Positions 1 to 64,000 of a stretch of DNA of 64,000 nucleotides are shown here, one piece after another. Below the pieces are notes generated by a model that saw only the letters and a list, made by a program, of their open reading frames with translations, was not told where the DNA came from and ran no database searches. The position numbers and the translations under genes are program-made. The stretch spans positions 157,965-221,964 of the forward strand of contig BDDD01002892.1 in assembly GCA_001972305.1 (NCBI GenBank), in the 5' to 3' direction. The stretch's first letter is position 1. Each line of letters starts with the position of its first letter. The DNA comes from Cephalotus follicularis (taxonomy: Eukaryota > Streptophyta > Magnoliopsida > Oxalidales > Cephalotaceae).

Positions 1-1769
1 ACGATCTTGAGTTGGCAGCCATAGTGTTCGTTTGTTAGAAATGGAGGCACTACCTCTATGGTGCTCAATTTGAGATCTTTACTGACCATAAAAGTTTAAA
101 GTATCTGTTTTCTCAGAAGGAGCTCAACATGACACAGAGACGATGGGTGGAATTCTTTAATGATTACAACTGTAACATCCAGTACCACCCAGGAAAGGCG
201 AATGTAGTGGCGGATGCGCTAAGTCGCAAGGCTATGATTGCTGGAGCAATGGTTTCACAGTGGAAGCTATTGGAGGAATTTCAGAGATGGAATCCGTTCA
301 TGGTTTCCCGTGGAGTTATTGTGGCAAGTCTAAAAGCACAACCGGAACTTCTAGAGCGTATTCTGACTGCTTAGTACAGTGACACTGAGTTATGGGGTAT
401 TCGTGAGAACCGAGACACTGATTCTGAGTTCTCCATTCATACTGATGGCATACTGAGGTTCCAAGGAAGGATTTGTGTTCCGGATGATGAGAGCATGAAG
501 AATGTGCTACTGCAACAAGCTCACAAGTCAAAATACAGTGTTCACCCTAGAAGTTCCAAGATGTGGCATGACCTAAAAATAGACTACTAGTGGAGTGGCA
601 TGAAAAGAGAGATTGCCGAATACGTAGCAAGATGTTTGACCTGTCAGAGAGTGAAGGATGAACATCAGAGACCTACGGGACTGCTACAATCGTTACCAGT
701 GGTTGAATGGAAATGGGAGCATGTGAAAGTGGACTTCGTGTCCGGGTTACCGAGGTCATGAAATCAGAATGAAGCAGTGTAGGTTGTAGTGGACAGACTC
801 ACTAAGTCTGCTCACTTCCTTGCAATGAACATGACGTATTCTATCGAGAAGCTTGCTTGATTGTATATCCGGGAGATAGTGAGATTGCCTGGAGTGTCGG
901 CCAGTATTGCTTGTGACCGAGATGCTAGATTTACTTCAAGGTTCTGGAAGAAGTTCCAAGCAGCAATGGGAATAACCTTGAACTTTAGCACTGCATTCCA
1001 CCCACAGACCGACGGACAGTCCGAGCGTACCATTCAGACCCTGGAGGATATGCTACGGGCTTGCATGATTGATTTTGCTGGGAGTTGGGAGGATCATCTG
1101 GCACTGATTGAGTTCTCCTATAACAACAGTTTTCACACCAGCATTGGGATGGCTCCCTATGAAGCCTTGTATGGAAGAAAATGCAGATCCCCTATTTGCT
1201 GGGACGAGGTAGGTGAGAGACAAGTGCCGAGACTGGACTTGGTACAAGAGACTGCTGATAAAGTGGAAATAATCAAGAAGAGACTGCTAGCTGCACAAAG
1301 TCGGCAGAAGAGTTACGCCGATAGCAAGCAGAAGAAAGCTATAATTTGAGAAGGGGGATCATGTTTTCCTGAAGATCTCGCCTTCGAAAGGGATACACCG
1401 TTTTGGCCTCAAAGGGAAGTTGGCTCCAGGGTATATTGGACCTTAAGAGATACTGGAAAGAGTGGGGGATGTAGCATATCAGATTGCACTACCGCCTAGT
1501 TTGTCGGATGTACATAACGTATTTCATGTCTCCATGTTACGGAAATAAGTACCTGACCCATCTCATATATTGAGCTACGACCCTTTATCAGTCCTAGATT
1601 GTCCTATGAAGAGAGGCCGACGAGGATCGTGGATCGAATGGAAAAGGTACTTAGGAACAAGACTATTCCTACGGTAAAAGTGCTGTGGAGTTTTCACGTA
1701 GCAGAGGGAGCTACGTGGGAGCATGAGGACGAAATGATAGAGACATTTCCCCATGTGTTCGAAATGTAA
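1..1769 (+). pseudogene. gypsy pol remnant: RNase H, integrase, chromodomain
   Basis: RNase H residues come first: [14 protein letters not shown] near 70-110, then [20 protein letters not shown] and the ADALSRKA linker near 140-230. The integrase zinc region (HKS...HP...C..C) lies near 520-660. The catalytic core follows, with CDRDARF-type and [18 protein letters not shown] motifs near 915-1060, then [25 protein letters not shown] degraded chromodomain ends at FPHVFEM plus TAA (1767-1769). In-frame stops include TAG at 36-38 (CAG in the sibling at 42075), TAG at 780-782 (TGG in siblings) and TGA at 858-860 (arginine CGN in siblings). The longest open pieces are 129-374 and 861-1349. It is a fossil of an enzyme that made and inserted element cDNA. 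Confidence 0.92.
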
Positions 1770-1796
1770 GGGCTAAATTTGAGGATGAATTTTCTT

Positions 1797-1810
1797 TAAG
1801 GAGGGGGGAA
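1797..1810 (+). other. polypurine tract (plus-strand primer site)
   Basis: A purine run (AAGGAGGGGGGAA) sits directly before the TGTAATAACC start of the 3' LTR, as expected of the site that primes plus-strand DNA synthesis. Equivalent tracts precede the LTRs at 43863 and 56906. Confidence 0.85.
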
Positions 1811-1982
1811 TGTAATAACCGCAATTTCAATTAATGTATATTGCTCAATTTTTTTTAATAAATATACATTTTAATTGAGAATACTTGTCCAATTATCATA
1901 ATGATTGTGATTGGTGAATGCCTGGGTTGGTTTGAAATACAAATTGGCAAAAAAATTTAAAGAACCCTCAAATCAGCTCCAA

Positions 1983-2062
1983 CAGCTGACTATCACAGGG
2001 TAACAGTCGAAGGTCTGATGCGTGGTGTGACAGTCGACTGCCTGTTAAAGACAGTCGAGTGG
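1983..2062. repeat. TCGA-core semi-palindrome array, upstream array of the LTR
   Basis: CAGCTGAC, ACAGTCGAAG, CAGTCGACTG and ACAGTCGAGT occur in 80 bp. The TCGA cores start near 2007, 2034 and 2055, so intervals are 27 and 21 bp. The array lies about 170 bp inside the LTR start and about 250 bp upstream of the TATA-like box. Confidence 0.75.
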
Positions 2063-3089
2063 AACGGTACAGAATAGGTGTTTGTGCATGTATGTGAGAT
2101 AGAGTTGTGGCATTGCATGATGGACAGGTGTTAGGCGAAGTCACCAGTTGCCATAGCATGCAAAAAGGAGTGCCTTGCATGTGCTCTGCAGACCTGCAAC
2201 CTGCAAAGCAGAAATGGGAAGAAGAGAACAGTGAGAAAGAAATGAACATGTGAGAGAGAGAAGGAGTAAATGTTGAAAGGATGTAATGACACGGACTGAG
2301 CCTTATATCAGCTGTACATGAGCTGACTGAGTGCTAGAAAACACTGGGGATAGAGGAGAGCTTGCTGGAGAATTGTTGGAGCTTGCATGTTGAAGGATTA
2401 GATCTCAAAGAAGGAGTTGAAGCCTTGATTCCTAGTAAGCTTCCAATTTGTGATTGTGGTTGAAGTTGTAGGCTAACAGTAGTACCTACGGTTTACATGT
2501 ATACTGTCCATAATGTCAAATTTAGAAATGGTAATGAAAGTGGTCAAAAATGTGAATGTGAAGCTTAGGGGATTGTTGATAACTCTAATTCGAATTATAG
2601 TTGTTGTTATAGTTGTCAAAAGGTATATGTATATTGATTCCATTATGTAGATATATATATACATCGTCTGTCAACACGAATAAGGTTAATGAACCTGGAA
2701 TTGAAATAGAATTGGCAAAGGGTTCAAAGAGAAGTTGTAAAAGGGTAATTTTGAGGCTTAATGAATTATTGATGAGCTACTGTTGGAGTAGTAATTGTAA
2801 CTGGATAATTAGTTAAACTTACTGATTAAATGTCTGAACCTTCGAGCATGCATTGTTATAGATCAATTCTGCTGAGATTGGAAGGTTAAGTTGGTGAAAG
2901 AGCTTTGGACATTAAAGAGAGAAATCAATCCAAATTGATTTCAGGATAGCGTTTAAGGTAGGGGTAATGGCATGTTTTTGAAGATATAATATGCATATCA
3001 TGTATGGTTAATTTTCTGTTTGATTGCATGTGTTGATTGGGTTAGTATTTGGACATTGAAATGCATACTACTGCCTACTCATTTCTGGG

Positions 3090-3210
3090 CAAAGCAGTCA
3101 ACTGTTCTTCATGACAGTCGACTACTCAAACGAACCAGTCGACTGTTAAGAACAAACAGTCGACTACTCAACCAAACAGCCGACTGTTCTTGGGAACAGC
3201 CGACTGTCCT
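3090..3210. repeat. TCGA-core semi-palindrome array, six cores at 20-21 bp
   Basis: Six consecutive copies of CAG(T/C)(C)(G/A)ACT-type 10-mers have cores starting at 3098, 3118, 3139, 3160, 3180 and 3200. The intervals are 20, 21, 21, 20 and 20 bp, which is two helical turns. Bases between the cores are not repeated exactly, so this is not a simple tandem repeat. Confidence 0.85.
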
Positions 3211-4138
3211 GGGTTAAAATTCTGATACATGCTCTGATTAGACCTTAAATTGAATGTTATTAACCTGACCTCCATATGGGATGATTGTGATAGTCAATCC
3301 TGGCCTTATATAATTACATTTCAGAATTTAAACTATGTATATACTCCTTGTGAGAATTTTACAAGAATGACTATGGTACACAATGACCTTATTGAACCCT
3401 TGGATTGCTACTGTGCTTACTGCTTTGCTGTTTATGCTATGGTTATAATTAGTATATACTGTTTTGGGTGTTCATTAACACTACTACCCCTTATTTTCAA
3501 ATGATTGAACCAACTAGTGCTTTAAGCACAAATATGAGTTCCTTACGGTTTTCAAAATGGTAATGTATATTGTCAAATGATTACTGATTTTCCTCCAATG
3601 AGAGGTACTATTATTGTACTGAATATCGTTTTCCTCCTACGAGATGTACGATTACTGAACTGTAAATGTTTCAAAGAAAATAGCTTATATTGCATACTAT
3701 TGATATATGTAATATTACTACTGAATTGATTGAATTGATTGTCTATGTTTAATGCCATTAGTCGAGTGATGGCAGAGGTCACTGGATACGGAAGTGGTCC
3801 TATATGTCAGGAATTGGCTAGAGTACCCACCCAAACTATCTACCTTGCAGTTCTTATATGTTAAACTGCCCACTAACGCCGACAGTAAATGTTACATGAT
3901 CTATCATGTTCGGAGTTTAGGGTGATAGATAGGTGTGCGCAGTTTGTGCTAGGATGTAGGGACATATGTCACCCAACCACAGTATGGATTGATTGTACCC
4001 TTGTGCGGTATTCTTGCATTGTACTATCTATGGCCACTTGGCATGATTGCTTATATATTGGAATATTTAAAATACTATTTTATATATGAATTGTCATACA
4101 TGTTGCATCTATAGATTCAATCTCATGCATTATTTCCT

Positions 4139-4186
4139 ACTTAGCCAAGTGAGGACAATGGCTAACCCCTACAATTTCAGATTAAG
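4139..4186 (+). other. conserved LTR block ending in an acceptor-like CAG
   Basis: The block reads CTTAGCCAAGTGAGGACAAT, then GGCTAACCCCTACAATTTCA and GATTAAG. Close matches lie at 10961-11012 (minus), 34850-34910 (minus), 40414-40460, 46286-46330, 59339-59385 and 61941-61990, all at the same relative place in different LTR families. The pyrimidine stretch plus CAG looks like a splice acceptor; a role in 3' processing is the alternative. Confidence 0.65.
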
Positions 4187-4508
4187 CGAAGACGTATGGA
4201 AAGTGTTGCTGAAGCTTTTGGAGAGTTGCTATTTCTGTTAAGGTTGTTACTCTTATGTTGTATTTTGTTTTGTAATGAACGGTCACTCCGTGTTGTTGTT
4301 CTACTTTCCTTATGTAAAAGGATAATTGCTGGTATTGTACATGCACGTAGTATGGGCAGCGTGCAGATGACTTATATTTTATAGTCCGGTTTTTGGAATG
4401 CTTCCGCTATGGTTTTGTGAATGTTAAGATTTATTGCTGGATTATTTTACTTATTCCTGATATCACCACATATGTTGTCTAAATGTATTAGAATAATGGG
4501 GTGTGACA

Positions 4509-4958
4509 AGTCACAGAAGTTCTTCGACAGCATTGTATAGATAGGCCATTGTGGAGCCTGCTGGTGGCACGGCCGAAGCCTCGGTGTGTTTGTCCGAGCA
4601 CCGGTGGTGACCGTGTTTGATTCTTATTTGCAGAGTGTAATGGAAATGTATTGTGTATGTAGTGTGAAGAGATTGGCGAAGGATATGAGGTTTCCAAGCT
4701 CATTTGTCACTGTTGTGGTAGGTTATACTATCTGCTTGCATTCATGCATTTGAATGGATTGATATGACTGTTAATTGATTATTGTGTGCTAAATGGATTG
4801 TTACGGTTATGCATGATTTATGATTTCATGGCTTAAGGAACTGTGTACGGGTATACGGACGGGACGGAGAATTGAGAGAAGTTGAATTCTGCCTTCTCTC
4901 AATTCTAGGGTTATGGAAATGGATTTTAATAGTTTTTGAAACTGATTTTGAGTTTCAA
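4509..4958. other. unclassified repeat-derived DNA (left half)
   Basis: No gene. This stretch flanks the first element and is continuous with 7389-8430 once the solo LTR at 4959-7388 is removed. Its right part carries another core array, so it is probably an old LTR whose ends I cannot place. Confidence 0.4.
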
Positions 4959-5102
4959 TGTAATATCCTATTTCCCTGCCTATATGTTTATCGTCTCAGG
5001 TTACGTTTTGTCATATGCTATATATTACTTTCCGTTGGACCGTTTGAAATTTGTTTTTTTTTTTTAAAAAACTGTTTTATTTCATTTTACGTTCCTGGGC
5101 AT

Positions 5103-5238
5103 TAAGCGTCGATGCCATTGTTTTGGCCATCGATGCCTTAGCACATATATGTAAAGCGCTGACGCCTTATTCAAAACCGTCGACGCTTTAGTTGAAAACG
5201 GTTAAGTGCCGACGCTTTTGCGTGACCGTCGACACTTT
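5103..5238. repeat. TCGA-core array (GCGTCGATGCC type)
   Basis: Pairs of cores: GCGTCGATGCC (core 5109) with CCATCGATGCC (5130); GCGCTGACGCC (5159) with CCGTCGACGC (5180); GTGCCGACGC (5209) with CCGTCGACAC (5229). Intervals within pairs are 21, 21 and 20 bp. Cores are joined by CTTTA/CCTTA-like linkers. Confidence 0.78.
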
Positions 5239-5782
5239 AGCAATTTTTTCCTTATTTGTGCATGGTCGGTGGCTTTGTAAGGAAGGTGGGATTTTGCCAT
5301 AAATCGGTTATGTGTTTTCCATCTGTGTTTGGACGCGCGTTTGTATGTAAGGAAAAATTTTAATCTACATGTTTTTGCCATCAAAATACACGTTTTCACT
5401 CTTTTTAAAAACACCATCACCTTACTTTCTTTTGAAACAGTCATAGCCACTCTTTTCATCGTCTTCATCACTGTTTTCTTATCATCCTAAGGTATGACTT
5501 GCTACTGATTTCATCGTTGTCATATATTACTGCTTTTACTTAATATAAGTCATTAGATTGTTCAAAACTTTGTTGATTATTCATGAAAATTGTCTTAGAT
5601 AAAGCAATACTAGAAAACAAGTTTTGAAAATTGTTATAGCTATATTCAACCTGTATATTCATACTTGATACGTTTAAATTTTTTTACTGGTATTCTCAAA
5701 CATAAAAGTCATGTTTTAGAACTTGCATGCTACTGTTCTATGATTCACCTTCAAGACAAAAACTGGATTTTAATCATACTGC

Positions 5783-6068
5783 AAATATGTCATCGACGCG
5801 TTTTTCATGTTTTAACGCTAAGCATCGACTCATTCGTTTTAAACATCGATGCCTGTATATATATATATATAACTATTTTATTCTTTTGCATGTTTTAAAA
5901 CCGTTGACGCTCTGTTTTGAGCATCGACGCTTTTACGTGTTTTGTCATTCTTTGCTTCGACGCTTTGTCACGTTTTATCGACGTTTTGTTTTAAAGCGCC
6001 AACACTATGTCTTAAACACCGACGCTTTTATTTTAAACGTCGACGCTTTTGAGCGAACGTCGACTCTT
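5783..6068. repeat. TCGA-core array, downstream array of the solo LTR
   Basis: About twelve degenerate copies of CATCGACGC, CATCGATGCC, CGTTGACGC, CACCGACGC and CGTCGACGC, most followed by TTTT. It lies downstream of the AAGGTATGAC donor-like site at 5487-5496. Confidence 0.72.
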
Positions 6069-6849
6069 TCCTCTTACATTATTTAGCATCTGTTACGTGG
6101 TAACTCGTATTGGTTGGCATGTTTAGGGTATCAAAACATCTTTGGTGAAGGTTAGGTTGATTCTGTGTCTACTTTTGGTTCGTTCTTGTGTTTGTTTGGA
6201 TTTGAACGGCTAAGGTACGAATTTTTTGTTCTTGGATACTTCCTTCGGTTTTATTTGAATAAATATTGTTTTATTACTTTTGCGAATAATGTTGAATATC
6301 TCTGATTTTATAAATTCTGTTTTGATGAATAAAATGCAGATGTTATTATTGTCAACTCTTTAATTATTTATGGAATTAAATGAGTATGATTTTCGATTAT
6401 AAAAATATGTTGAATTTTTATAATGCGAATATGATAATGATTTCGGATATGTTTGGAAAAACAACGTATATATGCGTATATGTTTTAAATTTGGTTTGGA
6501 ATAAATCATTATTTTGGAATAATGACATACAGAGTTATACCTACTTATGGGGTCCCATGAGCATGTTCTTTGGCACGGAGACATGACACCATCCGTTGCG
6601 GTGTGATTAGTCTACGGCGTCTCTCACCGTTTTGATATCCTGTGAATAGGATTATGGATCCGATTTTTGGTCACCTGAGTGTGACATTTCTGATTGAGGC
6701 GTATGGGTAAGCCCTAGGAAAATTTTGTTTTGTTCGGATATTGGGAATTGATTGTGTAGTGCCGTACACGTTGTTCCAACCGGCATGTTGGCGTCGCGAA
6801 CCCCTTGCATATATTTATATATATTTTTACACCAATGCTCTGTATGCAA

Positions 6850-6920
6850 TTATGAAATTTGATAAAATTATGAAATTATGAAATCGGATAAAATTATGAA
6901 ATTATGAAATTCGGACAATT
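6850..6920. repeat. short AT-rich tandem repeat
   Basis: AAATTATGAAATT and GATAAAATTATGAAATT units recur four to five times in 70 bp inside the solo LTR. It is low-complexity sequence with no coding content. Confidence 0.7.
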
Positions 6921-7393
6921 ATGGAATTTTATAGTTGTTTTATATGAATATTTTGTTTTACATTATGAAAGAGTATTTTAATCATGTTACGCATGAAATT
7001 TCTGATTTTAAAGTTCAGACACTTTCTACATTTTAAATTAACGTTTATTGTTTTATATTCTATATCCGTACTGAGGTTTGCTCAACCGCGTTTTTGTTTT
7101 CCATGCTGCAGGTTATCAGGAGCATCCAGGAAATATGTGATGAGAGATGTACCCTATGTTGGAGGATCACTTAGGAGTTTAATCATGTCAGATGAATGAT
7201 AGTTATTTTATGATCATATGTTGACCGATGTTACGAACATAATTTGATTTTGTTTTTTTGAGATTTTCTTTTAAGAGTTATATATGTTTTCATATTTTAG
7301 AACCACCACGTTTTGAATAAAGTTAAGTTTATGTTTTGATAAGTTTTATATGTCCTGTAAGCACTCGCAACCGTATAGGGGTGTTATATTCAA

Positions 7394-8430
7394 TTTATGT
7401 TTGGAGATTATAACTTCTTTTGAACCGAATTGTAACTGACTTGAAACAGATTTTCATATGGTTTTCTTGAACTGTTGATGAACTGCGTATTTGTTGACAA
7501 ACCGTCGATGCCTTGGGGCTGATTAGTTCACGCTTTATGTTGATTAGTCAACACTCATGCGTAATTGATCAACGCTTATGCATTGTAAACGGCTATGCAT
7601 CAACGCTTGCATAATGCCTTAACCGTCGACACCTAGTACAAAGGCATCGATGCTTGACATTAAGCGTCGACGCCCAACACAGGCAGTCTACGCTTAGGTG
7701 CTAAGCGTCGATGCCTAGTGCTAAGCGTCGATGCCTAATGCCCTGCCTTATCCAAATTTCACTGTTTTACATGGTTTTCGATTTCAAACGGTTTTCATTC
7801 CAACAGGATTTCCATGGGAAGCCTCCCTAAGGCCTTGTAGCTTATTGAAATCCTATGTGATTACTAAATCAGCATTTTTAATGAATTTTCAAGGAAGGTC
7901 TAATAAAGAAATTTCCAATGCCTAAATGGATTTCAAAATGGTTGTCAATGAACTTTTAAATTGTTTTAAAAATGGTTTTGAATAGATTTCAATAGCTTCC
8001 AAAATGGTTTTCAACGGAAGGTTAGGATAGTTTGATTGGAATGTTTGGACACGAATGTCCTAATTGAACTACCTCTCCATAGGTTTAACTCTGATAGGGA
8101 CCAACAAACGGTTTTACGGTTATGGATATATGGATACGGAAACGATTTTACAAACAGTTATGAAAAATGGTTTTATAAGCGGTTTTGATGAATGTGGATC
8201 CTATACGATCCTTTCTATTAGGTCCCTATCATTTTTACGGAAATACAGTTACAGGCTACGGGTGAGGTATGGTTATGATTGTTTGAGACCGTACAGGATA
8301 ACCAGTTTATAAATCTTCATTTCCATCATGGAGAATTATGGATACAGGCCACATATTTTATGGTTACGGTTTCCTCCCTTTTTGGGTGACTTGAGCAATC
8401 ACCGCATTGTGGAGGGATACAGATACGGTA
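7394..8430. other. unclassified repeat-derived DNA (right half) with a core array
   Basis: No gene. At 7500-7736 lies a core array with CCGTCGATGCC, CCGTCGACACC, GCATCGATGC and GCGTCGACGCC; successive cores at 7625, 7647, 7667, 7687, 7708 and 7728 are 20-22 bp apart. The rest (7740-8430) is AT-rich with many TTTTAAATGG-like runs and no recognisable domain. Together with 4509-4958 it is probably one old LTR. Confidence 0.5.
7500..7736. repeat. TCGA-core array at 20-22 bp intervals
   Basis: The six right-hand cores start at 7625, 7647, 7667, 7687 (here TCTA), 7708 and 7728. The last two units are near-identical 20-mers beginning CTAAGCGTCGATGCCTA. The left part has decayed cores such as AGTCAACAC and GATCAACGC, in which TCGA has become TCAA. 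Confidence 0.8.
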
Positions 8431-8575
8431 TGTAATGACCAGGATTTTTGAAGAAATTATTGTTTATGGAAGTGTGCTTGCTCTAAGTCTTGTATGTCAT
8501 GGAGTATGTTTTTTTTTGCATTGGATGGTTGTTTTGCATAATGTTTTGTGTGTTTGATATCATGTGTGATGAAGA

Positions 8576-8957
8576 AAGCATCGACAATATTGTTTAAAGC
8601 GTTAACGGTTACCTTAAGCGTTGACTAGCCGCCAACGCGATTCCTAAATCAACAAAGCAAATACTGTTGGATTTTTCCTTGTAATCTCAGTTTTGAAAGC
8701 ACATAACTTGTTTGTTGATGTGAAGGAATGCTTAAACAAAACATACGAGTAAAATAGTAAGGTCAAAACAGGCAAAATATACAGAACAGTCTTTTTGGCA
8801 TCAACGCCCATATGATATACGTCAATGTGCTGAGCTTGAGCACATGTTTTGGGTTTTGCAAGATGATTCTCGTCAACGTGTTCTTTATTCTCATCGACGT
8901 GCTGGGGATTGCATTATTAGTGTCAACGCCATTGGGAAGACGTCAATGCCAAGATGT
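8576..8957. repeat. decayed TCGA/TCAA-core array
   Basis: Two clusters (8576-8655 and 8806-8957) hold GCATCGACA, GCGTTAACGG, GCGTTGACTA, GCATCAACGCC, CGTCAACGTG, CATCGACGTG and GTGTCAACGCC. Most cores are TCAA or its complement rather than TCGA. The second cluster directly follows CAGAACAGTC (8786-8795), the anchor seen beside other arrays. Confidence 0.65.
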
Positions 8958-9417
8958 GCAATTTCGGACAGTAGCCTTGGATGTTAATGTAACCCCTCGT
9001 GTTATATTTGGAGTATACAGTTATGTATTCATGCCTTGTGAAATGATTATGGACCTTTGGTGATTTAATTAAGGCATGCATTAGTTTATTTAGGACTATG
9101 CTAATTGGAGCTTAAATGGGATAAGTTGATTGGAATTAATAATGGGTTATTGTGTAGTAGATATATTGATATGTATTGACCACATGGATTAAAGGCCTAA
9201 GTTTAATTATATGCATGGCCCAAATTAGTGTATGTTTTAATGTAAATGATGCTTAAAACATAAGAAATTTTGGTCCAAGTCTTGTAGCAAAGACCCAAAC
9301 CCTCTTGATCATATGTGTGACCAAATATGCATTATTTAAGGCCCAATGTGTTTTATAATTCATTGCGAAATCGACCCAACTAAGCTAAACTCCTTTGTTT
9401 TAATTCCAGCCGAAATT

Positions 9418-9552
9418 AGCCCTTTTTTTTTAGCCCAAAACATTGAATTTTTAAGGTAAATTTCAGCTCAACCCTTTAGCTTGCAGGCTTGGCCGTTTTC
9501 TCCCATTTCAAAAGTCTACACCTCACTAGAACCTTCCATATTCTTCAAGTAA
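9418..9552 (+). promoter_or_regulatory. leader-like stretch with a splice-donor-like end
   Basis: A pyrimidine-richer stretch (CTCCCATTTC, CCTCACTAGAACCTTCC) ends TTCTTCAAGTAAGTGTG at 9542-9558. A GTAAGT site follows the leader in several other LTRs in the window, so this may be the donor of an LTR intron. No transcript evidence is available. Confidence 0.35.
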
Positions 9553-11959
9553 GTGTGTTATACGGGTAAAGCTTCTATTACCCTCATTTTCTGTTCTTTC
9601 TTGGCCGAAGTTTACTACCTCTTTTGAGCTCTCATTTTCTTCTCAATCTTGTTCAAGAAATCAAGCCAATAATAAGATTATCTTCCATTCCTCTACTACC
9701 TTGAGGCAAGCCTTACTTATTACCTTGTCAAGACTAGTGAATATGTTTGCATTTATCAACCAATTTTGGGTTTGAAGGATAATAAAAGAAGTTGAAACTG
9801 TCTTTAATAATTGTTATCATGTTATGATAGTATTTGAAGCATTATTCCATTATTCACTTACCACTTTTATACTGAAATTTTTTTGGGTTTTATAGAGAAA
9901 AATGGAGTTGCTGTTTTGTAATGGTGTTAATAATGAATGGAGGTGTCAATATGATGAAAATTGCCTAAATTACTTATTAATTTATACCTCTAAGTTTTTG
10001 GTCTTATATGTGTTGGGTAAAGTGTAAGTTCTTGTTATGGTTTATAAGATTTTTAAGAATGATAGTGCAAAGGGGAAATTGTGCGATTATGATAATGGTC
10101 CAGGAGGTTAAGGAAATGAAGTAGTATAGCATGGTCTCGTTCTTTTTCTTTTTTTTTTAAATTCGGCTTTCATCCATTCTATACAATTAAAGTGGTTTAA
10201 ATAGGAATGAAGTAGTAGAAGCATGTTAGTGATAAGTATTAATGGTGGAGGTTCTCGAATAATTATTTTAGTAAGTATATAATATGTTAGTATTGAATGA
10301 TGGTTTACAAGAGTGAATGCATTAGTTTGGGTAATAAATTGGATATTAGTAATTCTAGTAGTGAGTAAAAAAAAAATTTGATGGAAGAAAAGTAGGTATT
10401 AATGGACTTGATGATATAGAAGTTTATGAGAATGATGGTATATACATATATTGTGGTTGTATTAAGTTATTGGTTAATATGGGCATCTATCTATAGCCGC
10501 CATGTTGCCGAAATGACGTTTTAGTCACTTTTTGGACGTAGAGTGGTCCGATTGACTTGAAATGTTAATGGTATACTTTAGGGTATGTTTAAATGTTACC
10601 TGTTATGTTTCGTGCAGAATAGATGTCACACCCCGTTCCCATAAATCCAATATAGACAGCATATATGGTGATATCAGAATTAAGCATAATATTCCAGCAC
10701 AATTCAATAACAATATATATCATTAAAATTGCGGAAGCACTCGATAAGCCGGAATATTTAAAACATAAGTCATCCGCACGCATCCCATACTACGTGCGGG
10801 AAAAGCCAACAGTTATCCTTACAATACATCACAACGGGGTATGAACCGTTCAATACGATACAAAATACAGTACATCAATCAACATCATTAAAACAACAAC
10901 CTTAAATCACAAAAGGAAGAAGCTATCCAAGCTTCAGCGGCAATCTTCCGAGTCTTCTCTTAATCTGTAAGGGTAGGGGGTTAGCCGTTGTCCTCACTTG
11001 GCTAAGTAGAAATGTAATGTATGATACAGAATATATGGATGCAATATGTATGACAATTTATATCAAGATAACATTTAAATGGGCCAATATATAAGCAATC
11101 ATGCCAAGTGGCCATAGACAATCCATATGCAAGAATACCGCACAAGGGTATAATCAATTCAACACTCACTGGGTGTCACATGTCGCTAACTCCTAGCACA
11201 GACTGTGCACCACCTATCTATCACCCTACGCTCCGAGAAATGATAGATAAGGTAACACTTACTACCGGCGTTGGCGGGTAGTTTAACACTGCAAACACAC
11301 TGGGGGTGATACTCTGGCCAACTCCTGGCACCCAGAATCACATCCCGTAGTTGATGACAACCTCCGTCACTCAACCACGGCAATCATACACAAGCAATAC
11401 AATCACTTCAATAATAATATTACATATATTGATAATATGCAATAGAAAATAGTTTTCTTTTGAAACTATAACACTTCACTTATCGTACCTCTCTTTTGGA
11501 GGAAAACGACGTCACTTCAATAATGGTTTCCACTTTTGGGAAATAAAATCAGTAGGTACCTCTCATATAGGAGGAAATCAATAATTCATTTGGCAATAAT
11601 CACTCACTTTGAAAATGATAGTTTGATTTCATAATTGGATACATAGTCCAAAATTGGTTTCAATTATTGAAATACAGTGGTGGAGGTGATAATTAACTCC
11701 AAAACAGTTTATAATGATGTGACAGTAGCACATACGATAACACTTTCATAATCAATAATTCTTGCAATAGAATTCTCACTTGAAAATGGTATTTTAAACC
11801 ATGCATTGTATGTGTAGTACATATTTCATTCAATCGTTGCAATACCAGTAGTTATGATGTTAGATAACATCAAACAGTATATACTAGATGATGGTAGCAT
11901 ATACAATTCAATAACAATATCAAAACAGGAACAATTCAATCAATGCATGAATTCACTGC

Positions 11960-12038
11960 CCAGAACAGTCGGCTGCCTCAGGAACCAGCCGGCTGCTGGG
12001 GGAAGTAGTCGACTGCTTTGGGTGGCAGTCGGCTGCCT
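11960..12038. repeat. TCGG/CCGG-core array with exact 20-bp spacing
   Basis: Four 10-mers: CAGTCGGCTG, CAGCCGGCTG, TAGTCGACTG and CAGTCGGCTG. Cores start at 11969, 11989, 12009 and 12029, intervals 20, 20 and 20. The array is directly preceded by CCCAGAACAGTC. Although the central bases vary (TCGG, CCGG, TCGA), the CAG...CTG arms and the spacing are kept. Confidence 0.82.
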
Positions 12039-13179
12039 CTACCCAGAAATTGCAGAAATGGCAAGTCATGTAATGCAATTCCAATTTCCAATCACTTCAA
12101 TACATATAATTATGCAGAAAATAAACATACATAATATGCATACTCAAATCTTCCATAACATATCACTACCCCTACCTCAAATTGCTATCCCAAGATCAAT
12201 TGGATGTGATCTTTCTCTTTGAGTTCCAAGTCACTCTCACCAACGATTCTTTCAATTCAGTAGTATAGATCTATGCATGTTTGTTTATGAACATATACAT
12301 CAATATCAGTAGGTTTCAATAACATTAACAAGCTTAACACTAGTTCATTTATCATCACTTTCATTATTTCCCATTTTTCCTTTTGAACTCAATGTCAACA
12401 ATCATTAAATTCGAATCCATTCATTTAACTTGTTTTGACAGAAGATATGTACCTAAAAATCAGTAGGTATATATAATAATCCACAACTATAATCATCATT
12501 ACAAATCTCAAGCCTCTAGTTCCATTTAAAATACTTCCATATCTCAAATAATTTATTCAACCCATCTATTGATTCGTATGTTTCAACAGTAGATATATCC
12601 TTACTTAGGAGTCATTAAACATATCTTATCATTAACAACAATTACAATTTATTCTAGAGGCTACATCACCAATTCCTCTTGATTTCATTATTACTTTCCA
12701 TTTCAATTTCAAAGATTGTTAATTCTAATCCTTCAACAGTAGATAATTAACATCCCTAGTCACATTTAATCATCAAAATAACAAGAATTTCGGATTGAGA
12801 ACTTACCAAGTCTCTAAAGCCTCAAAATTCCTTCTTTGAGCTTCCAAAATCCTCAAATTCAAGCTCCAATGAATCCTTAGCAATCCCTCACTTCTCTCTG
12901 TGTTTCTAACACTCCCAACATTACTCATTCAGCTGATATAACTCTCAACTAGTCAGATTTGTCACCTACTCTCATGCACTCACAATTCTTTTCTTTCTTT
13001 TCTCCAACACATGCATCACTCACTCCACTTTTCATAATTTAATCAATTGTAGTTGTTAGATCTGCAGAGAACATGCAAACATGCTCCCTTTTGCATGTTC
13101 TGGCCGGTGGTGGAAGCATTGGTCACTATCCCATCTGTCCATCATGTCTGTGCACATGCTAGGCAATCTGTCCAGGGCA

Positions 13180-13265
13180 TACCAGTCGGCTGGATTTGGT
13201 GGCCAGTCGACTGCCTTCCTCACGTGGCAGACAGTCGGTTGTTGCCTTGTGGCAGTCGGCTGTCA
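13180..13265. repeat. TCGG/TCGA-core array
   Basis: CAGTCGGCTG, CAGTCGACTG, CAGTCGGTTG and CAGTCGGCTG have cores at 13186, 13207, 13235 and 13256. Intervals are 21, 28 and 21 bp, the same 21/28 pattern as in the array at 16680-16856. Confidence 0.8.
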
Positions 13266-13443
13266 GGCCTAAATTAGGGTTTCTAATCATTGATACACCC
13301 CCTAATTGTGCACTCAATCATCTCCAAACCATTACCAATCATACAATTTAATGAAATTGGACAAATAACTCAAATAAAATACATATTTAATTTAAATTTT
13401 AAATCAAAATGCAATAATTAAAGTTGGTGGTCATTACAATAGA

Positions 13444-14060
13444 CTTGGTTTGGACTGAAAAGTGCGAAATTATGATAAAATCATTTTGAAACGAGGATTT
13501 TACAAAGGAGCTTATAGCTCTGCTTATCAGTTTGAATTGATTTTGTAGAATCATACTCTTAGATATGTTTAAATACATTCCTGAAAGTTTGGTATCAAAC
13601 GGATATGATTTTGGCCAAAAAGTCTCGTTTTTGCAGTTTTTACAGAAAAATAGTTTAAACCTTAGTTTTTCAAAGTAGCTCATAGCTCCGGTCATCGGTT
13701 TCACTTTATTTTTCAGTGGTAGACTCTTGGGTAGGAATACACACCTTTTCCAAAGTTTCAGCTCCATTGGATGATTAAAAATGCTAAAAATGGTGTTAAC
13801 TTTGCTTTTGTGGAAAACTCGTTTACCAATGACTTTACAAAGGAGACTAAAGCTTAGCTTGTCGGTTTCACTCGAATTTCGAATGACAGACTACTGGGAT
13901 ATTTTAATTATGATATGGAAAGTTTCACTTCTATACAGCATCTTAATGCATAAAGTAGCTCATACGTGTATTAATGCAGAGTTAAGGATACGATCAATGA
14001 TAGTGGAGCTTCCAATCCATGACGGGGAATTCGGTAGTTTAACTAGATTTCAGCATCCGG
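13444..14060. repeat. three degenerate repeats of about 180 bp
   Basis: Each unit contains a variant of TTACAAAGGAG or TTCAAAGTAGCTCATAGCTC, then a GGTTTCACT-like and a GTAGACTCTTGG-like segment, ending in an AAAGTTTCA-type stretch. Units begin near 13444, 13630 and 13785. They belong to the LTR interrupted at 10619-13443. Non-coding. Confidence 0.55.
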
Positions 14061-14590
14061 TAAGACACAGCTCCTGTAGCTGGTCCAGAGCATCAAAGGA
14101 CTAGTTCGCGGGGGTTATAACATTGATACAGTGAGTGAGACATTCCCTTCCTTTATTTTTATTGTCTTTGAGACTCTTGTTTCTATATGTGCCCTTGTGT
14201 TTGTTATTGATGGTTTGATCGAGATTTGAATCCCACATGTCTTATGTTGAGCTTGTTATTTGACTGTTATATGATAGACTCTGGGTGACTAAGTCACCTT
14301 CCTGTTTTTCTTTATGTATCGTTGATCTCGTATTTTGTATTCTGATGCTGGGTACTGTATGAATTGTGACATATTATACCTACCGGTCCAAGGTGAGGTG
14401 TATGTTCGATGCTCAATTCTCCTTAGCATACCCATTGGTCTATGATGGGATGTTATGTGGGATCTGCCCCCGGGTTCCATACCCGGATCTGTGGCATACT
14501 ATTGTCTATGATGGTATGCTGAGTGTGAGTGCAGCAGAGCTGCTCCATCACTCACCTGTCAGACCGTGTTTGGTTATCTGATTGCACAAG

Positions 14591-15012
14591 ATTTCTCAGT
14601 GAGGGCTAGGGTCTGTACAGAGATACGCCAGCCCCTCGTGCGAGGTATGATGACTACAATGAATTTCTCAGCGAGGGCCAAGGTCCGTGCATTGATATGC
14701 CGGCCCCTCGTGTGAGACATGGATGATATGGATTAGCTTCTCGGCGTGGGCTAGGGTCTGTGCAGAGATACGCCAGCCCCTCGTGCAAGGTATGATGACT
14801 ACAGTGAATTTCTTGGTGAGGTTCAGGGTTCGTGCTTTGAGATACGCTGGCCCCTCGTGCGAGATATGAGGTATGCAGTTTCTCGGACGAGGGCTAGGGT
14901 TTGTGCAGAGATATACCGACCCCTCGGACGAGGTTGAGATACGTGCATGTGAATTCTCGGACGAGGGCTAGGGTCTGTGCGATGATACGCCGACCCCTCG
15001 GACGAGGTAGAG
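14591..15012. repeat. 72-bp minisatellite, six degenerate units
   Basis: Units start near 14591, 14662, 14734, 14808, 14879 and 14953. Each has TTCTC(A/G)G...GAGGGC, then AGGGT(C/T)(T/C)GTGC, GATACGCC and CCCCTCG..CGAGG. The CCTCGTGCGAGG or CCTCGGACGAGG part is an inverted repeat with a two-base loop, and the last two units also carry CTCGGACGAGG at their start, so a unit can fold on itself in two places. Confidence 0.88.
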
Positions 15013-15054
15013 AGGATATATAGTCTATGTGGCTGGGTTGAGACATGGGATATA

Positions 15055-15230
15055 GCAGTGCCATGAGATATGGTGGTGGCATGGGATATTGCACCAGAGG
15101 ATGAGGAGGATGTGATAATGATGATGATATGAGATATGAAGAGGATGATGTGATGATGATATGATATTGATATGGTAGAGCAGAGCAGTTACAGCAGTGA
15201 TACGAGATATGATGATGATATTATAGTTAT
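15055..15230. repeat. GATGAT/GATATG-rich microsatellite-like stretch
   Basis: Interspersed GATGATGAT, GATATGAG and GAGGATGATG runs follow the minisatellite. It is low-complexity sequence with no coding signal. Confidence 0.7.
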
Positions 15231-16679
15231 ACCAGCATCCCTAGTTTTTATGATTATGGGCACATATCTGTATTTATGATTGATGATCATGTCTTTGATT
15301 TGTTTATATTTAGATATTTTGTTTTTATTGTGACTCTCTTTTACTTTTTGAGTATCACTTTGAGCATTTAAATAATTCAAAGCTCTCATGTTATTTCGTT
15401 GTTGAATTTAAGCGTTTCTTTTATGAAGTTATGATGGTATTTTATTTCCTTTAATCTTTGACTCCACCCATTGGGGTATTTATTGTAATACCCTGTTCGT
15501 TCGTAAACATATTTTTACGGGTTCGTAAATACATTTTACGGATTTTTATATGTGTTTTCAGGCTTTTAATTTTGTTTAATTTTAAAAGTCCGGTTGCCCT
15601 ACGATTTGGGTTTATGTGAATTGTGCTGTCTGATATTAGTCCGATATTTGGGTATGTTATGCTATGTTGGGTTTATTTATTTTATTTTAATCCAAAATTA
15701 TTTTAATTAAAAACAAATTATTACCTTTTTATTTTTAAAATCACTTATTCCTTTTTATTATTATTCTTGTAATTTTTATAATCCATAATTCCTTTTTCTA
15801 TTATTTCTTGCATTTCCTTTTTCCTATTTTACCATTTTCTTCTTCTTTTCTCCTACTTCCTTCCACCTTCTTCCTTCTTTCCAGCAAATCCCACCATCAA
15901 ATGCCATGTTAAGTCTTCCTTTTCCATTTCAAAATCTAGAAAAGTTCCCCTTTCTTCCCCTTTTGTCAAATCTTGTCTCCTCTTTTTCCCATTATTGAGT
16001 GTCATGGCCATTTTATATGATACCTCATCTTTCCTTCATGTCACTGCCGAATCTGCCCAATTATTGTGCAATAATCTACTATGTGATTCATTCTTCAAAG
16101 TTCAAGAGGTAATCTCAACCCTTAAGTGATTGTTTTGGATTAAATTCTCTTAGTTTGCTATGTATGTCTAAGTATGTCATGGTTTTGTATCCTTCTTTCT
16201 TTGTTTTGATTCACAGCCGAATTGTATGTTGTGTTTGTGTTCCTCCTACTGTTTTCTGGGTTATCTAACATCATTAAAGGTCAGTGAATTCGTCCTCTTT
16301 AATTATGTTTTTGTTTCAATGGCTTACTTTGAGTTTTTATGCTCTTGGAGTCTTTGAGTCTTTGATTCTTGCCTAAACATGTTATCATTGTGTTAGTAAT
16401 GTTATCTGCACGTTTTATGCACCTATATATGTCACAAACTGAGTTTATAACATCTGCAATCAATTAGAAACAAAATATGGACATGTTCATGCAATATCTT
16501 CTTGCTTCCTTTTTGCAAGTTAAATCATTGAAAGGTTGTTTCTTTGTCAAATTTGTGTTTGTAAGTCACCTACAAGTCATATATAATCATATGTTTATGT
16601 CCATATGTCTCTAGTTTAATGTAGAAACCATTTGAACCATTTTCAGTAGCAAATCATCGGATTTCCAACTGTTATGTTG

Positions 16680-16856
16680 CCCAGAACAGTCGGCTGTCTG
16701 TGTGGAAAGTCGATTGGAATGGTTGTGTAGTCGACTGGAGGGAAGAACATAGTCGACTACCTGCATTTTGGGTTGAGTAGTCGACTGTTCATATGGTCCA
16801 GTCGACTGCCAAGCCTCCCCAGTCGACTGGACCCCTGTTCTAGTCGACTGTTTTGT
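16680..16856. repeat. TCGA-core array, eight cores
   Basis: Cores start at 16690, 16710, 16731, 16753, 16781, 16802, 16823 and 16844: intervals 20, 21, 22, 28, 21, 21, 21. It is preceded by CCAGAACAGTC. Read on the minus strand it gives an open frame with a recurring QST motif, because 21 bp is seven codons; I do not take that as a protein. Confidence 0.88.
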
Positions 16857-17215
16857 CCTGGAATGTGCTGTTTTCATCTGTTTTGATTCGTTTGATCCCC
16901 GAATCGATCCGAATCTTTTCCAAACACTGTTATGAGTCTGTTTAATGCTTCTGATGTGTTTTAGACTCTTATACATATGATTTTGAATATCTTTATAGAT
17001 TGTGTACTTCAAAGGAGAAATTGTTTTTGATCGCCTATTCGTAAGTACTTTGCATGCGCATAAGGTACGAATTTTCTGTTCCTTGGCTATCTGACATTCA
17101 AACTGAAACTGTTTTGATAAACATCTTCGTTTATGAAATCAACTATGTTTCATGATTTTGATACGTTTCGAATTTAAGTTGGTTTGACATTTTAATTGAT
17201 TCCGACTTTATCTAT

Positions 17216-17275
17216 ACGATATGTTATGGTACGATATGTTAGGATACGATATGTTATGATATGATATGTTATAAT
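17216..17275. repeat. short tandem repeat ACGATATGTTATG
   Basis: Four degenerate units of 14-18 bp (ACGATATGTTATGGT, ACGATATGTTAGGAT and so on). The 3' LTR holds the same repeat at 21556-21615. Confidence 0.75.
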
Positions 17276-17958
17276 ACTGTTGTGAGCAGTTTTTGAATAT
17301 GTGTGTGAAAACATATTTATGTGATTTAAGTTGATTTTGATAAATCAATTATTTTAAATTAAATACTGAGTCGCCTCCCTTGCCAAAATTATGATATGTG
17401 ATATGAATATGGCTCAATATGTTTTACGAACTACGATTTATAGCATTTTGAATTGTTCCGTAATTGTTTCGAAAAATATGCAACTGTCATTTGAATATGA
17501 TTAAACTGTCTTAACTGTTTACGATTTCAGTTATGTTATTATTGAAATATTAACGTTTTTAAATTACCATTTACTGTTTTATTTCCCTTATCCGTACTGA
17601 GGTTTGCTCAGCCGTGTTTTTGTTTTCCATGCGGCATGTTTTCTGCAGCAGCGGGGGAAAGTGTGATTGAGTGATGACCACCCTTTATGTTGGATCCTTA
17701 GGAGAGTGATCCTTATGTTATGTTTAGTGGTCTGATACATGGATTTGTATGTGTTATGTTTTAAATTGGAACTGAATTATGTTTTGAGTTTTCCGCATCT
17801 ACAAAATATGTTAAAATGTTGAGTTTTAATGTTTCGATAAGACTGCCACGTTTTCGGCTGTTATTGGTCAATAAAGCAAACTTTATGAGTTTGTTAAGTT
17901 ATGATATGTCTGATATGACCCTGTGACGACTCTCGTCGTCCGGGGGTGTTACAGATTG

Positions 17959-17969
17959 TGGTATCAGAG
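17959..17969 (+). other. primer-binding site (initiator tRNA-Met type)
   Basis: TGGTATCAGAG lies five bases after the LTR end at 17953. It matches the 3' end complement of initiator tRNA-Met used by many plant gypsy and copia elements. Confidence 0.85.
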
Positions 17970-18130
17970 AAATAGGTTTTGTTTCCTTAGAAGACCTAAC
18001 TAGGTTTGACTTGTGAGATTGGGTAGACACCGGGTTAGGCTGTTTCATTTATGATTTTCTGATATGTTTTATATTTTCTGCTTTCTGTTTTGTTCCTTGT
18101 GATGTTTTATGTTTAAGCGCCTTTTTGTAG

Positions 18131-20320
18131 ATGGCACGTACAAGGAACGCTGCTCGGAGGACTGCACCCGTTGAGGCTCAGGAAGCTAGAAATGAGCCTA
18201 CTATGGAGGAGCTTGTACGACAGGCAGTTGCTCAGGAGATACGACGCGTGTTGAATGAACAGAATCAGAATCAGGACCGTAGGGAGCCGGTTGCTGCTAA
18301 TGATGCTCCAGCTGATGTCCAGTTGGGAAGAGATGCTGGGAACGGGACTGTTATGCCCACTTATGTTTGGCTACAGCGGTTCCAGAACAGAGACCACTGT
18401 CTTTCAGCTCAGCCGTGACTCCGGTGGAAGCTGAACATTGGATTGCTAATATGGACAAGATCTTTGATGTGCTCGGTTGCAGTGATGAACAGAAGATTAA
18501 GTAAGCTGTGTACAAGCTTGAGGGTGATGCTCAGAAATGGTGGAAAGCTGTGGTTTTGGCTAAGGGTGGCAACTATGCGGAGACCTTGACCTGGTCTGAG
18601 TTTTGCGAGGTCTTTTATCAGCAGAATTTTCCCACCGCTGATAAGGAGGCTTACGCCAGAGAGTTTATCAATACCAGACAGAAGGATGGAGAGTCGGTGA
18701 CAGAGTTCTTGACCCGATTCACTAGACTTGCTGGTTTTGCTGGGTCCGCTGCAGGAACAGCATTGAAGCAGGCAGAAAAGTTCAAGTGGAAGTTGCACTA
18801 TCAGTTTTGGGGTAAATTGATCAACACCAGGGTTGCTGATGTATCTGAAGTGGCTAATGCGGCTAAGAACATTGAGCTGGAAAGGTTAGATTTCCAGGCT
18901 GCTCGATAGGAGTTTGATAGAATGAGAAACAAAGGTGATTCTCAGGGGCAAGGTTCTGGACAAAATAAGAATATGAATGGCAAGCGTGGGAAGAGAAATG
19001 ATTACCGGGGATAGCAACATTCAGGTAATGACCAAAGGCAGACACGGGGAGCTGCGGATGTCCAGATTTCCAAATGTGAAGTGTGCGGTAGACAACATCC
19101 AGTGGGAGTATGCTATAAGGCTATTGGGGCCTGTTTTGTGTGTGGACAGAAAGGGCATTTCGTGAAGGATTGTCCTGACCCTCGTGCAAAGGAAAGGAAA
19201 GGAAACAATGCAGATCGTGGACAGCGCAACTTGGGAGGTCATGTCTTTGCTATCACGACTCAGCAGACAGCTAACACACCAGGTACTGTTTTGGGCCTTA
19301 TTTATGTTGGTAACCGTAGGGCTTATGTTTTGTATGATACTGGATCGACCCATTCGGTTGTAGCGAGGTCTTTTGTTCGGCATCTTGGGATGTCTCCTCA
19401 GTTGCTTGATCCAGCTTTGATTCTTTCGACCCCTACGGGTTCTTCTATTGTGATATCTGAGTGCTTTTATGCTTGTCCTCTTGTTTTCGATGATCGGGTT
19501 CGTGATACGTACCTTTTGCCTATCGACATGTACGACTTCGATATGATTTTGGGAATCAACTGGTTGGATCGTCATTGGGCTACGATCGACTGCTATGCTC
19601 GAAGTGTTCTGTTTGGGGATGTGAATAGTCCTGAGTTTGTTTTTCAGGGTTCACAGCCTAGGAAAGAAGTGAAAGTTATATCCGCTTTGAAAGCTCGGAA
19701 GTTGGTAGCTAAGGGCGCTGAAGGTTTCTTAGCTGTTGTGAAGGATGTCTCAAAGGTTGAGCCTCGCCTTGAAGACTATCCTGTGGTGCGAGAATTTTCT
19801 GATGTGTTTCCGGAAGAGTTACCGGGTTTGCCACCACAACGGGAAGTGGAGTTTACCATCGAACTCATTCCCGGGGCGACACCTATATCTAAGGCACCTT
19901 ACATAATGGCATCGTTGGAACTGCAAGAGTTGAAAGAACAGTTGCAAGAGCTGTTGGATCGGGGTTTCATTCGACCGAGTGTTTCACCGTGGGGTGCTCC
20001 GGTTCTTTTTGTTAAGAAGAAAGATGGGTCTATGAGGTTATGTATAGACTACAGAGAGTTGAACCGAATCACTGTTCGGAACAAATAACCGCTACCTAGG
20101 ATTGATGACTTGTTTGATCAACTCCAAGGTGCTCGGTATTTCTCGAAGATCGATTTGAGATCGGGATATCATCAACTTCGGATAAAGGATGAAGATGTCC
20201 CTACAACTGCTTTCCGTACTCGGTATGGGCATTATGAGTTTTTGGTGATGCCTTTCGGACTCACTAATGCACCGGCAGTTTTCATGGACCTGATGAATAG
20301 GGTTTTTCATGAGTACTTTC
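18131..20320 (+). pseudogene. gag-protease-RT remnant (gypsy)
   Basis: Gag starts at ATG 18131 (MARTRNAARRTAP). A frameshift near 18390 moves the frame before PVEAEHWIANMDKIF, and the new frame then holds to 20320. Gag core (WWKAV...FYQQNFP...QKDGESVTEFLTRFTRLA) lies at 18530-18730, and CCHC knuckle [14 protein letters not shown] at 19135-19175. The aspartic protease motif YDTGSTHS lies near 19333, with [17 protein letters not shown] at 19515-19568. RT begins near 19800 and is cut after [18 protein letters not shown]. Stops: TAA 18502-18504, TAG 18907-18909, TAG 19012-19014, TAA 20086-20088. It cannot make RT. Confidence 0.92.
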
Positions 20321-21022
20321 TCCTCTTTTCCCCATTATTGAGTGTCATGGCCATTTTATATGATACCTCATCTTTCCTTCATGTCACTGCCGAATCTGCC
20401 CAATTATTGTGCAATAATCTGCTGTGTGATTCATTCTTCAAAGTTCAAGAGGTAATCTCAACCCTTAATTGATTCTTTTGGATTAAATTCTCTTAGTTTG
20501 CTATGTATGTCTAAGTATGTCATGGTTTTTTATCCTTCTTTCTTTGTTTTGATTCACAGCCGAATTGTGTGTTGTGTTTGTGTTCCTCCTACTGTTTTCT
20601 GGGTTATCTAACATCATTAAAGGTCAGTGAATTCGTCCTCTTTAATTATGTTTTTGTTTCAATGGCCTACTTTGAGTTATTATGCTCTTGGAGTCTTTGA
20701 GTCTTTGATTCTTACCTAAACATGTTATCATTGTGTTAGTAATGTTATCTGCACGTTTTATGCACCTATATATGTCACAAACTGAGTTTATAACATCTGC
20801 AATCAATTAGAAACAAAAACTGGACATGTTCATGCAATATCTTCTTGCTTCCTTTTTGCAAGTTAAATCATTGAAAGGTTGTTTCTTTGTCAAATTTGTG
20901 TTTGTAGGTCACCTACAAGTCATATATAATCATATGTTTATGTCCATATGTCTCTAGTTTAATGTAGAAAGCATTTGAACCATTTTCAGTAGCAAATCGT
21001 CGGATTTGCAGTTGTTCTGTTG

Positions 21023-21199
21023 CTCAGAACAGTCGACTGTCTGTGTGGACAGTCGACTGGAATGGTTGTGTAGTCGACTGGAGGGAAGAACACAGTCGAC
21101 TACCTGCATTTTGGGTTGAGTAATCGACTGTTCATATGGTCCAGTCGACTGCCAAGCCTCCCCAGTCGACTGGACCCCTGTTCTAGTCGACTGTTTTGT
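21023..21199. repeat. TCGA-core array, eight cores (3' LTR copy)
   Basis: Cores start at 21033, 21053, 21074, 21096, 21124, 21145, 21166 and 21187: intervals 20, 21, 22, 28, 21, 21, 21, identical to the 5' copy. Nearly all are the perfect palindrome AGTCGACT. CTCAGAACAG stands directly upstream. Confidence 0.88.
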
Positions 21200-21724
21200 C
21201 CTGGAATGTGCTGTTTTCAACTGTTTTGATTCGTTTGATCCCCGAATCGATCCGAATCTTTTCCAAACACTGTTATGAGTATGTTTAATGCTTCTGATGA
21301 GTTTTAGACTCTTATACATATGATTTTGAATATCTTTATAGATTGTGTACTTCAACGGAGAAATTATTTTTGATGGCCTATTCGTAAGTACTTTGCAAGC
21401 GCATAAGGTACGGATTTTCTGTTCCTTGGCTATCTGACATTCAAACTGAAACTGTTTTGATAAACATCTTCGTTTATGAAATCAACAATGTTTCATGATT
21501 TTGATACGTTTCGAATTTAAGTTGGTTTGACATTTTAATTGATTCCGACTTTATCTATACGATATGTTATGGTACGATATGTTAGGATACGATATATTAT
21601 GATATGATATGTTATAATACTGTTGTGAGCAGTTTTTGAATATGTGTGTGAAAACATATTTATGTGATTTAAGTTGATTTTGATAAATCAATTATTTTAA
21701 ATTAAATACTGAGTATTGTACCCA

Positions 21725-21804
21725 CCTATGGGGCGTATCCATAGGCACGTCGTGGGCCTGGCACGGGAACGTGACACTTCCGTAGCGGTGTGATTAGACT
21801 ACGG
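21725..21804 (+). other. hairpin-prone block shared by two LTR families
   Basis: CCTATGG (21725) pairs with CCATAGG (21739), and CCGTAG (21780) pairs with CTACGG (21799) around GCGGTGTGATTAGA. The solo LTR 4959-7388 has the second stem-loop at 6593-6617 with one mismatch, plus flanking CGGCGTCTC. Conservation of stem and loop in otherwise diverged LTRs suggests a function at RNA or DNA level. Confidence 0.55.
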
Positions 21805-22588
21805 CGTCTCTGAGTGTATCAACGAATCCCATGAGGTGGATTTGTGGATCCGCTATGTGATAGAGGCGTATGAATTGATTCTGGTTTATGTGATCTTAGG
21901 TGAATTCAGATATGTGGTCCGAGGTGTGATCGGACATGTGTATGTGAGAATTGACTTGTGTAGTGCCATACACTTCAATTCTAGTGGGCATGTGGAATTA
22001 GCGCCTCCCTTGCCAAAATTATGATATGTGATATGAATATGGCTCAGTATGTTTTACGAACTACGATTTATAGCATTTTGAATTGTTCCGTAATTGTTTC
22101 GAAAAATATGCAATTGTCATTTGAATATGATTAAACTGTCTTAACTGTTTACGATTTCAGTTACGTTATTATTGAAATATTAACGTTTTTAAATTACCGT
22201 TTACTGTTTTATTTCCCTTATCCGTACTGAGGTTTGCTCAGCCGTGTTTTTGTTTTCCATGCGGCAGGTTTTCTCGAGCAGCGGGGGAAAGTGTGATTGA
22301 GTGATGACCACCCTTTATGTTGGATCCTTAGGAGAGTGATCCTTATGTTATGTTTAGTGGTCTGATACATGGATTTGTATGTGTTATGTTTTAAATTGGA
22401 ACTGAATTATGTTTTGAGTTTTCCGCATCTACCAAATATGTTAAAATGTTGAGTTTTAATGTTTAGATAAGACTGCCACGTTTTCGGCTATTCTTGGATA
22501 ATAAAGCAAACTTTATGAGTTTGTTAAGTTATGATATGTATGATATGACCCTGTGACGACTCCCGCCGTCCGGGGGTGTTACATTTAT

Positions 22589-22883
22589 ATTCTTAATCAT
22601 GGCATATTTCCTTCAGCGCATCCAATTTTTGATGGATGCAACAGGGAATGTTTTGTTCTCACTCACTTAGTCATTTGGACTAACCCCCTCCCAGTTTTCT
22701 ATTTCAGATGATGGTGAGCAGTTGTTAAGTCGTATCCAATAGTGGATGGACCATGAAGGACATGACATGCTACCGGGATTTCAACACATGCATAGTTTCA
22801 TTACATCCGCATTTTAATTATGCATTACTTATGTTTTTATATAAATGTTTTCTCTTATGGTTTTGTTTTTAAAGGGTCGAGCC
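22589..22883. other. non-coding spacer, right half
   Basis: It continues 14123-15483. It includes CACTTAGTCATTTGGACTAA and CCCCCTCCCAG, then TTTCTATTTCAG at 22705-22716, an acceptor-like block akin to that of the other LTRs. The copia LTR begins at 22884. Confidence 0.5.
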
Positions 22884-23852
22884 TGTTGGATCCCGGGAGG
22901 GGTCCCGGTCGATTTTGGGTCTAGGATGCAAATGTGTGTAATTTTAATTTTTCAAAAACACCAAGACTCGCAAGTCTAGTTTCACAATTACATCTTACTA
23001 CCAAAATCTATTAGCCTAGGATCTCCGTTTAATATTCAATCGAACAAACAAAACAGTCAAGCATACATCCACTTTAAACAACATAAACACAGCGGAAACA
23101 TATAAAAGGAAATCATACCAACGTTGGCAGCTCCATCACTTTGCCGCTACGCACTTACAGAAGCAACTGCCGGTCACCGGCTCCACTGCCGGTTTCCGGC
23201 CAGTCCATGAAAAATTCATCAAAGACACCAACGGACTCCTGGAGCTCCGATCTATCCACTGGTGGAAGAGAAACGACAGGAAGCACCCCAGAACGGCGGC
23301 GGTGTCACAGGCAGTGGCAGAGACAATGCGGGTCAACCCGACCCGGTGAAAATGGGGTCGCCGTGATATCGGACCGCCACCACCAGCCATGAAATCTTGC
23401 GATCTACACAGCTAGACCAAAGACCCGCCGTGAATCGGCGTGGAACACCGACCCACGGCGAACAGCGCTCCAAGTCTAGAGGGTTGACCCGAAGCACAAA
23501 GACCAGTCAAACAACGGCCGATCACACCTAGTCTAGGGTCGAAATAGGTAGAGCCGAGGCGGCTCCACCTACCGAGACCACCGGCGGCGGAAGAGAAGGC
23601 CGGCAGCGGGAGACGCACAAAGAGTCGAGTCCAAAATAGAGAGAGAGAAGAGAAAAATGGGAGAGAAAGGAAGACAGGCTTACCATGAATGAGAGACGGC
23701 CTCTTTCCCCGGCCACCGACGCCCATGGCGCCGTCTTCTCCGGCCGATAGCGCGCCTGGTGCGCAACGCACGTGTAGCGTGCATTTTCCCTTCGGCTGAG
23801 GCGTACCAGTGAAGCCACAAAAGGAAAAATAAGACTTAATAAAATTAAGTCA
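22884..23852 (-). repeat. copia LTR (970 bp), left copy, 3' LTR on the minus strand
   Basis: On the minus strand it runs TGACTTAATTTT to CCGGGATCCAACA. Right of it on the plus strand is TTTCCTCCTATTT, the complement of a polypurine tract, so this is the 3' LTR of a minus-strand element. Its middle (23150-23790) is GC-rich, far above the surroundings, and its R/leader part has CT-rich TCTCTCTC. The sibling LTR starts at 27068. Confidence 0.85.
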
Positions 23853-24028
23853 TTTCCTCCTATTTAAAATTTTGAAAGATATGGAGGGGACGGATTTCAT
23901 AGGAATCCGGATTAGGATCTACGCTGCAGCAGCAACGTATAATCCCAGAAGGAGATAAGAAGATGAATAAAAGACATAATGGATTTGACATATTCAAGAA
24001 TGTCAATTTCCTCCGTTTGGAAACATCA

Positions 24029-24229
24029 TCACAATATGGTGTTCCATGAAGGATCCATTTGAGAGAGAATTCTGTTATCTCTCAGATAACCCAAGAATTC
24101 TACAGACAGGTATTCACTTCCCCGATCAGAGCGTAATGCTCTAATGGGTTTACCCGTTTGCATTTCTACTTTATATCTAAATCTCTTAACTCTTTCTAAA
24201 GATTCAGATTTGTGTTTCACCCGAAACAC
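24029..24229 (-). pseudogene. copia integrase core fragment
   Basis: The 66-residue frame reads ESLERVKRFRYKVEMQTGKP, then IRALRSDRGSEYLSVEF and LRDNRILSQ. This is the region around the second catalytic Asp of copia integrase (LRSDxGxEY). A frameshift follows where PPGTPQ-like sequence would be expected, and the rest of the enzyme is missing. RT and RNase H are not seen. Confidence 0.82.
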
Positions 24230-27053
24230 TTACCGAAACCGTGACGAATCACAGGTGAAGGTAATGATGTAGTGAAAACCTTCACGTGCATTGTCTAGCA
24301 TTATACCACAAATGCCAGTGTGAATATATTACAATATGTCCACTTCCTTCTCTCCAGTCTTGGAGAAAAGAAGATTTGGTCATTACACCAATCAAACATG
24401 ATGTACACATTGGAATAAGACTCCCCGTCCTGGATGTCAAAAAGTCCATCCTTAACCAAACGTGTTTATCTAGCCTCGCTAGAATGACCTAATCAACAAT
24501 GCAAAAGATTGTGAAGGAATTATATCAAATTTCTCATAGTCTTTTATTATTAATTCCTTGCTCAATAGCTAGTGCTATTGTTTGATTAGTATTTAAGACT
24601 TAAAACCCATTATCTAGTTAATTAGTGCCAACTGATACACAAGAAAAAAATTATAGCCACTATCCTTTTGTAATAAACAAAAATCTCTCAGCTTTAAAAA
24701 ATATACATTGGATATGCTAATCAACGTTTAGAACAAAAGTTCTTTGCAATGGTTACAAGAGTTAAGTCTATATACAAAAGCCACATTGCTTTACATATAT
24801 ATACAAATCAATATATCCTACAACATAAAAGTAGATCCTCGATCTTCATGTCATAGGTCCATTGCATCCTCAGCTCCCAACAGCCTAGCTCCTCTTAGCA
24901 TCCTGCAAAGAGTTACAAATGTTAGTCTCACAACTTGAGTACACAACCCAAATTGAACTTACATTGTAAGCTAAGTGGAATATAAAAAATATGATGGTAC
25001 CTAACCCCAAGGTAACATATGCAATGGAAGCAAGACATTATTCGCAATTTGTCTTCCAGTATCCTAACTTCCCACAGAGAAGCAGGATATCTCCTTAATA
25101 AACTGTTTAATCCTCTAATGAATGGTATCCCCATACCACGAGTAGTGGTTCTTTTTCTTTCTTCCTTATGGGATCCTGGCCCTTGGAACTGGATCCTCTC
25201 GATCCACCTCTCCCTGAGGTTGTTCCAGAAGAATGAATAGGTATCACAGATTGTTTTGATCTAGACTGGTCCAAAACTACCTTATCAGTCCACGACTGTG
25301 TGCCAAACAACTCCTCAAGTTGTATCAACACGGCACATAAAGTTTGTGAAGAAATACATAGCGTTTGCCAGTTTGGCATCAAGGCAACACTCGCATGTAT
25401 TGAGATCTATGATCGTCGTCCCACTACTTAGCCACCCTGGCTTTGTGATGGTCAGATGCATTGATCTCTAATGTAGGGGTATCTCAGTCATAACATGAAC
25501 AACTCTCATGCTCGTGAGTACTAACCATTCAAAGAACGTGGATTATGTCGCCTAAGAAAGTATAAAACATGCCAAACAACGGTGATGTCTGCCATGTGAG
25601 TATATAGAATATGTTATCTAACAACCTATTAGAAGAAACAAGAAAGTAATTTAGCAGATCATTCGATTTTGTGTTATTACCACAATTCTTGGTCTTTAGT
25701 AATTATGGCTCCTCCCACTATTCTAATCGTATCTCACACCTCCAATGTGAAATTCGGGAAGCACCCGCTTCCTAGTGGGGATCGGAATCTATCTCGCAAT
25801 ATCATAGTCTTCGCTTTGGCGTGATGTAACAAGAATACCAAATAGGTAGGCATTTAGCATCAATTTGCATTAGGGACTCGCCCTTGAAATGCAAGATCCG
25901 ATACAAGTTCGGCCTCACGACCCATACAATCCACCGCTGGGTGGTTCAATAGTGTGAACTCGGTATAAGTCAGACCCACTACCCTCAAAGAAATTAACCA
26001 GTTTTGATATTCATCAGGAGGCTGATTATAAATGCCAAAACTTAGTTATTTCCTCCTAGTGCTACCCCAGCACTGAAATTTAGTAGAAATGGCCATATAG
26101 GGGACCTCTGCTGGGCAGTGATATCCCCAATATATCCATACTAGTAAACGAAGGCGTGGAAGGCCAATGATGAGACACCCTCGTGTCCCACCGCTTATGG
26201 ACTTATTATTTACAAATTGGAGGAATTTGTGGTCTCATCAAATTTTAAATTACCAAAGTCATTTATTAAATCAATTTTAATCTTCCAATCCATTTGGAAC
26301 GGCTTATTATGCTTTGACGTGTTTGGATTGTTTGCAAAAAGTAAACATCCATCTCATGCATCCTGTGATCCACATAGAAATAAAAATGGACTGGCTAGGG
26401 ATTAAAACTATGAGAGATCACACGAGCAAATGTGATCCCTCGGTTTCCTAGGTGAACTACTCAAAACAACTTTATTACAAAATGCACCATGCATACATGG
26501 TCTTCACTTGGTCTTGTAGTTTCCTTGATCTCCCTCTTCAAACTCCTTTGCAATTCTTCTCTTCTTTTATTTACAAAAATGAAATTTACACAAAAGTACA
26601 TTTAAAAAAAATTAAAGAATAGAATACAAATGGAGGGAGAGAGAGAATAACCCAAAAAAGGAAAAATGGTGCTCGCAGGCAGCCATATTACAGACCAAAT
26701 AAAGTACATGAAAATAAAGCAATTTAAACCATCCAATAAAGAAACCAAAAGCTAGTTTCAATCCCATTGCCTACCATCATGCATAAGACATTTAAATCTA
26801 TATCCACAATAGAATTTAAATAAACACAAGCAATTTCAATTTCCGATGAGCAATCGAAATAATCCTAAGATTGTCGATATTCCAATAAAACTCCCACTAA
26901 ATTATTTAAAATCTAGTTTCCCTCGGTTTAAGAAAAACTTAATTTTATAAAACAACAATGGGAAGGGAATTAAATTAGAATCTCAGATACTTTAATCATT
27001 CCAAAATAGTCACCAAAATCAAAATCGAAGTCCAATTGATATTAAAACGGATA

Positions 27054-27065
27054 GCTCTGATACCA
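27054..27065 (-). other. copia primer-binding site
   Basis: Plus strand GCTCTGATACCA is the complement of TGGTATCAGAGC, two bases from the LTR edge at 27068. It fixes the orientation of the copia element as minus. Confidence 0.88.
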
Positions 27066-27067
27066 CT

Positions 27068-27880
27068 TGTTGGATCCCGGGAGGGGTCGCGGTCGATTTT
27101 GGGTCTAGGATGCAAGTGTGTATAATTTTAATTTTTCAAAAATACCAAAACTCGCAAGTCTACGTTCACAATTACATCTGACTACCAAAATCTATTAGCC
27201 TAGGATCTCCGTTTAATATTCAATCGAACAAAAAAAATAGTCAAGCATACATCCACTTTAAACAACATAAACATAGCGGAAACATATAAAAGGAAATCAT
27301 ACCAACGTTCGCGGCTCCATCACTTTGCCGCTACGCACTTGAGGAAGCAACTTCCAGTCACCGGCTCCAATACCGGTTTTCGGCCAGTCCACGAAAAATT
27401 CATCCAAGACAGCAACAGACACCTGGAGCTCCGATCTATCCACTGGTGGCGGAGAACCGGCGGGAAGCGCCCCGGAATGGCAGCGGTGTCGTAGGCAGTG
27501 GCCGAGAAAATGCGGGTCAACCCGACCCGGTGAAAATGGGGTCGCCGTGATATCGGACCGCCACCACCAGCCATGAAATCTTGCGATCTACACAGCTGGA
27601 CCAAAGACCCGCCGTGATTCGGTGTGGAACACCGACCCACGGCGAACAGCGCTCCAAGTCTACAGGGTACTCCCGAAGCGCAAAGACCGGCCAAACAACG
27701 GCCGGTCACACCTAGTCTAGGGCCGAAATAGGTAGAGCCGAGGCAGCTCCACCTACTGAGACCACCGGCAGCGGAAGAGAAGGCCGGCACTAGGAGGCGC
27801 ACAAAGCGTCGGGTCCAAACCTTAGAGAGAGAAGAGAAAAATGGGAGAGAAAGGAAGAGAGGCTTACCGAGGATGGGAGA
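27068..27880 (-). repeat. copia 5' LTR, larger part
   Basis: It aligns with 22884-23696, including TGTTGGATCCCGGGAGGGGT at its inner edge and the GC-rich middle. It is cut at 27880, where Athila-like LTR sequence begins. A 195-residue open frame on the minus strand (27320-27907) crosses that junction; the sister LTR has a stop in the same place, so I treat it as chance in GC-rich DNA. Confidence 0.85.
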
Positions 27881-28197
27881 CTCACATCTACGGGATTGCT
27901 GTTTCATATTATTTTTCTTATTTATTTATTTTGTTAGTTTACGTTAGATATTTTATTAGAATTGTTTAGTTTTTTGTATTAAATTAGTTTAATCCAAATC
28001 AATTCTCTCTTTTCAATTTATTTATTTGCATTGCTAGCTTAGATTAAATTAATTTAGTATTCGTTATTTTTGTTTAGTTACATCCTAAGTTTATTTTTAT
28101 AGCATCTCCTTTCAGCTCTTTGTGGGAACGATCCCTACTTCCACTTGCTATATTGTTAGATTAGGGTAATTTTGATTCAGCCTAACGACACCCATCA
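27881..28197 (+). repeat. 5' LTR of the Athila-like element, last 317 bp only
   Basis: It starts at CTCACATC and ends ACCCATCA, matching the last 317 bp of the 3' LTR (34310-34626) with few differences. The first about 1.34 kb of this LTR is missing. Confidence 0.88.
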
Positions 28198-28203
28198 AAA
28201 TTT

Positions 28204-28221
28204 TGGCGCCGTTGCCGGGGA
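28204..28221 (+). other. Athila-type primer-binding site
   Basis: TGGCGCCGTTGCCGGGGA lies six bases after the LTR end. In Athila elements this site is complementary to tRNA-Asp. It separates this element from the chromoviruses in the window, which use initiator tRNA-Met. Confidence 0.9.
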
Positions 28222-28317
28222 GCATAGTGAGTGTCATAAAAATAGCTTAGGGAGCGTAGTGACTGTAAAAAAAAAAAAACCTTAGGAAAATTTCTTCTTT
28301 TTAGTTTAGTTAGATGC

Positions 28318-30156
28318 ATGCTAGGTCACCGATCGTTGGATTCTGAAATACTTACTTGCGACCTAGAGATTGAAAGAACTTTAGCTGGAATTAGAGCGAA
28401 TAACAGAATGGGTGAAAATTATGATGCACCCCAAAGACGACCCTTAAGTGAACATTTTACCCCACGTGCATATACCACTGCTTCATGTATTAGGGTGCCT
28501 GTTGTCCAAGCTGCTCAATATGAGATCAAGTCTAGCATTATTCAGATGTTACCATCCTTTTTTTGACTTGCCAATGAGGAACCGTACAAGCATTTAGATG
28601 AATTCATTGAGATTTGCTCCACGTTTAAAATTCAGAATTTGTCGGAGGATGCCCTTAAGTTGATCTTATTTCCATTCTCATTGAAAGATAGAGCTAAACA
28701 ATGGTTACATTCCTTAGACTCCGTAATCATCACCACGTGGGCACAATTACAACAAGAATTCCTCAAGAAATATTTTCCCATAGGCCGAACTAACCAGATA
28801 AGACGAGCTCTCACTAGCTTTTCGCAACAAGATGGTGAGAGGTTCCATGAGTCATGGGAAAGATTAAAGGATCTCATCCGAAAATGTCCCCATCATGTCG
28901 TTCCTAAATGGCAGTTAGTCCAATGGTTCTATGATGGACTGACCGCACAAAATAGACAGATGGTGGATGCTTCTTGTGGAGGTACATTCATGCATAAAAA
29001 TGAGGACGAGGCTTGGCAATTATTTGAGACCCTTAGCGAGAAATCTTTACACCATTTATCATCCAGAATAGAGTCCTCTGCAATGGGCACTCAAAAGAAA
29101 GGAGGCATATACGAGGTTAGCCAATTTCAGACCATCAAGGCTAAGGTGGACATCCTATCACAGAAATTAGATAAAGTGCTTACTATAGGTACGCTTCCTA
29201 CACAATATACTCAGACTTCTCTTGCACAAGAGTCTTGCACTTTATGTGCCAGCCCGACACATTACATGAGTGATTGCCCGCTTGCTGTGCATTATCTGGA
29301 TTTTATTCAAGAACAAGCACAAGCAATACAAGGATTCCAACGACCGGGAAATGATCCATATTCCAACACGTATAACCCGGGATGGAGGAATCACCCCAAT
29401 TTTTCATGGAAGCAGCCCAATACTAGCCAAAATCCCCCGTATAGGCAATACAATTCCTTTCCTTATCAGAATGCCTATCGGGATGTACAACAATCGAATT
29501 TTCCACCTTCAGCACCTATGGAAAATGAAGATAAGTTGGATAAGGTAGTAATTTCCTTAGGTGGGATCAACAAGAATACCCAGAGATATGATCAGATCAT
29601 TCACTCCCATACCCAATCCATCTCCAAATTGGAAACGCAAATAGGACAGCTAGCTGATATGATGAGAAAGAGAGAAGAAAGCCACCTACCGAGTCAAGTG
29701 GTAAGAAATCTGAGAAATCAAGCTAGACAGTGTTCCTACGTAGAACAAGCCAAGGAAATTACTACCTTGAGAAGTGGTCGAGTAATAGGAGAACCGCAAG
29801 TAACTATCTCAAATCCTGATCCGATTAATGAAAAGAATTCTGAAGAGAGTGTGTCCTCCAAGAGTGCTGATAAAGAGACCGTTGGCCAATCTGAAACGGA
29901 AGTCACTAAAGCATCCACGTCCAAAGAAAGTGAACAAAATGGGATGGGAAAAGACATTACCTTTGCCACACCAAAAGCACCTTTCCCCAAGTGTTTGCGA
30001 TCTCCGTCTTTAGTTCCTCCGTTTGGTAAAAAGTTAGCAAGAATGGACGAGATGATGGAACTGTTCAATCCAAATCAACATTCCTCTCTTAGATGCGATA
30101 CGACAAGTGCCAGCATACGCCAGATTCTTGAAAGACTTATGCACCATGAAGCGTAA
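28318..30156 (+). pseudogene. Athila-like gag, one nonsense codon
   Basis: One frame runs from 28318 to 30156 with a single TGA at 28564-28566. After it a 505-residue stretch is open. The gag capsid region (FPFSLKDRAKQWLHSL ... WERLKDLIRKCPHH ... WFYDGLT) lies at 28660-28950. A CCHC knuckle, CTLCASPTHYMSDC, lies near 29239-29280. A proline/asparagine-rich region follows, then an acidic Ser/Glu/Lys region. Near 30075 a one-base indel shifts the frame; IPLLDAIRQVPAYARFLKD continues in the next frame, so gag and protease were once one polyprotein. It is the best preserved gag here. Confidence 0.88.
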
Positions 30157-31156
30157 GTTGAGAATGCACATTCCAAAAACGGTTCATCTCACAGAACAGG
30201 TGAGCACGGTGCTTTGCAATAAGCTACCGTCGAAACTAAAAGATCCCGGAGCTCCTCTGATATCTTGCAAAATTTGAAATTTACAGATAGAGAGAGCACT
30301 CCTTGATTTAGGGGACTTCGTTAACATCCTCCCTAGCTCAGTTTATGACCATTTCGGATTTGGAGAATTGAAACCCGCTGAGGTAACCCTTCAACTTACT
30401 GATAGATCTTTGAAAATTTTGAAGGGATTCATTGAGGACGTTTTGGTGAAAGTAGATGAGCTTTATTTTCCAGTGGATTTTCTTGTGCTTGATATGGAAA
30501 CACCAGCGATTGGGAAACCACATTCGATTATCTTAGGTCATCCTTTCTTAGCAACATCAAATGCATGCATAAATTGTCGATCTGGAGATATCGACATATC
30601 CTTTGGTAATAAGAAATTGAGAATAAACATCTTCAATGCACCCCTAGGACCTCAAGGTGAGGAGGCTTGTTTTGCCATAAATAGGATAGATAGGTCATAT
30701 CCTCAGAGTTTCGTTGACGATGATTGTGAGGCAGATTCGGACATTGTCGAGATTAATGCCCTGTTAGATTCTCCTTTGATATACTCGACTCCTGATAGGA
30801 TTGACACACAGTGGCTGGAAAATGAAGCGGAGTTAGCATGGATAGAAAATAAGCTTAATGAGCCAACATCAGATAGCGAATGGGATCATCTATCCCATTA
30901 CACTCACAAAATTTTCACGTCTGACCAAACGTCCTTTGACATAGAGTTTGATAACAACTTCAGTGAATGTTTGAAAGAAATAGAGGATGAGGAAGCAATT
31001 CAAGAGGAATTTTTGAAGTGGCTAGATAATGGGGTTATTGAATCCATCTCGGATAAGGAACACGAATTTGATGAAATCATCAGTGAGTGTATGAGGGAAT
31101 TTGAGGAGATTGAAAGAGGAGATTTCTTTGAGGTGTTAGGTCCACAACCATTATAA
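30082..31156 (+). pseudogene. Athila-like protease plus acidic extension
   Basis: The frame opens at the IPLLDAI segment and has one TGA at 30275-30277. The retropepsin motif reads ALLDLGDFVNILP near 30296-30334; the residue after Gly is Asp where the family usually has Ala or Ser. SIILGHPFLATSNACI lies near 30524-30570, the second protease hallmark. From 30668 to 31156 comes an acidic, domain-free stretch rich in Asp and Glu (ENKLNE, SECLKEIEDEE, SECMREFEEIE), not typical of the family. A normal Athila would run into RT here. Confidence 0.8.
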
Positions 31157-31636
31157 TTAGAGGGTCCATTGCCCACATCTTGGCATAAACCATTCATAGA
31201 AAAGTCTCCGAAATTTGAATTAAAAGAATTTCCCTATAATTCATTCACGAGTCATTGTTCCACCTCATTTGAAATTGAGAATTTTATTTGGGATTGGGAG
31301 ACTAGTAATTTGGTAGATTGCATTCTTGACAGTGTTTACTAGTGGAATTCTTGTTGGGATGGTTCTTATATTGTAAAAGTTGTTTTCTCCCATTGTGTTG
31401 ATGCACTTAAATGTTATGGTTCTATTGATGGATTTTATTGGTGGAAATATTTTTGGGATGCTATTTATATTGTTCAAACTATGCTTTTACGTGGTATTTT
31501 TGAGTTTGTTTGGACAGATTTTAAAGACACATTTAACGTCCATGGGCCGCCTTTGAGACCATATGTGGATGGAATTACTGATGGACAGATCATTGAGTCT
31601 GTTGACTTGATTGATCCTGTCTACGCTCCTTTGTGA
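31157..31636 (+). pseudogene. pre-RT linker fused to integrase C-terminal stub
   Basis: In the same frame, after one stop, come SWHKPFIEKSPKFELKEFP (resembling the linker before RT in Athila pol), then a Trp/Tyr-rich stretch, then FNVHGPPLRPYVDG and ESVDLIDPVYAPL, which resemble the end of Athila integrase. Stops occur at 31154-31156, about 31340 and 31634-31636. I infer that a deletion removed about 1 kb-scale pol domains between these two ends. Confidence 0.55.
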
Positions 31637-32955
31637 TATCCACACCAGCAGCGTCTAGCCAAAGATGTTAAAGCAAAGCGGTTAGTGGGAGGCAACCCAT
31701 TGTTTTTGTTTTATTTATATATCTCGTTTCTTTTACGTTTTTGTTTTTGTAGGTAATTTAAGTGCGGATCGATAATCTTCAAAAAATTTCGCTGCACTGA
31801 TAGATTCGTTCAAGCTTCACGATAATATCCGGTAAATCCTACCCCATTGTTCTTTTATTTATTTGCATTGTTTGATTATTTTTGTTCATTTATTGTTATT
31901 TTTTATATTTGTGTTTCATTGTATTGAGGACAATGCAACGTTTAAGTATGGGGGGGTTTAGTACCATAGTTCATTTTAATTTTGAAAGTAGGAATAAATG
32001 TTGATATACTTAGAAATAACAGAAAACCCCATATGAGAAGTAATAAAAAATTTATTTTGAGGGAAAAGAATTTTATTTTCAGGGAAAAGAAAAGGAATAT
32101 ATCTCAAGGTAGGAGTTTGTGCGAATAAATGAATAAATAAAAATATAAAAGATCAGTCTTGTGTGTTTTCATGGTTTCATAAATTTTAGTAAGGAGAAAG
32201 ACATAGAATTGAAGTTCTTCCATTTAAAAAAAAAAGAAGAAGAAGAAGAAAAATAATGTTTATTTTACCTTTTTGAATTCAGTCTTGGTCTGTAGCCTGT
32301 TTGATTCGAGTAATTAAATCCGAGGGGTGTTTTACACCTAGTTCCTTAAAGCCAACTGGTTTGAGAGTAACTGGTCGAAAGCTCGCTACATGGGTCTTAT
32401 AGAAAGCTTAAGAGATCAAGACATTGCACGAATTTAAGTATGTAAAAAAAAAAGAAAAAAGAAAAAAAAAAGCAAAAGAAAGAAAATGTGTGTAAGTGCT
32501 AAAGTTCTTTGTCTGACTCCGAACTAGGATTTTATGTTGCTAAGAATGCATACATTGATTGGTATATATGGTGAAACAATAAAAAAATTGTTTACTAAAG
32601 ATTCCTTAATTGAGATGTGTTTTGATTCTAGAACTTGGAACGAGATAATAAAGTTCAAGTATGGGGGTGTTCTATGAATTTTTGAGTAGAGATACAGTTA
32701 ACCTATTGTCAAATTTTTGATGAACTGAATTTTGTGTGTTTATTCATTGGAAAACGCTCACGAGACAAAACTCGTCAACTAGGGACACCTAGGGGTTTAA
32801 AGGCTTGTTGCATGTGCTAAATGCAATCGTGATTCCTACGAAAGTGAGTTAGGTTTTTTGTTTGTCTTTGCTATTTATGTTTTTGTTTTTATGTTTTTGT
32901 TTTTATGTTTTTGTTCTTAGCTTTCCATTTTATTTGCTTGAGGATAAGCAAAGTG
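31637..32955 (+). other. non-coding spacer of the Athila-like element
   Basis: No gene. It contains A-rich runs (32220-32260, 32440-32490), and two extra polypurine-tract-like motifs, AAGTATGGGGGGGT at 31944-31957 and CAAGTATGGGGGTGT at 32656-32670. A TTTTTGTTTTTATG repeat lies at 32876-32920. Confidence 0.7.
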
Positions 32956-32971
32956 CAAGTATGGGGGTATT
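32956..32971 (+). other. polypurine tract of the Athila-like element
   Basis: CAAGTATGGGGGTATT stands directly before the TGATAAGCC start of the 3' LTR. Two upstream near-copies (31944, 32656) may serve as auxiliary primers or be relics of duplication. Confidence 0.8.
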
Positions 32972-34626
32972 TGATAAGCCTAAAAATGTGTGATTTTAAT
33001 GATTTATTTATTAAATTTTTATGCTTGGAATAGGCTACTGTGGTTGTGTTTATTTGATTTTCATGTATTATTTCATTATTGTGGAATAAGAGAAAATGGA
33101 GCTAAAACGCTACTTTTCGAGTTAAAGTGGTTTGAAGTCAACGATCGGTTAAAGAGTGCAGCCACTTAAGCGAGAGAAGTCAAAATTTAAGGCTCGAAAT
33201 ATATTGAATATTGGGCTCATATTGTTCATAAAATTAATTGGAGCACTGTTAGTTCATGGGCTGACTCATTTTGAAGCTCCGATGAAGAGATATTACAAGA
33301 AAACAAGTGTTGAAGCATGTGAAGCCCAATGCTTAGATCACAATGACGTCATCTTCATTACATTCAATTTTTAACGCCATCTGCCAAAGCCATGTCCATG
33401 CATCACACGCCTCACGAATACAGCCCAACCATGAAGCCATACATGCATGCATCAATCCATGCTTCAGCCCAATAGCAAGGTGCCACGAGTCCATGCATAA
33501 GTCTTCCTCCATGCAGCCATCATGCACAACAATCAGCAGCCTGCAAGCCCATTCCAACATGCACATCAATCTCATGCAACGCATCCATACGCATTAAAAG
33601 CCAAGCAATCCACACGCCAAAGACCCATGTAGCGCCAGAGTTCGCATGTGTCAAATGCGAATAATAAAAGCAGCGCCACGCGTTTAATTGTTTTAGGGTT
33701 TAGTCCGCTACATATATATATATATATGGCATAAAGCGATGAATTGAAAAGTGCTTAGCAATAAAAGACGCAGAGTGGCAGTAAGAAGGAGAGAGCTGCA
33801 ACGCAATTGAGGCAGTAGGCGACGACAGCCGGCAGGTGAAGGATGGAGAATTTATTGAAGATTATTGCAGCTTCCATGGTCATGTTCGGCTAAGTATTTT
33901 AATCCCTAGATGTAGATGAACCCATGTTATATATATATTTCATTTTTGGTTTCAAGTTTAATTGCATGTTTGTGAGACACTTTTTCTTGTTAATGTAGTG
34001 ACAACATTGATGAGAATAATTTTTAATATAAAATCTGTGTTGATGACATATAATATTTTTCTATGTGATTGAACCAATGACAGCCTTTAACCAATCAACC
34101 TTTTGAGAGTATCAAGGTGTGACAGGATAGGTTGTACCTAGGCTAAATCACTAGTTTGCTGTGTTAATCAAAAACAGTCTTTAGCCAATCAACCTTTTGA
34201 GAGTATCAAGGTTTGACTGGATAGGTTGTACCTAGGTTAATTCGGTAAATTTCTGCACTAAACTGAAACTTGTGCCATGAATTTGAATATATATATACAT
34301 GCGGGGATTCTCACATCAACGGGATTACTGTTTCATATTATTTTTCTTATTTATTTATTTTGTTAGTTTACGTTAGATATTTTATTAGAATTGTTTAGTT
34401 TTTTTTATTAATTTAGTTTAATCCAAATCAATTCTCTCTTTTCGATTTATTTATTTGCATTTCTAGCCTAGATTAAATTAATTTAGTATTCGTTATTTTT
34501 GTTTAGTTACATCCTAAGTTTATTTTTATAGCATCTCCTTCCAGCGCTTCGTGGGAACGATCCCTACTTCTACTTGCTAAATTGTTAGATTAGGGTAATT
34601 TTGATTCGGCCTAACGACAACCATCA
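32972..34626 (+). repeat. 3' LTR (1.66 kb) of the Athila-like element
   Basis: It runs TGATAAGCC to CAACCATCA. It carries a long TATATATA run at 33713-33727 as TATA candidate and a 94-bp tandem duplication at 34080-34250 (CCAATCAACCTTTTGAGAG occurs in both copies). No TCGA-core array is seen, unlike the gypsy chromovirus LTRs. Confidence 0.88.
34080..34250. repeat. 94-bp tandem duplication in the Athila-like LTR
   Basis: Two copies start at 34080 and 34174; both hold CCAATCAACCTTTTGAGAG, then TATCAAGGTKTGAC and GGATAGGTTGTACCTAGG. Non-coding. Confidence 0.88.
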
Positions 34627-34849
34627 GTTAACCATCATTTCTAAACCATAAATATCTCGCAAGAGGAGTTCGCATTTATAATCAAAACCCAAAACATTAA
34701 TCCAAACCATAATACAAAATTATCCAAATTGAACAAGTACAAAATATCATCCTCTCCAACATGAGTAGGATTATCATAATACATAAATCAGCTTAAACAA
34801 CCTTCAAAAGCAGCTCCAAAAATAGCCTTAACCGCACTTGTCCGATTGT

Positions 34850-34910
34850 CTCCGTCAATCTGAAACAGTAGGGGGTTAGCCTTTGTCCTCACTCGGCTAA
34901 GTATAAATAC
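34850..34910 (-). other. conserved acceptor-like LTR block, minus strand
   Basis: On the minus strand it reads CTTAGCCGAGTGAGGACAAA, then GGCTAACCCCCTACTG and TTTCAGATTGACGG. It matches the blocks at 40414 and 59339 almost exactly although the surrounding LTR sequence differs. Confidence 0.7.
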
Positions 34911-35154
34911 ATTTTGGGGATCAAGTAATGAATGACATGAAATGAATGCATTCATGATGCAGTACAGTATATAAACATATCACAGTATATATATATCGCA
35001 GGATAGGCATATGTAAAATATATGCATGTTCACAGTACAGGTATAACCTCATAAGGCTACGTCAACACAAGCAGTAAAGATGTCCCCAAAGGAACCAGAC
35101 AAACCAATTTTTTTTCTCAGGTCGCTAAGGACCCATCAAGCACAAACCAGATCG

Positions 35155-35385
35155 ATGCGTACACACTATGATTAGCACCCGGTCACATTACACACATGTG
35201 ATTGGTGACCCAATTACATTACACACAGTGATTAGTAATCATTCATAAGGGAGTCTCAGCTATTTACACACCGTGATTTATAGTCACAAAGAGAAACCCT
35301 GTCTACCTTACACACGGTGATTAGTAGCAACACATGTGAAACCCCCGGTTACCTTACACACCATGATTAGTAACCTAAGGAATTC
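35155..35385. repeat. degenerate tandem repeat TTACACACxxTGATTAGTA
   Basis: About seven units of 28-40 bp carry TTACACAC(A/G)(G/C)TGATTAGTA with variable ends. It sits at the same relative place (just upstream of the acceptor-like block) as the 30-bp repeat of the 38793 element at 39971. Confidence 0.75.
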
Positions 35386-35701
35386 CCATCACAGTCCATT
35401 TCAAGTAAATTAATATGTATAAAGTACTTGACAATATTACATTTATTCAAAATGTAAAACAAGCCTTTTGTATAGCATTTAATCCTTTGAAAATACTTAT
35501 TTTCGTACACGTAATTCCATTCGTTTGAAATCGTTTGTAAATTTCCATCACGATCCATTTTCAAGTAAATTATTATGTATAAAATACTCGATAATATTAC
35601 ATTTATTCAAAATGTAAAACAGGTCTTTTGCACAACATTTAATCCTTTGAAAATACTTATTTTCATGTACATAATTTCAATCATTTGAAATCATTTGTAC
35701 A
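35383..35701. repeat. 160-bp tandem duplication
   Basis: Copies at about 35383-35542 and 35543-35701 both contain AATATTACATTTATTCAAAA and AATCCTTTGAAAATACTTAT. They differ at roughly one site in ten. Non-coding LTR sequence. Confidence 0.88.
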
Positions 35702-35904
35702 ATCCCTTTTGGAAAATATATATTTCCACACAATATCATATACATATTTCTCAAATCTAAATCATTTAAGAAATCATGCGGTATCGCAACAATGAAAATC
35801 ACAGCAGTATTAAATGCATCCATATGCTCAAACATGCCTAGGGTCGCTTCTAGAATAGTTCCAGAGCTAACGGGTCTAAAACGGGTCAAACCATACAAGT
35901 GAGG

Positions 35905-36185
35905 AGGAAAGACGTTGATGTCTTTCCTCAACGCGTCGATGTTCATTGCCCCAAAAGCGTCGAGGTTTATCTTCAAGGTCATTGCTTGCAACAGTACAAA
36001 TCGCGTCGACGTTTTTCTATAGGCGTCGATGCCTTCTAGTCAAAATCCTTGGGCATCGATGTCCATCACAACGCATCGACGTTTAAGGTAGGAACCTTAA
36101 CACGTCCTCGCATTATGAGCAATACTTAATGCAGAGTAACAAAAGGCATCGATGCCTTCCATAGACGTCGATGTCTAAGTGGTAC
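35905..36185. repeat. TCGA-core doublet array
   Basis: Doublets: GACGTTGATG (35915) with GCGTCGATG (35936); GCGTCGACG (36006) with GCGTCGATGCC (36026); GCATCGATG (36056) with GCATCGACG (36076); GCATCGATGCC (36149) with GACGTCGATG (36168). Within-doublet spacing 21, 20, 20 and 19 bp; gaps between doublets are longer and variable. Confidence 0.85.
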
Positions 36186-36369
36186 CAGGAGGTACCATTT
36201 CGTCCAAACTCCATGTCAAGGAAGAATCCATATTCCATCCACGCATGCACTTCCCAGATACACCACTTACGGGGTAACGCGCACAACAGGTTATTTATGT
36301 GTATAACCAATCATTAATCCATCAAAGTCCACAAGTCCAGAAGCAAACATTGCAGTTCTGCAAATGTTT

Positions 36370-36460
36370 GAAATAGACATCGACGCTTAACTAAGACGTC
36401 GACGTCTATTGCCTTATCGCATAAAGACATCGATGCTTATCGCAAAAGCATCGACGTTCA
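36370..36460. repeat. TCGA-core doublets
   Basis: GACATCGACGC (36380) with GACGTCGACGTC (36399), and GACATCGATGC (36430) with GCATCGACG (36451): spacing 19 and 21 bp. GTCCAGAACA follows at 36464, the anchor motif in the same strand sense as CCCAGAACAGTC elsewhere. Confidence 0.82.
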
Positions 36461-37197
36461 CGAGTCCAGAACACTGTCTCTTCCATACAACAACCAAACA
36501 GGGGCACAAAATCCAATTATACATGCAGTGTAATCATGGAGAATTTGACATGCATACATAATCCACTTAACCAGACGTTCATATCATCAAACAAACATCC
36601 AAACCAACCTCAAAACAGGCATGCAATTCATGCATTTTATTTATGGCAAGACATTAGTTTGAACTCAAAAGTGCACATATACTTCCCCTACCTCTGGTTT
36701 CAAGTTAGAAACCTCGAACATCCACCTCTTTGTGTTCCAAGAATTATCCATAGCAGCTCCAAGGTTGTCCCGTTGCTGCAAGCCTCCAGCTCCAAGTTTC
36801 CCAAAGCTCCACTGGTCCAACAATGGAGGAAGTGTGTATCTCTCCTCACTATTCCCCTTAACACTCAGGTGTTTAACCAGACAAGCAGGGAAGAGAGATC
36901 ATTTATGCTAGGGAACTCTCTCCCCTCTTCACTATTCCCGTTGCACGCATTTGCAGGTTCCATTTCCCCATTCCTTCTCTCCCCATTTTCTTCTTTCTTT
37001 TTGATCTTTTCCTCTTTGTTTTCTGCCTTTGCAGGTGAAGATGTGTGCCCTTTTGCATTCACAAAGTTGAGGACACGTTCTATTGCATGCCTGGTAACAT
37101 TCCATCATGCACAACACGTTGCATCCGGTGCCTGCAAAGGCCTTGGAATTCCCTTCCCTTGCACGTTATTCTGTCAATTCATAACGTGACTGATTTT

Positions 37198-37372
37198 CCT
37201 CTTAAAGACGTCGACATCTTCTATAGACGTCGATGTCTTTTCCTTCTTCGTACGAGGGCGTCGATGCCTTCGTCTACATCAACGTGCATGTTCATGCATT
37301 TACGTGCGCCCTTAACGCCCATAGGCGTCGATGTCTTTACAAAGACATCAACGCGTTTAGTCCAAAACTCCA
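37198..37372. repeat. TCGA-core array, promoter-side
   Basis: GACGTCGACATC and GACGTCGATGTC form a tight doublet at about 37208 and 37228; GCGTCGATGCC, CATCAACG, GCGTCGATGTC and GACATCAACGC follow. It lies 190-360 bp inside the LTR start on the minus strand. Confidence 0.8.
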
Positions 37373-37559
37373 TCGTTTTGTCTCTAATTGCACCTTTTAG
37401 AATTTCTTTAACATCTCCATCATTCCTTCTTCCAGAATCTAACCCTCTAAATTTTGGAAAGCATCGTTTAAGTCAAATTTTATGCCATTCTCTTTAACTC
37501 AATGATAATATTTCAATAAAATTGAAATATTACATCGTGCAAAAATCTCGGGCGTTACA

Positions 37560-37649
37560 GCAACGCACGCGTAGCGTGCGTTTTCCCTTCGGCTAAGGCG
37601 TACCAGTGAAGCCACAAAAGGAAAAATAAGACTTAATAACATTAAGTCA
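37560..37649 (-). repeat. copia 5' LTR, outer 90 bp
   Basis: It matches 23763-23852 (GCAACGCACG, GGCGTACCAGTGAAGCC, ending AAGTCA). It is the outer end of the LTR whose larger part is 27068-27880. The flank right of it, TTTTCCACCTTTT, resembles the pyrimidine tract right of the left LTR. Confidence 0.85.
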
Positions 37650-38792
37650 TTTTCCACCTTTTGTAATTTCTCTTTTAATATTATTTAAACAAAACAAAAT
37701 TTCTCTCTCGGTTTAAAAATATGTGCACCCCGCACAATGTATTTAACAACATACTCCCACTGTGGTTTCTCTTGATATACCAATTTGACAATACGGTATT
37801 CAATTTAAATTAATAAATAAACCACTAATGCCAAATTAATATACACTAGTTAAAACTAGATTTTCCGCCAAGCTAGCATGTGTGCAGCATGCGTCACTTT
37901 TCCAATAATCAGGTGGGACCCGAAAGCCCAGTTTGAATCCGGTACGACTATAAATTTCTCAGAACATCCCATGAGTTCTGGTACGACTATCCCAATAGTC
38001 CCTGACTATTAAAATAGCCCCTGTGTGAATACCATCACCGCTCGGATCCATAGAATAAACTACATCTATAAGTTGACATCCAGTAAACCAGTACTTTATC
38101 CAGTCATCGGCATATGTGTCATGTATCCTACGTCATACTTGGCTCCGACCGCGACCTAGGGTTCGGAATAATGTCACCCCTAGGTAATGTCGCGATAACT
38201 ATAAATTCATGTACGCATTGAGACTTTCGGCAAACATCCCTGGAAACCCCGTTTCCAATCTGCCTATACCGTTCATACGGGTGTCACGATCCCTTATTGC
38301 GAACTCGCCCATACATCTCAATGAAGCTCCCACAAGGCCCAAAGACAACCTTTTTGCCAGCATGTGGCTAGTTTTGGGGAAGGCAGAAGTCAAAGCCAAG
38401 CAGTTACAACACAATGCATGCCTGTCGCTCATGTCTAACGATACAACGTAGCTCCACGAATGGTCTACTAGTCACCATAGACTATACACTACCGAGACTA
38501 TAGGAATCCTATTGACATAGGTATGACTTTAGAAATAGGTTTCCTATGGTGGGTCTGTTCAATCTCATGCTCCTTACCACGAACCCCTCATTATGCTTTA
38601 GGATAAATCCAAATGGTATTGAGATAGTCCATCCTCCACTAAACCCGGGAGCAAGCATAATATGGCAAGTCTTTACGGTTCAACAATTGCCCTAAGAAAG
38701 TGAACCTATGACTTAGAACGTTTTGTCAGAAGGGAGTAAGGATCTCATTCTCATAACCTCTCAAGCATGAGATCCAACCCCTCGAATGACAG
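37650..38792. other. copia-like non-coding spacer
   Basis: No protein domain in any frame. The phrases CATACTCCCACTG and repeated GGTACGACTAT resemble non-coding parts of copia elements, and it begins with a PPT-complement-like pyrimidine tract. It is continuous with 46697-47327 once the 38793 element is removed. Confidence 0.45.
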
Positions 38793-38959
38793 TGTAACAC
38801 CCGGTATTTTCCTAATTGTAATATTTTGTTTTGAAGTGTAATCCTGAACTTGATTTAATGAGAATGTTGAGTTTTGAACTCAAAAGATGCTTGCAAACCC
38901 TACTTATGACCTTGGAAATGGAATGTATGTCAAATGCTTGAAACGGCGCTATTCTGGGG

Positions 38960-39107
38960 AAAAGACATCGACGTCTTTGGAAAAGACGTCGACGCCTTTG
39001 GGGGTAAGGTACACGTGAATGAACGTCGACATGGAGAGAAGGCATCGACACCTTCTTACCAAAAAGAGAAAAGACATCGACGTCTAAGGAAAGACGTCGA
39101 CGCCTTT
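38960..39107. repeat. TCGA-core doublet array
   Basis: Cores start at 38968 and 38989, 39026 and 39045, 39077 and 39097. Spacing within doublets is 21, 19 and 20 bp; between doublets 37 and 32 bp. First members are CATCGACGTC-like, second members CGTCGACGCC-like. CTATTCTGGGG (CTGTTCTGGGG in the 3' LTR) stands just upstream, the anchor motif in inverse orientation. Confidence 0.9.
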
Positions 39108-39403
39108 GTAAGAATGGCCATCACGTTCTTCGTCGGCAGAGTAACATGCAAGGAGGATTGTTTAAAGGCTTTACCTAATGCCTTTTCAAGTGCGTTTTGA
39201 CGTGTTGAGCGTGCTGGTGTACTGACCAGGAGCACTAAAACCTACCCTCACATGGAACATGCAAGGGATTACCACCCTCACATGCAAACTGCATAAGAAA
39301 GAAAGAAGAAGACAAAGAGAAATGTAGAAAACCTGGAAAGTGGGAGAGATCTCGGGGCTGACCTGTTAATGACAGAAGAAGGGTGTTAGGTGGGAGAAAT
39401 CTG

Positions 39404-39410
39404 TATAAGA
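39404..39410 (+). promoter_or_regulatory. candidate TATA box of the 38793 LTR
   Basis: TATAAGA lies before CCTCCCCACTTATCTCTCTC. The same place reads GCATAAGA in the 3' LTR (44473), GCATAAGG in the solo LTR (49257) and GCATAAAAC in the 59768 LTR (60292). Only positional evidence. Confidence 0.45.
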
Positions 39411-39970
39411 AATGATCCTCCCCACTTATCTCTCTCGTTGTATACACCAGAAGAAAGAGAGGGAATAAAATTGTGTGTGTGTGTGTGTGCCATTGTTGAG
39501 CTTGGAGCTTGGAGCTTGGACCTGGGAACCACTAGTGCAGCTACAGGACGGACCTAGAGAGGCTGCTGTGACCTGTTTGGATACTAAAAGAGGTGGACTT
39601 TCTGGTTCCTAACTTGGAACATTAAGGTAGGAGAAAGTGATGGGATTTATATATGCATTTTCAGTTCTAAGTTAATGAATAGCATGGTGAATTGCATGTT
39701 AATGATTGGATTGAGATTCTGGACTTGTTGTAGTGTTACTGTGATATACTGAGTTGATCATGCTTGTAAGTTTACATGAATACGTGAATCTGTTGTGTAA
39801 AGGATTGATTTGGAAATGACTCGGTATGTTAGTATGTTAAAACTGACGTTCTGGGTTGTAAAGACATCGACGCTTATGTAAAAGACGTCGATGCCTTCCT
39901 GTGAATGTGTGAAAGACAGATCAAGTAATTATATGTAATTGCTTGACTTGTACTGTGAAATGCTTGTGCT

Positions 39971-40122
39971 TGTTGATTATTAGCCATCGTGTTAATAACC
40001 TGTTGATTATTAGCCATCGTGTTAATAACCTGTTGATTATTAGCCATCGTGCTAATAACCTGTTGATTACTTAGCCACTGTGCTAGTAACCTGCTGTTGG
40101 TTTAGTCGCCATGCTAAACAAC
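39971..40122. repeat. 30-bp tandem repeat, five units
   Basis: Units of TGTTGATTATTAGCCATCGT plus G(T/C)TAATAACC begin at 39971, 40001, 40031 and 40061, with a decayed fifth at 40092. The 3' LTR has the same at 45841-45992. Units abut with no spacers. Confidence 0.92.
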
Positions 40123-40413
40123 TTACTGGGACTTGCTCCAAAACCGTTTGGGATGGAGTAAGAGTGCTTGACGTTGGGGCCAGGAGGTGGCGACGGTCAT
40201 GACGACTGGTTTGTCTGGTTCCTTTTGGGAATATGTTTACTGCCTGTGTTGATATAACTTATGAGTTATACTTGTACTGTGAGCATGCATATATTTTTAT
40301 ATGTACATACGGAGGTATTTTTACTATGAAAATTACATGTCATGGCTCATCGTTATGCATTCATTCATGATACTCATTACCATATTACTCGAACTGTATT
40401 TATGGATTTGTTC

Positions 40414-40460
40414 ACTTAGCCGAGTAAGGACAAAGGCTAACCCCTACTGTAACAGATTGA
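40414..40460 (+). other. conserved acceptor-like LTR block
   Basis: CTTAGCCGAGTAAGGACAAA, GGCTAACCCCTACTG and TAACAGATTGATGG. The acceptor-like AG is at 40454-40455. The putative intron from the donor at 39627 would be about 830 bp and would remove the second array and the 30-bp repeats. Confidence 0.6.
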
Positions 40461-40829
40461 TGGAGTGGTCTTGACATGGAGCATGCACGGAGATTTAAAG
40501 AGAAGACTTGTTATTTCTCTTATTTATGTATTTGGGTTATTGAACATTGATCATGTTACTTGGATTTTGTAACAAATAGTATTTTGTTATCTCGTACTGA
40601 TGTATTATTTCACGCTCCGTTTTGGGCGATCAACAGTTATATTTGGATTATCGGGCATCACGTAGTATGGGATGCGTGATGTGTTTTTATTTTCGGCTCG
40701 TTTATGCTGTTGCTTCCGCTATCGAAGGTTTTAAATTATTGGTAATTTGCATGAGCTGGATTATCTTGTGTTGATTGCTTTACCACTTATATGTTGTCTA
40801 TTAAGTTGGAAAACGGGGTGTGACAAACG

Positions 40830-40841
40830 TGGTATCAGAGC
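40830..40841 (+). other. primer-binding site (initiator tRNA-Met)
   Basis: TGGTATCAGAGC four bases after the LTR end. It would prime minus-strand DNA synthesis. Confidence 0.92.
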
Positions 40842-40939
40842 ATATATCCATTATATGCTTAGCTTGGATAAGTTGCTTGGCAATCAATAAATTGTTTTCC
40901 TAAAGTCGTGACTAACCATCGTCCTTCTTATAGGAACAA

Positions 40940-43816
40940 ATGGACCGAAGAAGAACGCGTGGTAGGGATAGGGCCGCTGGAGCCAATGCCCCTGAAGGAG
41001 TGAATGTTCCTCAAGATAATAGAGATCCAATGACCCGGATTGCTGACTATTTCCAGCAACAGATGGCCTTTAATATGGCCAATGCGGAGGAGATGCGCCA
41101 TCACTACGCACAAGCCCGACCGCAACACAGAGCTCCCGATCATTGCCAGGGAGAGGATGGTAGTCAATTCGGAAGGGACATCGAGAGATTCATGAGACAA
41201 AACCCACCTAGTTTCCGGGGAGAGCTTGACGCCACAATTGCTGAAAGATGGCTTCAAGATTTAGAGAAGATTTTTGCAGTGATGGACTGCACCGATGCTC
41301 AGAAGCTGAAATTTGCCGTGTACCGTCTATGGGGAGAGGCCACTCACTGGTGGGAGATGGTCAAAGCAAAGTGGGAGTCAGCTGGACTTGACGCCACATG
41401 GGAGAGGTTCCAGACAGAGTTCCTCGATTCCTATGTACCTCGGATGGAGCAAGAACGGAGGGAGAGTGAGCTTCTGGAGTTACGGTAGGGGGAGATGTCT
41501 GTGGCCGAATACCAGGCCAGATTCATGGAGCTATCCAGACACTCACCATATCTGGTAGCTGATGATGCAAAGAAGATAAGGAGGTTTTTGAAGGGTTTAC
41601 GACCGGACCTTCGGTCGATGATTAGGGCTATGGAGCTGGGTACCTTTTCAGAGGTCGCACAGAAGGCGAGACTGCTAGAGAGCATATCTGGTGAGGACCG
41701 AGCAGAGAGGGCTCGGGTGCAACAAACTAAACAGAACCCGACAAGACCAGCTTCTTCAAAATGGCAAGGTAGTGGTTCTCCGAGTAAGTCATCGAAGAAC
41801 AGATTTGGGCAGACTGCCACACTGAGGACTCCTAGTCAGGGGAGTAATGCGGGGACCGGAGCCTGTTATCACTGTGGTCGGAAGGGCCACTTGTAGAAGG
41901 ATTGTTGGAGGATGAATGGGCTATGTTTGAGGTGTGGAGCATTTGGCCATTCGGTGAGAGACTGCCCGAAGGGTTCAGCTACAGCACCTACTGGGCCGGG
42001 GAGCAGCAGTGGTGCGCTTAAACCGTACGAGGAAAACTACCCGACCCATGACCTTGAGCTTGCAGCTATTATCTTTGCCCTTCAGAAGTGGAGACACTAT
42101 CTTTACGGGGTGCAGTTTGAGATCTTCACCGATCATAAAAGTTTGAGATACCTGTTCTGCCAGGACACGCTAAACATGAGACAGCGCAGATGGGTAGAAT
42201 TCTTTAATGATTATGACTGTAGTATCTAGTACCACCCGGGGAAAGCGAAGGTAGTCGCTGATTCCTTGAGCCGCAAGGCTATGCTTGCTAGTACGATGGT
42301 GTCACAATGGAAGATGCTGGAAGACTTCCAGGAATGGTACCCGTTTAATCAGTCACCAGGAATCATTCTAGCAGAGATACGGATAGAACCAGTGTTACTA
42401 CATCGCATCAAAGAGGCACAACCGCATGATCCTGAGTTACAGAGAATTCGAGAGAATCTGGATTCGAAGTCTGATTTTAAAGTACACGAAGACGGTATTA
42501 TGAGATATCGGGGACGTGTATGTCTTCCGAATGAGTCTAGAGTGAAGGATGTGCTACTCCGCGGGGCTCATAAATCTATGTACAGCATTCATCCAGGTAG
42601 CACGAAGATGTATCAAGACATGAAGAAGTGTTATTGGTGGCCCGGCATGAAGCGGGAGATAGAAGAGAATGTGGCGAAGTGTTGGACTTGCCAGATAGTT
42701 AAGGCCGAGCACCAGAGACCGGCAGGTTTGCTACAACCTTTGCCAATTCCAGAGTGGAAGTGGGAACATGTTACGATGGATTTTGTTTCGGGTTTTTCTT
42801 TGACTCGGAACCATCGTAATGCTGTGTGGGTTGTCGTGGATAGACTCACCAAATCAGCGCACTTTCTGCCGACACATGTCACAGATTCTGCGAGCAAGCT
42901 GGCTCGGTTGTATGTGAAGGAGATAGTGAGGCTACACGGGGTTCCAGTCAGCATCGTATGTGATAGGGACGCTATCTTCACTTCCAACTTCTGGAAGACA
43001 TTTCAGTCAGCTTTCGGGACGAAGCTGAACTTGAGTACTGCTTTCCACCGTCAGACAGACGGACAGTCGGAGCGTACCATCCAAACCTTGGAGGATATGC
43101 TTCGGGCTTGTGTGATTGATTTTGCTGGTACCTGGGAGGATCATATTCCTCTGATAGAGTTTTCTTACAATAACAGCTATCACTCCAGTATTGGTATGGC
43201 TCCATACGAAGCACTGTATGGAAGAAAGTGTAGGTCGCCTATCTGTTGGGACGAGGTTGGGGATCGACCGTTGCTTGGGTCGGATTTGGTAGAGGAGACT
43301 TTGAAGAAAGTCAAGTTCATCAAAGAGAAGTTGCTAGTAGCGCAAAGTCGGCAGAAGAGCTATGTCGACAATGTGAAAAGGAGACGTCTGATCTTTAACG
43401 TGGGTGATCACGTGTTCTTGAAAGTATCACCATGGAAGGGCGTGCAACGGTTTGGAAAGAAGGGCAAATTAGCTCCACGCTACATTGGTCCTTTTGAGAT
43501 TTTGGAGAGAGTCGGGGAGGTAGCCAATCAGCTTGCTTTACCTCCTGCACTTTCAAACGTGCACGTCGTCTTCCACATATCTATGTTAAGGAGATATATC
43601 CTGGACCCGACACATGTCCTGGATTATGATACTGTTCATGTACAGGATGATCTATCTTGTGAGGAGTTACCTGTGCGGATTCTCAATCGGAAGACGCAGA
43701 CTTTGAGGAACCGAACCATCTCCATGGTCAAGGTTCAATGGCAGTTTCACAAACCTGATGAGGCAACTTGGGAGCGTGAGGAGGACATCCAAGAACGCTA
43801 CCCGCACTTGTTCTAG
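40940..43816 (+). pseudogene. gag fused in frame to RNase H-integrase-chromodomain
   Basis: Gag begins at ATG 40940 (MDRRRTRGRDRAAGAN). Capsid motifs: FMRQNPPSFRG near 41192, AERWLQDLEKIF near 41243, WWEMVKAKW near 41350. Two CCHC knuckles (CYHCGRKGHL and [14 protein letters not shown]) at 41862-41965. At 42018 gag joins RNase H ([18 protein letters not shown]). Integrase from 42266: zinc region (HKSMYSIHPGS...CWTCQ), core with [15 protein letters not shown] and DGQSERTIQ, then the chromodomain near 43700-43816 ending ERYPHLF. Stops TAG at 41486, 41894 and 42227; each is CAG in sibling copies. The 516-residue integrase frame (42266-43816) is open. No protease, no RT. Confidence 0.93.
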
Positions 43817-43849
43817 ATTGATTTTAAATTTTGAGGACGAAATTTCTTG

Positions 43850-43862
43850 AAGGAGGGGTGGA
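43850..43862 (+). other. polypurine tract of the 38793 element
   Basis: AAGGAGGGGTGGA immediately before TGTAACACCC. The same tract precedes the LTR at 56906. Confidence 0.88.
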
Positions 43863-44029
43863 TGTAACACCCGGTATTTTCCTAATTGTAATATTTTGTT
43901 TTGAAGTGTTTTCTTGAACTTGATTTAATGAGAATGTTGAGTTTTGAACTCAAAAGATGCTTGCAAACCCTACTTATGACCTTGGAAATGGAATGTATGT
44001 CAAAAGCTTGAAACGGCGCTGTTCTGGGG

Positions 44030-44177
44030 AAAAGACATCGACGTCTTTGGAAAAGACGTCGACGCCTTTTGGGGTAAGGTACACGTGAATGAACGTCGAC
44101 ATGGAGAGAAGGCATCGACACCTTCTTACCAAAAAGAGAAAAGACATCGATGTCTAAGGAAAGACGTCTACGCCTTT
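44030..44177. repeat. TCGA-core doublet array (3' LTR copy)
   Basis: Same layout as 38960-39107. One core is changed to GACGTCTACGCC (44163) and another to GACATCGATGTC, a perfect palindrome (44145). Confidence 0.88.
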
Positions 44178-44931
44178 GTAAGAATGGCCATCACGTTCTT
44201 CGTCGGCAGAGTAACATGCAAGGAGGATTGTTTAAAGGCTTTACCTAATGCCTTTTCAAGTGCGTTTTGACGTGTTGAGCGTGCTGGTGTACTGACCAGG
44301 AGCACTAAAACCTACCCTCACATGGAACATGCAAGGGATTACCACCCTCACATGCAACCTGCATAAGAAAGAAAGAAGAAGACAAAGAGAAATGCAGAAA
44401 ACCTAGAAAGTGGGAGAGATCTCGGGGCTGACCTGTTAATGACAGAAGAAGGGTGTTAGGTGGGAGAAATCTGCATAAGAAACGACCCTCCCCACTTATC
44501 TCTCTCGTTGTATAACACCAGAAGAAAGAGAGGGAATAAAACCGTGTGTGTGTGTGTGTGCCATTGTTGAGCTTGGAGCTTGGAGCTTGGACCTGGGAAC
44601 CACTAGTGCAGCTACGGGACGGACCTAGAGAGGCTGCTGTGACCTGTTTGGATACTAAAAGAGGTGGAATTTCTGGTTCCTAACTTGGAACATTAAGGTA
44701 GGGGAAAGTGATGGGATTTATATATGCATTTTCAGTTCTAAGTTAATGAATAGCATGGTGAATTGCATGTTAATGATTGGATTGAGATTCTGGACTTGTT
44801 GTAGTGTTACTGTGATATACTGAGTTGATCATGCTTGTAAGTTTACATGAATACGTGAATCTGTTGTGTAAAGGATTGATTTGGAAATGACTAGGTATGT
44901 TAAAATGGTGGTACTGACGTTCTGGGTTGTA

Positions 44932-45022
44932 AAGACATCGACGCTTATATAAAAGAAGTCGATGCCTTCATGTGAATGTGTGAAAGACATCGATGTCTTT
45001 TAATTGACATCGATGCCTTTTC
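44932..45022. repeat. TCGA-core doublets, downstream array
   Basis: GACATCGACGC and AAGTCGATGCC, then GACATCGATGTC and GACATCGATGCC. A further doublet, GACATCGACGCC with GACATCGAAGCC, lies at 45240-45272. In the 5' LTR only the first doublet survives, because of the gap. Confidence 0.82.
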
Positions 45023-45458
45023 TGGGGAATTCGTTGAACCGTGATATTTGTTTCAGATGGCCATTTAGCCACTTGGGAATCACCTATTTGATTTCAATTT
45101 GATGTTCTGGTTATGTTCCATTTAACCAGTAGCATACCTTACACGTTTATAGAGTGGGATTCGTTTATATGAGGGATTAAAAGGTTGGATTCTACCCTCT
45201 AGAATCAAGACTCGCGAGCTAATGCTCTCTGGTTTGAAAAAGACATCGACGCCTTAAGGAATGACATCGAAGCCTTTTCCCCTGATCAGTAGAATTTCAC
45301 TTGAATGGAACCTGTTAGACCCGAAATGACCCTAGAAACGATCTTAGATGCATTCTGAGCATAGGATTGCATTATTAATGTGATATACATTATGGTGGAT
45401 TCCAAAGAGTGATAACCATTTTGAAAGGCTTGCATGATTGAATAATCATTTTGTACGA

Positions 45459-45735
45459 AAATGTATAATTGTCATTACATGAATTTATATATTTTCGAAA
45501 TGACTGGGGAAGTATTTCCAATGGCTGAGAAATGTTTTAAAAGGGTTTTGCAAAAATGTATAATTGGATATGTTTTCGAAATGATTGGGGAAGTGTTCCC
45601 AATGACAGAGAAATGTTTTAAAGGTTTGATTTTGAAACCAAATGAAATTGCGAAAATGTATAAATTATGAATACATATGTTTTCAAAATGATTGGGGAAG
45701 TATTTCCAAAGACAGAGAAATGTATTGTTTTAAGT
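45459..45735. repeat. 95-bp tandem repeat, three units
   Basis: Units start AAAATGTATAA at about 45458, 45554 and 45655 and share GAAATGAYTGGGGAAGT and CAGAGAAATGTTTTAAA. The 5' LTR lacks all three. An open frame runs through two units but has no domain. Confidence 0.85.
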
Positions 45736-45840
45736 TATGACTTATTACAACCTGTGAACGAAAAAGTATATTTTGAACAAATATATTGGATCAAGTAATT
45801 ATATGTAATTGCTTGACTTGTACTGTGAAATGCTTGTGCT

Positions 45841-45992
45841 TGTTGATTATTAGCCATCGTGTTAATAACCTGTTGATTATTAGCCATCGTGTTAATAACC
45901 TGTTGATTATTAGCCATCGTGGTAATAACCTGTTGATTACTTAGCCACTGTGCTAGTAACCTGCTGTTGGTTTAGTCGCCATGCTAAACAAC
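45841..45992. repeat. 30-bp tandem repeat (3' LTR copy)
   Basis: The same five units as 39971-40122, with few changes. Confidence 0.9.
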
Positions 45993-46701
45993 TTACTGGG
46001 GACTTGCTCCAAAACCGTTTGGGACGGAGTAAGAGTGCTTGACGTTGGGGCCAGGAGGTGGCGACGGTCATGACGACTGGTTTGTCTGGTTCCTTTTTGG
46101 AACATGTTTACTGCCTGTGTTGATATAACTTATGAGTTATACTTGTACTGTGAGCATGCATATATTTTTATATGTACATACGGAGGTATTTTTACTATGA
46201 AAACTACATGTCATGGCTCATCGTTATGCATTCATTCATGATACTCATTACCATATTACTCGAACTGTATTTATGGATTTGTTCACTTAGCCGAGTGAGG
46301 ACAAAGGCTAACCCCTACTGTAACAGATTGATGGAGTGGTCTTGACATGGAGCATGCACGGAGATTTAAAGAGAAGACTTGTTATTTCTCTTATTTATGT
46401 ATTTGGGTTATTGAACATTGATCATGTTACTTGGATTTTGTAACAAATAGTATTTTGTTATCTCGTACTGATGTATTATTTCACGCTCCGTTTTGGGCGA
46501 TCAACAGTTATATTTGGATTATCGGGCATCACGTAGTATGGGATGCGTGATGTGTTTTTATTTTCGGCTCGTTTATGCTGTTGCTTCCGCTATCGAAGGT
46601 TTTAAATTATTGGTAATTTGCATGAGCTAGATTATCTTGTGTTGATTGCTTTACCACTTATATGTTGTCTATTAAGTTGGAAAACGGGGTGTGACAGACA
46701 G

Positions 46702-47327
46702 AACACTATATGTCTACTCGGATGATATGGTGATCACCCGATCCATTTAAGATGGTTTGGGATATACAAATAGCGGGTTTCCATTGTTGATTGAATATGC
46801 ACTATAAAACACGAAAAGGAATTCATATTGTATAAATAGAGAGTGTAATATACACACATGCAGTCGTCCCGCGTCTTAAAGAGATATCTCCAATTAAGGA
46901 GTGCATCTCACGCATACATATATATTTATGCAGAGCCACCTTGTGGCATGTAGGGACACCCCTACTCTAACAAAGCCCTATCTATTTACTTTTCTTGCTT
47001 TGATAATATGGTTGAGGCTGAGCCCAACCCAAACATGTTATGGTTTTTAAATGTGGTTTTCTGAGGGCTGAGCCCATTTAAAATCAAACGTTCCTCCTTC
47101 CGGAGTGTGGTTACTCCGTTAAACGAATACTACATGCCCGATTTTCGTAAAAATTTTAGAGATAGAAAAATTTTCAAAGTTTTTGGAAACGTTTAACTTC
47201 TTGATTTTCAAGTTTGAAAATGAGTCTTATAAAAAACATGTGGTGACTTCTGATAAGAAGTTGTCATGTGGAATGTCATACCCATTCTCAGTAGGGTATC
47301 GGTTGTTGTCGGGAACGGGTGTGACAG
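46702..47327. other. repeat-derived spacer ending in an LTR-like terminus
   Basis: Continues 37650-38792. TATAAATAGAGAG at about 46833-46845 is a good TATA-box match on the plus strand. The final GAACGGGTGTGACA (47314-47327) looks like a chromovirus LTR end, so part of this stretch could be an LTR of another family; I cannot find its start. No gene. Confidence 0.4.
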
Positions 47328-48290
47328 TTAACGTGAAGACCTTTTAGCGTCAACACCTTTGAGGAATACGTCAACGCTATCATTAGACGTCAATGCAAAA
47401 AGGATGCTCATATCTCAAGTAGCATTGAACGTTAACGCATAAAGAAGATGTTAACGCTCACAAATGAGATTTACATCAACGCTATGAATACGGGTCAACA
47501 TAAATAAGGCATATGGAGTTAATGCGAAGAACCATTGAAGTTAACGCCCAAGGACATAGACGTTAACGCTATTCTTAAGTGTCGATGCCCAAACCAATAG
47601 ACATGCATAATAGCTAGTTTTCAGTGTAGATTAGTCGATTCATTTAAGATCTTTTTCCAAGTATGGACACATGTCGAGCTAGGGAGAAAGGAAATTAGAT
47701 ATTTCATCCATGTGTCATGAGTAGAATGATGATATGGGACAAGTGTCATCAATTTGTAGGTGGAGAATTTAGTCACATGGGCAACTAGCATGGTGACTCA
47801 CCCATACAAAGCTTGCACCCCAAGCCTTTTTTTATATATGTGTGTGTAGTTTTAGCCTAGAAGAGGACGTTTTCTTCTGAGATTGGCTAAGATAATTCAG
47901 CTAAGTGAAGAAGAGAAGAAGATTAAATAAAAGTAGGGATTCCTACTCATTTTTCTAATGTATCAAATGTTCTGTTATTTTTTGGAATTATGCAGCAAAT
48001 TGTTTTAATCATAACTTACTCGTTTCGTGATGAAAATTAGAATCGTTGAATGTTTTGGAAACACTAATATGTCCTATAAAACTGTTATGCTTTGTATGTT
48101 TCAAGATTCTGTCAATTTCATGATTAAAGTCTATGTTTAAAATTACTGCTCATATTCTACTGTCATATGGAACCTGAAACTTTAAAAATTCATTGTAGCT
48201 TCGTTTCTCAACCAAAGTTTATGAACTTTATATTCCTGAATTCATTGAGATGTCTACTAGAACTTTACTTTTTTATGTTTTCTCAGAAGA
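47328..48290 (+). other. LTR-like DNA with TCAA-core array (left half)
   Basis: Array at 47330-47595 (AGCGTCAACACC, ACGTCAACGC, GCGTTAACGC and AAGTTAACGCC; one doublet at 47350 and 47371). TATATATGTG at about 47833. Continuous with 51630-52147 after removing the solo LTR. No coding content. Confidence 0.55.
47330..47595. repeat. TCAA/TTAA-core array
   Basis: About ten cores of the form GCGTCAAC, ACGTCAACGC, GACGTCAATGC, ACGTTAACGC, AAGTTAACGCC and finally GTGTCGATGCC. Here TCAA or TTAA replaces TCGA, possibly after CpG decay or as a family variant. Confidence 0.68.
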
Positions 48291-48640
48291 TGTAACACCT
48301 TGCGCCCGCAGGGCGGACACATGGAATTACTCTCAATTCAAATACAATACAATGGTCGTGACTAGTAGTATAAAAATACGGAAAAACTTAAAACTTTGCA
48401 ATACATATCATTAAGCGGAAGATACAATCCATTCTTACAGTACAAGACAAAACAATTCTTTACAATACCAACCTTTTACAATACACTTATCAACTCTTCA
48501 ATGCACTATTACAAAGAGCTCTGTTAAATCTAGACGATCCCCTCGGTCGATGGAGTCTTCAATCCTTCGGTCCGCTGCTACTCGTTGTCCTACCTATGTC
48601 GCACACAAAGGTACAACACAGCCCCCACCCCAAAGGGTGG

Positions 48641-49692
48641 TGTAACGCCCGGTATTTTCCTGAATGTAATATTCCATTTATGATGTAATCTTAAATTTGG
48701 ATTAATGAGAATGATGAGTTTTTGAACTCAAAGTATGCTTAAAACCCTAATTATGGACTTAGAATGGAATGTGTATGTTAAAGTTGAAACGACAACGTTC
48801 TGTGAAGAAGACATCGACGTCTTTTGGAAAGACGTCGACTCCTTTGGGAGCCAGGGCACACGTGAAGGAAGAGACATGCACGTCGACATTGGGAGAAGGC
48901 ATCGACACCTTCTCACCAAACTGGAAAAGACATCGACGTCTAAGGAAAGACGTCGACGCCTTTGTATGAATGGCCAACACGTTCTTCGTCGGCAGAAATA
49001 CATGTGGGGAGAATTGTTCAGAGGCTACCTAACGCCTTTTCGAGTGCGATTCGACGTGTTGAGCATGTCTGTGTACTGACCAGAAGCACTAAAACCTAAC
49101 CTCACATGGAACATGCAAGGATTATGCCATCCTAACATGCAACCTGCAGAAAGAAGATTAGAAAATGAAAAAGAATATGCAGAAAGAGAGAAAGTGGGAG
49201 AGATCTCGGGTTGGCCTGTGTAATGACAAAGGGAAAAGGGTAGGAGGAAGCTATCTGCATAAGGATACCCTTCCCCACCTCTCTCTCTCTAACCCCTACT
49301 GTAACAGATTGATGGAGTGGACATGTTATGGAGCATGCACGGAGACTTAAAGAGAAAGCTTGGATAATCTCTTTTATATTTGAGTTTTGAACATTTATCA
49401 TGATATGTATTTGGGATTATTTTGTAACGTGGTTTATATTATTGTCTTGTATTGATGTATATTGTTTTATTTCACGCTCCGTTTCGGGCGATCAACAGTC
49501 TTTTTGGGTTATTTATAAACATCACGTAGTATGGGATGCGTGATGTGTTCGGCTTATTTTTGATGCTTCCGCGAGATGTTGTTGGATATGAAAAGTTTTA
49601 AATTTATGGAAATTTTGCATAAGCCGGATTTATATGTTGATTGCCGTACCACCCTATATGTTGTCTATGTTCTATGGAAACGGGGTGTGACA
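48641..49692 (+). mobile_element. shortened solo LTR of the 38793 family
   Basis: It starts TGTAACGCCCGGTATTTTCC and ends ACGGGGTGTGACA. Its flanks, GGTGG and GATGG, match at four of five bases. It has the doublet array (48805-48965) and the GCATAAGG box, then jumps from CTCTCTCTCT (49290) to AACCCCTACTG (49291) inside the acceptor-like block, losing the donor site, second array and tandem repeats. Confidence 0.82.
48805..48965. repeat. TCGA-core doublet array
   Basis: Cores at 48814 and 48835, 48883 and 48902, 48933 and 48953: 21, 19 and 20 bp within doublets. CGTTCTGTGAAG just upstream is a decayed anchor. Confidence 0.88.
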
Positions 49693-50581
49693 GATGGGGT
49701 TAGCCATACTGGCTAAGAAAAAAACCTCATGCAGCATGTATGCATGTACAGTGTGCAATATTGGTGACAATCTATGCAATAACAACGTGCGGTGTACAAT
49801 ATCAATGCATGACATGGGAAATGCGTATGTACAGTTGGCGATCAGACTACCCGTATGAAATGGCCCATAACAGAGCATACGGATAAGATCTATAATAATC
49901 AATCAATGGCAGACACTCAATGGTGGTGTATAAAACACCCAGTCAATCAATCAATATCCTATAGAGCATGCGACCTCGGGTCAGTACAATGTCAATCAAT
50001 AGCAATGATCAATTCCACGGAAGGTAGTCCTTAGAAAAAGGTGGGAGATCTATCTACGGTTCCCAGATTGATCAGGTCTGGGACTCATAGATCTTCCAGC
50101 CTATGGCTGGGTCAATACAATGTTGATTACCTAGAACCGAGGAAGCTACGGATACCGTTAGGGAGCTACCCTCAAGGGAGCATCAATTGTCAATCAATCG
50201 GTACCGCTCGTCAGTGGGTCAATACAATGAGGTAAATGAAACAAATGACGAAATAGGTGGACAGAGTCAACAACCTAACATGCCGACACAAATCATAAGG
50301 TCGCTCTATAGGATCCATACAATCAATCATGTCAATACAATATCATTACAATGTCAATAAGCAAAGTCAATGACTGACGGTATCTAATGGAGGGTTGGGA
50401 ATGTGCGTCCAACTTACCGACTTATACTTACAACACTCATGACTCAAGCAATCAATCGGTCAATACAATCATTAAAACCATTTCCAAACACTTGAATACC
50501 TCAAGTGAGGCTCCAGTCAAGTGGCAACGTGAAAGGAAGTTGAAAACCAGCTTTAAACAGTCAAAAACTCCACTCAGCCCG

Positions 50582-50918
50582 AAAGGCGTCGATGTCCTTG
50601 GCAAAAGACATCGATGCGTATCAGGGCATGCCCTTGAAAACGGTAGAAGGACGTCGATGTCTTTGAAAGACATCGATGTCTTTCTCAGTTGGCAGAAGAC
50701 GTCGATGTCCTTGGACAAAGGCGTCGACGCTTTTCAATAAAAATGACCTAGGAATGCACATCAATGTCTCGTGTCGATACCTTTTCTGGGAAAAGACATC
50801 TCAAGGCAAAGACGTCGATGTCTTTCAAAGACATCGATGTCTTTGCTGCGGAATCAAGGAGGTCGCATCCCAAAGCGAAAGACATCGATGTCCATGGGCA
50901 AGGCGATCGATGTCTTTG
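50582..50918. repeat. TCGA-core doublet array, five doublets
   Basis: Cores at 50589 and 50611, 50654 and 50673, 50702 and 50724, 50815 and 50834, 50885 and 50907: spacing 22, 19, 22, 19 and 22 bp. Several are perfect 12-bp palindromes GACATCGATGTC. The array lies on the 3' side of a TATA candidate on the plus strand, hence downstream of it on the LTR's own strand. Confidence 0.88.
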
Positions 50919-51629
50919 CTGGGAATGGCAGATTTTTGTGTAGAGAACTAGCAATTTTCAAGCCAAAATATAATTTAAAGCCATTCTTTGAAAACCAAGG
51001 TTTAAAATCAATCATTTAGGGTTAGTAAAACTTGTTATAACCTTCAAAATTCAGTTTCAATCTCCCTAGATCCATCAGAGCAAGGAAAATTAATGAAAAC
51101 CCTAGTTTCATAATTCATTTCAATTCAATCATTCAATCACTCAATCAATCATGCAATTCAATCAATCATGCATCTAAGCAATAGGCAATTCAAGTAGGGA
51201 AGTCCTACATTTAACGAAGCTTCAAAGTTGAGCTTCCAATCAAACGATCGGTAGAAATCGCCCAATAAGCCGCTACTTTCTTGTTCAATCGATAAGCCAC
51301 GACTTGCAATTGCTATTCTTGTTGATGGAGATTCAATCCGGCTGCAAGAGGGAGATGGAGGCTTCCCAAAAGAGAGATAGAGAGGGAGAAAAATAGAGAG
51401 AGAAGGAGAAGAATGAGAAATGTGAGAGAAAAGAGAGAAAGAATTGACTTATATAGTCGATTCTGTCAACTCTCCGAAACTTAGCCTGAAATCCCGACTA
51501 TACATGCATTAACCAATAGAACAACAATAGGTATACGAATACCTCAATTCAATACAATTCGATACAGTACAATACGGTACAATGTATGCATGAACAGTAC
51601 AAAAAGGGAATTCGGGTCTTCACAGAAGA

Positions 51630-52147
51630 TGAATGTTTCTATACGAAAAACTAGTTTTAGAAATATTGTACAATGCTATTTTTGGGAATACTTTGAGCTG
51701 ATCACTCAAGGTATTAAGAAATGAATTTGCGAAATGTAAAAAGGTAACGAACTAAGATGAACAAATCTTGGATTGCGATCCAAAGAGGAATAATGGAGCA
51801 GAGAGTGCTCGTGGACATGCGTGTGATGTAAGGATAGTAATCGGAGAGTGAACATGGCCTCGGTGAAGAATGGTTCAATTGGGTTCTTTATGTTTATAAA
51901 ACCCCTCAGTTATTTATGAAATGTTCTGATTCATGAGATATGATAAAAAAAAGAGATGAATGTGAAATGTGCTGGTTTTTTTTTATAAAAATATTCCAGA
52001 AAATGAATTTCAATGATGTTGTATTACGATAATCCTTACTGAGTTGTTTTGCTGCTCACTCCTTTCAATATTTTTGTTTTCAACTAAAATTTTACGGGAA
52101 ATGGTTGAACATGGAAATTCGAGCTTTTGAGGGATCTCATAAAAGAA
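51630..52147 (+). other. LTR-like DNA (right half)
   Basis: Continues 47328-48290. It includes CTTACTGAGTTGTTTTGCTG followed by CTCACTCCTTTCAATATTTT at about 52035-52075, a relative of the CCGTACTGAGGTTTGCTCA block. At about 52147 the sequence changes abruptly to the terminal end of another LTR family. Confidence 0.5.
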
Positions 52148-52204
52148 TGTTAATTGCCTTTACCGCTTTAATGTTGCGTTTTCCTGAACGGGGTGTGACA
52201 ACAG

Positions 52205-52216
52205 TGGTATCAGAGC
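52205..52216 (+). other. primer-binding site (initiator tRNA-Met)
   Basis: TGGTATCAGAGC four bases after GTGTGACA. Same spacing as in the elements at 38793 and 59768. Confidence 0.92.
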
Positions 52217-52310
52217 ATATTCCATATATGCTTAGCTAGGATACTTTCCTTGGCAATTAATGAATTATTTTCCTAAAGTCGTGACTGACCGTCAATCTTC
52301 TTATAGGAAA

Positions 52311-53771
52311 ATGGACCGAATGAGAACTCGTACAAGGGCTAGAGCTAATGCCCCGAAAGAAGCTAATGTTCCTCAAGGGATGGATATTCCCCAGGATGAC
52401 AGAGATTCGATGGCTCGGATTGCAGACTATTTTCAGCAGCAGATGGCCTTTAATCAGGCTAATGCGGAGGAGATGCGCCAGTACCACGCACAAGCTCGAC
52501 CGCAACATAGGGCTCCTGACCACTGCCCAGGAGAGGATTGTTTTGGGAGAGATATTGAGAAGTTCATGAGGCTGAACCCACCTAGCATCAAGGGAGAACT
52601 GGATGCTACGATTGTTGAGAGATGGCTACAGGACCTGGAGAAGATCTTTCAGGTGATGGACTGTAATGATGCTCAGAAGTTGAGATTTGCTGTGTACCGC
52701 TTATGGGCTGAGGCCACTCATTGGTGGGAGATAGTTAGAGCAAAGTGGGAGTCACAGCGACCGAACAGCACTTGGGACAGATTCCAGACAGAGTTCTTGG
52801 AGACTTATGTTCCATATATTGAGCAAGAGCGATGAGAGACTGAGCTCTTGGAGTTACGACAGGGAGAGATGACTGTTGCTGAATATCAAGCAAAGTTCAT
52901 GGAGTGGGCCAGACATTCACCTTATCTAGTAGCTGATGAAGCAAAGAAGATACGGAGGTTCTTGAGAGGGTTACGACCGGATCTTCGGTCGAGGATTAGA
53001 GCCATGGAGCTGAGGACTTCTGTAGAGGTTGCTCAGAAAGCTAGACTGTTGGAAACGATATCTAGTGAGGATCGGGATGAGAGAGCTCGTGCGAAGGAGA
53101 GTAAGCAGAGTCCTACACAGTCCAGACCGGCATCGTCAAAGTGGCAAGATGGTGGTTCTCCGACGAAGTCGTCGAAGAATAGGTCTCAGCAAACGGCTTC
53201 GTAGGGTACTCCCAGCCAGGGGAGTAATGCTAGGTTTGGAGGATGCTTTTACTGTGGTCGTACCGGCCACAAACAGAAAGATTGCTGGAATTTCAATGGC
53301 TGGTGTTTGAGGTGCGGGGCACCGGGTCATTCGGTGAAGGACTGCCCGAAGAGTTCTGCTATGGCGCCTACTGGGCCGGGGAGCAGCAGTGGTGCGACTG
53401 CGGGACCATCACAGAGGAGGGATACCGGTAAGGGCATCACAAAAGGTAGAATTTTTGTACATGCTCAGACTGAGGTTCCAGAGTCGACTTCTGTTGTTGG
53501 AGGTACTCTGTATATATATGGTTATTCTGTTAGAGTACTAATGGATTCAGGTGCATCACATTCATTTATATCTGCACGTTTTGCATCTTGCTTAGATGTC
53601 ACCCCTGACTGCATATCTTATACTCTTGATGTGAGCACACCGACTAGGACTTCTATGTATACTGACACGGTATATAGGAGTTGTGAGATGTCTATGGCAG
53701 GCATTCCTTTATATGCAGATCTGATTGTACTGCCTATCTGTGACTTCGATGTGATATTAGGGATGGATTAG
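52311..53771 (+). pseudogene. chromovirus gag and protease
   Basis: ATG at 52311 (MDRMRTRTRARANAPKEAN). One frame to 53771 with TGA 52833-52835 (CGA in the copy at 63019) and TAG 53202-53204 (CAG at 63388). Gag: FMRLNPPSIKGELDATI, ERWLQDLEKIFQVMDC, ATHWWEIVRAKW, FLRGLRPDLRSRI. Two knuckles, CFYCGRTGHKQKDC and CLRCGAPGHSVKDC, at 53245-53350. Protease motif VLMDSGASHSFIS near 53540 and LPICDFDVILGMD near 53733, ended by TAG 53769-53771 where related copies encode Trp or Gly. Confidence 0.93.
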
Positions 53772-55548
53772 CTATCGGCGCACCGTGCTCGTATGGATTG
53801 TTACCATAAGACTGTGGATTTTTGTCTGCACGACGGAACGACTTTTCAGTTCAAGGGAGACAAGGGATTCTCAACACCGATCATATCTTTTATACGACCA
53901 TCGAGATACCTGGAGAAGGGATGCGAGGGATATTTGGCTTATGTTATTGAGCGAAGGAAGGAGAAATGCTTGAGATGGAGGAAATTCAAGTTGTGTGCGA
54001 ATTTCCGGATGTGTTTCCTGATGACTTGGGATCCTTACCGCCCAAGAGGAGTATGGAGTTTGTTATTGATCTTGTTCCTGGAACGGCTCCTATCTCTAAA
54101 TCACCCTATTGGATGGCTCCTGCTGAGTTGCGAGAGCTGAAACTACAGTTACAGGACCTAATCGATAAACGTTTTGTAAGACCCAGTGTTTCTCCATGGA
54201 GTGATCCTGTGCTCTTTGTCAAGAAGAAGGATGGGTCGATGATGCTCTGTATTGATTACCGGATGTTGAACAAAGCAACTATTAAAAATAAATATCCTTT
54301 ACCCCACATTTAGGATTTATTTGATCAGTTGCAAGGATCAAGGGTGTTTTCTAAGCTCGATTTGAGATCGGGTTACCACCAGTTGAGAGTAAGGGAAGGA
54401 GAAGTTGAGAAGACTGCCTTCCGAACACGGTATGGCCACTACGAGTTCTTAGTGATGCCTTTCGGTGTTACGAATGCACCGGCAGCTTTCATGTCATTAA
54501 TGAATGACATATTTCGACCGTACTTGGACCAGTTTGTCGTGGTATTCATTGATGATATACTGGTATATTCGAGGAGTGAGGAGGAGCACACTCGACATCT
54601 GAGGATAGTATTGCAGGTTCTTACAGAGCACCGATTGTACGCCAAGTTTGGCAAGTGCGAATTCTGGCTAGACCATGTGATCTTTCTAGGTCACATAGTA
54701 TCTGGAGAAGGCTTGAGGGTGGATCCGTCGAAGATTGAAGTTGTGAGAGACTGGCCGCAACCAAAGAACTTGACGTAGGTGCGCAGTTTCCTGTGTCTGG
54801 CAGGATATTACCGGAGGTTTTCCAAAATTTTTCGAGGATAGCCAAACCCTTGACCAGACTGACTTAGAAGAAGACTCTTTTTATCTGGGATGAAGACTGT
54901 GAGGCTAGTTTTCGTGAGCTGAAGGACCGGTTAGTTTCCGCTCCTATCTTGGCATTACCTTAGGGTAATGTGGGCTTTGCAGTCTACAGCGATGCATCGG
55001 GTAAGGGCTTGGGCTGTGTGTTGATGCAGCGAGGCAGAGTGATTGCATATGCCTCAAGGAAGCTTAAACCGTATGAAGAGAACTACCCGACTCATGACCT
55101 TGAGCTTGCAGCTATTATCTTCGCCCTTCAGAAGTGGAGGCACTACCTTTATGGGGTGCAGTTCGAGATCTTTACCGATCATAAAAGCTTGAGGTATCTG
55201 TTTTGTCAAGATACACTGAACATGAGACAGCGCAGGTGGGTAGAATTCTTCAATGATTATGACTGCAGTGTACAGTATCACCTGGGAAAGGTGAATGTGG
55301 TCGCTGATGCCTTGAGCCGCAAGGCTATGGTTGCTAGTACGATGGTGTCACAATGGAAGATGCTGGAAGACTTCCAAGAATGGTCTCTGTTTAATCAGTC
55401 ACCGAGGATCATTTTAGCGGACATGCGAGTACAGCCTGAGTTACTACATCACATCATAGATGCACAACCACATGATCCTGAATTCAGCGGATCCGAGAGA
55501 ACCTGGATTCGTACTCCGATATTCGAGTGCATGATGATGGTATTCTGA
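53772..55548 (+). pseudogene. chromovirus reverse transcriptase and RNase H
   Basis: [22 protein letters not shown] near 53999, [20 protein letters not shown] near 54172, LRSGYHQLR near 54363, [15 protein letters not shown] near 54460, catalytic FIDDILVYS near 54547, [17 protein letters not shown] near 54687. RNase [16 protein letters not shown] near 54984, [28 protein letters not shown] near 55304. Stops TAG 54311, TAG 54776 and TAG 54961; frame changes near 53960, 54800-54900 and 55470. Confidence 0.93.
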
Positions 55549-56860
55549 GGTATCGGGGACGTGTGTGTCTTCCAAACGAACCGAGGTTGAAGGGTGAATT
55601 ACTTCATGGGGCTCATAAGTCTATGTACAGTATTCATCCTGGTAGCACGAAAATGTATCAAGACATGAAGAAGTGTTACTGGTGGCCTGGCATGAAGCGG
55701 GAGATCACTGAGTATGTGGCGAGGTGTTGGACTTGCCAGACAGTTAAGGTCGAGCACCAGAGACCGGAAGGTTTGCTACAACCTTTACCGATTCCAGAGT
55801 GGAAGTGAGAACATGTTACGATGGACTTTGTTTCGGGTTTTCCTCTGACTCGGAACCGTCATAATGCCGTGTGGGTCATCGTGGATAGACTCACCAAATC
55901 AGCGCACTTTCTCCCTACACACGTTACTAATTCTGCGAGCAAGCTGGCTTGACTGTATGTGAAGGAGATAGTGGGGCTACACGGGGTTCCAGTCAGCATC
56001 GTATGTGATAGAGATGCTATCTTCACTTCTAAATTTTGGAAGAGATTCCAGACAGCTTTCGGGACGAAGCTGAACTTGAGTACTGCCTTCCACCCTCAGA
56101 CCGATGGGCAGTCTGAGCGTACCATCCAGACCTTGGAGGATATGCTACGGGCTTGCGTTATGGATTTTGCTGGTATCTGGGAGGATCATATTCCTCTTAT
56201 ACAGTTTTCTTGCAATAACAGTTATCACTCCAGTATTGCATGGCACCGTTTGAGGCACTGTATGGGAGGAAGTGCAGATCTCCAGTGTGTTGGGATGAGG
56301 TCGGGGAGCGACCTTTACTCGGGACTAAGCTAGTGGAGGAAACTTCAGAGAAGATCAGGACGATCAAGAAGAAGCTGCTTGCTACTCATAGTCGGCAGAA
56401 GAGCTACACTGACAGTGTGAAGAGAAGACCCCTGATCTTCAACGTAGGTGATCGCGTGTTTTTGAAAGTATGACCATGGAAGGGCGTGGAACGGTTCAGA
56501 AAGAAAGGCAAATTAGCTCCGCGCTACATTGGTCCTTTTGAGATTTTGGAGAGAGTCGAGGAGGTAGCTTACCAGCTTGCCTTACCTCCGGCACTGTCAA
56601 ACGTGCACGGCGTCTTTCATATATCTATGTTGAGGAGATATATCTCGGACCCGTCACATGTCCTGGACTATGATACTATTCATGTACAGGATGATCTATC
56701 TTGTGAGGAGTTGCATGTGCGGATTCTCGATCGGAAGATGCAGACTTTGAGGAACCGAACCATTTCCATGGTCAAGGTTCAATGGCAGTTTCACAAACCT
56801 GATGAGGCAACTTGGGATCGTGAGGAGGACATCCGAGAACGCTACCCGCACTTGTTCTAG
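55527..56860 (+). pseudogene. chromovirus integrase and chromodomain
   Basis: Zinc region HKSMYSIHPGSTKMYQDMKK and CWTCQTVK (55611-55750). Core: MDFVSGFPL near 55819, VCDRDAIF near 56002, [18 protein letters not shown] near 56104. Then [14 protein letters not shown] near 56243, the GPFEILE box near 56532, and the chromodomain (VKVQWQFHKPDEATWDREED, ERYPHLF) to 56860. Stops TGA 55806 (TGG in the sibling), TGA 55950 and TGA 56471; one frame change near 56240. In chromoviruses this tail binds histone marks and steers insertion into heterochromatin. Confidence 0.93.
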
Positions 56861-56892
56861 ATTTGTTTTAATTACGGGGACGAAATTCCTTG

Positions 56893-56905
56893 AAGGAGGG
56901 GTGGA
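56893..56905 (+). other. polypurine tract
   Basis: AAGGAGGGGTGGA before TGTAACGCCC. Identical to the tract of the 38793 element. Confidence 0.88.
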
Positions 56906-57083
56906 TGTAACGCCCGACATTTTCATGTATTATAATTTCACAATGTAATTGTACTTCTGAATTGTGAAATTAATAAAGGATGGATTTTCCGAAATTGGTG
57001 ATGTTTTCCCATTGCTATTATGTTGGATTATTGTTCAAAATGCAAAAAGAATGATTAAAGTCTAAAACGACGCTGTTCTGGGG

Positions 57084-57237
57084 AAAACACATCGACGCCT
57101 TTAGGATCACGTCGACGCCTTTGAGGCAAAATGGCTCACGTAGCTGCATGCACATGCACATCGATGCGCACGGAGACATCGACGTCCTCGTGTAAAATGG
57201 TTAAAGACATCGACGTCCATGTAAGGACGTCGACGCC
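57084..57237. repeat. TCGA-core doublet array
   Basis: Cores at 57092 and 57112, 57161 and 57179, 57210 and 57230: 20, 18 and 20 bp within doublets. Seven bases upstream is CTGTTCTGGGG. Confidence 0.9.
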
Positions 57238-58094
57238 TTAAGTTCAAACATCATGCATGTTACTCTGCTGACAGATAACGTGCAAGGGGTTTTGGGTTAG
57301 AGCATTTTTGCAGCCGCCTCAAGGCATGGGTTAGGACGTGTTGGTCATGCACATGCCTCCCTAACCTGCATGACTGAGGTTGTGTGGACAAGTGTGGCTT
57401 GAGTTGGCGCATGCAACATGTGCAAGAAGAAAAGGGAGATGTGTGCTGGTAATGGAGGGGAGAATGAGGGTGGCACTGTCTGGCATGAAGGTTGAAACGA
57501 GGACTGAGAAAAACCCAGCTGCTGCATGCAAGGGGGGATGTATCCTAGGCACATGTGACCTGCAAACAAACATAGAGGAAGAAGAAATGAGGGTGAGTGC
57601 ATGAAGGACAGCCTTTACCCCTTACCTTCGTTTGTTATTGATTGAGAGAGAACCATACACTTGAGACAGACACTGTGACTGTTAGAAACCAGAAAGTAAA
57701 GGAGAGAAAATGTTTCCTCCATTGTTGAAGCTTGCTTGGAGCTTGGAGCATTGGGGCTACTAGTGCAGCTACGGGATGGACCTAGAGGGGCTGCTGTGAC
57801 TGGTTTGGAAACGAAAAGAGGTGGACTTTCCAGTTCCTAACTTGGAACAAAAGGTCGGGGAAAGCCATACTGTAATTTCGAGTTTGATATCCATGCATGA
57901 TTTATGGTTTTGGATGTATAAAATGCATAAATCTTGTACTGATTTTGTTACTAGATTGATGCCATGATATGCTAGATGTGTTTTGAGTATCTACATGTTA
58001 GTTCCTTGCCTCGATTACCTGTTATTATGCATGATTATGGGTTGTTAAGGCCACTGTTTGTTAAGTCGTGAGGTAGAAGACGACTACTGTTGGA

Positions 58095-58435
58095 AAAGAC
58101 ATCGACGCCTTTTAAATAACATCGACGTCTTTTTAGTTTTGCCTTGTTACTGATTGAAAGGGATCGACGTTTATGGGAAGCCTTCGACGCCGTAGGCTAC
58201 CTACCTGGATTTTGACGTGAAAGACGTTGACGCCTAAGGTTCCTACCTTAAAGCGTCGCCGCCATCAACAATACGCTGTCATTTTAGGGTTCCAGACCTT
58301 GAGCCTCGACGCGTATGAAATGGACATCGATGCCTTTGGTAGAAGAACGCGCTGACACTGAGACTTGGACATCGACGCCTGATGGAAAAGACATCGACGC
58401 CTTTTCGAAAGACATCGACGTCTTCGTTACTGTTT
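58095..58435. repeat. TCGA-core array, downstream
   Basis: GACATCGACGCC, AACATCGACGTC, GGATCGACG, CTTCGACGCC, GACGTTGACGCC, GCGTCGCCGCC, CCTCGACGCG, GACATCGATGCC, GACATCGACGCC (three times) and GACATCGACGTC. Many pairs are 19-22 bp apart. It is followed by AACGATCCCGATTCCTATT. Confidence 0.85.
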
Positions 58436-58989
58436 GGGGTTTTCTTCATCTAACGATACGAAACGATCCCGATTCCTATTAGGGTACATTTGAGCATATG
58501 TATGCATTGCATATGCACTGTTTACTGCCTGATTGTATACTGCTTGTGAATTGTTCATGATTTCTAAAGTATTGATATTTAGAACTGCATATATGAACTC
58601 GGAATAGGATATTTTGAGTATGAAAATATGTATTGGTGAAATAACGTATTTTCGACCGAACTGATAAACAATTTACACTACCGAAACTGTTTATTGATAT
58701 TTTCTACTGAAAATGTCTATTTTCAAGTGTTGTCACTTTTGGAAACATTTTGGAAAACAACTGCCTGTTGTCGATCTAAACGATCATTACTGTTTACTGT
58801 ACTGTTACTGTTTAAATTCACTGTTTGCCCTGTGAATCGCTATGTGTTTGTGTTTGAGCTACTAGTTGCGTGGCAGAGATTGCCAGCGATGACTAGTGGT
58901 AGGGTTGTACCTAGGGGCCAGAAGCATGGCTAGGTGACTCACTGTACTGTTGCCTCGCTCGGTTGCCCGGAGTGGGGACCAGAGTGGGA

Positions 58990-59135
58990 GTGTAGCGTGG
59001 GGCCAGGAGTTGGCGGCGCTATATACTGTTGTTGTGGTCCCATGTGGACATACTGCCTGTTGTGGTCCTATGTGGACATACTGTTGTCGTGGTCCTATGC
59101 GGACATACTGTACTGCCTGTTGGTCCTTCTTGGAC
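58990..59135. repeat. 25-30-bp tandem repeat
   Basis: Four units of TGTGGTCCYATGYGGACATACTG with small spacers. GTCCTATG...GGAC is an inverted repeat within each unit. A reduced version lies at 61670-61735 in the next LTR. Confidence 0.85.
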
Positions 59136-59338
59136 GTTACTATGTTTGTTGATATAGCCCTTACTATTGTACTGTTACTATATACATATATTTCTTATAT
59201 ATGTAACACTGATATTTTACTGTACCGTCATACGTATATATAGTTTCATATATGTATAAACTGGGTCTCCACTGCACTGCATCATTTATGCATTCATATC
59301 ATGACATGCATTATATTGATCCCGAACTGCTGTTATGA

Positions 59339-59385
59339 CTTGGCCAAGTGAGGACAAAGGCTAACCCCCTACCTTGCAGATTTAT
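59339..59385 (+). other. conserved acceptor-like LTR block
   Basis: CTTGGCCAAGTGAGGACAAA, GGCTAACCCCCTACC and TTGCAGATTTATGCAG. AG at 59378-59379. The putative intron from 57854 would be about 1.5 kb. Confidence 0.6.
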
Positions 59386-59917
59386 GCAGTGGACTGTTGG
59401 ATCGGCATGGACGAAGATCAAGTTGTTATATTCTTGATTTTGTTTATCCTTCTGTTTTGTATTAAACCCATGTGGTTTATGGTTTTCGGATGTATCATCG
59501 TTATGGTTCTGTTTCTGAAGGAATTTTGTGTTTTACTGTAATTCACGCCCTGTTTTATGGGCAATTAACCTTGATGGCTTGTATTTGGGTAGCGTACGGT
59601 ATGGGACGCACGTTACGTGTTATAGCTTATGAACTTGTTATGCTTCCGCAACTGACAGTTGGTTTAAAAGTTTTAAATTTTTTGGTTTTTACATGAGCTG
59701 TATTTCATGTTAATTGCCTTTACCGCTTTAATGTTGCATTTTCCTGAACGGGGTGTGACACTTAGGGTGTAAAGCCCGAAAATTTCATGTATTGTAATTT
59801 CACAATGTAAATGTACTTTATTTATGGAATTAATAAAAACATGGATTTTTGGAATTTGATGATGTTGATTTTAAATACATTAAGTACTTAGAAGTGTGAT
59901 TGCTCAGTATGTACACT

Positions 59918-60055
59918 AAGAGCAGTCGACTGGTTGACTGCGTATGGGAGCAGTCGACTGGTGGGATGAACCAGTCGACTGGCCAACTGTCGAGCCACAT
60001 GGTAACGATCAGCCAGGCCAGCAGCCGGCTGTTGGGTGTGGACGGTCGACTGGAT
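59918..60055. repeat. TCGA-core array, CAGTCGACTG type
   Basis: Cores at 59926, 59954, 59975 and 59990, then CAGCCGGCTG (60025) and GGTCGACTGG (60046). Intervals include 28, 21 and 21 bp. The sequence around it is closely related to the LTR at 56906, whose array uses a different motif. Confidence 0.85.
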
Positions 60056-60291
60056 CGCGCTCTATTTTGTTGCATGTGATGGAAATCACATGCCACGGCT
60101 GACAGATGGGAGTGGGTGCCATCTGTGTTTCATGCAGCTAAAGGAAAGGATGAAGACGACACCTGTGTTTCATGCAAACCTCATGGGGGGGAGGAGTTTA
60201 GACCTGTGAGTGTGTGCATGCATGTGGAGAAGGAAAGTGGCATTTAGTGCCATGTGAGAGGAGCTAAGGAAGTGAGGGAGAGAAACTCCCT

Positions 60292-60300
60292 GCATAAAAC
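60292..60300 (+). promoter_or_regulatory. candidate TATA box
   Basis: GCATAAAAC before a CTTCCCTCATCTCCTTCATC initiator-like pyrimidine run. Same relative place as 39404, 44473 and 49257. Positional evidence only. Confidence 0.45.
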
Positions 60301-60875
60301 ATCTTCCCTCATCTCCTTCATCCTGGCACTGAAAAGTCTAAGAACCAAAGAGGACAGTAGAGAAAAAGACAGAGAAAAGAGGGAAGGGAGTGTTTCTCCA
60401 TTGTTGAAGCTTGGAGCTCGGGTTGGAGCTACTGGACTATTCTTGGAGCTACTGGGCTTGGAGTTGGAACTTCTGGGGAGCCCAAAACATCACTGTTGGG
60501 ACACAAAGAGGTGGACTTACAGATTCCTAACTTGGAATCGCAAGGTATGGGAAGTTATGATTGTAAATTGGAGTTCAATATTACTGCATGTTGTGTGATT
60601 GGTTGTCTGCTAGTATAAGCCATAATGCTCAGTTGATATGACCATGATTACTACTAGTTTTACGCATGCCATGTTACTGTTGAGAATCTTTGAACTTATG
60701 TGCATGCATGATGAGTTTTATCTTAGTATTGGATTACTGGATAAGATGCATGCTACCGTTGTGTTCTATGAGACTGTGAAGGGCTGAATGATTATTTTCT
60801 GCCTTGAGAACTTTTATTGGATGCTAGTAATGATCTGTTTAAGTGGTATATATCAGATTGCATGCAACTGTTTCC

Positions 60876-61050
60876 CAGAACAGTCGACAGTCGAAGGAAG
60901 ATAGCCGACTACTCAATCGAAACAGTCGACTGTTGAAGGGTGACAGTCGACTGCCTGATGAACCAGTAGGTTGGTAGAAGGAACCAGACGGCTACTCATG
61001 TACTGAATTCCCAGAACAGCCGACTGGTGGAGAATCCAGCCGACTGCCAA
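60876..61050. repeat. TCGA-core array, CAGTCGACTG type, downstream
   Basis: Cores at 60884, 60905, 60926, 60947, 60967 (GTAGG variant), 60988 (ACGG variant), 61020 and 61040: intervals 21, 21, 21, 20, 21, 32 and 20. CCCAGAACAGTCGAC opens the array and CCCAGAACAGCCGAC occurs again at 61010. Confidence 0.88.
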
Positions 61051-61940
61051 GCTGCTGTTTGGTCCCCTCTTGCTTAAAACGAAGCGCGACGATCCCGATT
61101 TTGCTTAGGATGCATTAGAGCATTTTTATGCATTGCATATACACTGTTTACTGCCTATTTGGTTACTATTTGTAAATCATTTATGATTTCTAAAGTTGTG
61201 ATGTTTAGAAATGCATATGTGAACTCGAAATATGCTATTTTGAGTATGAAAATATGTATTTGTTAATAACGTATTTTCGAACGGACTGGTAAACGATTTT
61301 CACTACTGAATTGTTCAAGGTATTTCTACTACTGAAATTGCATATTTCAAATATTTATTACTTCAGAAATATTTGAAAATGGACTGCCTGTTATTGATCT
61401 AATCGATCACCACTGTACCGTTGACTGCACTGTTTACTGTTTAATTCACTGTTGCTCTGTGAATTGCTATGTGATTCTACTTGAGCCACTGGTTGCATGG
61501 CGGAGGCTGCCAGCGCTGGCTAGTGGTAGGGTTGACCTAGGGAACAGGAGCATGGCTAGGTGACTCACTGTACTCTACTGTTGCCTAGCTCGATCGCCTG
61601 GAGTAGGGACAGGAGTGGGAGTGTGGCGTGGGGCCAGGAGTTGGCGGCGTTACATATATTGCCTGATTATTGTGGTCCTCTTACGGACATACTGTACTGG
61701 ATGTTGGTCCTTTTCGGACATTACTGTGACTGTGGATGTGATCCTGGCCGGATCACTACTCTACTGTTCTTGCATACATATATTTTCTTATATATGTACC
61801 CACTGATATTTTACTGTACTGCTAAAATATATATATTTCTCATATATATATATATATATAAACTGGTATTTCCTGCACTGCATCTTTCATGCATACATTA
61901 CATGAGATGCATCTAATGTTGATCCCGAGCTACTTTTATG

Positions 61941-61990
61941 ACTTAGCCGAGTGGGGACAAAGGCTAACCCCCTACTTTACAGATTGATGC
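61941..61990 (+). other. conserved acceptor-like LTR block
   Basis: CTTAGCCGAGTGGGGACAAA, GGCTAACCCCCTACT and TTACAGATTGATGCAG. AG at 61981-61982. Putative intron from 60545 about 1.44 kb. Confidence 0.6.
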
Positions 61991-62374
61991 AGTGGACCGG
62001 TGCTGGACTGGCAGGGACAAAGAACAAGTTGTTATGATGTTTTGTTCTGGGTTTTACTTTCTCATGTTTTGTAATAAACTGAGCTTGTTTATGGACCAAT
62101 GTGTTGTACTGATGGTTTTGTTAATGATGGTATTTAACCTTGTATTGTGATCACACTCCGTTTTGTGGGCTATTAACAATGATGAACTTGTATCGGGTAA
62201 TGTGCAGTGTGGGATGCACGTTACGAGCTTACAGCTTATGAATTTTTATGCTTCTGCAACTGATGTTCCTTGGAAAAGTTTAAATTTTATGGTATTCGCA
62301 TAAGCTGTATTTACATGATAATTGCCTTTACCGCTTTAATGTTGCCTTTTCGTTAAACAAAGGTGTGACAGCAG

Positions 62375-62386
62375 TGGTATCAGAGC
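62375..62386 (+). other. primer-binding site (initiator tRNA-Met)
   Basis: TGGTATCAGAGC four bases after the LTR end (GCAG spacer). Confidence 0.92.
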
Positions 62387-62482
62387 ATATTCCATTTATG
62401 CTTAGCTATGACACTTTCCTTGGCAATTAATGAATTGTTTTCCTAAAGTCGTGACTAGCCGTCAATCTTCTTATAGGAACCA

Positions 62483-64000
62483 ATGGACTGAAGGAGAACA
62501 TGTGCTAGGGCTAGAGCTGTTGGAGCTAATGCCCCTGAGGAAGCGAATGTTCCGCAAGGGATGAATATTCCCCAATATGACAGAGATCCGATGGCTCAGA
62601 TTGCGGAGTATTTTTAGCAACATACGGCCTTTAATAGGGCTAATGCAGAGGAGATGCGCCAGTACTACGCGCAAGCTCGACCACAACATAGGGCTCCCGA
62701 CCACTGCCCGGGGGAAGATGGGAACCAGTTTGGGAGAGATATTGAGAAGTTCATGAGGCTGAATCCACCCAGTTTCTGGGGGGAACTGGATGTTACTGTT
62801 GCTGAGAGATGGCTGCAAGAGCTGGAGAAAATCTTTGAAGTGATGGACTGTACTGACACTCAAAAGCTGAAGTTTGCAGTGTACCGCCTATGGGGTGAGG
62901 CCACTCATTGGTGGGAAATGGTTAAGGCAAAATGGGAATCATAGAGACTGGATAGCACTTGGGACAGATTCCAGACGGAGTTCTTGGAGACTTATGTTCC
63001 GCGTATTGAGCAAGAGCGACGAGAGACGAAGCTCTTGGAGTTACGATAGGGAGAGATGACTGTGACTGAGTATCAAGCAAGGTTCATGGAGCTGGCCAGA
63101 CATTCACCTTATCTGGTAGCTGATGAGGAGAAGAAGATTCGGAGATTCCTGAGAGGTCTGCGACCGGATCTTTGATGAAGAATTAGAGCTATGGAACTGG
63201 GGACTTTGGTGGATGTTGCTCAGAAAGCAAGACTGTTGGAGACAATATCCAGTGAAGACCGGGCTGAGAGAGCTCGCGCACAGCAGAGTAAACAGAGTCC
63301 TACACAGTCCCGACCGGCATCGTCGAAATGGCAACATGGTGGATCTCCAACGAAGTCATACAAGAACAATTCTCAACAGACAGCATCACAGGGTACTCCT
63401 AGACAAGGGAGTAATGCTAGATCTGGAGGTTGCTATTATTGTGGTCGTACCGGCCACCAACAGAAAGATTGCTGCAGGTTCAATGGTTGGTGCTTGAGGT
63501 GCGGGGCACATTGTCACTCAGTGAAGAACTGTCCGAAGAGTTCTGCTACAGCGCCTACTGGGTCGGGGAGTAGTAGTGGTGCGGCGGCGGGACCGTCATA
63601 GAGGAAGGACACCGGCAAGGGCATAGCAAAAGGTAGAGTTTTCGTACTTGCTCAGACAGAGGTTCTAGAGTCAACTTCTGTTGTTGGAGGTACTCTATAC
63701 ATATATGGTTTTTCTGCTAGGTTATTTATGGATTCTGGAGCATCGTATTCTTTTATATCTGCACGTTTTGCATCTTGCTTAGATGTCACCCCTGACTGCA
63801 TGTCATACATACTTGATGTGAGTACACCGACCGGGACTTCTATGTACACTGACTCGATATATAGAGGCTGCGAGATGTCTATGGTGAGCATTTCCTTATA
63901 TGCAGATTTGATAGTGCTGCCTATACGTGATTTTGATGTTATATTGGGGATGGATGGGCTATCAGCACACTGTGCTTGTATGGATTGCTATAATAAAACT
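62483..64000 (+). pseudogene. chromovirus gag and start of protease (partial)
   Basis: ATG at 62483, then TGA at 62489-62491 (CGA at 40946 and 52317). The frame continues with TAG 62615, TAG 62942, TAG 63047, two TGA at 63173-63178, and TAG 63599. Gag motifs: FMRLNPPSFWGELDVTV, ERWLQELEKIFEVMDC, ATHWWEMVKAKW; knuckles CYYCGRTGHQQKDC and CLRCGAHCHSVKNC at 63433-63535 (the second has Cys for Gly before His). Protease: LFMDSGASYSFIS near 63724 and LPIRDFDVILGMDG near 63918. The window ends within protease. Confidence 0.92.

What the first reader, a model, noticed from the sequence alone, without database searches (positions are those of the whole stretch)
1983..61050. Helically phased TCGA semi-palindrome arrays in the LTRs of many element families
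Seen directly: more than twenty arrays of 10-12-bp semi-palindromes recur in LTRs across the window. Core-to-core distances are 19-22 bp again and again: 3098/3118/3139/3160/3180/3200; 11969/11989/12009/12029; 16781/16802/16823/16844; 60884/60905/60926/60947. That is two turns of B-DNA, placing every core on the same face. Linker sequence is not conserved, so simple tandem duplication explains it poorly. Inference: binding sites for a dimeric protein in a cooperative filament or paired complex (transcription factor, silencing factor or element-encoded protein). I know of no described LTR feature of this form.
Basis: partly seen in the sequence, partly recalled or inferred. Interest (0 to 1): 0.9.

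Follow-up and report, generated by a model that had tools for sequence, protein, structure and literature searches.

The report
Phased palindrome arrays in retrotransposon LTRs
Copies of a large group of jumping genes in this genome carry rows of short mirror-image DNA sites spaced about two turns of the helix apart, and related families carry different versions of the site at the same place, which suggests docking rows for a paired DNA-binding protein whose target has shifted over evolution.

Summary
The window holds 143 TCGA-type semi-palindromic cores in 30 clusters, against 18.8 cores and 0.34 clusters in shuffles. GTCGAC pairs occur 105,145 times at 21 bp, 582 at 26 bp, 12,877 at 28 bp. 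CRTCGAYG pairs occur 51,044 times at 20 bp, 3,228 at 25 bp. The carriers are long-LTR Ty3/gypsy chromoviruses.

Recent tandem duplication explains little: 3 of 92 neighbouring 20-bp units are 85% or more identical. Cores outlive linkers in 46 of 49 comparisons of diverged LTRs.

New here: related LTRs carry different core classes at the same position, A (CAGYCGACTG) or B/C (AAGACRTCGAYGYCTT, AAGCGTCGACGCTT). The motif changed in concert while position and spacing stayed.

Best reading: DNA-level binding arrays for a symmetric factor, probably host-encoded. Binder and effect on transcription are not shown.

The parts
2008..2056 (.). class A array, steps 27, 21
3098..3201 (.). class A array of 5 cores (6 with the degenerate core at 3098), steps 20-21
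5110..5230 (.). class C/B array
5794..6061 (.). class C/B arrays
7627..7729 (.). class C/B array
11970..12030 (.). class A array, steps 20, 20, 20
13187..13257 (.). class A array, steps 21, 28, 21
15484..17953 (+). LTR (TGTAATAC...GTGTTACA) with class A array
16691..16845 (.). class A array of 8 cores, steps 20, 21, 22, 28, 21, 21, 21
20319..22583 (+). partner LTR copy, 97% identical, lacking its first ~490 bp
21034..21188 (.). same 8-core class A array in the partner LTR
35937..36169 (.). class B/C arrays
36381..36452 (.). class B/C array, steps 19, 31, 21
37212..37262 (.). class B array, steps 19, 31
38793..40828 (+). class B LTR (5' copy; partner begins at 43863); end is the end of the alignment, not a seen terminus
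38969..39098 (.). class B array of 6 cores near the LTR start
39868..39889 (.). class B pair further into the same LTR
40934..43813 (+). internal region of the class B element: gag frames, then integrase and chromodomain (the RT part is missing relative to the element at 52-57 kb)
44039..44148 (.). class B array in the LTR beginning at 43863
44939..45268 (.). class B arrays, second position of the same LTR
48815..48954 (.). class B array of 6 cores in the LTR beginning at 48641
50590..50908 (.). class B arrays (one C core)
57093..57231 (.). class B array of 6 cores, first position, LTR beginning at 56906 after a polypurine tract
58103..58416 (.). class B arrays (one C core), second position of the same LTR
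59927..60047 (.). class A array, first position, in an LTR (about 59765-61654) homologous to the class B LTR at 56906
60885..61041 (.). class A arrays, second position of that LTR

Best explanation
The arrays are cis-regulatory binding platforms in the LTRs of a large group of Ty3/gypsy chromoviruses (probably Tekay-like; lineage inferred). Each 10-16 bp core, centred on a CpG, usually within TCGA, is read as DNA by a symmetric dimer. Neighbouring dimers sit two helical turns apart so that they touch or bind cooperatively, in short blocks separated by wider gaps of 27-31 bp or more. The block raises or protects LTR transcription like an orientation-independent enhancer, which is why elements keep it. 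The family-specific outer letters of the half-site (GACTG, GAYGYC, GACGCT) differ in all cores of an LTR together because the element lineage moved to another binder, or followed a changing one; a host transcription-factor family is the likelier source. Shown: cores, spacing, conservation, preferred LTR positions, class difference at homologous positions. Inferred: protein binding, cooperativity, effect on transcription, host origin of the binder.
For: Spacing contrast of 180-fold between 21 and 26 bp and 16-fold between 20 and 25 bp. Adjacent steps quantised against a random-placement null. Cores better conserved than neighbouring linkers in 46 of 49 pairs of same-class LTRs; core CpGs 0.71-0.84 identical against 0.42-0.56 for other CpGs in the A and B groups. 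Few duplicate-like neighbours: whole 20-bp units at 85% identity or more are 1 of 59 in A and 2 of 33 in B; class-A linkers 37% identical between neighbours, 30% between loci. The first ~120 bp of 15 LTRs align across classes while the array that follows differs in class; in the window, LTRs at 56906 and about 59765 match 82% over the first 100 bp and 75% over a 1.3-kb stretch from behind the second array onwards, but carry B and A arrays. All 11 class-A LTRs among the 23 examined hold only A cores in their first 1.5 kb. No strand preference of predicted RNA structure (16 of 36 segments more stable in sense), and the asymmetric core variant points opposite ways in two clades (CCGA against TCGG), both fitting double-stranded DNA. 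One full-length element: gag, protease, RT, RNase H, integrase zinc-binding, chromodomain and no other recognisable frame of about 100 codons or more.
Against: Class-A arrays also use 27-29 bp steps, not a whole number of turns, and in the 23-LTR set the best single period was 23 bp, not 10.4. No binding, expression or methylation data. No TATA box could be placed relative to the arrays, so a promoter-proximal position is not shown. Class C shows little excess core conservation (0.63 against 0.56, core CpGs 0.57). The conservation test is biased upwards because cores were chosen by their match to a consensus in one sequence and may steer the alignment. Tandem Repeats Finder does flag several arrays as 19-21 bp repeats, e.g. 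3114-3185 (75% matches) and two-copy class-B pairs at 85-95%, so some older or local duplication is possible. Predicted RNA folds of the arrays are unusually stable, so an RNA role is not excluded.
Confidence: 0.6

Rival explanations
1. Sequence-specific anti-silencing or targeting: the arrays are the address tag of a fast-evolving trans-acting protein that keeps its own family's LTRs unmethylated, as VANC proteins do for VANDAL transposons. The class change is a specificity switch.
For: VANC targets are dense arrays of a short motif in non-coding parts, and motif type differs between subgroups (PMC5735166, passages). Here too the motif is dense, in LTRs and class-specific at homologous positions. 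On the 700-bp integrase-end tree the three classes need 3 changes, and class B is rejected as one clade (p-AU 0.0057); C falls among B.
Against: No extra gene recognised in the one full-length element read. Gag does not sort with class: B gag at 52.1 kb is 84% identical to A gag at 62.3 kb but 76% to B gag at 40.8 kb. A against B/C needs only one change in the best tree, with weak support (67/89). VANC motifs lie in one orientation and spread by tandem repeats; these are near-symmetric and rarely look duplicated.
Confidence: 0.15
2. RNA-level function or by-product: transcribed palindromes form hairpins that serve the RNA or feed small RNAs.
For: RNA folds of four arrays have z-scores of -5.6, -4.6, -6.3 and -2.9 against +1.7 and +0.9 for two LTR controls. 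Sirevirus palindromes are linked to small RNAs by Bousios et al. 2016, as cited in PMC10760457 (passages). With narrow cores fixed, real linkers fold somewhat better than shuffled ones (mean z -1.0, 7 of 31 under -2).
Against: Neighbouring cores are no more complementary to each other than random cores (0.809 against 0.825 in A, 0.717 against 0.736 in B). With cores widened and degenerate cores also fixed, linkers add nothing (mean z -0.05 in 31 arrays). Sense is not more stable than antisense (16 of 36, mean difference -0.9 kcal/mol).
Confidence: 0.12
3. Neutral sequence: descended tandem repeats or chance, spread by copying of the LTRs.
For: Arrays of related families are homologous, copy number inflates the genome counts, and Tandem Repeats Finder flags some arrays.
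Against: Shuffles give 0.34 clusters against 30. Linkers have diverged while cores and steps remain. CpG-bearing cores should decay fastest in silenced DNA (established knowledge).
Confidence: 0.05
4. Nucleosome phasing: regularly spaced G+C-richer cores fix the rotational setting of a nucleosome or exclude it, without a specific binder.
For: Steps near two helical turns; class-A pair distances in the 264-kb set give best period 10.3 bp.
Against: Does not need palindromes, fixed letters or class purity; 28-bp steps break the phase.
Confidence: 0.08

Closest known systems
Repeated motifs (RM boxes) in Sirevirus LTRs (Bousios et al. 2010, PMC2829016; section 9 and passages read)
   Same: Dyad-symmetric 10-20 bp motifs, 3-14 copies per 3' LTR in their Table 3, clustered in the upper half of the LTR, CpG-bearing, differing between families; two have a TCGA centre (Vitis CGGTCGACCG, Tnd-1 ACAATCGATTGT).
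   Different: Those are Ty1/copia elements, with a CGG-CCG core in 12 of 13, and the authors call the motif Sirevirus-specific. In the parts read no spacing rule, no helical phasing and no class change at homologous LTR positions is reported.
VANC target repeats of VANDAL transposons (PMC5735166, passages; PMC10398659, abstract)
   Same: Dense short motifs in non-coding parts of a plant transposon, with motif types that change between subfamilies.
   Different: One orientation, multiplied by tandem repeat formation, and paired with an element-encoded protein; none recognised here.
Arrays of cis-regulatory repeats in retrotransposon LTRs generally (stated with references in PMC10760457, passages; Tnt1 B-boxes recalled, no call)
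   Same: Repeated, sometimes palindromic, regulatory motifs in LTRs.
   Different: Copy number, two-turn spacing and family-specific core classes are unusual in comparison, as far as recalled.

Membership tests
Sirevirus RM boxes | Host element is a Ty1/copia Sirevirus | tested here: not met
   Ty3-type gag, RVP_2, RVT_1, SH3_Tf2-1 and chromodomain
Sirevirus RM boxes | Palindromic motif in at least 8 copies per element | tested here: met
   up to 18 cores in the first 1.5 kb of one LTR; 21 of 23 LTRs have two or more, 2 of 23 none
Sirevirus RM boxes | CGG-CCG core | tested here: not met
   centre is TCGA, with CCGA or TCGG variants in class A
Sirevirus RM boxes | Clustered upstream of a conserved TATA box | tested here: inconclusive
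   no shared TATA box found downstream of the array in four LTR copies
VANC-type anti-silencing targets | Element encodes the sequence-specific protein | tested here: not met
   only gag-pol domains in 15 open frames of the stretch with one full element; frames under 100-110 codons not scanned
VANC-type anti-silencing targets | Motifs multiplied by tandem duplication | tested here: not met
   3 of 92 neighbouring 20-bp units at 85% identity or more; 0 of 21 class-A linker pairs at 70% or more; old duplication not excluded
VANC-type anti-silencing targets | Binding causes loss of methylation | not testable with these tools
   no methylation data
Ty3/gypsy chromovirus (carrier element) | gag-pol order with integrase before a chromodomain, LTRs with TG...CA ends and polypurine tract | tested here: met
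Tekay lineage of chromoviruses | RT phylogeny with reference Tekay elements | not tested
   no reference set at hand; long LTRs are only suggestive

The most novel reading that the evidence does not exclude
The LTR arrays are interchangeable address codes: one retrotransposon group keeps a fixed two-turn docking geometry but rewrites the half-site letters of up to 18 cores per LTR in concert, because it co-evolves with a dimeric reader whose specificity changes quickly. This would be an arms race or parasitic trans-use of activators between element families, comparable in logic to VANC systems but built on symmetric, helically phased sites in LTRs.
Probability: 0.2. Interest if true: 0.85.

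Novelty: new variant of a known kind. Interest (0 to 1): 0.6.

Why it matters
LTR promoters of abundant plant-type repeats are poorly understood because they diverge too fast to align. Here a grammar (core, two-turn step, preferred places, class purity) survives the divergence, so regulatory parts of LTRs can be read from sequence and binder candidates tested directly. The concerted class change makes the question of how transposons and their regulators follow each other directly testable. If the binder is a host factor, over a hundred thousand site pairs would be a large sink or network for it.

Tried and rejected
G-box-like sites in the wide gaps: seen by eye in some arrays, but only 2 of 43 gaps hold one; dropped. 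Heptad-coding explanation of the 21-bp step (7 codons): rejected because 20, 22 and 28 bp steps break the frame, although an antisense 175-codon open frame spans the array in two LTR copies. Exact '10.4 bp ladder' for all distances: the best single period in the 23-LTR set was 23 bp (10.4 bp gives 0.36 against a null of 0.05), while 10.3 was best for class A and 9.9 for class B in the 264-kb set; I therefore claim a preferred two-turn step, not a strict helical ladder. TATA search: nothing shared. Class B and class C are not sharply separate; C-class LTRs also hold B-like cores and L049 one A-like core. Six paper searches aimed at this form (full text of open-licence papers only; judged by the listings) showed no paper on it in chromoviruses or with helical spacing; Bousios et al. 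2016 is not held and is known only through PMC10760457.

Rows dropped: L031 and L037 were left out of the integrase-end tree, because they stood on very long branches and their upstream 700 bp seem not to be homologous; L043 and L047, which have no cores, were in that tree without a class. In one search two loci (L044, L048) were turned the wrong way and L050 was missing; one search corrected this. Only the first 1.5 kb of the junction LTRs was fetched.
Full report
What was claimed.

The quoted cores are at the quoted places. With three core versions and a 75% match threshold the window has 143 cores in 30 clusters of at least two, 24 of at least three; 50 first-order shuffles average 18.8 cores, 0.34 and 0.02 clusters. 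The window is part of a 1.58-Gb genome in 9,746 contigs (plant by inference from the elements and genome size, species not given). GTCGAC pairs number 105,145 at 21 bp, 582 at 26 bp and 12,877 at 28 bp, with 1,224, 110 and 65 for the reversed-letter control CAGCTG. CRTCGAYG pairs number 51,044 at 20 bp and 3,228 at 25 bp, controls 92 and 15. These are copies, not independent origins. In twenty 10-kb stretches from evenly numbered contigs (200 kb, about 12 kb of it masked) GTCGAC pairs peak at 20-21, 41-42, 62 and 83 bp.

The carriers. Pfam gives Retrotrans_gag, zf-CCHC, RVP_2, RVT_1, RNase H, integrase zinc-binding, SH3_Tf2-1 and chromodomain for array-bearing elements: Ty3/gypsy chromoviruses. 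Their LTRs begin TGTAATAC, TGTAACAC, TGTAACGC or TGTAATGC, and the ends seen are G[TC]GTTACA; 3' LTRs follow a polypurine tract ending GGGGTGGA. That junction pattern occurs 10,015 times in the genome, against 18 for the control. One full-length element (L029-L030, LTRs of about 2.77 kb, 95.7% identical) has gag-pol frames in sense; the first gag frame opens about 360 bp after the 5' LTR and the chromodomain frame ends about 55 bp before the 3' LTR. All 15 listed open frames of at least 110 (L029) or 100 (L030) codons were scanned: 5 of 7 gag-pol-strand frames have retroelement domains, the other 2 of those and the remaining 8 frames match nothing. An insertion related to another LTR lies inside this element.

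A sample of LTRs. I chose 20 of the first 100 listed junctions, to include the different LTR starts, and fetched 700 bp upstream and 1.5 kb of LTR. With two LTRs of the window and that of the full-length element this makes 23. Of these 21 have two or more cores in the first 1.5 kb; L043 and L047 have none. In the TGTAAC-type LTRs of classes A and B, arrays lie at about 150-320 bp and again from about 800 bp to the end of what was fetched; the TGTAATAC type has one at about 935-1370 bp, with a lone core at 700 in L035.

Spacing. In 31 arrays with 178 cores, 58.5% of 147 adjacent steps are 19-22 bp (null 13.5%, maximum of 500 simulations 22.4%) and 0.7% fall in 23-26 or 32-40 bp (null 25%, minimum 15.6%). 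Class A uses mostly 20-22 and 27-29 bp, class B mostly 20-21 and 31 bp. Class-A steps of 41-43 bp often hide a decayed core (sequences). 28 bp is 2.7 turns, so 'all on one face' is too strong; the data support blocks of sites two turns apart with wider joints.

Little recent tandem duplication. Whole 20-bp units of neighbours 19-22 bp apart are 85% identical or more in 1 of 59 class-A and 2 of 33 class-B pairs; mean identity is 0.63 and 0.67, most of it from the cores. Class-A linkers of neighbours are 37% identical against 30% for linkers of different loci, and 0 of 21 pairs reach 70%. Neighbouring cores resemble each other slightly more than cores of other LTRs in A (0.885 against 0.856) and not in B (0.758 against 0.767). 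Against this, Tandem Repeats Finder flags 3114-3185 at 75% and some two-copy class-B pairs at 85-95%, so older or local duplication is possible. Arrays of different families are homologous as wholes: they descend from older arrays.

Conservation. Between LTRs of one class, cores are 0.63-0.76 identical and adjoining linkers 0.51-0.59; 46 of 49 LTR pairs have higher core than linker identity. CpGs in cores are kept (0.71-0.84 in A and B) where other CpGs are not (0.42-0.56). Class C is weak (cores 0.63 against 0.56, core CpG 0.57). Cores were picked by consensus match in one sequence, so the excess is somewhat inflated.

Core classes. Class A is CAGYCGACTG, class B AAGACRTCGAYGYCTT, class C about AAGCGTCGACGCTT (15 cores only for C). 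All 11 class-A LTRs hold A cores only; B and C mix to some extent, and L044, L045 and L049 have one A-like core each. In the 264 kb of window and sample, same-class pairs within 160 bp number 367 (A) and 143 (B), mixed pairs 7 (two-class scheme). The first ~120 bp of 15 LTRs align across A, B and C, and at about the same place the array follows with different letters. The window shows this in neighbours: the LTRs at 56906 and about 59765 are 82% identical over the first 100 bp, and 75% over 1.3 kb that starts behind the second array and runs past the LTR end, with B arrays in one and A arrays in the other. On the 700-bp integrase-end tree (21 LTRs; L031 and L037 left out) the three classes need 3 changes; A against B/C needs one in the best tree (support 67/89), and B alone is rejected as one clade (p-AU 0.0057), C falling among it. 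So one A-to-B/C change suffices; repeated change is shown only between B and C. Gag similarity does not follow class. Recombination between families is likely and was not separated from in-place change.

DNA or RNA. RNA folds of four arrays are more stable than shuffles (z -5.6, -4.6, -6.3, -2.9; two LTR controls +1.7, +0.9). But palindromes pair by necessity: neighbouring cores are not more complementary than random cores, linkers add nothing once widened and degenerate cores are fixed (mean z -0.05; -1.0 with narrow cores), and the sense strand is the more stable in only 16 of 36 segments. The asymmetric variant of the class-A core is CCGA in one clade (41 of 69) and TCGG in the other (11 of 32), so polarity relative to transcription differs between clades. 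This favours a DNA-level role.

Mechanism. A symmetric dimer on each core, with neighbours two turns apart, is the simplest reading of palindromy, spacing and core conservation. The binder is unknown. No extra element gene was recognised, and gag does not track class, so a host factor is favoured; a trans-acting factor of another element is not excluded. Effect on transcription is inferred from LTR position and conservation only; no TATA box could be placed.

Known relatives. Sirevirus LTRs carry palindromic repeated motifs, including TCGA-centred ones (PMC2829016, section 9), which the authors considered specific to Sireviruses. The present arrays extend the kind to Ty3/gypsy chromoviruses and add a two-turn step and concerted class change. 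VANC target arrays (PMC5735166, passages) offer the nearest model for motif turnover, but differ in orientation, origin by duplication and presence of the gene.

Noticed in passing
window 14591-15009: 72-bp tandem repeat, 3.8-5.6 copies of about 70% matches, outside the TCGA arrays.
   Followed up: no
window 39971-40093 and 45841-45963: 30-bp repeat, 4.1 copies, 93-94% matches, in both LTR copies of the class B element.
   Followed up: no
window 16611-17138 and 20954-21481, minus strand: 175-codon open frame antisense across the class A array in both LTR copies.
   Followed up: partly
window 22884-23697/27068-27881 and 27875-28197/34304-34626: Two LTR pairs without TCGA arrays.
   Followed up: no
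class A LTRs among L032-L050 and L029-L030: The asymmetric core variant has opposite polarity in the TGTAATAC and TGTAAC clades.
   Followed up: partly
class B LTR starts, e.g. window 38793-39100: A CACGTG or CACGTA word lies between the second and third core of the first array in several class B LTRs; not general in wide gaps.
   Followed up: partly
window 56906-61654: Two LTRs of different class lie with a short internal remnant between them, as after recombination between elements.
   Followed up: no
G000, CAGCTG pairs: The reversed-letter control CAGCTG is itself commoner at 21 bp (1,224) than at 26 or 28 bp (110, 65), perhaps a related or decayed motif.
   Followed up: no
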